DNA from: Acorus gramineus
Taxonomy: Eukaryota > Streptophyta > Magnoliopsida > Acorales > Acoraceae
Reading direction: 5' to 3'
Length of the DNA stretch: 64,000 bases
Assembly (NCBI GenBank): GCA_030737835.1
Contig: CM060855.1
Location: 9,522,128 to 9,586,127 of the forward strand
The notes beneath the pieces are model-generated. The model saw only the letters and a program-made list of their open reading frames with translations, ran no database searches and was not told the DNA's origin. Within the stretch, counting starts at the first letter, position 1. Each line of letters opens with the position of its first letter. The position numbers and the translations under genes are program-made. This document shows, in pieces, positions 1-64,000 of the stretch.

Positions 1-247
1 GTTTTAGGTTTTTGTTTTATTGGGAAGGGCAATCATAAATGTTGTCCATGCTTTACAAAATGAGGTTAAGAAATGAGGATAAAATCTATTCCACCTTTTA
101 CATAGAACAAAATATCCTCACTTATTTTCTCAAAATGCGGATAATTGTCCATGTTTTATCATTTTTTTTATGTCATATGGGATAACATGTGATTTAACTC
201 AATTATTTTCTTATCTCAACCCCTTATCTTAATGTCAAACCAGGCGG
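1..247. repeat. MITE-like repeat, left-truncated by window edge
   Basis: This stretch closely resembles the right part of the element at 11076-11538. Shared stretches include the ATGTCATATGGGATAACA block, and the right end reads GTCAAACCAG here and GTCAAACTAG there. It carries no coding capacity. The class is not certain. It looks like a non-autonomous DNA transposon whose left end lies outside the window. Confidence 0.55.
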
Positions 248-315
248 TAGTGTATACTCATCTATGGGTACTCCAATTTTTAATCATACAATTCCAAAAT
301 TTCTATATACACAGA

Positions 316-1133
316 TATGCCTGTCAATGGGTCAGGGTGGACTCGAACCCGGACCCGTCGGACCCGGATCTGCACGACCCGGATGATTGGTAAAAAAAAA
401 GGGGGGAGAGCTCACGAATTTGTTTGCCTTATCATTCTATTTAAATTTTTTTGTAATAAATCATCATTATTAATGAGACTATGTTTGAACATAATCTATA
501 CAATTTAAAAGAAGTAAATGAATTATTAAACAACATTCAAAACAATAATCACTAACATAAACAACATATCAACCTAAACAATAAACATAACTAATTATAC
601 AAACATTCAAAACAGTATTAACCTAACCAACATTCAAAACAATAAACACTAACATATTAACCTAAACAATAAACATAAATCATGCAACAAACTAATTAAT
701 TATACAAATTCAAAAGCTAATAAGTTAATTGTCCAAAATAAACCAACGACAATACATTACTAAGTTTACTACATATTAAACAACCAAGTTCTTGCAAGTT
801 AAAACATCAACACAACAAAAAATGTTATAATTATGATTATGATTTATGATTTATGGGTTTGTTATGATTATGATTTATGAACTTGTAGATACAAAAATAA
901 GTTAAGTAAGAAATAAAATTATGAATCAACTAATACTAATAGTCTTGTAATATATGAGCATATATTAATAAAACAATCGGGTCTAGGGTCCAACGGGTCA
1001 GGGATGGGTAGACTCGAACCTGACCCGTTTATATGTTCGAGTCTATTGGGTCAGATCCAACTTAGATCAGATCCGAATCAAATTAAATATATTATACGTA
1101 TAATCGGATCCGAGTTATCTGTTGACATGCCTA
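316..1133 (+). mobile_element. hAT-like non-autonomous element, copy 1
   Basis: An 818-bp element flanked by a perfect 8-bp target duplication, TACACAGA, at 308-315 and 1134-1141. The ends are inverted: TATGCCTGTCAATGGG on the left and TAGGCATGTCAACAG as the reverse complement of the right. Both subterminal zones are rich in GGGTC/GACCC words. The middle is AT-rich with repeated AAACAATAAACACTAACAT-like words and no reading frame. An 8-bp duplication is the hAT signature. Two more copies lie at 54610-55490 and 62357-63272. Confidence 0.85.
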
Positions 1134-2890
1134 TACACAGACAACTCGACATCCTTTCATAAATGAGTTATTATATGACAACTGGCATTCAAAATTCACA
1201 GAACAAACAAAGTAGGTACAGTTCGCCTAATAATTCATAATAAATTTCATCTCTGTCGTGGGCCATAAGTAATCATCTTCGTATCTTCTCCCTAACAATG
1301 CCGAGGACTTAGATTATGGGTCAACCACTCTTGTCTTCACTTAGTTTTTGTAATTTTACGGTAAAAATCCATGTAACTCTACTTAAACTGTATGAAATTC
1401 ATATAACTTCTTGATTTTTTTTAAGTCTATATAATCTTATAAAAACACACATGCAATTATAATCTATCAAGAAATATAAAATCATTATTTATAGATGAAT
1501 TTTTATATTTTTAACAAATTATAGAGGATTTTTGATATATTGTATTTTCACTCATGGTTAAACCAAATGAAATATTCATTAAATGTTTCTCATCTGTAAA
1601 TAAAAATTGAATTTAGAAAGTTATTTAGATTTACATATGTGTTTTTAAGGGGTTATATGGACTTTAGAAAAATTCAGGGGGTTATATGGATTTCAAGTAG
1701 TTTACATGGGTTATTTGGATTTTCTCCTTTTTAAATACAAAAAATTGGCTACAACTACACGAGTCTGAGTTTGGATCTAGTTAGAACTGACTTCGCTCAA
1801 TCATATCAGAACTACACATATTATTAATCGAACTACACAGCCTATGAATCGAACTCCGCACAACTAATTGTTGGGTAGATGTTTCACTTGTTATAGATTC
1901 AATCATTTATTTGATAAAACATGAATTCCTAAATATCATCAGTATAATATAACATATATCTAACAATTAATTGTCTAATTTCATTAATAAACTGTGTACT
2001 TCAATAACCGATAACTGTGATGAGACTATTCATGACGTAACCATCCGAAAAACCCCGCGTAACCGTCCTTAAAATGACGTCGTTTTACTTTTCTAAGCAT
2101 TCCTAGTCGTCATCCAATTAAAAATTCAGTCCTCTTTTTGTTTTCGGGATTTTGGCTTCTGGATTCCAAAAAATATCTTATTATCAAACCATCTATTGAA
2201 ATATTTTATATTATCAAAATATTTGCATCTTCCCTTAGTTTCGAATTTGTATTATAAATTTATTTTATAAAATCACGATAATAACATTTATCTTTTTCTA
2301 AAAAAAATCTATTGAAATTTTATTTTCATGGATATTTCTCAAAAAAGTTATATTACATACTAATGTTCTTTTATGAGATATATATACAATTTAAATCTTT
2401 TTTTTAGAGATATTGATAAAAATAATAATTTATTAAAAGTATTTTGGTAAAATGAGATTTTACAAGGATATATAAATGCCAAAAAAACTTTTTGTGGTAT
2501 AAAAGCAGAGAATATACCCTGCCCCCCCTCTTCTATGTTTCTCCCTTTTGTATTTCTTACGCTGTATTTTTGTTTTACTCTTGCATTCGGACTTGTATTG
2601 TGACACTTCTTAATGAAATCGTGGTAGAATGTTTACCTTTAACTAAAAAAAAACGGCCAAAAATATAATATTGATAATATATTAGGATTATTAGGTAGAA
2701 ATGAAGCAACAAGAGGGTAGAACAAATGGTGAATCAAAGCCCACATGGTGGGTCGTCATGCAATCCTTGTTAAGTTGAGCACACATAACCTTAAAAAAAA
2801 AAAAAAAAGTTGCACACACGTGGTTTTTCAATAAATATCATTTAAATTGGAGGTAATTGTATAAAATGGGTTTTGTTGAATTTAGACAAT
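1134..2890. other. Intergenic; one foldback MITE relic, possible LINE tail
   Basis: No gene is seen. About 1340-1735 is a diverged member of the foldback family described at 53975-54452; its right half keeps GGGGTTATATGGACTTTAG and GGGGGTTATATGGATTTC. About 2515-2655 ends in a weak A-run after text resembling plant LINE 3' ends (TTAATGAAATCGTGGTAGAA, then TTTACCTTTAACTAAAA). That LINE reading is a guess. Confidence 0.4.
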
Positions 2891-2906
2891 AGATGTCATT
2901 CATCGA

Positions 2907-2907
<1 letters not shown>

Positions 2908-2962
<55 letters not shown>

Positions 2963-3147
2963 GATAGGCTCTCATGAAGAAAACATAAAGTGACGGGTCA
3001 CTGGAACTTAAACAGTCTAGAGGGCTACACCAGTCCCTTAAGGGACTACACCATTTATTTCTACTTCTTGCGCCAGGCAAGCGTTGCATCATCGACCTCC
3101 CGCAGGGGGGAGGATGTCCCTACCGTCACGCCATGGCGTGCGGGGGC
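2908..3147 (-). mobile_element. SINE, minus orientation, with (TA)n tail
   Basis: A 240-bp insertion bounded by a perfect 16-bp direct repeat, GATGTCATTCATCGAT, at 2892-2907 and 3148-3163. Read on the minus strand it begins GCCCCCGCACGCCATGGCGT and contains TGGCGTGACGG, close to a tRNA box A. About 35 nt later comes GGTCGATGA, a poor box B. It ends in a (TA)n run of about 50 nt at 2908-2957. A long target duplication of this size, a small non-coding body and a simple-repeat tail indicate target-primed insertion of a tRNA-derived SINE. The perfect duplication points to a fairly recent insertion. The weak internal promoter boxes are the main doubt. Confidence 0.75.
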
Positions 3148-3204
3148 GATGTCATTCATCGATTTGATCTTAAATTAAAGAGGATGTTGCATTCAAAATA
3201 TTAA

Positions 3205-3420
3205 CCCTTGTATGAGGTGTGACATAGGTTATTCGGCCTTGATAGTTATATCGGGATAGATAACAATTCACGTAGAATAAACAAATTTTTGATTGATTAT
3301 CTTTTTTGTTATTTTTATTAGGAAACGTAAAATGCAATATTTTTTTGTTTGATTCACCCTATATAAACAGTGGATAAAGGTTGCTAAGATATGAATAAAA
3401 AATTATTATTTTTAAAATAT
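3205..3420 (+). repeat. MITE family F1, half element
   Basis: It carries the family's signature words TTATTCGGCC, GATAGTTATATCGGGATAGA and TAACAATTC, then a TTTTTGTTATTTTTATTAGG-like stretch, as in the fuller copies at 7163-7612, 14885-15412 and 43908-44415. The right half is missing. Confidence 0.55.
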
Positions 3421-3585
3421 CAACTTTGCACTTAGAATATAAATTTGTGTTTAGTGTAGTTGATGGATATAAATTAATTCATGATGATTGTAATTAAATC
3501 TGAACCGTCTAAGATCCTTAATAAATTGCATCAGCGGGGATCAAAGGAAGGAGATGACGAGGAGAAGCAGAGGCAACACATGGCC

Positions 3586-3587
<2 letters not shown>

Positions 3588-3617
<30 letters not shown>
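3588..3617. repeat. (GA)n microsatellite
   Basis: An uninterrupted GA dinucleotide run of about 14 units. No gene is adjacent. Confidence 0.9.
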
Positions 3618-3619
<2 letters not shown>

Positions 3620-3621
<2 letters not shown>

Positions 3622-4600
3622 TCTTGATTGTTGATTAAGAGATAGGATCGATCTTCCCTGTCCGACTGACCGTCAATGGAGATCTCTTGTCATGTCTAGT
3701 TTATCTTTTCTTTTGATAGTTAAAAGTCTTCTGTCGCTTTTATTGAAGATTAGTCAATGAAGATAAATTTTTATGAATCTAGGATATTTAAAGTGGTTCT
3801 AATACCATGTTAGAATAAGAGAGAGAAATAATAATGATCTTATTCTATTAGAAAAAGATTCAAACCATTTATATAATAATACATAATAGTGTTACACGTG
3901 TAATACAATAATATAATACATGTGTAATTTAACACTTTTACATAATCAATAAGATAAGATAAAAAATAAACAATTATTTGTAAAAGAATACACGTAATAC
4001 TAATTTTTTTCCTAAAACCCACGACTCAAAAAAATCATGTGCGGGTGATCTCAAATACCAATCCTCGCCAGCCGGTCATCACTTAACAAGTCCATTGCGT
4101 CTCAACATGAATCACCACATGTGTTATAATTATTAATGAAGTAGACAAGTCAATGCTCCACCCAATGAAGCTTCCACGAATCTAATTTAAACAATCAACA
4201 ACCCTACATTATTTTCGATTTTTCCCAAACAAACGTACTCCACACAGCAGATAAGCAGAACTTTCCTTGCAATAAAGATGACCCCTTCCTATGAATATAA
4301 TATAACACCTATTTAATACACTCAGTGTATTTTGTCGCTCTAATTATAGTCCTTATATATTATAATAGCACAATATGAACTGTGTTATCATAGTGTATAG
4401 AATTTTATTATAATACACGATTTAATTTTTTTTTAAATACAGTATTGAATCTCATTATATATGTTATTTTATATAATATTATATATTTCAATGAAAATAT
4501 ATATATATATATATATATGTTTTTAAAAAAATAAGTGTAAACCGGGACAAATGTGGGATATTATTTTTCAAAAAAATATTTATAAATGTTAACACCAAGA
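3620..4600. other. Intergenic region upstream of the PLAC8 gene
   Basis: AT-rich with no gene. About 4311-4425 is a diverged copy of a dispersed repeat (TTAATACACTCAGTGTATTT, later ATCATAGTGTATAGAATTTT) also found near 33545, 43385, 56270 and 62205. A short (AT)n run lies at 4498-4518. Confidence 0.5.
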
Positions 4601-4610
4601 GACAAAAAAA

Positions 4611-4617
4611 TATAAAA
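4611..4617 (+). promoter_or_regulatory. TATA box of the PLAC8/PCR gene
   Basis: TATAAAA lies 77 nt before the ATG at 4688. It is followed by a pyrimidine-rich stretch (CATCTCTCATCTC) near 4643, suitable for transcription start. This is inferred from position only. Confidence 0.55.
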
Positions 4618-4687
4618 ACCTTAGACAGGTCACACCAAGGCCTGCATCTCTCATCTCAATTAATCCATACCCCCAAAAAAAGAAAAA

Positions 4688-7600
4688 ATGTATCCTTCAG
4701 CCCCTCAGGAGTATGGAAAATACGGTGCAGGGGCGAGTCCGGTGCCAACGCCGCCAGCCGGCGTCCAGCAGACGTACTACACGGCGCCGCCCTATGTGAT
4801 GCCCACCGCCCGTGGCGGCTCAAGGAACGTGCTTCCCGGCCAGTGGTCCACTGGCCTCTGCCATTGCTGTGATGAACCTTCCAATTGTAAGCTTTGGTTT
4901 TTTATTTTTTTAATTACAAAAGCTGTTCTTCATTAGATAATAGTGATTCATACAATATATTTGGTTTTGTTAGGTTTGATCACAACGTTTTGTCCATGCG
5001 TGACGTTTGGACAGATTGCAGAGATACTGAATAGAGGCTCAGCTTGTGAGTTGTAGTTTCTCAAACTCATCTTTTGATTTCTCTCATCAATTATTTTTCA
5101 AAAATGATACACATCGCCCCGAAAATTCATCCTAAAAGGTCTTATATTTTCTGTTAAAATCATATGAAATTTGTTGATTTTTTTTTAAAAAATAAGTATA
5201 TGAACGATTTTTTTTGGTTGTTGATGAGTCCATCCATGAATAATAAATCTATTCAAGATAAATATATCGATGAAATGATTATTTAAAAGGATTGGGATAA
5301 ATAGGCAATTTCACTTCGATTATAAGGTCAACCATCCCCTCGATATATATATATATATATATATAACACGATGAAATGGTATGATTTGTATTTTGATTAG
5401 TTAACTGGCTCGAGGCACATAATACATAAATAAACACCTATGGACCATGTGCACGTGGCTCTAGCCATAGATGGATTTGTCTATTGACATCCTATAAACT
5501 TTTCAATCTTTGGTTGAACCTTAATAACTAATCTGTTTTATTTTATTTTGTTTTATTTTTTGAGAATCTGAATGGCTCAGTGAATCAAATCATGAATTGA
5601 TAATCTGTTTATGGTATTCAACACCCGTTATACATTATGTAGTTCGTGACTTGATATGGTAGGATAGAAAATGATTTTGGGGGGTGTCAATAGAAAAATG
5701 ACCAAATTAACTATAAAGCCTTTTCATACTTGACTTCTTGGCAGGTTAGCCATTCAAGTGTTCTTCCCTGGCTCTCGGATAGCTTATTCATGTATAAAAT
5801 GATTATACATGAATGGATGAGAAGTAGATTATTTTTTGTTTGATTCCTATTCTTTCTTTTTTTCCATCTGTTTGAATTATTTTAAATAAAATAAACAATA
5901 AATAAATTATATCAGCTTCCCCAAATATAGTTATATGAGTTTATTTTAATATATCAAGACATAATTTTTACATATAAACAAACATTTTTTTTTGGCCTAA
6001 AAAAAGGGGCTTTGGGGGCTGATAGAATAAGACCAAATTTTAAAAAGAAAAAAAAGGGAAAAAATTCAAATAGAACCACGTAAACTGTCTGAAATCTATA
6101 TAACCCCTTCGTTTTTTCTAAAGTCCATATAACCGGTTGAAATCACCTATGTAAATCTAAATAATCCTCTGAGTTAAATTTTTGTTGACAGATTAAAAAT
6201 CTTTTATGAGTATTTTGTTTGGTTAACTGTAATTGAAACACAGTATATCCCTTTAGATACAATTTGTTAAAAATGTAAAAGACCCTCTATAAATAATTAT
6301 TTTATCCCTCTATATAGATTATAAAATCCAATCTGAGATAAAATTATTATTTACAGAATATTTTTTTATATTTTTAACAATTTGTAAAGATTTTTTTTAG
6401 TATATTATTTTTTCAACTAAGATTAACCAATAATCTTAATTTATCAATAAAATTTTAATTTATAAGAGGTTATTTCAAATTTATATAAATATTTTTAGAA
6501 GGTCCCATGAATTTTAAGAAAAATTACATAATTATATAAAATTTGACCGGGTTTACGAGCGGTTACTTGAATTTTTTTTTTTTTTTTTATAAAAAAAGCA
6601 CAACTAGGGGAGGCTGTTTGTGTGCTTCGGAATCCCCAAACGTTCAATATTTTATTATCTTTAAATAATGCATGTTATTATTGGAATAATAATTCATGGC
6701 ACATGCCATGTCTCTTGAATTGATGGGACACATCGGTACTGACAAACTCTGGTTCCAACCAAATGACGGGTGTTGGTGTCGCAGCATGCGCGGCCAAAGG
6801 CACGCTCTACGCGTTAATAGGGTTGACTGGGCTGTCGTGCCTGTACTCGTGTTTCTACCGGTCCAGGTTGAGGGCCCAGTACGATCTGGTTGAGGCCCCC
6901 ACGGCGGACTGTCTGGTCCACTTCTGCTGCGAGCCCTGCGCGCTTTGCCAGGAGTATAGGGAGCTCAAGAACCGTGGCTTCGATATGGGAATAGGTAACC
7001 ATTTCTTTTCTTCTTCCTTCTCACTATCATCATCTAATTCATTATATTCTTATTTTTGGGTAGTGGGATAGTGGGGGAACAGGGAGGAATAAGAAAGAAT
7101 AAACTTAAAAAAAAACTTATTTGTTTGTAAGGTGCCTCTTAAAATTGTGTTATTTCACTCCGTCTAATCCGTTAGGTCCGTTTGGAGTGTGATGTAGGCT
7201 TATTCGGCTCTGATAGCTATATCGGGATTGATAACAATCTCTGTTGAATAAATAAATTTTTGTTTGGTTGTCTTTTTCTGTTGTTCTCATTGAAAAATGT
7301 AAAAGTGATAGTTTTGTTGTTTGATTGACCTTGGATAAAGTGATGATAAGTGGTGGATAAGAGATGCATGATAGTTTATACCACCACAAACGGAGGGTTT
7401 ATATAAAGGGGCTCGTATGTCAAATTACTGTCATCATCTCTTATAAATATTTATCCACATTTTATCCATATTCAAGTAAACAACAAAAACTTCATTATCA
7501 AGTTTTTCAACGATAATAACTAAAAACACAACTATACAGAAAATGACTTATTCTTTATCTATATTGAAATAATTATTTATCTCAAAATAGATTATATCGC

Positions 7601-8927
7601 TACCCAAATGAACCATAATAGAACATATATTCTACAGTAATAGTATTTATAACTATGTTACAATTTTTTTTTTCCATTACCTCACTTCAAAAAAATTCAA
7701 AACCTATTCGATTCGAAAAGTGAATGCATGAATCATCAAGTGTTATATTTTCCATGAAAAATTTATGAAATCCAACAAAAAATGTCAACCACTGCTGATT
7801 AGTGTAATGACACCCCTCCCACTGGTGTGAGCGACACAAGCGATTTGCAAGATAAGGTCCCATATTGTATTAAAGACCTTAGGAATCTATGTGTGGACTA
7901 ATACATATGTAGATGATACAAAACTGTTTAAGGTACGTATGTTTGATTTTTCATGTAAATCTTAATAATAGTATGAGTATTTCTTATATGTGATTCCCAC
8001 CGGTTGCAAGAATCTCTGTCTATCACACAATTGGTATGAACTCTATAATTGTAACATGTCATTTTTATTAAGTTTATCTAAGAATCGGCGAAAAAATATA
8101 TTATTTTTCTACTTCTCACATGCATCCCTAGGTAATACTTAACGTTGAATAGAGTACGTCCGTACATGACTACAAAAAATAAAAGATTTTGTAAACAAAC
8201 ATTTTAGAGTTTTTTTGGTAAATATTCTATTTTTTTTTGTTAAACTTTAATATGGGTTAGTTTACAAAGTTTTAGTTATGGAGGGACATATAGTAAAATT
8301 ACTCCAGTCTTTTTCTCACACTTCTTTCTATATTTCTTTTACATTTGGGTGGCATGCAAACAAAATACACCCTCCACAGATGCATGAAAAGTTTTCTTTA
8401 AATAGGTAAAGAATTTTAAGAATGGATGTTGTTTAGGTAATTTGGAGAAGTATTTATGATATAAGAGTACTCCCTAATTAAAACAAGGTGACTCATCTAA
8501 CCTAAAGGGTAGAGCAATGTGGTAGGATAATTAATCAACATGGTTTATATTCATATGTAATCCTACATAACACAGCATATGATGTAAGACTAAGGTTCTA
8601 CACAAATTGTATGCATTCATCTGCCACACAATTATACTGTTTACTTACTGAATTAGACTTCATTGTCGGTTTAATGAAACCATGGTATGTCCAAATAGTC
8701 TTTAAGATTAGCTTCTTGACATGAATATTCATGATACATGTTTTTTTTTTTCTTTTTTGAGTTGTTTGTACTCACTGTTATTTAGTTACTCCAAAAGTAT
8801 ATTGTTTTAACTGATAGTTTTCATGCTTCGATTTTCCTTTGAATGCGAAGGATGGGAGGCCAATGTGGACAGGCAAAGCCGCGGTGTTACATCTGTTCCA
8901 TCCATTGGAGGTAACATGATCAGATGA
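4688..8927 (+). CDS. PLAC8-family protein (PLANT CADMIUM RESISTANCE / cell number regulator type)
   Basis: Four exons: 4688-4886, 4974-5045, 6785-6994 and 8851-8927, joined in frame to give 185 residues. Residues 1-52 form a Pro/Tyr-rich cytosolic leader. W53STGLC is the usual family entry. Cys67-LITTFCPC-75 is the CLXXXXCPC signature. [20 protein letters not shown] (96-115) is the conserved hydrophobic segment, and [20 protein letters not shown] (133-152) is the second Cys-rich block. The tail continues [16 protein letters not shown]. Members are small plasma-membrane proteins that influence cadmium or zinc efflux or, as FW2.2/CNR proteins, organ cell number. Which role applies here cannot be read from sequence. 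The exon 3 acceptor (GTCGCAG|CA) was chosen because it restores SASC before the hydrophobic segment; an ATG at 6763 is then intronic. Introns 2 (1739 bp) and 3 (1856 bp) are long and host MITEs. Confidence 0.92.
6055..6575. repeat. Foldback MITE (family F3) inside intron 2 of the PLAC8 gene
   Basis: It opens with ACCACGTAAACTGTCTGAAA and ATAACCCCTTCG and includes the family word GTTAAATTTTTGTTGACAGA. It ends in a diverged inverted match (GGTTTACGAGCGGTTACTTG). Its companions lie at 12912, 53209 and 53975. Confidence 0.6.
7163..7612. mobile_element. Tourist-like MITE (family F1) inside intron 3 of the PLAC8 gene
   Basis: About 450 bp with inverted ends GGTCCGTTTGG and, from the other side, GGTTCATTTGG. 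The arms mirror each other: each carries a TAACAAT- or ATAATTATTT-type word, a CATTGAAAAATG-type word and TGGATAAAGTGATGATAAG-type words. A TTA/ATA flank is compatible with PIF/Harbinger. There is no coding capacity. Confidence 0.6.
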
Positions 8928-10215
8928 GAATATCTCTTTCAACAGCTCTATTGCTTTCTTCTTTATGATGTATGCGTGCGCGCGCGCAGATGTGGGCCTT
9001 CAAATTCCACTATTTGCGCAACCAAAAGTTCGTGTCAGTGACTTTGTTGCAATTTGTGTGTGTTCATATGGTCTGTAGGGATAGAGAGAGACTTCATTTG
9101 TGGATAAATGAAAAAAAAAAAAAAAACAAATAGAATCTCCTGATGTGGAATTTAATTCCATGATTGGTTATGTTTTGATTACAATATTTCTAGCTTGTCT
9201 TTTGAAGTTGAGCAGTGTTTATTCACTACACACAACGTCTAGATATTTCAAGGTATTGATAGTGAGGATATCCATTTGTTCTTCTTTGTCATTCACTCAT
9301 TCTCTGATTTGTTTTTGAGCAGAACTTACATGATTGCAATCCCAGTAGTGTGGGATTTTGAAAAGCTATATATTTTGGTGTTGGAAAATTTCTCCTAATG
9401 GAATGTTGGGGGGACAAGTGAAAAGTAACCGACTCCTAAAAAAAAAAAGAATTTGATATTATCCATGTCAATGAGTGAGAAAATGTCTCATTTTTAGAAA
9501 TGGTTGCAAACACATCAATGGAAACAAAAGAGGTGTGGAGAACTGAATTATAGTGTCGAAGGATTTTTTTTCACAAAGTCCCAACCTTTTCTTCACCGGT
9601 CAGAACCTCCATCAATTGTAGCTGTTCAAAAGAGACCACAAACAGCTATATGACAACTTGATATCCAGTTAGAATAGAGCTTAACAGAATAACAGTGACA
9701 AAAACTTGAATGTTCCATGAAATTTGGATATGCTTTTCATGACAGGCATATCCTCTTCTCCAAGTTATTCTATTTCAGAGTTTTAACCATGGAAAAAAAT
9801 CTCTTGTGAATTTGATAAAGTTCGATCGATACATGGGAAGTATCATAATTATACCATTCTATCCGAGACATAACACATTTTGGAGTCCGCAATATTAATG
9901 GAGGATTATCCATTATTGAAGGACAACCGTGATTTCCAATGAAAAGCCAATTAATCAAGATCCTTAATGAATAACCACTGACTATTAACAGAGGCAACTC
10001 AAATTGAAGGACTCACATGAGTTCTGGAAGCATGGTTTATATGTTCAATTCATTATGGCTTATAAAAACAGCCTTCACTAACATAAACACTATCATCCCA
10101 TATTTGAAGAAGAAAAGCAAGAAACCACACTACAACAAGCACCTAAAAAAGCATATATATAACAACTGAACTAAAGGCGAGTACACATCGCACAGACCAC
10201 TGCTTGGACCAATCT
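8928..10215. other. 3' flank of the PLAC8 gene; no further gene seen
   Basis: The first part is presumably 3' UTR and holds a short (GC)n run at about 8971-8987. The rest is unique-looking, AT-rich sequence between the convergent ends of the PLAC8 gene and the first small EF-hand gene. Confidence 0.5.
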
Positions 10216-10494
10216 TCAACTGATGACAATCCCCCAGAGCTCTCTCAAGTGCTTGATGAGGATCTTCATCTCAAACCTCCCTTCGATTGTATGGTTACCA
10301 TTGTTGTCCACCTGCCTCATCAGAAAGAAAGCCTTCCATCTTGGATTGCTCAGGCCGAGCCTTTGCAGCAACTCAGACAACTCGTGCATGTTAATGCGAC
10401 CGTCGCCATTGACGTCAACCTCTTTGAGGAGTGCCTTGAAACGCTTCATGGGTATGCGAGTGGTGTCTTTGGGCTTGTATGGTGGGATCACCAT
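10216..10494 (-). CDS. Small EF-hand protein, array member 0 (most diverged)
   Basis: A single exon of 92 residues. The start is the ATG at 10494; the frame stays open three codons further but without an ATG. Residues 27-38 (DVNGDGRINMHE) form a perfect EF-hand loop with D1, N3, D5, G6, I8 and E12. Residues 63-74 (DNNGNHTIEGRF) form a second loop with His at the Gly6 position and Phe at position 12, so it probably does not bind calcium. It shares the spacing LGL..PRWKAF and the C-terminus LWGIVIS with the other five members (HWGIVN) but lacks their poly-Pro leader. A TATAAAC motif at about 10567-10573 suits this start. No signal peptide or membrane segment is seen. Presumably a calcium sensor or adaptor; the target is unknown. 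Confidence 0.8.
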   Translation of the reverse strand: MVIPPYKPKDTTRIPMKRFKALLKEVDVNGDGRINMHELSELLQRLGLSNPRWKAFFLMRQVDNNGNHTIEGRFEMKILIKHLRELWGIVIS

Positions 10495-11075
10495 AGTGAA
10501 CAATAAGAGGACTAGTGAAGAAACTTGAGATGGATTATGCAGTGATGAGAGGGCCTTGGAGGTGTTTATAGTTTTATAGACCGGGCTTCATTGCCTTTAT
10601 TCCAATGTCAAAGTGAAGCACTGACACATTTCATGGAATAAGCTGTGCTCTTGTAGTGTTGTGGCTTTGCACTATAGTGCCTAGTTTGGCATAGCTAAGG
10701 ATCTGATCCCCCTATGCGCATATATGGTAACATTATTGCCTATAACTTATCCAAACCATGAAATTCATATTCATTTTGGGCTAATCTCTATTGCTTCTGA
10801 TTATTTATTTTGAATTGAAATCAAGAGTGTTCATACGATCCAAGTTACTTTCCAAACAATTGGCTTTTAATTATATCTAATACTCAACTTATGCACTTAA
10901 ATTGAAAGTATCACTAAGTGAAAGATAACAAAAATGGTGAGGCATAAAGACTGTTTAAAAAGTCATAAAATACTTTATTAATTTGCTATTAATGCACGTA
11001 AGATTTACAATTTTTTTTTCATGTTCATAATTTATGCCATCCAATAAAGTCTTGTTCTGTCGACAAAAACCTTAT

Positions 11076-11538
11076 GGCCTAGTTTGATAAAGGGATAAAT
11101 TTTTAGGATAAGTTAATCTAATTTATGAGGATAAAAAATCTACTATTTTTATCCAGATTTGCATTTGTTAATGCTTTTTATTATTCTTATTTTTTGTGTT
11201 CTTATCCTCAATCTTGCATTTGGATCAAATATGGGATAACTTCAAAATTTTTAAAAAAATTCCAAATCTATCTTTCCTATTAATTGGACATTAATGTTGT
11301 TTAGTGGAACACTTTTTTTTTTGAAAGATTAGTCATAAATGTTATCCTAATTTTACAAAATAAGGATAAAAAATTAGGACAAAGTCAGTTCTACCTTTTA
11401 CCCAGAACAAACTATCCCCATTTGTTTAGACAATTGTCCATGCTTTATCTCTTTTTTTTATGTCATATGGGATAACAAATGATTTAATCCAATTTTTTCC
11501 ATATCCCAACCTCTTATCTTCATGTCAAACTAGTCCTA
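11076..11538. repeat. MITE-like element, full copy (family F5)
   Basis: The ends are inverted: GGCCTAGTTTGAT on the left and GGACTAGTTTGAC as the reverse complement of the right. Both arms contain GGATAA/TTATCC words. It is about 460 bp and non-coding. A related right half begins the window at 1-247. No clear target duplication was found. Confidence 0.65.
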
Positions 11539-11539
11539 T

Positions 11540-12290
11540 CATAATAAGAAATATCTGAACACCCAAATGTTTTTGGACTTGGTCAAAATTAAGTATTGGG
11601 TGTCCATATAATTTTCTAATCTGTTCTTGTAGGACTTAATACAGTTCCGATTTAATGGAATTCGATGAACCGAATCTCACCGTCCAGTACCAGCTTGTAA
11701 AAGCAAGCTCTGAATTATTGAATCCAGAAGTTTATCTTAGAATAGAAACCAAAATAACATACTGTGATTTTAATCTTCAGAGCAATAATTTAGAAACTTT
11801 TGAAAAATAAAAAGAGAGAATCTTGGAACCTTTTTAGGCAGGTATCATGTGGGAGACCAGTTTCTCCACTGAGGTGGTTTATTCATCTGTTTTGGAAAAG
11901 CTTTAAAATGAAGCTTCTTGGAGAAGTATTGAAGAATCACTAGGCCATCGTCATCCAACATGGAATAAAGATGTACCAGCTTTGGATTATGAGCATATCT
12001 TGATCACACCGACCGATCTTATACACATTTACATAATTGATTGTTGCTTGCCTCCATGAATTTTCGTACACAATTTTTTTTTGTTATGACAAAATGCTGT
12101 TACTGATGATCAATCGAACTCTGTGATACTTGTGAATGCGTATACTTTTATCAGATAATAATACTGACATGACTTCTTATTTAGATACTCTCACATATAA
12201 TCTAAAAAACCATGTTTTGGTCAATACTAATTTCAAACTAAATTTACTTATTAGTCATAATACACTCTCACATATCCTCGGATGCCTTAT
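11540..12290. repeat. Conserved intergenic block of the EF-hand array, copy U0 (no gene attached)
   Basis: Shares, in order, words such as ACTTGGTCAA, GTTCTTGTAGGAC, CCGAATCT, CTGAATTATTGAA, GTTTCTCCACT and ATCTTGATCAC with blocks at about 21225, 25000, 28450, 32640, 37620, 39550 and 42310. In the later copies the block is followed on the right by a small EF-hand gene. Here it ends near 12290 and no gene follows. Confidence 0.7.
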
Positions 12291-12324
12291 CCGAGGGTAA
12301 TCTCGTTTCTACTTTGGGTATTTG

Positions 12325-12850
12325 CTTTAACCCCCCGTATTGCGTGAGAAATAAGTCAAGAATAAGAAAGAATATAGGAGAATAGTAAAAAAAAATTGTT
12401 TGTTTTGATAGAATAAACCCCGATAGTTATGTCTGGATAAGTAGGATAATGTCTGATAACTATTCTAAGGAAATGTTGTAATTGTTTATCAGGTATTATC
12501 TATGTCAGTGGATAAAAATACTCTTCTCTGTCATATTAAAAAATTTATCTTTTCTAACACTCTCACATAGATTTAAAAAACTGTCACATCTATCAAATCA
12601 ATCATACATTTCTCATACTATTCCCAGAGGGTATAATTGTCATTTAAAAAGTCATAAACTTTTATTCATCCCTTATCAACCATTTATCATCACTTTATCC
12701 AAGATGAACCAAACAACAAAAAAATCATTTTTACGTTTTTCAATGAGAATAACAGAAAATGCAACCAAATAAAAAATTTCTTATTTAGTTTGAATTGTTA
12801 TCTATCCTAGTATAGCTATCATGAGCGAATAACCCAATGTTACACCCTAC
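12325..12850. mobile_element. MITE family F1, near-complete, inverted
   Basis: It runs from CCCCCCGTATTGCGTGAG to GTTATTCGC...CCTACGG reversed, with the family words GATAGTTATGTCTGGATAAG and TAGTATAGCTATCATGAGCG near opposite ends. It is about 520 bp with no coding capacity. Orientation is opposite to the copy at 14885. Confidence 0.65.
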
Positions 12851-12911
12851 GGAAAATAGAATTTCATAGCATAATGCATATCATTTATCCAAAAAAATAA
12901 TAATAATAAAA

Positions 12912-13200
12912 AAATCCATAGAACCCCCTGTAAACTATCCGCATAACTTCTTGAATTTTTCCAAAGTCCATGTAACCAATGAAAATATCTATGTAAATCT
13001 AAATAATCTTCAAAATTAAATTCTCGTTGACAGATAAGAAATATTTTGTTCGGTTAATCTGGCATGGCTAAAAACATAGTATAACAAAACCCCCATACAA
13101 TGTGTTAAAATACAAAAAATCATCTGTAAATGATGATTTTAATCCTCTTGATAGGGTTATATAATATATTCAAAGGGGTTAAATCGTCATTTACTGAGGT
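12912..13200. repeat. Foldback MITE family F3, truncated copy
   Basis: It begins ATAGAACCCCCTGTAAACTA, then TTGACAGATAAGAA, and breaks off near 13200, where unrelated sequence begins. Confidence 0.6.
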
Positions 13201-13985
13201 CAATAATAAAGCTTGGACTAGATGCAAATATGTCAAGGAACAACTTCCCAACGTTCTTGTTGCAGAATGGGTAGCCGATGCATTTTTCAAGCGATAAAAT
13301 GAGATTTCCAAATAATTATGGAAAAATCGGTTAGTAGGAATTAAAGGCGCTCCGAACTTGGAATCGCGTGAAATTTTTACTGGAGCTAGATACCGAGGAA
13401 ATATTCAAAATTCTACAACGTAAGCTTATTTTTTCATTTTTTCTATTTTTAGGCCATCAAAATGGCGTTTTTGTTATTTTTAGTAACTTTTTACATTTTG
13501 AATATCTTTATCATAACAACTCTGACTTAATCTCTATCATGATCTCCTAGAATCTCATAGATTTAGTTACAACAAACTTACATTTTTACTATTTTTAATA
13601 ATATTTAATTAGTACAAAAGGGGAGACTAGTAATATAGGGTTGCCAACTTTTATTTAATATAATTTTGAGTTTTATTTCTCTTTTGAGAATTGTGAGTTT
13701 GTTTAAAGATCCCAATGTTTCTTGGATTTTTGCTTTACTTTTTCACTACGTTATTGCCTTTCAACAGCTTTATGGTTTTAATTTGTACAATACTCTTATG
13801 TTAGAATCAAGTGCTGATGAGGAAACGTTTAGTTCCACTCCAACTTATTTATTTCATCTATTGAGAATCACAACGGATTAGAATCTTAAGTGACAGCCAC
13901 GTAAACGGACACACCAAACGGACACACCACCACTAAGTGATGGATGCAACACATATTATGAAAAATTAATGGCATACACCATTTA
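13200..13985. other. Unassigned sequence with a short coding-like stretch
   Basis: At 13209-13298 a plus-strand frame reads AWTRCKYVKEQLPNVLVAEW and then VADAFFKR and a stop. It looks protein-like but has no start or partners, and I do not recognise it. It may be a captured exon fragment. The remaining 13300-13985 is AT-rich and resembles decayed repeat sequence. Confidence 0.3.
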
Positions 13986-14219
13986 GGTAGCATTTGGTAA
14001 CACGATTAAAAAATTGATTTTCTACAATAGTTAGATTTAAAACTGATTATTCAGGAAGTTGTCTTTCCCCAGCTTTCTCAAATAACAGCTTTTGAACACT
14101 ATTTACCTGAAATCTGTTTACAGGAAGCTGCAATTGTAAAACTGTTTGTTTGCACGATTGCAGAACCAGTTTTCTGCAATCGCAAAAGTTGCGCAATCGC
14201 GCAATCAAACGCAGCTGCC
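13986..14219. mobile_element. Tourist-like (PIF/Harbinger) MITE with TTA target duplication
   Basis: A 234-bp element flanked by TTA at 13983-13985 and 14220-14222. The ends are GGTAGCATTTGGT and, reversed, GGCAGCTGCGTTTGATT, the same apart from a TGC insertion and point differences. A TTA duplication and GG-starting ends are typical of Tourist elements. Confidence 0.7.
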
Positions 14220-14884
14220 TTAGTGTTTTTGAATAAATCAAACCTCAAATTCATCAAATGAAATGAACATTCAATCACAAGGTCGTATTCATTTGATGAA
14301 TATAGAGCCATCCGATTTAACAAAGTAAAAATAAACACAAATAAATGATCCAAATCTCATAACAAAAGGATATGGATATGATTTTATGAGCTGTCGCGGC
14401 ATGTCTCACACTTTTTTTTTATTATATTTTTGAAAAGTGGATGCTTGATTTAGATAGACCTCACAGATATCCTAGATTCAAAGACATCCTAGATGGTAAT
14501 CATGATATACACAAACATGATTATCTGTTTTAGATAAACCTCTCAGAAGCAGTAATGCTGTGAACATTGCATTTCATGTCAAACCAATCATGGGGCACCC
14601 TCAGAGACTGAATCAACTGGTAATCCCCAACTTCCCTAAATCCTATAAAACCATTGTATGCATATAACAATGTAAATATGAAAAAATGGCGTCCCAGTAG
14701 TGGAATAAAAGAAGAAGATCCTTATCATTCTTACATAGCATATTGAATCCACAAAGAAAAACATCAAAGCTTAAATCAGTTACTAAATCAAAAGGGTTGA
14801 TGACACTCCTTTTATAGTCAAGTCACATATAATAGAAACAAAAGATTAAATTTTTTAAACGTAGTATATAAGAAACTTAACCTC

Positions 14885-15412
14885 CTGTCTGGAGTGTGAT
14901 AGAATTACTCACCTCTGATAGTTATACCGGGATAAATAACAAATCTTGCAAAAATAAATAAATTTTTATTTGATTGTTTTTTCTGTTATTTTCATTGGAA
15001 AGCGTATAAAAATGACATTTTTGTTGTTTGATTCACCTTGTATAAAGTGAGTATAAGTGTGGATAAGAAATGAATAATGGACAACTATACCCCTGCATAA
15101 ATTGTTTGTGCTTGAGGATAAGTGTGAATGATGTATGTGTTATATAACAGATCTACATGACAATTTTTGGAATGCGTGTGAGATTGCTAGGTAATACAAA
15201 TTTTTAAAAAGACATAAAAAGATATTTTTATTCATTGACACAAATTAATCTTGATAAGCAATCTATCATTTTCTTAGAATAATTATCATGTTTTATTCTA
15301 GCTTATCTAGATATAACTATCAAGGTTTATTCTAATAAAATAAACAATCTTTTTTTTAACAATTTTCTGTATTCCTTCTTATTCCCTGCATATGTTCCAC
15401 CCCCAACCCTAC
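14885..15412. mobile_element. MITE family F1, near-complete copy
   Basis: The left end carries GGAGTGTGATAGAATTACTC and GATAGTTATACCGGGATAA. The right end carries TAGATATAACTATCAAGG and TATGTTCCACCCCCAACC. The internal layout matches the copy at 43908-44415. It is non-coding. Confidence 0.65.
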
Positions 15413-16506
15413 CGAGGAAAAAGACTCAAATTCATCTATTAAAAATTAAAAACATGCAACTATTACCCTATATAAAAATTTATAAAAAATATTAAATTAT
15501 TTTAAGCGATATAATATATATATATATATAAACTAACTTTTGAGGATCACATTGAAGAAAATAAAAATAGAGAGGTTCACAACTGGCCTTCGGACAATTT
15601 AATATATCTATACTGTGTGCATTCTAATGCACCACAATCCTGTCAAAATTCGCCCAACCAGCTATTCACATCCCACTGAACAAAACATTACGCCTCACCA
15701 TATACCTTTTTATACTGTGTGCACATCAAGACAAACAATATTGCGCATAGCCTATTATTGCTCGTATCGCATTCGACTATATATGTTTTCTGCATAATTT
15801 TTGTTTATAAAGAATCTTAAAACATGTCACTTCACTTTGTATATTAGGCAAATGTACATACTTTGAAGAACATGATGTGTACATATATTTTGAAGAACTT
15901 CGTCTAATCTTCTCGCATTCTGTAATTCAAAGTATGACTTCTACAGGTATACTTAAAAGAAAATTCGATTTTTCTTATCACAATTAACATTTATTCAAAA
16001 ATTAAAACATAATTATACTGCTCTTCAAACATGTATTATTCTCTCAGACTCAACAATGGAGGAAAAAGCACAAAAATGAAGAACAAGAACGTATCGTCAC
16101 TCCCACAGGCAGGAGACTTATGTGTAATAGCACCCTATACATTCTTATTGTAAAAGACTGTAGTTTTTCTATGACATTTTCATTATAATAGACTATACTT
16201 TTCAAAAGCTACTGTCTCCTCTGCTCCAGAAAAGTCACAGCTTACAGTTGGTTCTTTTGTTCATTAATCATGAGGCCCAAAATATATGTTATTTTTTTCT
16301 CTAGAAGATATACTTTCTACAATGATCTGATGACACATTTCATGACGGATTATATTCACTCGAATACATTAGTACATCCATTCAAATACATGAGTATGCG
16401 CATTTGCGCGTACAATTTAACTAGTAATATATAAATATGTGGGGGGCAACTAATGTCACCCCAGCAAGTCAATATCCCACCCCAAATAAAAATTAAAAAC
16501 AGAGCT
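15413..16506. other. Intergenic, no gene seen
   Basis: AT-rich with short simple repeats, e.g. (TA)n at about 15513-15530. Nothing coding or structured was recognised up to the left end of the Mutator-like element. Confidence 0.45.
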
Positions 16507-16520
16507 GGGGTTGCCCCACC

Positions 16521-16571
16521 CGGGTTCGGAACTCCTGTGATAATATCACAGGCTCACCCTGTGAACACCAA
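16521..16571 (+). repeat. Left terminal inverted repeat core of the MULE
   Basis: Begins CGGGTTCGGAACTCCTG and ends ACCCTGTGAACACCAA. Two G-boxes (CACGTG) follow just inside, at 16599-16604 and 16610-16615. Confidence 0.85.
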
Positions 16572-16791
16572 TGGAAAGGTGACAGCTGCCCACACCCTCA
16601 CGTGGACCTCACGTGGCATACTCACCAAAGTTCACATGCAATAAACGACGTTTCACACCGTCAAGTCACCACCGACTCTTTATCTTTGATCAAAACCGTT
16701 CATTTTCGCTTGATCACAACCGTCCATCGTCATCTTTTATTTTCAATATATCCAGTCTCTCTCCTCCCTCTCTTTATATTTGATTTTGTGT

Positions 16792-16882
16792 TCTGGATTT
16801 TGATGGATTTTTCTGGGGATTGATTTTTTGGATTTTGATGGATTTTTTGGGGATTGACTTTTTGGATTTTGATGGGTTTTTT
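16792..16882. repeat. Short tandem repeat, about 34-bp unit, 2.5 copies
   Basis: The unit includes GGATTTTGATGGATTTTT then GGGGATTGA. It lies just inside the left end of the MULE, after a C/T-rich stretch that looks like a leader or promoter; no reading frame follows. Confidence 0.75.
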
Positions 16883-17752
16883 TTTTTGTTAAAATTTTGA
16901 TCTTGATCGATTGGCCTGTTTTAATGGTCGATTGTAGTCCGTAACAAACATTGAATGATTTGCTATTTTTTTTATTCGGATTTGGATCAAGAAATTGTGG
17001 TATGTTCGTCTGAATAATTGTTCTATTTGATACGGAGATTGGGGTTTTATGAGCTAACTGTGCTTGTTAGCACCTAGTTCAAGCTGCATTGCTGTAAAAT
17101 CTAGCTCATAATTTAGTAGATTTCTGATGAGGCTGCTGGTATAATAAGCATTCTTAACAATTTCAGTTCTCTTTCTTTTTATGTTGATATGAATGTGATG
17201 TTTTTTAACATCTGTTTTTCAATGTTTTTTAGCATAGCTGTTTGCATTGCAGGTAAATGAAAGTGCTAAAATATCCCAAATCAAAAGCCTCACCTAGTGC
17301 TAAAATAAATTTTAAGGAAAGTTATTTCATAACAGAATGACAACAAGTCTTGTTTCCGCAATTTAACAATGTAAATATGCATGGGATTTTAATTAAACTT
17401 CTTGTCTTTACATTATTAGCATATAGGCATTCAACAATTACCCATTGATCACATCTAATCAAATGAAGAAAATTTCAACTTCGTAGGAAGATAGTTGATG
17501 CACAATAATACTACAAAACAGAGAATAAGTATAGTTATACAGGTAAAAAAAAAATCAAACAAGCTGCACAGAAGCTTACATCAATATGGGTTGAATTTTT
17601 CATACAACGAATGAATTGTCCTACAGCAGCTATGAACCTCAACAAATAATGATACCCAGCAATAATTTAACACACAGACAACAATAATCACCAAAAGAAA
17701 ATCATTACAGAGATATAAATACAACCAAACCTGTACAACAACCAAAATTATA

Positions 17753-17915
17753 ACAAAGGCATTCAAAATAGTTATTAAGGCATGTTCCTCAGTACAAGCA
17801 TAACAAAGACATCCAAAATAGTTCTTAAGACATGTTCCTCAGTACAAGCATAACAAAGACATCCAAAATAGTTCTTAATACATGTTCCTCAGTACAAGCA
17901 TAACAAAGACACCCA
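17753..17915. repeat. 50-bp tandem repeat, about 3.3 copies
   Basis: Full copies start at 17781, 17831 and 17881 (CATGTTCCTCAGTACAAGCA...), with a partial copy before. The repeat lies just downstream of the transposase stop and is therefore probably in its 3' UTR. The near-identity of copies suggests recent expansion. Confidence 0.9.
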
Positions 17916-17976
17916 AATTAAATAAAACCCAAAAAACCAAAACATTCTTCATTATAAGCATAGAACTGTGATCTGC

Positions 17977-20321
17977 TCAGTAATCTGTATTCCTCCTCCA
18001 TTCTTCAGATAAATTTTGAGAAGATTGACTCATTTGAGTAGGATAAAAAAGAGATTCTTGTGCCTGTGATACAAATTCATATATTAATGCGCCATTTAAT
18101 AAATATTTCTAAAAGTATTAAGGGATATGAAATATACCTGAAGCAATTGAGTCATTGAATGCATTCCTTCACTATTATCATAGTTCCCAACCATTGGCTG
18201 AAATAATGGAACACTGTGACTCGCAATATGGGGTTCATGTTGAGTTTGGGAGCTTTGACCTCGTGATCTCCTTTCCATCCCGCCGATCCATCTTTTTTGG
18301 GGTTTCCCTCCCACAGTCTTCTTTCCTCTTCTTTTAAAGCCTTTGGCGACCTCGTTGTTACTAGGATCCTCTCCCTCATCATCTTGCACGTTATCATCTT
18401 CAAATGTTGTAGAAGATTTTCTCAAGTCTTCCTCAACCTCCCTCATCATCTCATTTGTGCGGCGTTTTACAAGATTTGTTGAATGGTGTGTTTCAGCCGC
18501 CTTTGATGCCACTTGAATGAGACCATGACTTAATTCTTGAAAGCGTCTTCCCAATTCAGATATAGGATCAACCTGTACTGAAGAAGAACATGAATCAAGC
18601 ACAACGCCAGATTTTGCATCTCTGGTCCACCTCTTCAAGATATATAGTTGTGGAAGCTCCTTGATGTTTCTGTGGTCAAGCACTTTTAAAACATGACAAC
18701 ATTGGATACCCATAAATTCAAATTTTTTACAGCTACAAGTGACCATATCAGTAGAGAGATTATAAAAAACGGTCCTCTCACTACCACGATATCTGTGAAC
18801 TTTGTACTGTATCATATGTCCCACCTCCCCATGAATGTAGATAGAACAACTAAGAGATTTTCCATACTCTGCTTGAAAAAACAACTCAAGGATCTCTGGC
18901 GTGTAAACTGATGCGACACATGACACCATCGGAGCATGAAATGGAATTACGGGGATCGTATCCATCATCTTGAAATCAGCATTCAATTCACTTTCACGTC
19001 GGTCATCCATAACCCTATCAAAATGCTGAAAGAAACGCAATGGATCGTGCTTTGAGTTCAAATAGCGTCTCAGAAGAGCATTCAAACTTTCACTACGTTG
19101 TGTACTCTTCATGTCTGCACAGAATGTATCCCTCCCATACACTAGAGCCCATTTCTCCTTTTCAGCAAAAGTTTGTTGTAGCCATTTATTACCTTCAAGA
19201 TTGTATTTTTCAAGCATCACTTTCCAAGCATCTAAGAACTCATCCTCCGTCTCATACCCATAAATACAAGCATAGAAGTCATCTCTAAAACCTTCAGTAG
19301 CATAAAGATGTCCAAGATGTTTTGTTGCATTTTGAGTCAAGTGCCAAATACAGAGCCGATGACGAGTATCTGGTAGAACAATTGAAATAGCTTTGGCCAT
19401 CGCCGCTGACTGATCTGTTAGAATAGTCTTCGGACGTCTTCCAGACATTGCTTCAAGAAAAGTTTCAAACAACCAAATAAATGAGTCAGCCGTCTCATCA
19501 TAAAGTAATGCACCACCAAAAATAATTGTTTGCCTATGATTATTAACCCCAACGAATGGTGCAAATGGTCTTCCATGATTATTTGTACGATAGGTTGTAT
19601 CAAAGCAAACAACATCTCCATAATGTGCATAATCGACAATAGACCTAGCATCGGCCCAAAACACATTGGTTATTTGTTCATCGGTATCAAGTTGCATTGA
19701 GTGAAAGAAAGAAGGATTCTGCTTTTGCTTATTCTTAAAATACTGAATAAGAGCACCCGCAATTCCATTCTCCATTCTTGTTTCTCTTTTGGTGCGGAGG
19801 TAAGATTTCACATCATTTAAAACAAAGCCAAGATTCCTTCTACCTCCAACTTGTCCACTCATCAAATCTATAACTGTCTTCGGTGCTAAACCCGAACCAT
19901 CTATGATATCAACCTGAGCAGCTTGAGCTTTTCCAATTTTTCTATGTGACCTCAAATTATGGCGCAAGGGGGTTGGAACAAGATCATGATTGTGGTTTTC
20001 TTCAAATTACCTGACAAGATACGAACCAGAAGATTGATAAATGATAACCATACGTGCCTCACATCCTGTTCTTGTCTCGGGCTGTGGCTGCAAAGCTTTT
20101 CGTTTATCAACCCCTTTGAACCCTTCTTTAGAACAACAGAATTTTCGCTTACGTAGTATGCCATTGGACTTATGTGCATCACTTCTTCGAATGCTAAATC
20201 CAACTGATCTTGCATATGTGTTGTAGAATTGATAGGCACTATCTTCAGAATCGAATGCCATACCAATTTCAGGCATACAATTATAACTACATTCTTCAAC
20301 AAACTCATTGTCTCCTTCCAT
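17977..20321 (-). pseudogene. FAR1/FRS-type MULE transposase with one in-frame stop
   Basis: Exon 1 is 20321-18138 and exon 2 is 18063-17977, separated by a 74-nt GT-AG intron, for about 755 codons. A strong acceptor (TTTTTTTTTAACAG) at about 20350 implies a 5' UTR intron. From the N-terminus: a FAR1 DNA-binding domain (about 22-115) with its Cys/His ligands (FCC, GCEAR, FEENHNHDL); the MULE DDE domain with VVCFDTTYRTNNHGRPFAPF, TILTDQSAAMAKAI and CIWHLTQN; a SWIM zinc finger (TCSCKKFEFMGIQCCH); and an acidic/basic C-terminal tail. Codon 105 (20009-20007) is TAA between YLVR and FEENHNHDL, where relatives have Lys. The frame continues uninterrupted for 650 codons. Terminal inverted repeats favour a transposon over a domesticated FRS gene. 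One substitution from intact, it looks recently inactivated; an assembly error or a polymorphism is possible. Confidence 0.88.
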
Positions 20322-21044
20322 GTTAATAAAATATTCAGCTAAGATCCAATCTGTTAAAAAAAAAACAGGCATGGATAAAAAATAAAATCAAAATATAAAA
20401 AAATCCTTATAATCCAACATTATAGAAAACCTTACAAGCACTTTAAAATCTAGCCAAGCAAACTCTTAACTGATGCATTATAAAATAAAAACAAATTTGT
20501 TAAAAAAAATAAAACATTTAGGATAAATAACTTCTACAGACAAAATAACAAAGGCAAACCCTTGAATTTTATTTTTTACAAACTCTTCAAGAAACAACCC
20601 AACAAAACTTAGAAACCCATTTTTGAAGGAAAAAAACCCTAAGTAATTCAACAAAACAATATATGAATCAAAGTCCTACATAAGCAAAATTTCATCAAGA
20701 CTATGTTAAAAAAATTATACAAACCCTTAAAAAGGGATCGCCGGTGGAAGGAGGCTGACAATGGTGGTTGATTCAACGTGGGAACCAGCGGTGGAGGGAG
20801 ACGGTGTGGTAGAGGGGATTGACAATGGTGGCTAGGGTTTTCACAAAACACAAAACTGAGAACCACTTTAAAAAAAAAAAAGAAAACAAAGAGGGTCACG
20901 AGAACAAATGGGCTGCCTTAACAGAGTTTCTTCACACCCGTTTCTTCACGGCTTTTCACGCCAACAAAGAGGCTGACGGCGTCACATGGCAGGCATCTCA
21001 CATGCCACTCACGTGGATCCCACCATCCACGTGCTTGATTTTGG

Positions 21045-21095
21045 TTGGTGTTCACAGGGTCGGCCTGTGATACACACACAGGAGTTCTGAACCCG
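21045..21095 (-). repeat. Right terminal inverted repeat core of the MULE
   Basis: The reverse complement matches 16521-16571 at 44 of 51 positions. Two G-boxes (CACGTG) lie just inside at 21010-21015 and 21028-21033. They are upstream of the transposase gene, so they could act in its promoter. Confidence 0.85.
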
Positions 21096-21224
21096 CCCCA
21101 CCCCCCCCCCCCCCTCTCCTCTCTTTCTTCTTTCTTCTTAACTTTTTTTTTAGATACAAACCCCACCCCAGGAAAGAAAAAAAAAAGAGGGGTGGGATTT
21201 CATTTTCATGGGATTAATACAACA

Positions 21225-22400
21225 ATAAAATAGTATCTGTTTGTTTGTTAAACTTCAAAGCAATGATGTAGAACCTTTGAACAATAAAAGAGAGAATCTT
21301 GGGACCTCTTTTATATGAGGTTGGTGATGAGGAAGCACTGTTTCTCCACTTATATGGTCTATCCATATCTTTTGGGAAGCCTTCTAGGTGAAGTACTTAA
21401 GAACAACTCGGCCATAATCTATCCAATATGGAATCAAAATATACCAAATGTTGATCACGTGCATATTATTTTTTTCTATGTAACTGTTATTTTTTTTTTC
21501 TAATTAAATTTTCTCGTATCAATAAGAGTGTATAAAATTCAAATTTATGATACATCTGCAAACCTACATGATTAATTATTGTTGGTTCGCATGAATTTTT
21601 ATACACGTTAAATATTATGGTTGTAACTAATAATCAATCGTAACTTGAAATATATGGATGATGATGTACCAATGAACACCTATACTGCCATCAATTGACA
21701 AGGCTTTCTATATAGAGATATCCTCACATACAATCTAAATAGTCAATTTTTGGTTACTGCTGCAATTCATTTCAACTAAATTTACGTATATATTAACCAA
21801 TAAAAAAATTTACACATATATTACGGTCTTAACACACTCTCACTGGCAGATTCCATTAATTAGGTATTTCTCAACATTCTTATATCCTACTAAATACTAA
21901 TCTAATAAAATCATGTTTCATTATGTATATATGATCAATCATGAGTCATGACCATAGTCACAAACTACTCTACAATATTATTTTCCTGTGTATTCAACAA
22001 ATTTAGCGATATGATATCTCTCAGTACATATATATTTGCTAAATAAAAATTATGCTTTTAGTACGTACATTCATGCTCCATATATCGAATTTACAGATCT
22101 TATATATATATAAATTTTCAAATTAGTTTTAATTATCGTGGCCGCTTTCACACCCAATACAGAAGTGTTGCATGTGATGATAAATAATATATAATATAAT
22201 CAGATCTCCATACCTTTGCTATACTACTTATCCTTTAACAGAATCCTATTATCAGGATCAAACAGTGAAAATTAACAAGTCATATCCATGATAATCATTA
22301 TGAATATATATCCAAACACTCTTTAAGGTTTCAAGTATACATATTGAGATCACCAACACATAGGTTAGATTTTCCTAATCAACTCCTTCAACACAATTTT
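21225..22400. repeat. Conserved intergenic block of the EF-hand array, copy U1
   Basis: It starts at TAGTATCTGTTTGTTTGTTA and includes AGAGAATCTTGGGACCT, GATGAGGAAGCAC, TTTCTCCACTTAT and ACTCTCACTGGCAGATTCC in the same order as the other copies. It lies 3' of the small EF-hand gene at 22538. Confidence 0.7.
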
Positions 22401-22537
22401 TTTTTTTTAGAAAAATGATAGACACTTGCCACCATCACATTTATTAAAGAAAGTGAGATTGCAGGTCTAAATGAGGGATGAGAGGCTACAACACTGCTAT
22501 AAAAGATGAGAGCTACGCAAAATGAATCAGGTTAGTT

Positions 22538-22828
22538 TCAGCTGTCTCTGACAAGTCCCAGCTTCTTCGCATAATCGATGAGCTTGTCGACCTCCTCCTT
22601 GCCTTCAATATAATGATTATGGTCGAGGTCGGCCCATGCCATGGCACACCCCGCCTTCAAGCGGGTGAAGTGAAGGCCGAGGACATGCAGAGCCTTTCTG
22701 AACTCTCTCTTGCTGATCTTTCCATCGTCGTTCATGTCTATGTCACTTAGCCAATTCTGAAACTGCTTCTCTGTCATTGGGAGAGGAGGGGGAGGAGGAT
22801 AGTAACCCATCATATGCATAGATTTCAT
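22538..22828 (-). CDS. Small EF-hand protein, array member 1
   Basis: A single exon of 96 residues starting MKSMHMMGYYPPPPPLPMTE. The frame is open upstream to 22867 but without an ATG, so 22828 is the start. Loop 1 (31-42, DMNDDGKISKRE) is canonical. Loop 2 (67-78, DLDHNHYIEGKE) keeps D1, D3, N5, I8 and E12 but has His at the Gly6 position. A linker LGLHFTRLKAG joins them. The C-terminus (KKLGLVRDS) differs from the HWGIVN of its sisters. A TATA-like ATATAAG lies about 75 nt upstream and a G-box about 125 nt upstream. It is a soluble, probably cytosolic or nuclear calcium-binding protein; I recognise the fold but no named family or partner. Confidence 0.82.
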   Translation of the reverse strand: MKSMHMMGYYPPPPPLPMTEKQFQNWLSDIDMNDDGKISKREFRKALHVLGLHFTRLKAGCAMAWADLDHNHYIEGKEEVDKLIDYAKKLGLVRDS

Positions 22829-22952
22829 TGTAGGGAAATTAAATATTGAGTGATGATCAATGATCAATATGAGAGTTGATGGAAGGAGAACTGGTTGGCA
22901 TACTTATATGTCAGGTTATGAGAATCAAAGTTGTGCATGGGGGGGCCAACTT

Positions 22953-22958
22953 CACGTG
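22953..22958 (-). promoter_or_regulatory. G-box (CACGTG) upstream of EF-hand member 1
   Basis: Lies within the conserved stretch GGCCAACTTCACGTGCTTAG, about 125 nt before the ATG. The same stretch with CACGTG precedes member 2 at the same distance. Members 3 and 5 have CACATG there. Confidence 0.65.
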
Positions 22959-23059
22959 CTTAGTGAATTGATGCAAACAAAGAAAATTGCTTATTTGGAG
23001 TTCATATATAATGGTTTCTTTTTAAAAAAAGATCGTATGCTTTTCTATTGAAACGCATA

Positions 23060-24990
23060 CTACAATTATATAAAATAAAATATAGGTTGAAATATAATAT
23101 ATATATATATATATATATACTTACTGGGATACGTATATTTTAAAACAATGAACATATTTTTTTACTATATTTTTTTGTACTGTGAGTGTATCAGCGTATA
23201 TGTATAATATAGCAAACAAAACATTAGATATGATGAATTAATGGATTGAATGGGCCCGACAAACATACATATTCTTTATTCGGCGTTATCGTTTATAGGA
23301 TGTGAGTATGCCCCACGTTATCTGAAATTTTTTTCCTATCATTACTTAGTGTCCCCTTATTCTTAATCTATGCCATTAATAGCCACCATTTATACATTAA
23401 CCATAGTCAATTTAAATAAAAAAAATCATTAAAATCTGTTTCTTACCATAATCAATGCTAGCATGTCTTCTCCTCCTTCGTAAGTCATAACTGGTTTGGT
23501 TAATCATGATTAATCAATAGTGGTTATTAATGTCAAATAGAGCCACGTGCAGTGGCGGCTTTAGAAATTTTTATAGATATTGTCATTTAAAAAAAATAAA
23601 TTTTACAACATTTTCAAAAAATTTACTCTTATCATATATTTATAAAAAAACATAAATTTCTTTTGAAAATAGAACAACAAGTTCCATTAATAAAAAGTAG
23701 ATCATTAAAGAAAGGAGATAAATGATTTTTAATATATAATTTTTTACAATTTGAGGGTTTTAAATATAAAATCTAGACATGGTCAATTGGTGGGCTAATT
23801 GGGTCACCGGTGGGCTGGACTGTTATGCTTTGAAATAGTGACAATAATATATATATTTTTTTAAATGTGATGAGTCAATCCATCACATTATAGGTAGCGT
23901 CACCTCTCACCATAATATGCATGCGTACTGATGGATCCCATCATTATGTATTGATATGAAAAAAAAATCACATATTATTGTAATAAATCAATCTTTAACT
24001 GATGCATTTTCTCAATAACAAATGATTGTGGGTTCCAGAAAGGAAAATATTTAACCCAGAAAAAATATTAAAAAAAATAAAATAGTTAAGTTGTAACGGG
24101 ACAATTACAGTGTGTGTTTCAGACAAATAAAATCTTATAAAATATTTATGCATCCCATGATCCTTAGTCCTTGGAATTTGAGACTATGTTAAGAGAGGGT
24201 GGTTTATTATTTTTCTTATTTAGTATCTTATTGGATTAACGCCTTTTTTTTCTTCTTATTTGTGGCTTTTCCTGATACATATATCACTCAATTTAGGCAA
24301 TTAAAATTGGAAAGTATCACTAAGTGAAAGGTTTAACAAAAAAAAAAAAAAAAAAAAGAAAGAAAGAAAAGAAGATGATATGATAAAGCTGATGCAATCC
24401 AAATGAGGTCAGCGCATCTTTTCTCCTTTGTATCAATAGACCTTTTATTCGCCAATATTGAGATATTGTCACGTGTATATTAGCCAAGATCTTAATAGAT
24501 CCACTGGGGTTGATATGTGAGTTGATCAGGTTTCAGGTCTGCACATTGATTAGTCCCACATTGTCTAGCAAAAAAAATTGTACGCAAGAATTAATTATAT
24601 ATATATATATATATCAAGATAACTGTAGTCCTATCTATTCCAATGAACGTATTAAAATAAACCATATCCAGAAAAAAGGAGGAGCAAGAGTTAAAAACAT
24701 CACAGAAAAAGCAAAAAAAACTGTTGCACAACTGTTTGAATTGAAAAACTAGTGTGATGCATGTCAAAAGGTATTTCAACTCAAGAATGTTCATCCTACT
24801 AGCCAAAAAGTATATTGTGCAATTAATTGTTCATGACTCACTTAAGGTTGTGCATGCCCCTTTCATTTAGTCACGTATTCCTAATTTCCTATACCAGGTT
24901 GTATGTATCATCACATACTCAATTGACACTTGACCCTCCTCCCATTCGATGGCACATCCAGTTATTGGGCTTGTACTGGAAAACTTATCA
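23060..24990. other. Intergenic between array members 1 and 2
   Basis: No gene. It contains (AT)n at about 23096-23119 and 24593-24614, an A-run at 24338-24357 and a fragment with CAGTGGCGGCTTTAGAAATT at 23551. That fragment resembles one end of the CAGGGGCGGATCC-type hAT-like element at 33715. Confidence 0.5.
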
Positions 24991-24999
24991 GAGTAATTA

Positions 25000-25990
25000 A
25001 GGTATAACAAATATCTGTGTGGACTTGGTCAATATGAAGTATTAGGTAGGTGTTCACTTATTTGCTAATCAGTTCTTGTGGGACCCATACAATTCTTTTT
25101 TAATGGAATCCAATGAACCGAATCTAACCGTCCCATATCCGATGCACGACATCCATGGAATAAAGTTGCTTGCAGAGAGTAGAAACCCTGAATTATTGAA
25201 CCCAGAAAGCATATCTTGATTAAAATCCAAACAAAACAACAATGACAAAATTCTTTTTCAATGGAATCCAATGAACCGAATTTAACCGTCCCAATATTCG
25301 GTCAAGGACATTCAAAGGAATAAAGTTAGTAGGAACCCTGAATTATTGAACCCAGGAGAAATAGTGTCTGCTTGTTTGTTACACTCTGATTTTATTCTTC
25401 AAATTACAGTAATAATGTAGAACCCTTGAACATTAAAAAGAGTCTTGGGACCTCCAGGAATATATGATTTGAGGTTTGTGATGAGGAAGCACAGTTTCTT
25501 TTTTTTTTTTTATGTTGTTTTACCAATCTCTTTTGGAATAGCTTTCAAGTGAAGCCTTTTGGTGAAGTGTTGAAAAATCATTTGTCCATCCATTGTGGAA
25601 TAAAGAGGCACTAATTTTGGATTATGAGCATGTATATCTTGATCACTGATTAATTGTTGTCCTTATAAGTTGTAACTAATGATCAATTGAACTTGTCATG
25701 GATGGTGATATTGTTGATCGAACACCTATATTTGCATCAGATAATAAAATGGACATGACTTCTTATTTAGATATCCACACATATATACAACCTAAATAGT
25801 CTGTTTTGGTAATTAATTATTACCTCTCATGTCATTTTCAAACTAAATGTACATATTAATAGCAGTCTTACTGCACCCACGCCGCCACGTGGACTGATTC
25901 TATAAATTGTGTATTTGTCAGTGATCTTAAGTACTCCTATTGATGTTCAATAAGATCATGTTTTATATATAACAATATACACTTTTTTTC
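25000..25990. repeat. Conserved intergenic block of the EF-hand array, copy U2
   Basis: Shares ACTTGGTCAA, GTTCTTGTGGGACCCATACA, GATGCACGACATCCATGGAA, CTGAATTATTGAACCCAG and TTGATCACTG with the copies at about 28450, 37620 and 39550. Part of it (AATGGAATCCAATGAACCGA) is present twice, near 25101 and 25261, so this copy carries an internal duplication. Confidence 0.75.
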
Positions 25991-26467
25991 CGAATGTTTG
26001 GATATTGAGTGCCTCATATCTTGAATAAACTTCTTTTTGCTGAATTATACGTGTTTGGCATTCAATATCAATTTAACTTGGATGATCATCACATCATTTA
26101 TAATTTAAAAACTCTCGCAACACACACTCACACTAATGCTTAATTAGAATACATCTAAAAAACGATTGAGTTATGTGCATCTTTTTATCATAGTACTTAT
26201 CGTGTACAAATGCACACGTATTACCATTCATGAACTTTGACACAACGCCCCCTATCAAACAATGCAAATTAAACAAGCCATACCCATATAACGATTATCA
26301 TTACTATGATTATATAGAATCACTTTCAGGATTCAAGTACATATATAATGAAAAGCACCACATAACATGAACACTGGGCTCTTCCTAATCAACTCCAACG
26401 ACAAGCTTTAAATAAAGAGGAGGGAGGGCTATGTAAAACTAAAACAGGTTAAATATAAGATCAGCTG

Positions 26468-26743
26468 CTAATTGACAATCCCCCAGCGATTCTTCGCGTA
26501 CGCGATGAGCTTCTGTAACTCCTCATCACCATCGATATAACGATTATGGTTGAGGTCACCGTGCAACATGCCACGCCCCGCCTTCCAGTGGGTGAAGTGA
26601 AGGCCGAGGTCATGCAGAGCCTTATGTAGCTCTTCCTTGCTGATCATTCCATCATGGTTGGTGTCTATGTCATTGAGCCACTGCATAAACTGCTGCTCAG
26701 TCATTGGGAGAGGAGGGGGAGGGGGGATATGCAGAGGTTTCAT
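26468..26743 (-). CDS. Small EF-hand protein, array member 2
   Basis: A single exon of 91 residues starting MKPLHIPPPPPLPMTEQQ. An in-frame ATG at 26806 would add 21 residues. It lies only about 12 nt from the TATA-like GATATAAG at about 26818, so transcripts probably begin after it, and the internal ATG aligns with the starts of members 1, 3 and 5. Loop 1 (27-38, DTNHDGMISKEE) is canonical. Loop 2 (63-74, DLNHNRYIDGDE) keeps the terminal Glu but has Arg in place of Gly6. It ends NRWGIVN. No introns, signal peptide or membrane segment. Function beyond probable calcium sensing is unknown. Confidence 0.84.
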   Translation of the reverse strand: MKPLHIPPPPPLPMTEQQFMQWLNDIDTNHDGMISKEELHKALHDLGLHFTHWKAGRGMLHGDLNHNRYIDGDEELQKLIAYAKNRWGIVN

Positions 26744-26862
26744 TGCAGGGAAATGAAATATTGAGTGGTGAATATGAGAGTTGATGGATGTAGAACTGGT
26801 TGGCATGCATACTTATATCAGCAGTGCAACAGAATCAAAGGTGTCCATGGAGGGCCCAACTT

Positions 26863-26868
26863 CACGTG
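26863..26868 (-). promoter_or_regulatory. G-box (CACGTG) upstream of EF-hand member 2
   Basis: Lies in the shared promoter block CCCAACTTCACGTGCTTT, about 120 nt before the chosen ATG, followed by the shared TTAGTGAATTGATGCAAACA. Confidence 0.65.
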
Positions 26869-26889
26869 CTTTTTAGTGAATTGATGCAA

Positions 26890-28030
26890 ACAAACATTTG
26901 ATATGATGGATTAAAAGATTAGATAGCCCCCACACAAGTTCTTTAATTATTCGGGGTTATCCTTGTAAGGATATAGGTGTATGCTCCACGTTATCTGATT
27001 TTTTTTTTTTTTCAATGACGACTGACACTCGTTCCCTTTCTCCCTAATCAATTCCATTGAATAAATATCAATATTGATTAACTATGTTATTCAAAACAAT
27101 TAACAAAAAATCTTTAAAATTACCATAATCAATGCATGCTAGCATGTTTCCTCCGCTTCCACTGTAAATTGTTGTGGCTAATTAATCATGGTTAATCAAT
27201 GGTGATTATTAATGTGACGTGCCAATCATCCGTGTGTTGACGTTTTCTAAGTACTGATATGAAAAGAAATAAAACTCCTTTTTGGTCGATGTATTTTTTC
27301 TTCACCGAATGATCTTGGATTCCAGATAGGAAAAGATTCAATGTGAAAAAATATTAAATAAAAGAAAATAAGTTAGTTGTAAAGGGACAATTACTATATG
27401 TGATATAGAGTACATTTAAAAACAAAATTTGAAAAACAACTTTTTAGTTTTACATACAAATTTTGAAGAAGTAATCATGAGGGTTATTTTTTTATTAATT
27501 AGGGAATCACGTATGTTGCTGATAACAGAAGTTGTTTTTGTTTTGTTAGAATAAATACAGTTTTTAAAACTTTTCTTTTTTTTGTTATAATCATTAGGGT
27601 ATATTTTCAATTGTTTGGGCTTTAGTTTTAAAGAAGTTAAAAGCAACTAAAAAGGGATTGTCAAACTGGGGTGGGATAATTTACAAGATAATTAACTCAT
27701 CCCATGGTCCCTGGGCCTTGAATTTCAGGACTTTGTTATTTTTTTATTTTTTTTGTACCAATTTGGTTGTCCAATGCATTCATGATCGTCCAATTTTATG
27801 ATTTTGAAATACACAAATTAATTTGATCATAAAAAGAAAAGTATAGAATTCAATCGTATTCTAAATTTAGCTTTAAAATCTTATAAAGTATCTCAATCAC
27901 AACAAAGTGAAAAAATCGGACGGTCACGAATGCGTTAAAAAGTTCATAATCAGTGGCACATCAATCTCTTTTTAGACTCGTATGGATGAGGAAGTTCCAT
28001 CTCACAAAAAATTTGCTAAAGTTCAAAATT
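26890..28030. other. Intergenic, no gene seen
   Basis: The first 350 bp are still alignable with 23210-23570 (upstream of member 1), e.g. GCTCCACGTTATCTGA, AATCAATG, GGTTAATCAATGGTGATTA. They are therefore part of the ancient unit. The rest is AT-rich and unassigned. Confidence 0.5.
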
Positions 28031-29839
28031 ATACCCATGTTTGGATACATAATAAGATTTATTTTGGGATATACAATTATACCAGCATAAGTGGATATAA
28101 TAAGTGATTTTGTGTTTGGTTGTTTTTTAAATTATTTTTATTAGAAAACATAATAATAAAATTTTTATTATTTGAATAAAATGTGAGATAAAAATTTATA
28201 AAAAGTAAAAAAATGATGATAGTTGATTTTGACAGAGGATGTATAAAAGGGGATGATAATCGATTTGATAGTGAATCCACATTCTTTGGGTGGAATAATG
28301 TGTAATAACTTTAATTCCAATGGTTTAGTAAAATCCATATACCAATTTTTACTGATACATGTTATCTCAGAGTATTCACTGCAGTTGAACACTAAAAAAA
28401 AATTATTCTGTTTTATTTCAATTTATCCCGTGGGGTTCGTTTTTGTAGACTCGGTCAAAATAATGATCTTTTAATTATATGTTCTTGTGGGACCCATACA
28501 ATTCTTTTTGAATGGAAACCATACAATTCTTTTTGAATGGAAACCGAATATAACCATCCCACATGGCCACCCGTCCCATATCCGATGCACGACATCCATG
28601 GAATAAAGTTGCTTGCAGAGAGTAGAAACCCTGAATTATTGAACCCAGAAAGCATATCTTGATTAAAATCCAAACAAAACAACAATGACCAAAATAGTCT
28701 CTGTTTATTTGTTATACTCTGATTTTAATCTTCAAATCATTAATGTAGAACCTCCAGGTATAATTGATTGAGGTTTAATTTTGTGATGAGGAAGCACAGT
28801 TTTCTCTATTATATTTGTGTGGTTATATCAACCTTTTTTGGAAATCCTTTCAAGTGAAGCTTTTTGGTGAAGTATTGAAAAATCACTTGTCCATCCATTG
28901 TGGAATAAAGAGGCACCAACTTTGGATCATGAACATATATATCTTGATCACTGTTTAATTGTTGTTGGTCTCCATTGAATTGTTCTTATAAGTTGTAACT
29001 GATGATCAATTGAACTTGTCATGGATGGTGATACTAGTGAACACCTATACTTGCATCAGATAATAACACATATAATTTCTTAGATTTTCTCACACACACA
29101 CACACACAACCTAAGGTCCTAAATAGTCATGTTTTGGTAATTAATTACTGCATTTCATTTTCATACTAAATTTACATATCAGTCTTAATAGATGCACACC
29201 CTCGCGGACTGATTCCAACAATTATATTGGGATTTCTCAGCGATCTTAAATCCTATTAATCTTCAATAAGATTTATTAAAATATAACAATATATATACAA
29301 CACTTCAGTCTTTTTTTTAGCAGCGTTTGTGATAAACTTCTATATTTTTTTTTGACATGTAATTAACTTCTATTTGTTGAAATGTGTTTTTGATATTCAA
29401 CATCTGTTTAGATTGGATGATTCATCACATTCTTTATAATTTAAAAACTCACAACTCACACTCTCACACTAATGCTCAGAATATATCTATATAAAAAACA
29501 ATTTAATTATGTACTACATCGTATCTTTTTATCATACTTATCATGCATGTATTATATACAAATGCACACTTATAAATCATCATACATGAATTTTGACACA
29601 ACGATCCCTATCAAATAATACTGTAAATAAACGAAACGATACCCATAATAACGGTTCTTATTACTGTTATTATGATTACATAGAACCACTTTCAGATTTC
29701 AAGTACATATATATATAATTAAAAGCACCACATAACAAGAACACCGGGCTCTCCCTTACACACAACAAGCTTGAAAGAGGAGGAAAGTTTTATATATATA
29801 TATGTAAAACAGGTTCATTAGATCATGATCAGCTGCTAA

Positions 29840-30109
29840 TTAATTGACAATCCCCCAGTGATTCTTGGCGCGTGCGATGAGCTTCTCGAACTCCTTATCG
29901 CCATCGATATAACGATTATGGTTGAGGTCACCGCGCGCCATGGCACGTCCCGCCCTCCAGCGGGTGAAGTGAAGGCCGAGGTCATGCAGAGCCTTACGGA
30001 GCTCTTCCTTGCTGATCATTCCATCATGGTTGGTGTCTATGTCATTGAGCCACTTCTGAAACTGCTTCTCAGTCATTGGGAGAGGAGGAGGAGGGGGAGG
30101 GGAATACAT
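29840..30109 (-). CDS. Small EF-hand protein, array member 3
   Basis: A single exon of 89 residues starting MYSPPPPPPLPMTEKQ. Loop 1 (25-36, DTNHDGMISKEE) is canonical. Loop 2 (61-72, DLNHNRYIDGDK) has Arg at position 6 and Lys at position 12, so calcium binding there is doubtful. It ends KNHWGIVN. It is closest to member 5 (40914). An upstream ATG at about 30176, equivalent to the long start of member 2, is out of frame here because of a 4-nt ATTA insertion. This supports the downstream ATG as the family's true start. TATA-like CATATAAG is at about 30179-30186 and CACATG replaces the G-box at 30230-30235. Confidence 0.84.
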   Translation of the reverse strand: MYSPPPPPPLPMTEKQFQKWLNDIDTNHDGMISKEELRKALHDLGLHFTRWRAGRAMARGDLNHNRYIDGDKEFEKLIARAKNHWGIVN

Positions 30110-30243
30110 GGCAGGGAAAACAAGTATTGAGGAATCAATATGAGACTTGATGGAAGTAGAACTGGTTAATTGGCATGCTTATATGGTCAGTGCATGAGAA
30201 TCAAAGGTGTCCATGGTGGGGCCAACTTACACATGCTTTTCGG

Positions 30244-30680
30244 TGCCGTTTGGATGGGGAATACGGGGGATCAGGGAATAGGGGTAAAAAAACTGTTTGG
30301 ATGGATGGTATAAAGAGGTATAGTTATGTACAATTAGATAAGAATAAGCTGATATTAATTTGTATTTCAGTACTCCCATGAAATAGTGTTATTCTTCCAC
30401 TATTCCACTAGTATAAGAGGACCTACCTATTAAATCACACGCATCACATTTAATCATTTGTTATCATCTCTTATACATCAATGGGATCTACATGTCAAAT
30501 CAACTTTTTACACATTATTCACATTTTATTCTTCATCAATCAAATGCTTCAACTTTTATTATTACGTTTTCTAATGAGAATAATTGAAAGCATAAAAAAA
30601 AAAAAATCATTTATTCTATTAATAAAGTTAACAATTTTAAAATTTGATATAAACTTCAGAATAGCTTACATTTCTATCGG
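30244..30680. mobile_element. MITE insertion (F1-related), present only in copy A
   Basis: It starts CCGTTTGGATGGGGAATACG and ends near AATAGCTTACATTTCTATCG. It interrupts sequence that is continuous at 41390-41425 in copy C. Arms include TTATCATCTCTTATACATCA and TTTTCTAATGAGAATAATTG, typical of F1. A few bases of the target are replaced. Confidence 0.65.
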
Positions 30681-31188
30681 AACATACCGGTGTACGCTTC
30701 ACGTTTTTTTTTATTTCACTACATAATGAAGGATAATGATGGTAATTATTAAAGTTTGATGGGTGACACATTTATTACTGATAAGTTCCATTAGTACATT
30801 TTATCAACATTTTTGTTTTTTACTTAATAAATGTGTTTTTTCTTTACCAAATGGTCTTGGTTGGAGACAGGAGAAAATTTGAAAAGAATGCTAATATTAT
30901 TTAGATATGATCCTTGTAATTAGTGGCACATCCCTCGTCGGACATGTATGCATGACGTGTGTCAGATTAAAAGGGCTCGATGTATTTTTCTCCCGCACGT
31001 GCTAGGGCATCAAACAAAGTTCCTTGGAAACTTATCAATATTGCAACATCCAAATATCTTTGTGGACTTGGTCAATCATATTGGTGCCTACTTAATTGCT
31101 AGTCAGTTCTTGTGGGACCCCTATAATTCTATTTTAATGGAATATAATCCATTCCAATTAACCAAATCTAACCGTCTCGTATCCGATC

Positions 31189-31950
31189 GAGGGCCAGTCC
31201 TGATATTAACTAAATGAGATGAGACTCTGGACGGATTCATAAAATGAGCTCTTGCTAAAAAGAAAATTAAAATTTTTATTTTTATTTTTTTACACAATTA
31301 AATCCAACAAAACCTAATCCCAACAAAAAAAATTAAAAAAAAATAACATAAAGTTTGAAAAGCAAAGACTAAATGATAAAAACAAATATAAAAATATGAT
31401 CTACTATGAATTTTTTCTTTGTATCAAATAAAAATAAAATAAAATCCCTGTAAAATAGAGACAAATGATAACAAAAAAAAAATATGGGTAAACTTTTAAA
31501 AAGAAAAATCAAAATAAAGTAGGGAGGAAAAATGATAGGAGTTAAAATAAACAGGAAAAAATGAATAACATAAAAATAAAAAATAACATGTGATGAAACA
31601 AAACTAACCAATGAAAAAAAAGATATGGATAGGTTTTAAAATAAATATTAAATTATCAAAATAATCTCAATAAAGTAGGGAATGAAAACAAAATTCAATT
31701 AAAATTTAAAACAATCAATAAAATAAATACGAAAATACAAAAAAAATTATAAAAATAAATATGAAACTAACATGTTACAAATCAAATAATAAATAAAGTG
31801 TTTTAAAATTAATATGAAGTAGTTCAAAGAAAAGTAAGAAATCCCAATAAATAGGGATCGGAAAACTTTTTTATTTAGAGATCTGGGGGCCTTCTAAAAT
31901 AGGGGGCCCTAGGCGACTGCCTTGGTCGCCTATGCTCAGGGCCGGCCCTG
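31189..31950. mobile_element. hAT-like non-autonomous element with empty site in copy C
   Basis: 762 bp. The left end is GAGGGCCAGTCCTGA and the right end reversed is CAGGGCCGGCCCTGA. It is flanked by ATCCGATC (31181-31188) and ATCTGATC (31951-31958), an 8-bp duplication with one mismatch. At 42207-42214 the duplicate locus has a single ATCCGATC running straight into CACGAC, so the uninterrupted target is preserved. No coding capacity. Confidence 0.88.
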
Positions 31951-32010
31951 ATCTGATCCACGACATCCACGGAACGGATTAAAATTTTAACAGTTAAGAA
32001 ATATGAATTA

Positions 32011-32630
32011 TTGATGTATGACAGATTTAAAAAGAAATCATTGTAGAATATTTGATTTTAAATTTGTCATCAAAATAAAGTTTTATGAGATTTTATCATT
32101 TATTGATAAATCTCATTATTTAAAGTCATATTAATCACCTTTTATTGGTGAATTAGGAATTTAGGATTTTATATGTTATTTTATTAGATTTTAATAATTG
32201 TCATTGTAATTGTGTTTTTACTATTTTTAGTAGAGTCATGATTCACATTATGAATATGTATTTAATGTTTGTGACCTATATAATAATTGTCACCATTTTG
32301 TTAAGGAAATTTTTTTGATCAATTAATAAAATTATTTCCATTTTGAGTTTTTTTTCTTCCTTGTTGATTCAAGGATTCTTTGTGGATTAGTTATGGGATC
32401 TTAATGTAAATCAGATCCTTTCATCCGTTTCGGGCTTGGCTCGTTCCCCTTTTTCTGTTAAGTAAACGAGCTCGTCTAGGTTCGAGCTCGGCTCGTTTAC
32501 AAACCGAACTTTAAAAATTGTTAAAGCTCGACTCGTTTGTCTAATCAAACGAGTCTGAATGAGCTTTTAATCGAGCTGAGCCCGAGCTGAGTCTTAACTG
32601 CTTGGCTCGTTTACTAGCCCTAGTTATGCT
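32011..32630. repeat. Copy-A-specific insertion: LTR-like and hAT-like fragments
   Basis: Absent from copy C near 42260-42330. About 32011-32420 has TATATAA and AATAAAA motifs and T-rich text reminiscent of a plant LTR. About 32425-32630 has repeated GCTCGTTTAC/GAGCTCGGCTCG words typical of non-autonomous hAT ends. Neither assignment is firm. Confidence 0.35.
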
Positions 32631-32639
32631 GTGATTTTA

Positions 32640-33545
32640 ATCCTCAAATCATTAATGTTAGAACCTTCGAACAATAAAGAGAGAATCTTTAAACCTTATC
32701 TGAATAAGGAATATGAATATTAGAACACCGAAAGATCTTTGTGGACTTGGTCAAAATGAAGTATCCAATATTCCACCACATCCTTGGAATAAAGTGGTAG
32801 CCGTCCCAGTTAGTAGGAAATCTTACTTATTCAACCTAGATCAAGCATATCTTCATTACAATCCACCTTAAGTGTTTGTTACACCGTGGTTTTAATTTTT
32901 AAAGCAATAATGTAGAATCTTTGTACAGGAAAAATAGATAATCTTGCAACCTCCATGTATGTAGGAGTGGGGTTGGTGATGAGGAATCTTTGTTTCTTCA
33001 ATTCATTAATTTATGTGGTTTATCCATCTCCTTTGGAAAACTTTCAACTATTCTGAGTACTGAAGACTCACTTGACCATCCATTATGGAATAAAGTGATA
33101 CCAGACTTATCTTGATCTCACTGACAACCCATCCACATTTACTGTTCATACACAGTTATAAATCACATACAAGTTGTAACTGATGATCGATTGATCTTGT
33201 CATTGATGCTGATTGACAATGAACACCATATACTTCCATCTACGGACGCAACTTCTTATGTTTTGGCGTGCAATTCATTTCATATTAAATTTGCATATTA
33301 CAGTCTTAATTAATCCATCCTCACAGACTGATTCCATCAATCGGGTATTTCTCATCATTCTTGATATAAACCTATTAATCTTCAATAAGATCATGTTTTA
33401 TGTATCACCAATCAGACTCATAGTCACCGATTACTCTGAAATTCTTTTCAAATGTTCAGAAATATTTAGCTATATTTACAAAATAAAAAGTTGTTCCTCG
33501 GATTATGTTTATAGTACCTTAAATATATAGGTAACAATTTAATTA
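32640..33545. repeat. Conserved intergenic block of the EF-hand array, copy A2
   Basis: Aligns with 42330-43380: ATGAATATTAGAACACC, AGATCTTTGTGGACTTGGTC, CTTACTTATTCAACCTAGAT, GACTGATTCCATCAATCGGG and CAATAAGATCATGTTTTATG are shared in order. It lies 3' of member 4. Confidence 0.75.
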
Positions 33546-33714
33546 ATTAGGCTATGTTTATCACATGAGTGTTGATACACTCACTCCGTTTTATAGCCTA
33601 CAACCTCATATACTACGATAACATTGTACATAGTATGTAGAATTCTTTCACAGTGTATGATCCAAAAAAATTTCATTTTTTTTTTTTTAAAATGTTGTTG
33701 TATATCAGTGTATA

Positions 33715-34778
33715 CAGGGGCGGATCCAAGACACTTTTTCCTGGTGGGCTGAATTAATCTTTTTATAAAAAAAATTTCTCTTCATAAAAATATCAAATTT
33801 TTTTTTTTATAGTCAAATGATGCACTTGAAATAAAATAAATTCATCAAAAGACTAAGTAAAACAAAACAAGTTCATTAATATAAAAGCTAATAATCAAAT
33901 ACTATATTAAAAAAAAAAGATACTAAGTAAAGAAATTCATAATCAAAGTTCGGTCAAGAGTAACTCAGAGAAATAAAAAAAATTATATAATAAAACATTA
34001 TTGAAGTTGAGCCCTGCGGTGTTTTAGAGAGTAAAAATCATTTATTATCGAGTCAGAATCAATAATTTAAGCAAATTCTCTAGTTATTTTCTTTCTTTCT
34101 TTTAGTGAAATATAATCCTCCACTTAAAATCTATCTAAAATTATAACATACATAAAAAGATATTCCAAAAAAAAATCACAAATACAAACTCAGTTTAAAA
34201 AGTTTTGATTTAGTTTTCTTATTAGACACCGAGATAATCAAGAATAATTCCTCATTTATTTGAAATAAAATAAATGTCAATAAAACATAAAAGCTAACAA
34301 AAAATTCTCATTGATTCTTACCACTGCACACCCTGATTTTATATACGGTATATTATTTGACACCAATCAATCTTTCACCAAAAGAACTCAAAATCACACC
34401 AACAAATATTGTCAAAATATAAACTATCTAAATGCATCTACAAAACATATAATAAATCAAAAGAATTAAAGAAAATTTATAAATAAAATCAAATTCATAC
34501 ATACTGTTCGGTGTTGGTGAAAGGGGTAATTTATTCATTGACGGCTGGCCGCCTACAAAATATGCTTAAAAAAAAGATGCTCAATTAAGTTAGTTGAAGT
34601 TTATATAAGAAGTTGTTTTGGGATTTTTCTAAGAAAACTGGATTGGACCAGTGTTTTGGGGGTTTTTGAACAAAATATGGGTTGGATTTTTTTTCTAAAA
34701 AACTGAACTTGACTGCTATTTGGGGATTTTTTTTACAAAATCTACAGCCCGGCCCAGCCAACTCATAGGCCCGCCCTG
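33715..34778. mobile_element. hAT-like non-autonomous element, about 1.06 kb
   Basis: The left end is CAGGGGCGGATCC and the right end reversed is CAGGGCGGGCC. Flanks AGTGTATA (33707-33714) and ATTGTATA (34779-34786) form an 8-bp duplication with one mismatch. Internal sequence is AT-rich with no reading frame. The target lies inside a dispersed repeat that begins near 33545. Confidence 0.75.
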
Positions 34779-34786
34779 ATTGTATA

Positions 34787-35750
34787 TTTCATTTCATATA
34801 ACAACATTTAATTCAATGGAAGAGTATACAATTTTTTATAAAAATAAAACTAGCGTAAACTATAATTGGGGCTATATAAATAGCTGGACAGATCATTTTC
34901 CTTATCACATTTTTCATAATTTTAGAAGCAAGTTGTCTACACACAACGTAAAAGAGTTAGCATGTAAGGTTCAAAGCTAAACAATATTTTAACTATCTCC
35001 ATTCTTTTATCATATGAGCATCTTAGCCTGCCAACGGATAATCATATTCTTATCCGAAATGAATATATGAAAAAATATATAGATCTTTTACATCACAATT
35101 CATTTAAAGGTGGTGTAATTAAAGATTTGAGGGGGCACAAATAGAACCACTCTTATTTGGAATATCTGAGAAATCTAAATAACTGCGGATACGGTTTAAA
35201 TATCTGCTATCCGAAAATAAAAATCATATATTCAATATTTGAAATATGTAAAAAAAATTAATAATTACTTACTATAAAACATGAAATTATAAGTATTCAC
35301 ACAATACTTACATAATTTATGTAAGAAAAAAAAAACACATGTTAATCCTAAAAATATAAATTTATCATTATAATAAATTATAATATAATAATGTTTAAAA
35401 TACAGATATTTTATGGATATAATGTATCTGATCTAAAATATTTTGTATACAAATATTTTATTTGGGATTCGGATACTGATTTTCAGATATCAAATAATTT
35501 TTAAAATTTTCAAATACAAGTCTAATTAAATCGGATATGAATATTTTTTTTGATAATCGGCAATTTCAATTTACACATATAGGATGAAAAAACCTAATAA
35601 ATCGATCGAACAACGCGGATAAGCGATACCCCAAGATAATAAAAACTATTCCCATATATATAGAAACACTTTCAGGTTTCAAAGTACTACTACATGAACT
35701 CCAATCAACAAAACTGAGAAGAGGAGATCAATCTACGTAAAAAGAAAAAC
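34787..35750. other. Intergenic; probable decayed repeat of GGATAC type
   Basis: 35165-35570 holds many variants of GGATA/TATCC words (GCGGATACGG, GATTCGGATACTGATTTTCA) in near-inverted arrangement. This kind of repeat is common at plant non-autonomous transposons. No gene is seen. Confidence 0.35.
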
Positions 35751-35760
35751 AGGTTAGTCA

Positions 35761-36048
35761 TCAGTGAGGATGACGATGACTATGACGATGATGACGAGTC
35801 TCCCAGTGCTTCTTCGCGTACTCGAAGAGCACGTCGAACTCCTTATCGCCATCGATGTAATGGTTGTGGTTGCGGTCGGCGCGTGCCATGGCACGCCAGA
35901 CCTTCAAGTGGGTGAGGTGCAGGCCGAGGTCATGCAGTGCCTTCCGGAGCTCTTCCTTGCTTACCTTCCCATCCTTGTTGGTGTCTATGCTGTCGAGCCA
36001 GCACTTCAAGGACTGCTCGTCCTCCATGGAACTAGAAGGGGCAAGCAT
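35761..36048 (-). CDS. Small EF-hand protein, array member 4, His-rich tail
   Basis: A single exon of 95 residues starting MLAPSSSMEDEQSLKCW. The open frame extends upstream to 36078 without an ATG. The poly-Pro leader of its sisters is replaced by LAPSSS. Loop 1 (22-33, DTNKDGKVSKEE) is canonical. Loop 2 (58-69, DRNHNHYIDGDK) has His at position 6 and Lys at position 12. The C-terminus replaces HWGIVN with HWETRHHRHSHRHPH, a His-rich tail that could bind zinc, nickel or copper. TATA-like CATATAAATT lies about 55-64 nt upstream, and the usual G-box region is not evident. It is the most altered member after member 0. Confidence 0.82.
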   Translation of the reverse strand: MLAPSSSMEDEQSLKCWLDSIDTNKDGKVSKEELRKALHDLGLHLTHLKVWRAMARADRNHNHYIDGDKEFDVLFEYAKKHWETRHHRHSHRHPH

Positions 36049-36249
36049 ATATGAAGAAAAAACAGTTGTGCAGGTCACCTTAATTGAGACTATTTGAACT
36101 TAATTTATATGGTGATGAGCTTCGTTACTTGTATATGATTCGATGGAAGAGAGAATCAAATGAGTGGGATCCGACGGGGACGAACATTTTTTTTTTTTTT
36201 TTTTTTTTGGGTGTTGGTTCCAACCATTGGTTGTTCTTTTGGACAGAAA

Positions 36250-36560
36250 ATTAAATTATTATGAGGATAATGAGACTATTCTAGTATAATTAAAGATAAA
36301 GTAATTTTTTTGTTCGGTTTATTTTTTGAATTATTCTCGTTGGAAAGCATAATAATAAAGTTTTGTTGTTTAGATAAAATGTGAATAAAGTGATGATAAA
36401 AATTCATAAAAAGTAAATAAATGATGACAATTGATTTCACAGTTGATTTATAAGGGGTGATGATGATTAATTTGAGAGTGGGCCCGTATATTATTTTGGG
36501 TTGAATAACCTGGAATAACTTAATTCTAAGAGTTGACTTAATTCTAGGTGAATGAAAATT
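36250..36560. repeat. MITE family F2 copy
   Basis: Shares TTTGAATTATTCTC, GCATAATAATAAAGTTTT and AAAATGTGAATAAAGT with the elements at 28036, 37193 and 39119. It lies upstream of member 4, outside the duplicated segments. Confidence 0.55.
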
Positions 36561-36867
36561 AGGGATGGTAGGAGTAGCCCACATTTATGTAGATGAGGAG
36601 ATTCTGACCATCATTGAGTAGCTAGGGGAATGTTACCGCGGGTTAGAATTGATATCTTACCATCTCCACCTTTGTTCTCTTTGTTTTGGATGGGAGGGGA
36701 TGAGGGTCATCCATCTCCCCAATTTTTGTTGTTTTTCTATCTCTTCCTTTCTTCTCATCTCTTTTTGTGACCACACTCTTCTGTTTTCATTTTTAATTAG
36801 AACAAATATGTAAACAAGCTCCTTTAAAAAAAAATCAAAATTAATAATAATTATAAGAAGGGTTTTT

Positions 36868-37120
36868 TATTTTTAAGACCCTATAAATTACATGATTTAG
36901 TGATCGATCCTTCACTTCTTCATATTTTGGTTTAAGTCCTCACTTTTAAACAATATGTTCATTTTAGTCCCTCACAGGGACTAAAAAAATCAAATAATTT
37001 AGGGATAGATCCCTCACAGGGACTAATAAAAAACGTACTCTTTAAATATAGGGACTTAAACTGAAATATGAAGAAGTGAGTGATCGATTACTAATTCATA
37101 TAGTTTACAAGGACTAAAAA
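36868..37120. mobile_element. Foldback element X, first copy
   Basis: About 250 bp whose arms pair over about 75 bp: left TTTTTAAGACCCTATAAATT... with right, reversed, TTTTTAGTCCTTGTAAACTA..., sharing CACTTCTTCATATTT and GTTTAAGTCC. The centre has two copies of the palindrome-like TCCCTCACAGGGACTAA. No coding capacity. Confidence 0.8.
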
Positions 37121-38795
37121 CATTTTCTCCCACGTAGATCTTGACGTCAAAAAAACTTTCTTTGAAAACTTATCAATATTATAACACCTCAGCCCATGTT
37201 TGAATATATAATAAGATTTATTTTGGGATATATAATTATACCAGCATAAGTGAATATAATAAGTGATTTTGTGTTTGGTTGTTTTTTGAATTATTCTCAT
37301 TAGGAAACGTAATAATAAAATTTTTATTATTTTGATAAAATGTGAATAAAGTATGGATAAAAATTTATAAAAAGTGAAAAAATGATGATAGTTGATTTTG
37401 ACATGGGATGTATAAAAGGGGATGACAATCAATTTGATAGTGAATCCATATTCTTTGAGTGGAATAACCTAGAATAACTTTAATTCCAATAATTTGCTAG
37501 AATTCATATATCAGTTTATATTGATACATGTTATCTCATGTATTCAATGCAGTCAAACACTAAAAAAAATTTATTCTTTTTTATTTCAAGTTATTCGGTC
37601 GGGTTCGTTTTTTAGACTCGGTCAAAATAATGATCTTTTAATTATATGTTCTTGTGGGACCCATACAATTCTGTTTGAATGGAAACCGAATATAACCATC
37701 CCACATGGCCACCCGTCCCATATCCGATGCACGACATCCATGGAATAAAGTTGCTTGCAGAGAGTAGAAACCCTGAATTATTGAACCCAGAAAGCATATC
37801 TTGATTAAAATCCAAACAAAACAACAATGACCAAAATAGTCTCTGTTTATTTGTTATACTCTGATTTTAATCTTCAAATCATTAATGTAGAACCTCCAGG
37901 TATAATTGATTGAGGTTTAATTTTGTGATGAGGAAGCACAGTTTTCTCTATTATATTTGTGTGGTTATATCAACCTTTTTTGGAAATCCTTTCAAGTGAA
38001 GCTTTTTGGTGAAGTTTTGAAAAATCACTTGTCCATCCATTGTGGAATAAAGAGGCACCAACTTTGGATCATGAACATGTATATCTTGATCACTGTTTAA
38101 TTGTTGTTGGTCTCCATTGAATTGTTCTTATAAGTTGTAACTGATGATCGATTGAACTTGTCATGGATGGTGATACTAGTGAACACCTATACTTGCATCA
38201 GATAATAACACATATAATTTCTTAGATTTTCTCACACACACACACACACACACACACAACCTAAGGTCCTAAATAGTCATGTTTTGGTAATTAATTACTG
38301 CATTTCATTTTCATACTAAATTTACATATCAGTCTTAATAGATGCACACCCTCGCGGACTGATTCCAACAATTATATTGGGATTTCTCAGCGATCTTAAA
38401 TCCTATTAATCTTCAATAAGATTTATTAAAATATAACAATATATATACAATACTTCAGTCTTTTTTTTAGTGTTTGTGATAAACTTGTATATTTTTTTTT
38501 GACATGTAATTAACTTCTATTTGTTGAAATGTGTGTTTTGGTATCCAATATCTGTTTAATTTGGATGACTCATCACATTCTTTATAATTTAAAAAATCAC
38601 AGCCCACACTCTAATATAAAAAACAATTTAATTATGTACTACATCTTTATCTTATTATCATATTTATCATGCATGTATTATATACAAATGCACATTTACA
38701 AATCACCATCCATGAACTTTGACACAACGATCCCTATCAAACAATACTGTAAACAAACTAAACGATACCCATAATAACGGTTCTTATTACTGTTA
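36868..38795. repeat. 1928-bp tandem duplication, unit 1 (unit 2 starts at 38796)
   Basis: Corresponding words recur at a constant offset: TGATCGATCC at 36901 and 38829, TTGACGTCAA at 37141 and 39069. Unit 1 comprises foldback X, an F2 MITE and the intergenic block (37190-38795). It ends at ACTGTTATTAT, about 150 bp before where an EF-hand gene would begin, and there joins the next foldback X. It is therefore a gene-less unit. Confidence 0.9.
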
Positions 38796-39048
38796 TTATT
38801 TTAAGACCCTATAAATTACATGATTTAGTGATCGATCCTTCACTTCTTCATATTTTGGTTTAAGTCCTCACTTTTAAACAATATGTTCATTTTAGTCCCT
38901 CACAGGGACTAAAAAAATCAAATAATTTAGGGATAGATCCCTCACAGGGACTAATAAAAAACGTACTCTTTAAATATAGGGACTTAAACTGAAATATGAA
39001 GAAGTGAGTGATCGATTACTAATTCATATAGTTTACAAGGACTAAAAA
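38796..39048. mobile_element. Foldback element X, second copy
   Basis: Almost identical to 36868-37120 and followed by the same sequence. It was copied by the tandem duplication and not by a separate insertion. It marks the junction with unit 1. Confidence 0.85.
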
Positions 39049-40913
39049 CATTTTCTCTCACATAAATCTTGACGTCAAAAAAACTTTCCTTGAAAACTTA
39101 TCAATATTATAACACCTAAGCCCATATTTAGATACATAATAAGATTTATTCTGAGATATACAATTATACCAGCATAAGTGGATATAATAAGTGATTTTGT
39201 GTTTGATTGTTTTTTAAATTATTCTCATTAGGAAACATAATAATAAAATTTTTATTATTTAGATAAAATATGAATCAAGTGTGGATAAAAATTTATAAAA
39301 AGTGAAAAAAATGATGATAGTTGATTTTGACATGGGATGTATAAAAGGGGATGACAATCAATTTGATAGTGAATCCACATTCTTTTGATGGAATAACCTA
39401 GAATAACTTTAATTCCAATAATTTGCTAGAATTCATATATCAGTTTATATTGATACATGTTATCTCATGTATTCAATGCAGTCAAACACTAAAAAAAATT
39501 TATTCTTTTTTATTTCAAGTTATTCGGTCGGGTTCGTTTTTTAGACTCGGTCAAAATAATGATCTTTTAATTATATGTTCTTGTGGAACCCATACAATTC
39601 TTTTTTAATGAAATCCAATGAACCGAATATAACCGTCCCACATGGCCACCCGGCCCGTATCCGATGCACGACATCCATGGAATAAAGTTGCATGCAGAGA
39701 GTAGAAACCCTGAATTATTGAACCCAGAAAGCATATCTTGATTATAATCCAAACAAAACAACAATGACCAAAATAGTCTCTGTTTATTTGTTATACTCTA
39801 ATTTTAATCTTCAAATCATTAATGTAGAACCTCCAGGTATAATTGATTGAGGTTTAATTTTGTGATGAGGAAGCACAGTTTTCTCTATTATATTTGTGTG
39901 GTTATATCAACCTCTTTTGGAAATCCTTTCAAGTGAAGCTTTTTGGTGAAGTATTGAAAAATCACTTGTCCATCCATTGTGGAATAAAGAGGCACCAACT
40001 TTGGATCACATGAACATGTATATCTTGATCACTGTTTAATTGTTGTTGGTCTCCATTGAATTGTTCTTATAAGTTGTAACTGATGATCGATTGAACTTGT
40101 CATGGATGGTGATACTAGTGAACACCTATACTTGCATCAGATAATAACACATATAATTTCTTAGATTTTCTCACACACACACACAACCTAAGGTCCTAAA
40201 TAGTCATGTTTTGGTAATTAATTACTGCATTTCATTTTCATACTAAATTTACATATCAGTCTTAATAGATGCACACCCTCGCGGACTGATTCCAACAATT
40301 ATATTGGGATTTCTCAGCGATCTTAAATCCTATTAATCTTCAATAAGATTTATTAAAATATAACAATATATATACAATACTTCAGTATTTTTTTTAGTGT
40401 TTGTAATAAACTTCTATATTTTTTTTTGACATGTAATTAACTTCTATTTGTTGAAATGTGTTTTTGATATTCAACATCTGTTTAGATTGGATGATTCATC
40501 ACATTCTTTATAATTTAAAAACTCACAGCTCACACTCTCACACTAATGCTCATAATATATCTATATAAAAAACAATTTAATTATGTACTACATCGTATCC
40601 TTTTATCATACTTATCATGCATGTATTATATACAAATACACACTTATAAATCATCATACATGAATTTTGACACAACGATCCCTATCAAATAATACTGTAA
40701 ATAAATGAAATGATACCCATAATAACGGTTCTTATTACTGTTATTATGATTACATAGAACCACTTTCAGATTTCAAGTATATATATATATAATTAAAAGC
40801 ACCACATAACAAGAACACCGGGCTCTCCCCTACACACAACAAGCTTGAAAGAGGAGGAAAGTTTTATATATATATATGTAAAACAGGTTCATTAGATCAT
40901 GATCAGCTGCTAA

Positions 40914-41189
40914 TTAATTGACAATCCCCCAGTGATTCTTGGCGAATGCGATGAGCTTCTCGAACTCCTTATCGCCATCGATAAAATGATTATGGTTGAG
41001 GTCACCGCGCGCCATGGCACGTCCCGCCCTCCAGCGGGTGAAGTGAAGGCCGAGGTCATGCAGAGCCTTACGGAGCTCTTTTTTGCTGATCATTCCATCA
41101 TGGTTGGTGTCTATGTCATTGAGCCACTTCAGAAACTGCTCCTCAGTCATTGGGAGAGGAGGAGGAGGGGGAGGGGGAGGGGATATCAT
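40914..41189 (-). CDS. Small EF-hand protein, array member 5
   Basis: A single exon of 91 residues starting MISPPPPPPPPLPMTEEQF. An upstream in-frame ATG at 41237 would add 16 residues, but it sits only a few nt from the TATA-like CATATAAG at about 41241-41248, so I chose the family-consistent ATG. Loop 1 (27-38, DTNHDGMISKKE) is canonical. Loop 2 (63-74, DLNHNHFIDGDK) has His at position 6 and Lys at position 12. It ends KNHWGIVN and is nearly identical to member 3. Its 5' region carries a partial duplication of the leader-coding segment plus TATA, so two promoters may exist. Confidence 0.84.
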   Translation of the reverse strand: MISPPPPPPPPLPMTEEQFLKWLNDIDTNHDGMISKKELRKALHDLGLHFTRWRAGRAMARGDLNHNHFIDGDKEFEKLIAFAKNHWGIVN

Positions 41190-41239
41190 GGCAGGGAAAA
41201 CAAGTATTGAGCAATCAATATAAGTCTTAATTGGCATGC

Positions 41240-41290
41240 TTATATGGTGTCAATATGAGTCATTGGGAGAGGAGGGGGAGGGGATTTCAT
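41240..41290 (-). other. Possible upstream ORF from a duplicated leader segment
   Basis: ATG at 41288-41290 opens a 16-codon frame, MKSPPPPLPMTHIDTI, ending in TAA at 41240-41242. It derives from a local duplication of the start of member 5 (compare 41148-41196). A second TATA-like motif lies further upstream at about 41322-41330. Transcripts from that distal TATA would carry this frame ahead of the main one. Confidence 0.6.
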
Positions 41291-41576
41291 GGCAGGGAAG
41301 TAGAACTGGTTATTTGGCTAGCTTATATGGTCAGTGCATGAGAATCAAACTTGTCCATGGTGGGGCCAACTTACACATGCTTTTCAGTGAATGTGTTATC
41401 CTTGTAAAAGGATATCGGTGTACGCTCTGTCGCTCCACGTTTTTTTACCATCAGTACATAATGTTGGATAATGATGGTAATTATTAAAGTTTGATAGGTG
41501 ACACATATTTATTACCGATGTGTCCATTAATACATTTCATTTATAAATTTTTTTTTTATTTTTTAACATTTATGGT

Positions 41577-41812
41577 GCGTTTGAATGTGAGGTTGACACA
41601 CTAAAGATTTTTAAAATCTTATGTTTCAAATTCAATTTTTAAAAAGTTATGTTTTATTAGATTTTCAATCGTAAAATTTTTTTATTTAAAAATGAAAATT
41701 GTGGTTTGAAAAGCTAAACGCTAAAAATGTGATTGAATCTGAGTTTGAGAATTTTTAGTTTTTCAAACGCAGAACCTAACTAAACTCATATCCAAATAGA
41801 CTCTCAATAAAT
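41577..41812. mobile_element. MITE insertion present only in copy C
   Basis: The ends are GGTGCGTTTGAATGTGAGG and, reversed, GAGTCTATTTGGATATGAG, with roughly 12 of 17 aligned positions matching. It interrupts text that is continuous at about 30815-30835 in copy A. Non-coding. Confidence 0.65.
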
Positions 41813-43253
41813 GTGTGTTTTCTTATCAAATAGTCATGGTTCGAGATAGGAGAAAATTTTAAAAAAATGATAATATTATTTAGATATGATCTTTCGTTGG
41901 ACATGTATGCACGAAGAAACAACATCTCACAAGATCCGTTAAAACTCAAAATGGTACCACGTGTTCATGACGTGTTTAGATTAAGAGTGCTCAATGTATT
42001 TTTCCCACACGTGTTAGGGCATCAAACAAAAGTTCATTCGAAACTTATCAATAGTGCAACACCCAGTTATCTTTGTGGACTTGGTCAATCAAAATGAAGT
42101 ATTAATTGGGTGCCCACTTAATTGCTAGTCAGTTCCTGTGGGACCCCTATAGTTCTATTTTAATGGAATAAAATCCATTCCAATAAACCAAATCTAACCG
42201 TCTCGTATCCGATCCACGACGTCGGAATAAAGTTTTAGCAGTTAAGAAACCTGAATTATTAATTCCAGGAGCATATCTTGATTAGAATCCAAACAAAAAA
42301 CAGCAATGATGAAAATAGTGTCTGTTTGCTTGTTTGTTATACTGTGATTTTAATCTTCAAATCATTAACGTAGGACCTTTGAACAATAAAAAGAGAATCT
42401 TGAAACCTTATGAGTAAAGAATATGAATATTAGAACACCCAAAGATCTTTGTGGACTTGGTCAAAAAGAAGTATTGGTTGTCCACTTAATTAATCTGCTA
42501 ATATGTTCTTGTAGGACCCCTGCAATTCTTTTTCAACAGAATCCAATAAGCCGAATCTATCCAATATTCCACCACATCCTTGGAATAAAGTTGGTAGCCG
42601 TCACAGTTAGTAGGAAATCTTACTTATTCAACCTAGATCAAGCATATCTTCATTACAATCCACCTTAATTGTTTGTTATACTATGGTTTTAATTTTTAAA
42701 GCAATAATGTAGAATCCTTGCAACCTCCATGTATGTATGTATGAGTGGGGTTGGTGATGAGGAATCGTTTTTTCTTCATTAATTTATGTGGTTTATCCAT
42801 CTCCTTTGGAAAACTTTCAACTATTCTGGTGGAGTATTGAAGACTCACTTGACCATCCATTATGGAATAAAGTGATACCAGACTTATCTTGATCTCACTG
42901 ACAACCCATCCACATTTACTGTTCATGCACAGTTATAAATCACATACACGTTGTAACTGATAATCGATTGAACTTGTCATTGATGCTGATTGACAATGAA
43001 CACCATATACTTCCATCTACGGACGCAACTTCTTATGTTTTGGCGTGCAATTCATTTTCATATTAAATTTACATATTACAGTCTTAATTAATCCATCCCC
43101 ACAGACTGATTCCATCAATCGGGTATTTCTCATCATTCTTGATATAAACCTATTAATCTTCAATAAGATCATGTTTTATGTATCACCAATCAGACTCATA
43201 GTCACCGATTACTCTGAAATTCTTTTCAAATGTTCAGAAATATTTAGCTATTG

Positions 43254-43300
43254 GACCTCCCTCTCTCTCTCTTTCTCTCTCTCTCACATACACACACTGT
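43254..43300. repeat. CT/CA microsatellite
   Basis: A CTCTCTCT run followed by CACATACACACAC. It is absent at the same position of copy A (33475). Confidence 0.85.
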
Positions 43301-43907
43301 CTACAATATAAAAAGTTGTTTCTCCGATTATGTTCATAAATAGTACCTTAAATATATATGTAGCAATTTAATTAATTAGGCTATGTTTATCACATGAACA
43401 TTGATACACTTAGTCTGTTTTACAGCCCAATCTGGAGCTCCATAGACTATAATAGCGTAATACATAATATACATGATTTTTTCATAGTGTATGATGCAAA
43501 TTAAACATGAAAAAATCTATATTTCACATGTAGATTGAGTGAAATACTGCAATTTCAAGGGGGGACTTGGATAACAGATATCAGTTTATTTTCATCTATT
43601 TTGACATAGCTACACCCATCTATTAATTCTTCCCACCCAAACAGTTTTTTTATTCTTATTATTCCCCTATATTCTCTTATTCTCCTCCTATTCCACTATC
43701 CAAAAGACACTAATGAAGATTTTATCTTCTCAACAGGAATAAGATTTCAAACCCACAGTGATATCCCCGTATGTAAAATTTTTTAAAACCGTAAGTTTCT
43801 GGAAGACTGAGAAATTATTGGAAACTTGGCTTTGACCAAGTGACTTTGGACCAAATTAATATAGTATATATGTTTAATTTTTTAAAACTGTTAATTTCTT
43901 GCCCCCC

Positions 43908-44415
43908 CCTATATGGGTGTGATATTCGGTTATTCGCTCCCGATAGCTATACTGGGATAGATAACAATGCAGACTGAATAAATAACTTTTTGTTTGGTTA
44001 ACTTTTTTGTTATTCTCATTGGGAAACGTAAAAATGACTTTTTTGTTGTTTGGTTCACCTTGGATAAAGTGATGATAAATGGTTGATAAATGATAAATAA
44101 GAGTTTATGATTTCTTAAATGACAATTATATCCCCTGGGAATAGTGTGAGAGATATATGATTGATTTGATAGATGTGATAGTTTTTGGAATCTGTGTGAG
44201 TCTGTTAGGTGAGATAAATTTTTTAAAATGACATAGAAGGGTATTTTTATCCATTGGTATAGATAAGTCTTGATAAGCAATTCCACCATTTCCTTAGAAT
44301 AGTTATCAGGCCTTATCCTAGCTTATTCAGACATAACTATCGGGGTTTATTTTATCAAAACAAACAACTTTTTTTAGCTATTATCATCTATTCTTTATTA
44401 TTCTTGTCTTATGTT
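43908..44415. mobile_element. MITE family F1, complete reference copy
   Basis: The ends are CCCCCCCTATATGGGTGTG and, reversed, CCCCCCGTATAGTGTGG. Just inside, CCCGATAGCTATACTGGGAT faces CCCCGATAGTTATGTCTGA. It is about 500 bp with no reading frame. TTG flanks both ends, so a 3-bp target duplication is possible. Confidence 0.75.
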
Positions 44416-46100
44416 CCACACTATACGGGGGGTTGATGAATAAGAAATTTGATACAAAGTACACCTAACAGGTTGTGTGGATAGGATGAATTAATGAATA
44501 CTCCACATAAGTACATTCTGTATTCGAGGTAATTGTTGGAAGGATGTACGCCCCACGTAGCTAGCATGTTGGAAGATGTACTTTCTCTTCAACAGGGGCA
44601 TGGTTCAAGTCCTGAGAGGAGAAATTGATTAGGAAAAATACTTAACAAAAGAGTGAGTAGGAAATCGGTTGGTTGCAACGGGGGATATTACAATATGCGC
44701 TTTAAACAAATATATTTTACAACATATTTATGTATCCATGGCCTCTAGTAATAATGAAGATCAGAGTATGGGTTGGAGTTTGGGACTCATTCATTGGACG
44801 TGAAAGATAAACTTTTTAGATAAATGAAATCTCCCTCAAGCTAGGCCTTTGCTTACCGTTATGGTTGTAACTTTTCAGTGTAGATTTCTCTCTAGTGAAT
44901 TTTATAATTTATCCCAATAGGTATGTGTGTTATGTATTGTAGAAGCAAATATAACAAATACGAGATCAAAGAAAAACACAAATACACAAAAAAAATAGAA
45001 ATTTAACGCGGTTCGATATAAGCATACGTTCACGATTTTACAGGGCTTCAAAATACAAGAGAATCCATTAACAATTGAGAATTACCGAAGAATTTACAAA
45101 CAAACCTTCTATGAAGTCTCCATCTCTCTTAACTATCTCACTCACCGTCCATTAGGACCTTTATGTAAATACAAAATAGCCAACCCAAACAAAATATACA
45201 TGCATGATTATATCTTCAATCAAATCCCATGCAATCACAGATTTAGGCATCCACAACAGGACGGACTGGCCCACAAAAACAGGGCCCAAGCCCACGGGCT
45301 TGCCTGGCTAACCCAGGCCCATGGGGCTTCGGGCCACGGACGGGCCTAACGGGCCACAAAAAAAATTAAACACAGGGGACTCCTTCCCCCCCTCAAAATG
45401 TGGGGGGAGGGCACCTCATTTGTTCGTTCAGGACACGTGTCCCTTCTTTTTATTGTCGAATTTCTTCCTTAGGAGCACTTTTTCTTTTTTTTTTTTTCCT
45501 CTTGCATCTCTCCTTTTTGGGAGCACTATTTTTTTTTTCTCTTTTTCCACTCACATATTGTCATTGTTCATAATTCTTAAAATTTCGTTCCTCTAAGTAA
45601 AGCCCTGACATCACTTGTTGTATATAGCGGGAAACACATATAACAAATACGAGATCAAAGAATAACACAAATACATGAGAAGATAAAAATTTAATATGGT
45701 TCAACATAAGACTACATCCACTGAGTTTTAAAATACTAGAAAATTCACTATGGAGTCAAACATGAGCTTTAAATTATTGAATCTTTTATTTATGTCACGA
45801 GTCATTTATATCTGAGGTGATCTATGTTCACTGATCAACTATGCTACCAAAATGTACAATAAAATAGGATGATAAAATAACAGACGTCCAATGTTAGATG
45901 AGTTTCTTAATTTTAAATCTAAACTTCAAATGGAATATGAATTTGCAAATTCTTTCTTTGGTAAAACATGAATTTACAACTTTTGGAATACGAATAAAAG
46001 CATGTTTCATTATATATAATTCCAACAAACAGTAATGAAAGTTACATTTATTGAAGAATTCTCATAACTGAAAAAATAAACAAACTTAAACATGGATTCC
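44416..46100. other. Intergenic; paired direct repeat around a GC-rich stretch
   Basis: About 44948-45050 and 45642-45745 share ATAACAAATACGAGATCAAA, AACACAAATACA, AAATTTAA and a GGTTC.A.ATAAG word, 694 bp apart in the same orientation. Between them, 45255-45360 is GC-rich with repeated GGCCCA/TGGGCC words, and 45370-45600 is C/T-rich. No gene is seen. These look like fragments of unidentified repeats. Confidence 0.45.
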
Positions 46101-46109
46101 CCAACTTCC

Positions 46110-46676
46110 TCACAAGACCTTCATGGTCATGGTCATGGTCATCATAGCTAAGAAGTCATCCATGCCCACCACCCCGTCCCTGTCAAAGTCAGCCCCTCTC
46201 ACCATCCTCTCACACTCCTCCAAGCTGCAGCTCTCCCCGATCTTCTCCATCACCTCCCTCACCTCCCCGGCCCCGATCCTCCCATCCCCATCCGAGTCAA
46301 ACATCTTGAATGCTGTCTTAATATCGCATTGTGTAACACCCTTCTTGTGCACGTCCATGAATTCTTTGAAGCTGATGAAGCCATCCAAATCTGTGTCCGC
46401 CACCTTCATGACTTCGTTCACCTCCTTGTCCTCGACATCCTTCCCCAGCTTCTTGAAAAGCCAGCTGAGCTCCTCGAGAGAGATCTTCCCGTCCTTGTCA
46501 GCGTCGATCTTGTCAAATACCTGTCTCATCTCATGTTCTTTCGGCTGGTAAATCTGACCCAGACATGAGATCTGCCTGTCTCGGGCTGAAATCCACCGAA
46601 CAACAGGTTTCATGGGGAGCTTCCTTGTCTTCCTCCAGAGGTGGTATTGGAGATCGAGAAATCTTGGTATCACCAT
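46110..46676 (-). CDS. Calmodulin-like protein, CML30 type, four EF-hands
   Basis: A single exon of 188 residues. The N-terminus FLDLQYHLWRKTRKLP...SARDRQ resembles remembered CML30/CML1-type proteins, which begin with a similar hydrophobic/basic leader. Four loops: 58-69 (DADKDGKISLEE), 94-105 (DTDLDGFISFKE), 127-138 (DSDGDGRIGAGE) and 163-174 (DFDRDGVVGMDD). All have D1, D3, D5 and G6; the fourth ends in Asp, which still coordinates. It should bind up to four calcium ions and expose a hydrophobic face to targets. CML30-type leaders have been linked to mitochondrial or membrane location, which this sequence cannot settle. The C-terminus is an MT repeat (TMTMTMKVL) encoded by a GGTCAT hexanucleotide repeat at about 46122-46142. 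The CDS is GC-rich and no intron is needed. Confidence 0.9.
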   Translation of the reverse strand: MVIPRFLDLQYHLWRKTRKLPMKPVVRWISARDRQISCLGQIYQPKEHEMRQVFDKIDADKDGKISLEELSWLFKKLGKDVEDKEVNEVMKVADTDLDGFISFKEFMDVHKKGVTQCDIKTAFKMFDSDGDGRIGAGEVREVMEKIGESCSLEECERMVRGADFDRDGVVGMDDFLAMMTMTMTMKVL

Positions 46677-46679
46677 TGA

Positions 46680-47150
46680 TCTCGGGTGAGTTGTTCCCTA
46701 CAAGGCTGATGATAAATAATATCAAGGATGTGTACTTGAGCTTACTTGGTTCTGTCGAGATGGGTGCATGCAAAGGCAGAACATTCTCTTCAAAGGGTAC
46801 AAAGCTTGGAACCTCAGATGCTTGCATGAAAAGTGACACAGCTGTTCATCTCAACAAACAAATAATGGATTTCAGAAATAATAATCATTTTCTCAAGTAA
46901 CAATTAGATTCTATTTCCTTTCTTCGTTTGTTTCCTCCGCTTTGATAAAAGAATCATTGGATGGCCAAAAGAGCAAGTCATACAAAAAGAATATATATTC
47001 AACTGTTCCATGCTCTGTCTAGCCCTCATTGCTCAACATTTTTGCCTGTGAAACTTGTAAAAATAAAATACAGCAATGGTAACAACATTCAAAAATGATA
47101 TAGACCCTTCTCGATGCATCATTCCTCTCATCCCATGCGTTATATGTTGT
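46680..47150. other. Intergenic between CML30-type gene and SCO2 last exon
   Basis: 5' flank of the calmodulin-like gene and 3' flank of SCO2. No other gene is seen. The spacing is about 475 bp. Confidence 0.5.
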
Positions 47151-47151
47151 G

Positions 47152-50100
47152 TTATGGTGGCTTTCCATTGTCTAGGTCTTCCATCACGTCGATGTCTTTG
47201 CGGGCAGTTATCTTCTGGACATAACCTGCAGAGATGATCACCTGAGTTCAGTTCCTTGGGTTCTATGAGGATAGCATCAACTCTATTTACCAGAAATAAT
47301 CAAATTGAGCAAGAATGTAGAATTTTATTTAATGGAGAAAAGGGTGGGTAGAAGTATAAATGGAATGTGATTTCTGTGAAAGGTAGCCCATGATTACCCC
47401 TGAAAAAAAAAAGAGAGAAAAAAGAAGAAAGAAAGAGTGCGCCTTCACAGGACTGGGGATAAAGGGGATGGAAACATAATGGGCATCAAAGGAATAATAG
47501 GACAGACTAGAGAGTACACTAGGTATTATAGGATAGGCTATACCCGTTGCTGGTCAACATAGTTCAAGTTTCTAGAGTAAGCCCTACTTCTTCTTCTTCT
47601 TCTTCTTCTTTTTTTTTTTTTTTTTTTTTTGAGAAGAAGGTAGGCAGAAGCAACTGCCCCAAGAAGTTACAAGGTAAAGCAAGCCATCAAAACCAGAAAA
47701 AACAGAGCATCCAAAAAATCAAAAAACAGACTAAGACTACTTGTTCGTTATTCATATATGATCGGCATCAGTTATCATGCTTGTATACCTAAATTCATGT
47801 TTGTGCTTGACCGTTATTGTTTGTGGTATATGTACCATTGTTTTATTTTGATCAATATTATAACATCAAGTTGGGTTTCTTATCAGTCAACTGGCCTTGG
47901 TCAACCAAGAATCCTCTTATAGTAAATCATTGTAGGCTCGCTATCTACCCATCCATAGCTTGCTATAGCTAGAAGCTTCACCAGAAATCTCAGGAGTGTG
48001 TTAATAACATATTGACAATCAGTTGAAAAAAACAAAATTGTTCAATCTTATGATGGGTCCTTGATTTTCCAAACCAATGAAAAAAGGCTTGTTGTTGTTG
48101 TCGTTGCCATCATCGTCTTGCATCTTACTTCCACATTCATGTTGCATACGATATTATTATTTTGCAACATTACCACATAAAAACAGAAAATGGCAAAGAC
48201 TATGAACATCAATAGATATTTTAACTAGGAAATTCAACCTAAGTGAATTACAGGAAATCTGTATTCATATGCTCATTAAAATTAATATCATACAATCACA
48301 AGCCAAAATAACTTCTACAATACTCAACAATAATCATATTTTAAATTTTGACCAGACCTATGGATACTTAACATATTGAATAAATTGCAACCACTGTGAT
48401 AAACTCATTTTCACAATGTCAAATAAGGGAGGAGGTTGGTGAATAATTTTTTGAACCCAGCACACTCAGCTGGGGGAATGATATAGGTATATTTCTATAG
48501 ATTTCAACAATGACATCATCATATCAAAGACAACAACATTGATGACAATAGAATAAAAAAAGATAACAAGAAACACTAAAAAAGAGAAAACCAGCAAAGC
48601 CAGCCAGTCACAGAAGAACATTAAGAATGAATTACCAAAGCCTGTAAATGTATCCAACTTATGATTGAGAACTCTCAGGAAATCGGATATTAAAAAACCA
48701 CCACTATTTTCCATATGCCACAGTATAGACCATGGAAGGGAACAAAAAAAAGAAAATTTCTGAATGGTTATATGTCAAAATACTCCATCTTAGCAGTCAT
48801 TCACAACCCACTTTTCACTCTATAATACCCCAAATACCTTCCCAATAGAATCCACAACAACCTTGAGAGAAACTTGGAGAGACTTGCTTACACTGTAGGA
48901 CAAAGACTATTTTTTTTAAAATATAGACATAATTTCAGACATGGAGAATAATAATCCACCGACAGTGGACAAGCTAATGTTTAAAATTCACTATAATTAT
49001 TAACTTTACATGTGGAATCTAGAGATCCCTCAAGTCTGAGAACTACACCACGCTCATGTCAGTTGCAACTTTTTTTTCAAATTATAGATCTAATGAACCA
49101 AATATGGTTGAGACAGGTAATTAAGTTAATAATTAATACAATGGAGGCTTCAACTACCTTTTCACAAAACAAAAAGTTAATAATTAATACATCAGTCAGC
49201 AAGTTTGACAAAATATAACTTAAAGGGCAATGGCTCTTTGAAAGTTAAGGTTGATGAGAAAGAATTATGCAACAACAATATTGGTTACTAACTAGAAGCT
49301 ATAGATCTTTGTATTTTTGGTTTTTCTGTCTGTCTAAGCATTCCTGCCTCTTTTGGAATCTCCAATCATAATTTAACAAAGTTCAACATTCAACCAAGAA
49401 AAGAAACAATAATAAATCCAAAAAAGTGCTAATCACCTGATCCTTCAAAGAGACATCCTCAATGACTGGAATCAAGTATCACAGGAAGTCAACAACAACT
49501 CATACAAAACAAACCAATCCTAATTATTGCCTACCTCCATATTACACCATTAGTTGGAGAAGAATGGGTTGCAAAAAACAAAATTTCTAGAACCTTGATT
49601 TTGAGACATACTTACTTCTCTCAAACAATGCTCTCACAGCTACCAGAAAAATTAACCTTTGGTTCAAAAAGCTTGACAATGCACTTGAACAAGAGAACAT
49701 TCACAAAAAATCTCTAATATTTCAATATAACACACGCACACTCAACCAAAAAAGTTCATCCATCCTTTAATTCTACTCCCACCACCATATGCACACACAA
49801 TACAGCATAGTCACAAATTCGCCGTCCCATACGCGAATATTTGCGAACGAAGAACGCATCAAAGGCCCACCAAAAGAATCGGCGTTACATTCGCCAAGTT
49901 CGGCTGTTCGGCCGCAACAAATCCACAGCCTTCATCCTTGCATGTATCATGTAAATGCTCTGTTCTTCACTTCTTCTTGACTTCTATCTCGTGGTGTGAT
50001 TTTGTTTTCCCTCTTCGGACTGTCCCTTCTTCTTGTGTGTGTGTTTGGTTTGTTAAGAGAAGGCAATATAGATTGTGAATGGGTTGTGTTTAGAGTTTAA

Positions 50101-52063
50101 GCGGGTGTTATTTAAAGACATTGATTATTTGTTTGTTTTGTTTATTTCTCTTATATTGGACAAACAATAGTCTGACCAACTAAAAACTGATTTTAAAACA
50201 TTTTAAAACAATAAGGTCATGCATACTTAGGCACTTTGAATATGTATTCCACTGCTCACCAAAGGGCACTTAATTTTTTGATATTTTATAAAGATAGTTT
50301 TAATTTAGTGATTATGCTTATATGATATTTTATGATTATGACATCTTAAAAATACATAGTGTTATGTTTATTTGTATATTTGATTTATGTTATATATATA
50401 TATATATACACTATTTTTATGTTCCCGAATTTTTTTGAATTTTATCCCGTATCTTTTCCCCAATAATCTGTATCAAACTGAACAAAGCCCCTACCAAATT
50501 ACCACCGAACCCCGAATTTGTGACCATGCAATACAACTATCAAAAGCAAGAATTATATATATATATAGAGAGAGAGGATCTTTTTAAATGTACGGTATAG
50601 TTAATCAAAGTTCTACAATTATATCAGTTAGTCAATTCAAATTATTCATCAAGGTAAAAATTGTTAACATGTATGGTGGAAACATATTATTGACTATTCT
50701 AAATTAAAATGGTTTCAGTTATGAGACAGGCTCCTCACACAAAAAATATCATATAAACAATCAATTAAAACGATCAATTATATTTCATATTTTCATTTGT
50801 ATGCTGAAATTGAAACGATCAATTAATAGTGATCCCATATATTTCAATTACACTCTCAATCCCAAATATTGAACTTTCAGGATTCAACTCCCAACAACTC
50901 ATCAATCATCAAAGTTAAAACCAAAGGTTGCAACACACAACTTTGCTTTCCCAAAATGAAGCATATGAATCAATCCAGATTCATCATGAATTTCAGAAGA
51001 AAACAATATTGACCTCTACATAAATATCTGAAACCAAAAAAACACATTCCGCTAGGCAAAAGCAATTAGCTTCATATGAGTCCTTCATCTGTGTCATATT
51101 CTCTTTTCCTCACAAAGAACCCGTAATCTGATCCACCTTTTAAGGAAAATACATTTCCTTCTATTACAACACACGACCCAATAATATCATTCTGAAAGAA
51201 AATTATTAGATCCTACCCGCATTTTATGCTTCACATTATAAAAAAAATTCCTTTTCCTATTAAAAAAAATTTAATTCCTTTTCCTCTTAAAAAAAATTCA
51301 TTTTCCTCTCACACATTAAAAACTAATTGGACTCTATCAGGAACCCAAGAACCATGAACACTAAATTTTTCATACTACAATATTTCATGTGATAATAAAT
51401 AAGCACCAACCACATTTACCACACACACATTAGACTCCATAAAGGGGAACACCATAACATATTCAAATGAAATGCAAAGAACATTTGAGAGGATACCTAT
51501 ACCAAGGCACGGCACGCATTTGCAGATGATTTCTCGACCCCTCTTATTATAATAGCTAACAAGCCCCGACCCCTGGCAACTCCTACACTTCCCCGTCCAC
51601 TCGTAAACCACTTCCTTGCAATCCTAAACAACAAAAAACACAATAAAAAAAAAAAAAAAACCCAATATTTCAATCCAAATAAGCTCAAACAACAAAGACA
51701 AAAGATTCACACTCAACAGACCTCGATTTGGGGATCGCAACAGAGCCGCTTATCAATCTCAGCGGCCGATACAGGCGAACAGTCCGGGTACGTCATCGGG
51801 AGGGGAAGCGCGTCGGTGTCATCGGTGAGGTAGCTCTCCCTGTCCTTAGACCACCTCTCCTTCGCATTCGCTTTGACGGCCGCGCCACGGTCGTCCGATT
51901 CGAGGACGGGATCGACGGACGAGGGGGTCGGCGGGCGGAACCAGTCGGAGGGGGAGGGGATGGGGAGGGAGGAGGCGCGGAAGCGCAGGGTGGGTGGAGG
52001 AGGCGGAGGCGGACGACGGCGGGAGGGGAGGGGGAGGAGGGGACGGGGGATCGTTAGGGACAT
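47152..52063 (-). CDS. SCO2: SCO2/CYO1-like chloroplast zinc-finger protein
   Basis: Three exons: 52063-51722, 51623-51497 and 47225-47152, 180 residues, all joins in frame. Residues 1-31 (Arg/Ser/Pro-rich) look like a transit peptide. [20 protein letters not shown] (69-88) then [16 protein letters not shown] is a conserved block. KCRSCQGSG (126-134) and [10 protein letters not shown] (148-157) form a DnaJ-type Cys-rich zinc finger. The last exon gives [26 protein letters not shown]2 is a thylakoid-associated protein with disulfide-isomerase activity needed for chloroplast biogenesis in cotyledons. The last exon was found by looking for the conserved C-terminus after the GIG|G splice; its acceptor is TCTCTGCAG. 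Intron 2 is 4271 bp against a total CDS of 543 bp. The first-intron donor is GTCTGT, a weak but usable site. Exon 1 is very GC-rich. Confidence 0.92.
47587..47632. repeat. (CTT)n followed by poly-T, inside SCO2 intron 2
   Basis: Seven or more CTT units run into a T-tract of over 20. On the gene's strand it is AAG/A-rich. Confidence 0.9.
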
Positions 52064-52295
52064 TTAGGATTTAGGGTTTGGCGGGAAGGGCATTGTGGTG
52101 ACCTAAATCTGCAGAGGAACAATTTTTTAGTGTGGGTGGTGCTTTGTGTTTGCGGCTCTCTCAAATACGTACACACGCCCCTTAGCCCACTGATAGAGAA
52201 GAATTCCTGACAATATAAATCCCGTTTGGGTTAAGGAATTGAGTTATTCTATATGAATATAAATGTTAGTCAGTTAGTGTAGATAAAAATTTTAC

Positions 52296-52770
52296 ACTGC
52301 CCCCTATGTGGTGTGACATTGGATTATTCGTTTTTGATAACTATACTGGGATAGATAACAATTCAGGTTGAATAGTGTTTGATTCACCTTGGATAAAGTG
52401 ATGATAAATGGTTGATAAGGGATGAATAAGAGTTTATGACTTTTTAAATGACAATTATACCCCCTGGGAATAGTGTGAGAGATGTATGATTGATTTGATA
52501 GATGTGACAGTTTTTCAAATCTGTGTGAGACTGTTAGGTGAGATAAATTTTTTAAAATGACAAAAAAGGGTATTTTTATCCATTGGCATAAATATGCCTT
52601 GATAAGCAATTCCAACATTTCCTTAGAATAGATACCAGGCTTTATCATAGATTATCCAGACATAACTATCGAGATTTATTCTATCAAAACAAACAATTTT
52701 TTTGAGCTATTCTCATGTATTCTTCATTATTCTTGTCTTATGTTCCATGCCATATATTCTTGCCTTATGT
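52296..52770. mobile_element. MITE family F1 copy
   Basis: Starts CCCCCTATGTGGTGTGACAT with GATAACTATACTGGGATAG. It ends with GACATAACTATCGAGATTTA and TTATGTTCCATGCCATAT. A segment corresponding to 43980-44045 is missing. Confidence 0.65.
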
Positions 52771-52779
52771 TTCATGAGA

Positions 52780-53208
52780 ATAGCATAAGAATTAGAGATT
52801 TTCTGTTTGGTTGTGTTTTTTATTTTCATTGAAAAATGTCAGAATAAAAGTTGAGTTGTTTGGTTGATGAGGAATAAAATATAAATAAGGTGTAAAAAAT
52901 TGATTTGACGTGTGAGCCCTATTGATGTATAAGAGGTGTTGATAGGTGATTTGATGTGATGAGATGTTTTTTTTTTATTTGTAAGTGGGCCCAACTTATC
53001 CATGGAAATAGATAAACTGAGTATAGCTTATCCTATGGGTTACTTAGAATTGTTATACTCTCTTATACTTGTTTAAACTGATTTAGTAATACCAAGTTAT
53101 ACTCTGCAAACAAACGGCCATTTTCCCTATCTATCTTATACCACCTTTGTTCCGAGCTTAACCAGTGGCCCAAACGGAGGGGAATCAAGGGATTTGGTTA
53201 TATTAAAG
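52780..53208. repeat. MITE-like remnant, F1-related
   Basis: Contains TTTTCATTGAAAAATGTCAG, GTTTGGTTGATGAGGAATAA and, near the right end, CTCTGCAAACAAACGGCC. Boundaries are unclear. Confidence 0.45.
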
Positions 53209-53364
53209 GGATAAATCCATATAACCCCTTGATTTTTCTTAAAATTCATATAACCCCCTGAAAACACCTAATAAATCCAATTAACCCCCTGAAAACATTT
53301 TTGTTTACAGATGATGAATATTTTATAAATATTATATTTAGTTAACCTTGGTAGAAAACACAGT

Positions 53365-53413
<49 letters not shown>

Positions 53414-53697
53414 GTGTTAAGAATGTGAAAAATATTTTATAAATGACGATTTTACCCTTTCGAATAAAATTTTATAATATATACAGAGATGGTAAAATCG
53501 TCATTTTCATAATATTTTTGGCATTTTTAATCCATTGTAGTGATATGCGCAAAATATTCATCATCTATTAACAAAAATTTTATTCAATGGGTTTTTTGGA
53601 CTTACTAGGTATTTTCAAGGGGTTATATGGATTTTTTAAAAAGTCAGGGGTTATATGGATTTCAGTCAGATTTCGGGGGTTGTATGGATTTTTCCCT
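53209..53697. mobile_element. Foldback MITE family F3, inserted in another MITE
   Basis: The left arm ATAAATCCATATAACCCCTT mirrors the right arm GGGGTTATATGGATTTTT, repeated twice on each side. A (TA)n run of about 50 nt sits at about 53360-53411. Flanking sequence is F1-type, so this copy is nested. Confidence 0.75.
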
Positions 53698-53974
53698 ATA
53701 TTAAAATATGTGAGAATAAGTTAGTATTGATATTTTTAGAAGCTATTGAAATTATATTATTCAATTTAATTCATTCCATCAGTAATATAACAGGGGCTCA
53801 CATGTCAAATTATTTATCATCACCTCTATTAATTAAATCAAAGGACTCACATACTAAATCAATTTTTCATTTTTTATAAATTAATTTTTCACTTTTTATC
53901 CACAACTTATTTATTATCAGCCAAACAACAAAAAAATTTATTGTTACATTTTCTAATGAGAATAACGAAAAAGA

Positions 53975-54452
53975 AAAAAAATCTAAATAACCCCTTGTAA
54001 ATTGAATGAAATCTATATACTACCCTGGCTCTTCTTAATATCCATATAGCCCCTAAAAACACCTATGGAAATTCAAATAACCCTTTGAGTTAAACTTCCG
54101 TTGACAGATGATCGTGAATATTCCATTTTCTTAACCCTTACTAAAAACACAATATGCCCAAAATCTCTTACAATTTGCTAAATGTGGAAAATCTTCTATG
54201 CATGACGCTTTTACCCTTTCGGATATATGATTTTTCACATTTTTAATACATTATAAAGGGTTTTTGGTATGCTATATTTTCAACTAGGGTTAATCAGATA
54301 AAATATTCACATAATAATCTTAATTCATCAATGAACTTATGGGGCTATTTGACTTTACGTAGATGTTTGCAGGGGGTTATATGGACTTTAGGAAAAGTCA
54401 GAGGGTTATATGGATTTTAAGCAATTTACAGGGATTAATTAGATTTTTCCCT
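53975..54452. mobile_element. Foldback MITE family F3, second nested copy
   Basis: The left arm AAAATCTAAATAACCCCTTG mirrors AATTAGATTTTTCCC on the right. It splits an F1-type right arm: TCTAATGAGAATAACGAAAA before it, and ACACAATCAAACAAAAATTG then TGCCATAATAGCTTATGTTG after it. Confidence 0.75.
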
Positions 54453-54609
54453 AATTAAAAACACAATCAAACAAAAATTGATTTATTCTTTACCTAGACT
54501 AGAATAGTTATTTATGCCATAATAGCTTATGTTGCTACCCAAATAGATGTTTAAAGATCTATTTAAATCTTTTTGATTTGCACGTCCTTCAATATCAAAA
54601 CATCCAAAT

Positions 54610-55490
54610 TAGGCATGTCAACAGGTCGGGTCCAAGTCGGGTTAGGGTGGACCCAGACCCGACCCATGGCAAGACCCGACGGGTCTTTAGAAATGTGAAC
54701 CCGGACCCGTCGGATCTGAGACCGACTTGACCTGAATATGTTTAATAAAAAAAAAGGGAGAGCTCATTCTATTAAGAAAAAATTGTATAAAACATTAGTT
54801 ATTATTGAGCTTTCTAAACTGGTGTCCTGAAACTATGCTTGAACATATTTTTGTACAATTCAAAATAAGTGAATGAATTACTAAACAATATTCAAAACAA
54901 TAAACATTAACATATAACATTCAAAGTAAACGTAAATCTAAACAATATAACAATGAATTAAAAGGGAGAGCTGATGGTTATTTGTGTCACAAAGTAAACA
55001 TTTAAAACAATAAACACTAAATATTAACCTAACCAACATTCAAAACAGTAATCACTAACATATCAACCTAAATAATAAACATAAATCATGTAACAAACCA
55101 ATTAATTATATAAATTTAAAAGCTAATAAGCTAATAAGGTATGTCAACAGGTGGGCTTGATTGGTTATGGGTTATGATTTATGGGCTTGGTTATAGACTT
55201 ATAGATACAAAAATGAGTTAAAACTTATGCTTGTAACTTGTTAAATAAGAAACAAAATTATGGATCAACTATTACTAACAGTCTTGTAATATATGAGCAT
55301 ATATTAATAAAACAGTAGGGTCTCGAGTCCTACGGATCGGGGCAGGGTGTACCGGGACCCGACCTGTTTGTATGTTCGAGTCCACCAGGTCGGGTCCAAA
55401 TCAGGTCGGGTCGAAGTCAGGTCGGGTATATTACAAGTGTAATCGGATTCGAGTCGAGTCGGGTCTAGACTTGACTTGTTGACAGGCCTA
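54610..55490 (+). mobile_element. hAT-like non-autonomous element, copy 2
   Basis: 881 bp flanked by ATCCAAAT (54602-54609) and ATTCAAAT (55491-55498), 7 of 8 identical. The ends are TAGGCATGTCAACAGG and, reversed, TAGGCCTGTCAACAAG. Same orientation and internal layout as copy 1, including AAACAATAAACA-type words and TATATGAGCATATATTAATA. No reading frame. Confidence 0.85.
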
Positions 55491-55498
55491 ATTCAAAT

Positions 55499-56343
55499 AT
55501 ATTTATTTTGTCATGCCGGAAGAGGAGGAGATTTGGTTGGAATATTCAGAAATGGCATCTTCTTCATCAAATATTGAATTAAGTACAAAATTTTCTATGT
55601 TTTGTGTTGTAAAAAGGGATTGTAATGAAAGAAAAAGTAAATTCAGGGTTTCTAGGGTTTCGAGGGATTGAGTGACTATTCATGAACAATTAAATTTGAT
55701 TATTTGATTGCAACATACTGTGATCTTTATATTTTTAATTTTAAACGGTCACTTGGCTTGTTTGAAAAAAATAATTTTATTTTGTGATAATTTTTAAGAG
55801 CTATATTCATTTACAATAATCATGTGTTTTTGAAAAAAATTATTTAAATTTATGTCATAATTAAACATTTACTAATTTAGGATTTAGTATGTATGGTTTT
55901 TAAATTAAGTGTTCAAAATATAAGGAACATGCAATCAAGAGGAGTGAACCTATGAATTTGAAGGGCTCAAACAGAGGCAAACTTTTAGTCATCTCATTAA
56001 TGGGATAATGTTAATTAGTGTACATCCAAATTTTAGTCTACAAGTGTTTTGAATTTTTTTAAAATAGTATACCTCATCTAATGAAATATATGCTTTTATA
56101 AATATGAAACATATACTTCAATGAATTGTATGAATACATTTATAAAATGTGAAAATTTCCTATCGAAGCATATATATCGTTAATGTGAATATATAATCTG
56201 ATCGTATTTTTTTATTGACGCATATGGGAATGAAAAAAAAAACTGTGTAACAACACTAAGTGATGAAATACTCAGTCTGTTTTGCAGCCCATTTTATAGT
56301 TTCATACACTATGATAACGTAGTATATGAGATTCTATCATAGT
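55499..56343. other. Intergenic, no gene seen
   Basis: AT-rich sequence. From about 56265 it is a dispersed repeat (ATACTCAGTCTGTTTTGCAG) that is interrupted by the solo LTR at 56344. Confidence 0.45.
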
Positions 56344-57097
56344 TGTAGAGGGAAAAATCTGTACCGTATTAAAAGACGACACGTGTTAGGGCTTAGACGG
56401 GTATGGGCTATCATATTCGACATCTGAGAACCTGAACCTAAATTCAGAATGCCGAACAAGCACTCCCAAGTAGATGAGATACGACCAGGTTAAAGGTCTG
56501 GTTGGACAGTCTTACACCTCGCGGACAAATGTCATTCTGAACAGGTGAGACACGATTAGATTGAAGGTCTGGTTGGACATTCTTACACCTCACAAATAAA
56601 TGGCTAGGTACGCACTGGGCAGGACCCCATGTACCGATCAGACCAAGCTCATGAGGAGGACTTAAGAAATGGTCAAACACCCGTAACTGTTGGGTGGATG
56701 ATTAAGGCCTATTATTCGTAAAATGTGAATAATTAAGGGCACGTTCAGTTATAATAAAATAGGACAGTTACCACAAAACTCGCCTACTAAGCAGTCATTA
56801 AGGAAAGTTGTTACAATGACTAGAAGGCAAGTAGCAATGGCTATCTAAGTCGAGAAACCCTATAAAAAAGAAGGTGATCAGCGAATTAAGGTATCCAATT
56901 TTGATTAGCCTACAAGGCACCTTTAAAATGAGATCATCTTTTGAATTTTTTTACTGATACATCTTTTCGGAGTCTATTTGACTTGCATCACACCGGTATC
57001 TCCTTTATTCCTTTTTAAGTGCAGGATTCAGTCGGGTCGGAATTTGAAAAGGATGCTCCGTCCATTTGTTTTGATTGAATGGAAAAATACCTCTTCA
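56344..57097. mobile_element. Solo LTR, probably Ty3/gypsy-like
   Basis: A 754-bp segment that begins TGTAGAGG and ends CCTCTTCA, so the ends are TG...CA and nearly inverted. It is flanked by the 5-bp direct repeat ATAGT (56339-56343 and 57098-57102). The flanks rejoin into the same dispersed repeat seen near 33645 and 43480. Inside is a 71-bp tandem duplication (AAGGTCTGGTTGGACA at 56493 and 56564), a CTATAAAAAAG TATA-like motif at about 56861 and a TTTCGGAGTCTATTTGACTT stretch typical of gypsy LTRs. No internal region or second LTR is present. Perfect flanks suggest moderate age at most. Confidence 0.75.
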
Positions 57098-57447
57098 ATA
57101 GTGTATGGAGTAAATAAATTTGATATTTTTATAATATGAAAAATAAATATATTAATGTATTTTAATATATATTTTATTTAATATAAGAACACGTATTTCA
57201 ATTAGAGAGCGTGTGATAAAAAGTAAAAAATAAAAAACTGGTGTGAATTGAAATCAGAGGTGCATGGGGGTGGACGTATTATTTTCCTCTATTATTTTTA
57301 TTTGAGCGCTGTTATACACGGTCATTCCTCAATGCAGATCCCCATTAGGCCCATAAGTGAAGGCCCATCTAAACCGGGCCCGTCCTATAAATATTGCCTA
57401 CATTTTTTTATTTTTTTTTTGGTCCCATTTTTCGCGTGAATTACACG

Positions 57448-60400
57448 ATGGACTCCACGGCCCCTCCCAACCCCTTCGTCTCCATCCCCTCCCTCCTCCA
57501 CCGCCACCTCTCCCGCTTCGCCTCCGACGTCTCCGCCCGCATCGACCACTCCCGCCGCCTCCTCTTCCCCCCCGCGTCACCATCGCCGAAGCCGAGGTCC
57601 TCTCCTCCGCCCTTCGCCTCTTCCAGTGCGGGATTCCCGAGGCACGCCTTCGACGTTGCCCTGAGCACGGATTACGTGGCGAGGACCCTGTCGGGGACGT
57701 CGGTGTACACCGTCAGCAACTCCAACAACGAGTTCGTCCTGATCTCTGACCCCGACGGAATCAAGTCCCTCGGCCTCCTCTGCTTTCGCCAGGAGGACGC
57801 CGAGGCCCTCCTCGCTCAGGTTCTTCTCCTCCTCTCTTTCGTTTCTTCGTTTCCAATTTCAATTTTATCTTATTTGGGGGGATCGCTCGCACAGGTTCAG
57901 TTGCGGCAGCCGATTTTAGGGAAGGGGGCGAGAGTCGTCCCCATTACGCTCGATCAGGTTTTTTTTTCCATCTAGATGCAAGGACACCACATTTTATATA
58001 TATAAAAAATGAACTTTTTTATAATTTTGTGTGTGCGCTTAATTTATGTGACTGACTGAGGTTTGTGTGATGCATGTGTAAACATTCAAATGTCTGATGT
58101 GAGAATTGAATAATTTATGTCTTTCGAATTTTTGTTGTCAATGTCTCTTATGGGTTAATATGCATTTACCAATGTATTTGCCTCACTCAGGTGTATATGC
58201 TGAAAGTGGAAGGGATTGCATTTCGGTTTCTGCCTGACCCTACTCAGATAAGGAATGCTTTAGAGGTTTGATTTTGAAGTTGTCGTATATGTTTTGGATT
58301 TTTCAGAATTTTTTGTTGACCGATGTAGATCATGATTATCAGATATTTGTCTGACTTTTAAGTGTCTAAACTGCCTATAGTAATTTGGGTTTGTTTCTTA
58401 ATGGATGTTCTTGGAGTCTCGCTTAGCAATTTGGAATCTCATCAAATTTTTCAGTCATTTGGGTTTGTGCTACATGGATGCACAAATGGACATATTCATA
58501 TGCTCTTTTGTTTACTTTTTTTTATTTATTATAAATCATCCATGGGTTATATGTGATTAATCTTGGTTTGAGAAAATGGCTCATCTAATTTTCATTCTTT
58601 TATACCATTCTCCTGTACAATTTGGATAATTAACAGTTGTGCACGTGTCTGCTTCTTTGCTTCTTCTCTTGTGGCTGTGTGGACATATTAGCCAAAATAT
58701 GATAAAAGAGTTGCAAGGTGGAGGCTTTGTTTTTTTTTCCTTTGTATTTTTTCTTTCATATTTAGTGCTCTTTCAGCACCATTTCTCTCAACTTTCTGGT
58801 TATACATTTCTAGGTGTCAGGCCACTTTTGAATTTGTGATACTCATCCTTTAGGTTTATGCCAGAACTTGCTTTGGAACACTTTCAAAGGGAAGCAGTCA
58901 GCATATGGATAACACATTGTCACCTAGATAGATTTTAAAGGTAGAAATTGAAGGCTAATTGATAATTTAAATAGTGTCATTGACATTTGAGTATTTGACC
59001 CTAATATTAATGGAGTACATCTACATGTAGCATGAAACAGAGTTTGAGTGGAAGGCAGGCATAAGTGGGATCCCAATAGTATTTACACCTGAGTGTGTGA
59101 GAAGTTGCGAGATTCTTGAGCAGGGGTATGAAGTAGTACAGGATATCCAGAAAACATATTAAAAACAGAAATTTAATCAGTTTTTAATCTCTTTTTTGGT
59201 TGCACATGATATATTATTGCTTCTTTAGGGCTCATATAATTCTGACTCCTAATTTGATTTCCAGTGTCTCACTCTTTATTATATATGGATTTTGTAATAC
59301 ATCTGAGATGCAGATTGTTCATTTGTCAGTCTTTAATCCATCCCACTAGTCCTTATTGTGGGTGACAGATTGCAAGTTATCCTCTTTTTGGTTGATCTTG
59401 ATTTAGTTATCTAATGTGAATGATATATCTAATGTGAATGATCACATGTTTAGAAGCTTTCTCACAACTCTTCTGGTTTGCAGCTCAAATCTGTGGATCA
59501 GACACGTGGTTTTGATGGAGTTCCTGTGTTTCAGGTTTGTCTATTATTACCTGTTAGTTCAGAAATTAGGAAATCTACTCTAGTAGGGCATGAAATTTTA
59601 TTAGCTATTGCACACATAAAAATGGCGAGCTTATTTATTTCTGTTCTGGTAGTATAAGCTTCCATAGCACAAATTTCAATGATATTGTCCACTTTTTCTG
59701 TACTCCTCTTACTGTCATGCCTTTGTGACTTGGTCATTTTTTTAATCCATAATGCAGTCTGATCTGTTGGTTGTGAAGAAGAAAAACAAGCGCTATTGTC
59801 CCATATACTTTCAAAAGGTTTGTTGGCTGGCTTGGGTTGCTATCCTAATGGAAGTTATCAACTCCATTTACAAATAGTCACTAGGCTGCAATATGACTGT
59901 TCATGTCTTTTTGCACAGGAAGATATAGAGCAAGAGCTCCGGGCCTCAAAGGCATCAAAATCAGGACTTTCTCAACATATTATGGTATTGTTGACATATT
60001 TCTTCCAATGCACGATATTCGTACAAGTTGCAATGCTGTCATTAATATACATATTTCTCAACATATTATGTGTCATTAATATACATTACAGAATTACAGC
60101 AATGCTGGTGGAAGTCCAAAAAAGTATCGAAGAGCATGCTAATCTTTGTGAGAGTTAACAACAGTTGATACATTTATCCATGACTCAAAACACACAATAG
60201 TCAATCTACATTTGATTTAAAAATTGTAAAATCTGAAAATTTTACAATTGAAAATTTTGAATATCTTAAAATTAGAATGATGAAATAGTTTAGAAAAAAG
60301 TCACTTGAATTTACAGGATTGAATTTTTCCTCTTTATCATGTCATGAGCTTATTCTCAACCCAAATTTGATTGGCCCAAGCTGATTTCGAAAAATGTAGT

Positions 60401-61421
60401 GTAAAAGGATAATAGACAGTCATTGTTGGTAAGATAATGCAAATGTGATTCTGACATTGAGTATGATGAATTTGGATAGTCTGCAGAAAACTTAATACCA
60501 CTTAAGGTTACAGATGGATTCAATATTTGACGTATGACATATTTTGATGAATTTTTGTTTACATGGTATAGAGACTTGTTCAAATTCCCATGCCCCAGCT
60601 GTCAAATGTTCCTGTAGGTACCATTAAACCATCAAGTCTTTGGCTGTGAATCTGCTCAGATGTATAACATCTAGATAGAAAATAAAGTGAACCATAGATT
60701 TTTCTGAGTCATGGATTAAGATGCTTCATTGCCATGTTCTGGAGGCTTAGTCATCATTGATAACTTTTTTTAATAAATATAAAATAACAAGTTCGTAAAT
60801 TCTAAAAACAGTATCCAATATGACAAGCTTCTTCAAAGCAATCAAAATAAAGTTGGATGATGATATCATTTTAATTCAAATAAATAGCTTTTTTGTGCTA
60901 CATGAGAAAAAGAATAAAAATTTAGAAATTCATTTAGATTGTTAAAATGTACTTATGTGTGTAAAAAGAAATTGTAAGAAGTGAAGCAGTATATCAAATA
61001 TAACCCTACTTATGTGACTATCCAATTAATTCAACTAATTGAATCTTTGATGAACAAGTAGTAAAGAATCTAAGAAAAACTTTCAGCAAAAACTGGAAAA
61101 TTGCTGAACTAAGTTTTGAAGGCCAATAATAGTGGTATGAACATTCAAGCTGACCATGTTGGTCAAACACACAGTCAAATTTCTTGCTCTCTGTGATGTC
61201 AACGTTTCTGTTCCACCACAGGTTGGGAGCTTAGAAGATGTTCTGAAAAAGATGGAGGTAAGAAATGCCCTCTTGTGAATTATGAACACTAATTGACCAT
61301 GAAGTGGTAAATTAATTTTTGTTGATTTCAGATTAACAGCAAGAATTCTGGATGGGAAGATCTCATTTTCATCCCCCCTGGTAAAAGCTACTCCCAGCAC
61401 TTAAAAGAGATACCTGCGTGA
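57448..61421 (+). CDS. TIC22: TIC22, chloroplast import component of the intermembrane space
   Basis: Eight exons: 57448-57819, 57895-57957, 58191-58265, 59484-59534, 59758-59817, 59919-59984, 61222-61257 and 61332-61421, giving 270 residues, the usual TIC22 length. Conserved blocks: LSGTSVYTVSNSNNEFVLIS (81-100), GLLCFRQEDAEALLAQ (109-124), VVPITLDQVYMLKVEGIAFR (138-157), GFDGVPVFQSDLLVVKKKNK (179-198), RYCPIYFQKEDIEQEL and the C-terminal GWEDLIFIPPGKSYSQHL (247-264). Residues 1-60 are Ser/Arg/Pro-rich, as expected of a targeting sequence. TIC22 helps preproteins cross from the TOC to the TIC complex. All introns are GT-AG and all fall between codons. Intron 1 is only 75 nt, in frame and free of stops. 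Exon 1 is very GC-rich, later exons are not. The start at 57448 matches the family; an upstream in-frame ATG at 57394 would place MPTFFYFFFG ahead of it. Confidence 0.96.
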
Positions 61422-62356
61422 TGCTTTGGGCATTCAATTTTGATAGATGTTACAAAGAGATTCCAAGACAGACTGTTATTACTAAGTAAAATCAGGTCAG
61501 GTGTTTTTTGGATTTTGTTTCTTCGTTCTTGGTATTGAGGAAGATTGTCTTGAGAGATGAATTTTTTGACATTCAGATATTGTTGGAACAGGAGAAAGTT
61601 CCTATGAGGGGTTACCATAGGAACTTCCCGACTAATGCGAGAATAGGTCATTAAAATGTAAACCATGTTATTTAAGGGAGCTGATAGTATTTTGTCTGTA
61701 CAGCCAAAACATTTTCTGCTACTGGTTCTGTAAAGACAATGTTATTTATCATAACATTTTTTTTATTATCGAATATGCCGTTTTATTTAATCTACATGGG
61801 GCATGTGAAGTCGGATTCTCATCATATGGTGTATGAATTAATGCAACTATATCTCTTGCCTATCATCTATCTGAACACTGAGTGATATTGTATGCAGACA
61901 CACTCCATATATACTTTGCCTTGATTCTCAAAAGACTGTCTCGTCTTGCATTCTGTCATCATATATTCATGCCTCAATTTAGTGTATTCTACACCTCTCT
62001 CTTTCCTTTTCCATGCAAATATGCAATTGATGTATTCATTCATTCATTTTTCATGTCAGAGATTCATTTGGATGGAAAGTTATGAAAGGATTTGGAATTG
62101 ATAGTGGGAAGAAGGTTTTCCTAGCCATTAAATGGGCCTAGATCTCCTGCTGTACGGGACCCAGATTGTCCCTCTGATTTTTGGGCTTCAACATGAACTA
62201 GGCTAGGAGTGCTGATATACGCAGTCCGTTTTACAGCCTGTTTTGTAGCATGGCTAATTATCGGGTGGATATTATTCGGATCTCATGATTCGGATGTCCG
62301 TCTAACATTCCAACCCGTGGGCGTCTCTATTTGTACCCCTCAAGTCTACATGCAGA
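61422..62356. other. 3' flank of TIC22; no further gene seen
   Basis: Presumed 3' UTR, then AT-rich spacer. About 62200-62265 carries another copy of the dispersed repeat (GTGCTGATATACGCAGTCCG, TTTTACAGCC). Confidence 0.5.
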
Positions 62357-63272
62357 TAGGCATTCCTATCAATGGGTCGGGTTCAGACCCGAACCTGACC
62401 CGACATGGACTCGATTACACGTGTAATATACCCGACCCGATTTGGACCCGACGCGGCGGACCCGAACAAACAAACGGGTCGGGTCTGGGTCCACCCCGCC
62501 CTGACCCGTTGGACCCGAGATCCGATTGTTTTATTAAAATATGTTAATATATTATAAGACCATTAATATTAATTGATACATAATTTTATTTCTTACTTAA
62601 CTTATTTTTGTATCCACAAGTTCATAAATTATAATCATAACAAGCCCATAAGTCATAATCATAATCATAACATTTTTTTCGTTGTGTTGATGTTGCAACT
62701 TGTAAGAACTTGATTGTTTAATATGTAATAAACTTAGTAATGTATTGTTGTCGGTTTGTTTTGGACAATTAACTTATTAACTTTTGAATTTGTATAATTA
62801 ATTAGTTTGTTGTATGATTTATGTTTATTATTTAGGTTAATATGTTATTGTTTATTGTTTTGAATGTTGTTTAGGTTAATATTGTTTTGAATGTTTGTAT
62901 AATTAGTTATGTTTATTATTTAGATTAATATATTTTTTATGTTAGTGATTATTGTTTTGGATGTTGTTTAATAATTCATTTACTTCTTTTGAATTGTATA
63001 AAATTATATTCAAACATAGTCTCATTAATAATAATGTTTTATTACAAAAAAGCTCAAATAGAATGATAAGACAAATAAATACATGAGTTTTTTTTTTTTA
63101 CCAACTATCTGGGTCGGGTCGGACCCGAACCCGACCCGGGTCCGATGGGTCCGGGTCCACATTTCCCCGGACCCGCCGGGTTTTGGGTTGGACCCGGATC
63201 CACTGGGTCTTGCCACGGGTCGGGTCCGGGTTCACCCCAACCCGACCCGGACCCGACCCGTTGATAGGTCTA
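62357..63272 (-). mobile_element. hAT-like non-autonomous element, copy 3 (inverted)
   Basis: 916 bp, in opposite orientation to copies 1 and 2, as shown by the internal TTGTTTTGAATGTTG-type words and poly-T replacing their A-rich counterparts. Flanks CATGCAGA (62349-62356) and CCTGTAGA (63273-63280) agree at 6 of 8 positions, a decayed 8-bp duplication. Subterminal GGGTCGGGTC/GACCCGACCC words are denser and better kept than in copy 1. Confidence 0.8.
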
Positions 63273-64000
63273 CCTGTAGACTCCTTTAATTTGCACACCC
63301 ATTTCAATATCAAGATTCATTTAAACACTCTTGTATATAAATGTTGTGAAACCCTAACTCATTTAGTGAAACTCTAGACGCCATCTTGTGAAACCCTAAT
63401 CCTAGCGTCCCATCAATTTTTTTTCCCTCTCCTCTGGTGTCCTAAAATCGGTGCCTCTCATCACCGACAGATGTTTGGAGATGCGAGAGTGCAAATTGAA
63501 AGAGGGTTTTGTTAATGGATTTGAAATGATGGCATGGGGTGTCTAAATTAGTGGGTGTGTAAATCAGCCATATATAAATGTGTTTCTACCATTCATATGA
63601 GAGTGGCGTCTCAATTTAAATGATTTGCAAATAAGTCACACCAACCCATGTTTTCATGATTTTGAACCGGAGTTGGAATTTTAGTATTAGATTAGACACA
63701 TTGAAATCCAGCCAATAACACTTAAATATTGATAACACTTTAGTACAAATAAATATCAAAATCAGGTGCTTCTTGTCTTACTGATGCCAATATGCTGTAG
63801 GCACGTATGTTGTCACATTATACAATATTTTATTTGTATATATAAAGGACATCAACCACCCATTTTTAAATTTTTTTTTTTTTGTTTGGATGATGTACAC
63901 TAAATCCAAACTGTCCTTGCAAGCTTATAGTATGTAGTTGGAGGCCACTCCTTGCACGACTGAAGCACTCCCTCGATCTTTTACAATTTATTTGTTTATA
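63273..64000. other. Intergenic to window end, no gene seen
   Basis: Repeated GTGAAACCCTAA/AAACTCTAGA words occur at about 63346-63400. Nothing coding is recognised. Confidence 0.4.

Follow-up and report, generated by a model that had tools for sequence, protein, structure and literature searches.

We estimate at roughly 60% the probability that a cluster of short EF-hand genes in Acorus gramineus represents an unnamed family of miniature Ca2+ sensors that act as relays, in which site 1 is strong and site 2 is remodelled and probably weaker. The cluster lies in the window analysed here, a stretch of 64,000 nucleotides (C9:9522128-9586127) from a genome of 398.6 Mb in 137 contigs. It is a local gene expansion of a distinct mini-sensor family with a loop variant, not a new kind of system. 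The EF-hand pair itself is predicted by structural modelling; we infer that the genes are expressed, that the proteins bind Ca2+ and switch a target, and what leader and tail do.

An earlier note, made from the letters of the window, had described six minus-strand genes of 89-96 codons within 10216-41189, and all six have intact open frames (Table 1). The open frames suggest that the genes are intronless, as that note states. The six resemble one another much more than chance would allow: in a tblastn comparison inside the window all 15 gene pairs match at 1e-9 or better, the best match being that of G4 and G6 (7.6e-47). G1 is a divergent sub-type that matches the other five window genes at 32-41%, and its closest relative is H3 on contig C108. 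Mechanically called open reading frames are longer for G3 (26468-26806, 112 aa) and G6 (40914-41237, 107 aa), where they begin at upstream ATGs. The likely starts of both are those of the earlier note, which we list, because the leader is conserved and the upstream sequence aligned. EF-hand models of Pfam match all six window proteins (G3 queried without its first residue, G6 without its first three), and at least one model exceeds its curated cut-off in five; for G2, no EF-hand model reaches it. Pfam found no domain other than the EF-hand in the six.

Table 1. Positions of the mini EF-hand genes and associated features, numbered from the first letter of the window.
Feature	Position	Strand	Description
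G1	10216..10494	-	92 aa; ORF list and tblastn
G2	22538..22828	-	96 aa; Pro leader; tail without W
G3	26468..26743	-	91 aa; 112-aa ORF from upstream ATG
G4	29840..30109	-	89 aa; structure modelled
G4 loop 1	30002..30037	-	DTNHDGMISKEE, residues 25-36; canonical 12-residue EF loop; pattern match 29999-30037
G4 loop 2	29891..29929	-	DLNHNRYIDGDKE, residues 61-73; 13 residues, one-residue insertion; strand 67-69 in model
G5	35761..36048	-	95 aa; without Pro run; His-rich tail, not WGIV
G6	40914..41189	-	91 aa; recent duplicate of G4, dS 0.028
Four-EF-hand CML	46110-46697		single frame; beside mini EF-hand array
Duplicated block, G4 + ~1.8 kb 3' flank	28034..30151	-	94.2% to 39121-41231, 2137 columns
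Duplicated block, G6 + ~1.8 kb 3' flank	39121..41231	-	self-comparison
Tandem duplication of 3' flank	36871..40747	.	units 36871-38799 and 38799-40747, 94.3%
Imperfect palindrome, 250 bp	36871..37120	.	start of first unit; 74% to own reverse complement
Second palindrome copy, 250 bp	38799..39048	.	start of second unit; 100% identical to first
Leader fragment upstream of G6	41240..41290	-	16-codon ORF resembling gene start, ends TAA

The family extends beyond the window. A seventh copy on C9, G0, lies about 11.2 kb outside it on the same strand as G1-G6, and a second array on contig C108 holds H1, H2, H3 and H5 intact, together with H4, which was found by local tblastn alone and is broken by frame changes and stops. 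The array of six in the earlier note is thus correct for the window, but the contig has seven genes and C108 carries another array. Searched against the genome, G4 gave 15 matches at E <= 0.01 (seven on C9, four on C108, four elsewhere), and H5 gave 39, of which 11 are again the family members and 28 lie outside the family. Open frames were read at 30 of the 39 H5 matches; ten are family members and 20, some of them repeated, resemble calmodulin, CMLs or polcalcin. The nine outside the frame reading are G5, six beside frames that were covered, C6:2665440 and C1:3805621. Within these two single-protein searches, the family was found only in the C9 and C108 arrays.

As judged from lengths and alignment, every one of the 11 intact members has one EF-hand pair in 89-101 aa. 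Positions 1, 3, 5 and 12 of loop 1 carry the expected Asp, Asn or Glu in all 11, and the Gly at position 6 is missing in H1 and H2. Loop 2 likewise keeps D1, N/D3, N/D5, I8 and the final E in every one of the 11. Its length is 12 residues in G0 and H5; the remaining nine have 13, and the alignment of the 11 places their additional residue between position 9 and the closing Glu. The second EF-hand is therefore modified in G1-G6, as had been claimed, with a canonical loop 1 in the same proteins, and site 2 is probably weaker in the nine members with a remodelled loop 2. The SPARC-type EF loop also has 13 residues through a one-residue insertion, and it still binds Ca2+, in an extracellular protein.

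The AlphaFold model of G4, built on six sequences, is an EF-hand pair (pLDDT 78.4, pTM 0.64; four lower-ranked models at pLDDT 58-66) with strands at residues 31-33 and 67-69. The ten best Foldseek matches of this model in the PDB were all EF-hand proteins, the best at E 5.4e-3, and none reached E 0.001. Calmodulins were the best PDB matches to a profile of the 11 members. The two helix-loop-helix units of the model, with the Pfam matches and the loop 1 ligand positions, support the EF-hand fold that had been recognised from the letters.

Two trees, of 41 and 35 rows, unite all 11 intact proteins in a single clade (100/99), to which none of the polcalcin, CML-lobe or calmodulin rows belongs in either tree, nor KIC in the 41-row tree. 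The expectation of a distinct EF-hand clade is thereby supported. The other rows number 30 and 24, respectively, and deep branches are weakly supported in alignments of 85-87 columns. They derive from this genome, apart from KIC, the sole outside plant sequence: 15 of 20 non-family loci were used and five were dropped as duplicates or near-duplicates (L033, L035, L040, L047, L048). The 35-row tree omits CaM_L042_N, both L032 rows, KIC, L050_N and L038_N, and the two CaM_L042 rows of the 41-row tree overlap, that open frame being partial.

We consider it quite improbable that these are ordinary polcalcins, two-EF-hand CMLs or KIC/PBP1 members that the short alignment has misplaced. Polcalcins are pollen proteins with two EF-hands. 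A frame of this genome that we take to be polcalcin-like (L030, C1:7202317) resembles the family in its single EF-hand pair, its length of less than 100 aa and its one open frame. It has two canonical 12-residue loops, however, as among the family only G0 and H5 do; in the family, moreover, the leader is frequently rich in Pro, the linker as a rule contains W and K/R, and the tail is in many cases of WGIV type. In the trees polcalcin groups with two CML N-lobe rows (96/92 in the 41-row tree, 94/93 in the 35-row tree), outside the family in both, although a forced clade of polcalcin and the family is not rejected (p-AU 0.144, 41-row tree). KIC is a small Ca2+ sensor of plants whose EF-hand pair includes one good hand. 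In this protein (KCBP-interacting Ca2+-binding protein, PDB 3h4s chain E; 135 aa) the good loop is the second, DLDGDGALNQTE, whereas in the family it is the first: the canonical loop comes first in G1-G6 and H3, with H1 and H2 lacking Gly 6 and G0 and H5 having two 12-residue loops. In the 41-row tree KIC attaches, by a long branch, to the row of a CML C-lobe. Two lobes, with as many as four EF-hands, are usual in CMLs. These share the EF-hand pair fold with the family, and G5 matches the CML next to the array at 33% over 63 residues, but a second lobe is found in none of the 11 members, and the lobes of 14 CML or calmodulin loci of this genome fall outside the family in the 41-row tree. The earlier note had allowed that the copies might fall inside a well-described CML or KIC-type clade; they stand outside those rows, although a forced KIC join is not rejected (p-AU 0.221). 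One account (PMC5983762) sets the CML criterion at >=16% overall identity to canonical calmodulin, a loose rule under which short two-EF-hand proteins could be filed as CMLs.

Similarities further afield are looser. EFhd2/swiprosin-1 is described (PMC5156911) as having a disordered leader, a PxxP motif, two EF-hands, a ligand-mimic helix and a C-terminal coiled coil; the comparison with our family, in leader and two EF-hands, concerns the possible way of working only, and the additional coiled coil sets EFhd2 apart. EFhd2 is an animal cytoskeletal protein, and common descent with the family is unsupported beyond the EF-hand. Another animal protein, AIF-1, was a below-cut-off Pfam match to G1. 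A scan of bacterial contigs gave at least three loci, of which two match at 29% over 67 residues and the third along 17 residues; these are generic EF-hands, and we rejected bacterial relatives. The scan of viral contigs gave no match. Short EF-hand proteins resembling G0 and H5 are presumably annotated, unnamed, in other angiosperms. Among the matches listed from open-licence literature, we found no description of the family architecture, which fits its having been called poorly described. It is absent from the available portions of PMC5443154, PMC5983762, PMC1797041 and PMC5291997, and an EF-loop string in a plant paper, PMC4144799, was rejected as a family match, the string lying in a CBL motif.

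The same sub-types recur on both contigs, in the same order. Read in the direction of transcription, C9 presents G6-G2, then G1, then G0, and C108 presents H1-H2, then H3-H4, then H5. Because of this shared order, we take the arrays to mean that one ancestral array was copied whole and that expansion then proceeded separately on C9 and C108. The trees group G1 with H3 (100/99 in the 41-row tree, 98/99 in the 35-row tree and 99/99 in a further tree), H1 with H2 (97/98) and G2-G6 together (95/80 and 88/70 in the 41-row and 35-row trees). A clade of the seven C9 members alone is rejected (p-AU 6.5e-5, 35-row tree; a test picked after the 41-row tree had been inspected), and therefore the sub-types are older than the split of the two arrays. 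A local tandem expansion, as originally described, accounts for the tandem copies on C9, but it does not cover two arrays whose sub-types predate their split.

Between the C9 (94 kb) and C108 (60 kb) spans there are 82 matches. Of these, 46 join one EF-hand frame to another; the remaining 36, none longer than 64 residues and several present in multiple copies, we regard as repeats. No further gene common to the two spans was found among open frames of >=40 codons, a threshold that short-exon genes could escape. The C108 lipin gene has its sole other match (to its first 119 residues) on C8, not C9. Whole-genome duplication is thus unsupported as the cause of the C108 array, and we rejected C9 and C108 as homeologues on these observations. 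That C108 is an allele of C9 is unlikely, dS between G1 and H3 being 0.62. C108 may be a foreign contig.

Within the C9 array, the pattern of divergence fits stepwise tandem duplication of gene plus flanks, because dS is graded: 0.03 for G4/G6, 0.17 for G3/G4 and 0.38 for G2/G4, with synonymous change near saturation between sub-types. Neither of the tandem 3'-flank units downstream of G6 holds a gene, by DNA self-comparison or tblastn, and the second unit adjoins G6. The leader fragment upstream of G6 lies between TATA-like boxes at -138 and -55, its end overlapping the second box, and we read it as a recombination scar left by exchange between copies.

The nine members with a 13-residue loop 2 form a clade at 97/94 (starred) in the 41-row tree and, more weakly, at 75/81 in the 35-row tree. 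The insertion column itself is filled in nine rows of each tree (of 41 and 35, respectively); as columns filled in <30% were dropped, it ought to have stayed out of both analyses. A single origin of the insertion is suggested by the starred node of the larger tree and only weakly by the smaller one. We tentatively entertain the possibility that loop 2 was rebuilt once by insertion and kept through duplication, yielding an asymmetric-switch clade, one site strong and the other remodelled, that diversified in leader and tail. If so, each array would keep an outlying 12-residue member as a natural control.

Codon models indicate that the family is constrained as a whole. Omega is 0.28 across the 11 genes (2dlnL 93 against omega = 1), as estimated, like all values given here, from one-ratio models on assumed trees without gene conversion. 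Among the nine 13-residue members omega is 0.34 overall, with 0.24 in loop 1, 0.34 in loop 2 and 0.37 elsewhere, in line with the purifying selection on loop 1 that had been anticipated. Constraint weakens towards the younger copies: omega is 0.45-0.48 for the six window genes on three trees (2dlnL 11.4-13.0), 0.615 for G2-G6 (2dlnL 3.99) and 0.91 for G3, G4 and G6 (2dlnL 0.05, indistinguishable from 1). The ratio near 1 that the earlier note named as a warning sign is therefore seen in these three copies, but not in the family as a whole. G4 and G6 differ by 9.5 non-synonymous and 1.5 synonymous changes, and in the coding bins (95-98%) the two are no closer to each other than along the adjoining 1.2 kb of 3' flank (96-100%). 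The youngest copies may consequently be drifting. The coding bins of G3 and G4, by comparison, are 86-91% alike, and ten of their 13 shared 3'-flank bins (100 bp) are lower.

These values bear on a reading that we hold to be on the unlikely side, in which the expansion is mostly dying: one or two conserved members, of the G0/H5 or G1/H3 type, would work, and G2-G6 would drift, having been multiplied by recombination between flanking repeats. The near-neutral youngest copies, the low likelihood gain for G2-G6 and the G4/G6 coding sequence that is no better conserved than its flank would all fit, as would the broken H4, and the gene-less 3'-flank copies and the leader fragment suggest untidy recombination. 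However, G0-G6 all keep their open frames and loop ligands, G2-G6 taken with H1 and H2 (seven genes) give an omega of 0.385 (2dlnL 27), and proximal upstream sequence is alike in several copies. Indeed, the last 100 bp upstream of G4 are 79-91% alike to those of G2, G3 and G6; the corresponding segments of G5 and G1 are unlike it (39% and 46%). A TATA-like box stands 55-84 bp upstream of the ATG in all six window genes.

The leader had been called mostly Pro-rich, which is true of G2, G3, G4 and G6, where a clear Pro run leads the protein; in G1 the run is weak, and G5 has none. Similarly, the usual WGIV ending holds for four of the six (G1, G3, G4 and G6, with WGIV or WGIV plus <=2 residues at the end), but G2 has no W and G5 is His-rich.

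From this anatomy we propose that these proteins work as relays, in which a single EF-hand pair is set between a short leader, frequently rich in Pro, and a short tail. Ca2+ would most likely be bound at the canonical site 1, and site 2, with its insertion in nine of 11 members, may bind Ca2+ weakly or serve mainly as a structural partner. Once Ca2+ fills site 1, the pair would open and a hydrophobic face would become accessible to a target protein. That face is possibly gated by the C-terminal helix, which ends in WGIV, and a further partner could bind to the Pro leader. Growth of the family proceeded by stepwise tandem duplication of gene plus flanks, and the second array has the sub-type order in common with the first. 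It is very doubtful that the proteins are instead Ca2+ buffers that damp signals without relay to a target. Small size, several copies and the lack of other Pfam domains in the six window proteins would suit a buffer, as would a single EF-hand pair near calbindin D9k, itself a buffer with one such pair, in size. A single canonical loop in nine of 11 would nevertheless be a poor buffer design, and Ca2+ buffers are usually acidic, whereas pI is 6.96-10.08 in ten of the 11 intact proteins (6.20 in G3).

If the insertion in loop 2 retunes Ca2+ affinity, ordinary and remodelled forms would stand together in this genome, as proteins of about 90 residues which can easily be made and titrated. Further, the array illustrates how a small sensor family may grow through recombination between flanks.

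Third-position GC ranges from 0.59 to 0.88 across the 11 intact coding sequences of the mini EF-hand family (window and contig C108), which in the window are set within DNA of 29-42% GC (2-kb bins). The array of six such genes is immediately adjoined, on the same strand, by a calmodulin-like protein (CML) frame with four EF-hand loops. Inside the array's span lies a MULE/SWIM gene, presumably FAR1/FRS-like, whose frame is interrupted by one in-frame stop near 20007; this may be the mark of a pseudogene, or else there may be a splice site there. The four listed repeat copies are 72-91% alike and probably represent a mobile element. The Tic22-like frame matches the N-terminal part of its profile (1-101 of 244).

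Other features of the window
Feature	Position	Strand	Description
MULE transposase + SWIM zinc-finger gene	18096-20372	-	domain matches
CML	46110-46697	-	single frame, four EF-hand loops
Tic22 family (PF04278) match	57391-57975	+	open frame
Repeat family	12329-12847, 14917-15400, 43915-44434, 52376-52754	both	~400-500 bp
Inverted pair	337-1043 and 62459-63160		~700 bp, 87%, close to both window ends

Elsewhere in the genome, the matches at C7:3044254 and C114:100666 obtained identical scores in searches with family queries, and the same reading frame is present at both (loci L034 and L035). This correspondence between a low- and a high-numbered contig suggests that part of C7 is duplicated in C114, perhaps as another haplotype.
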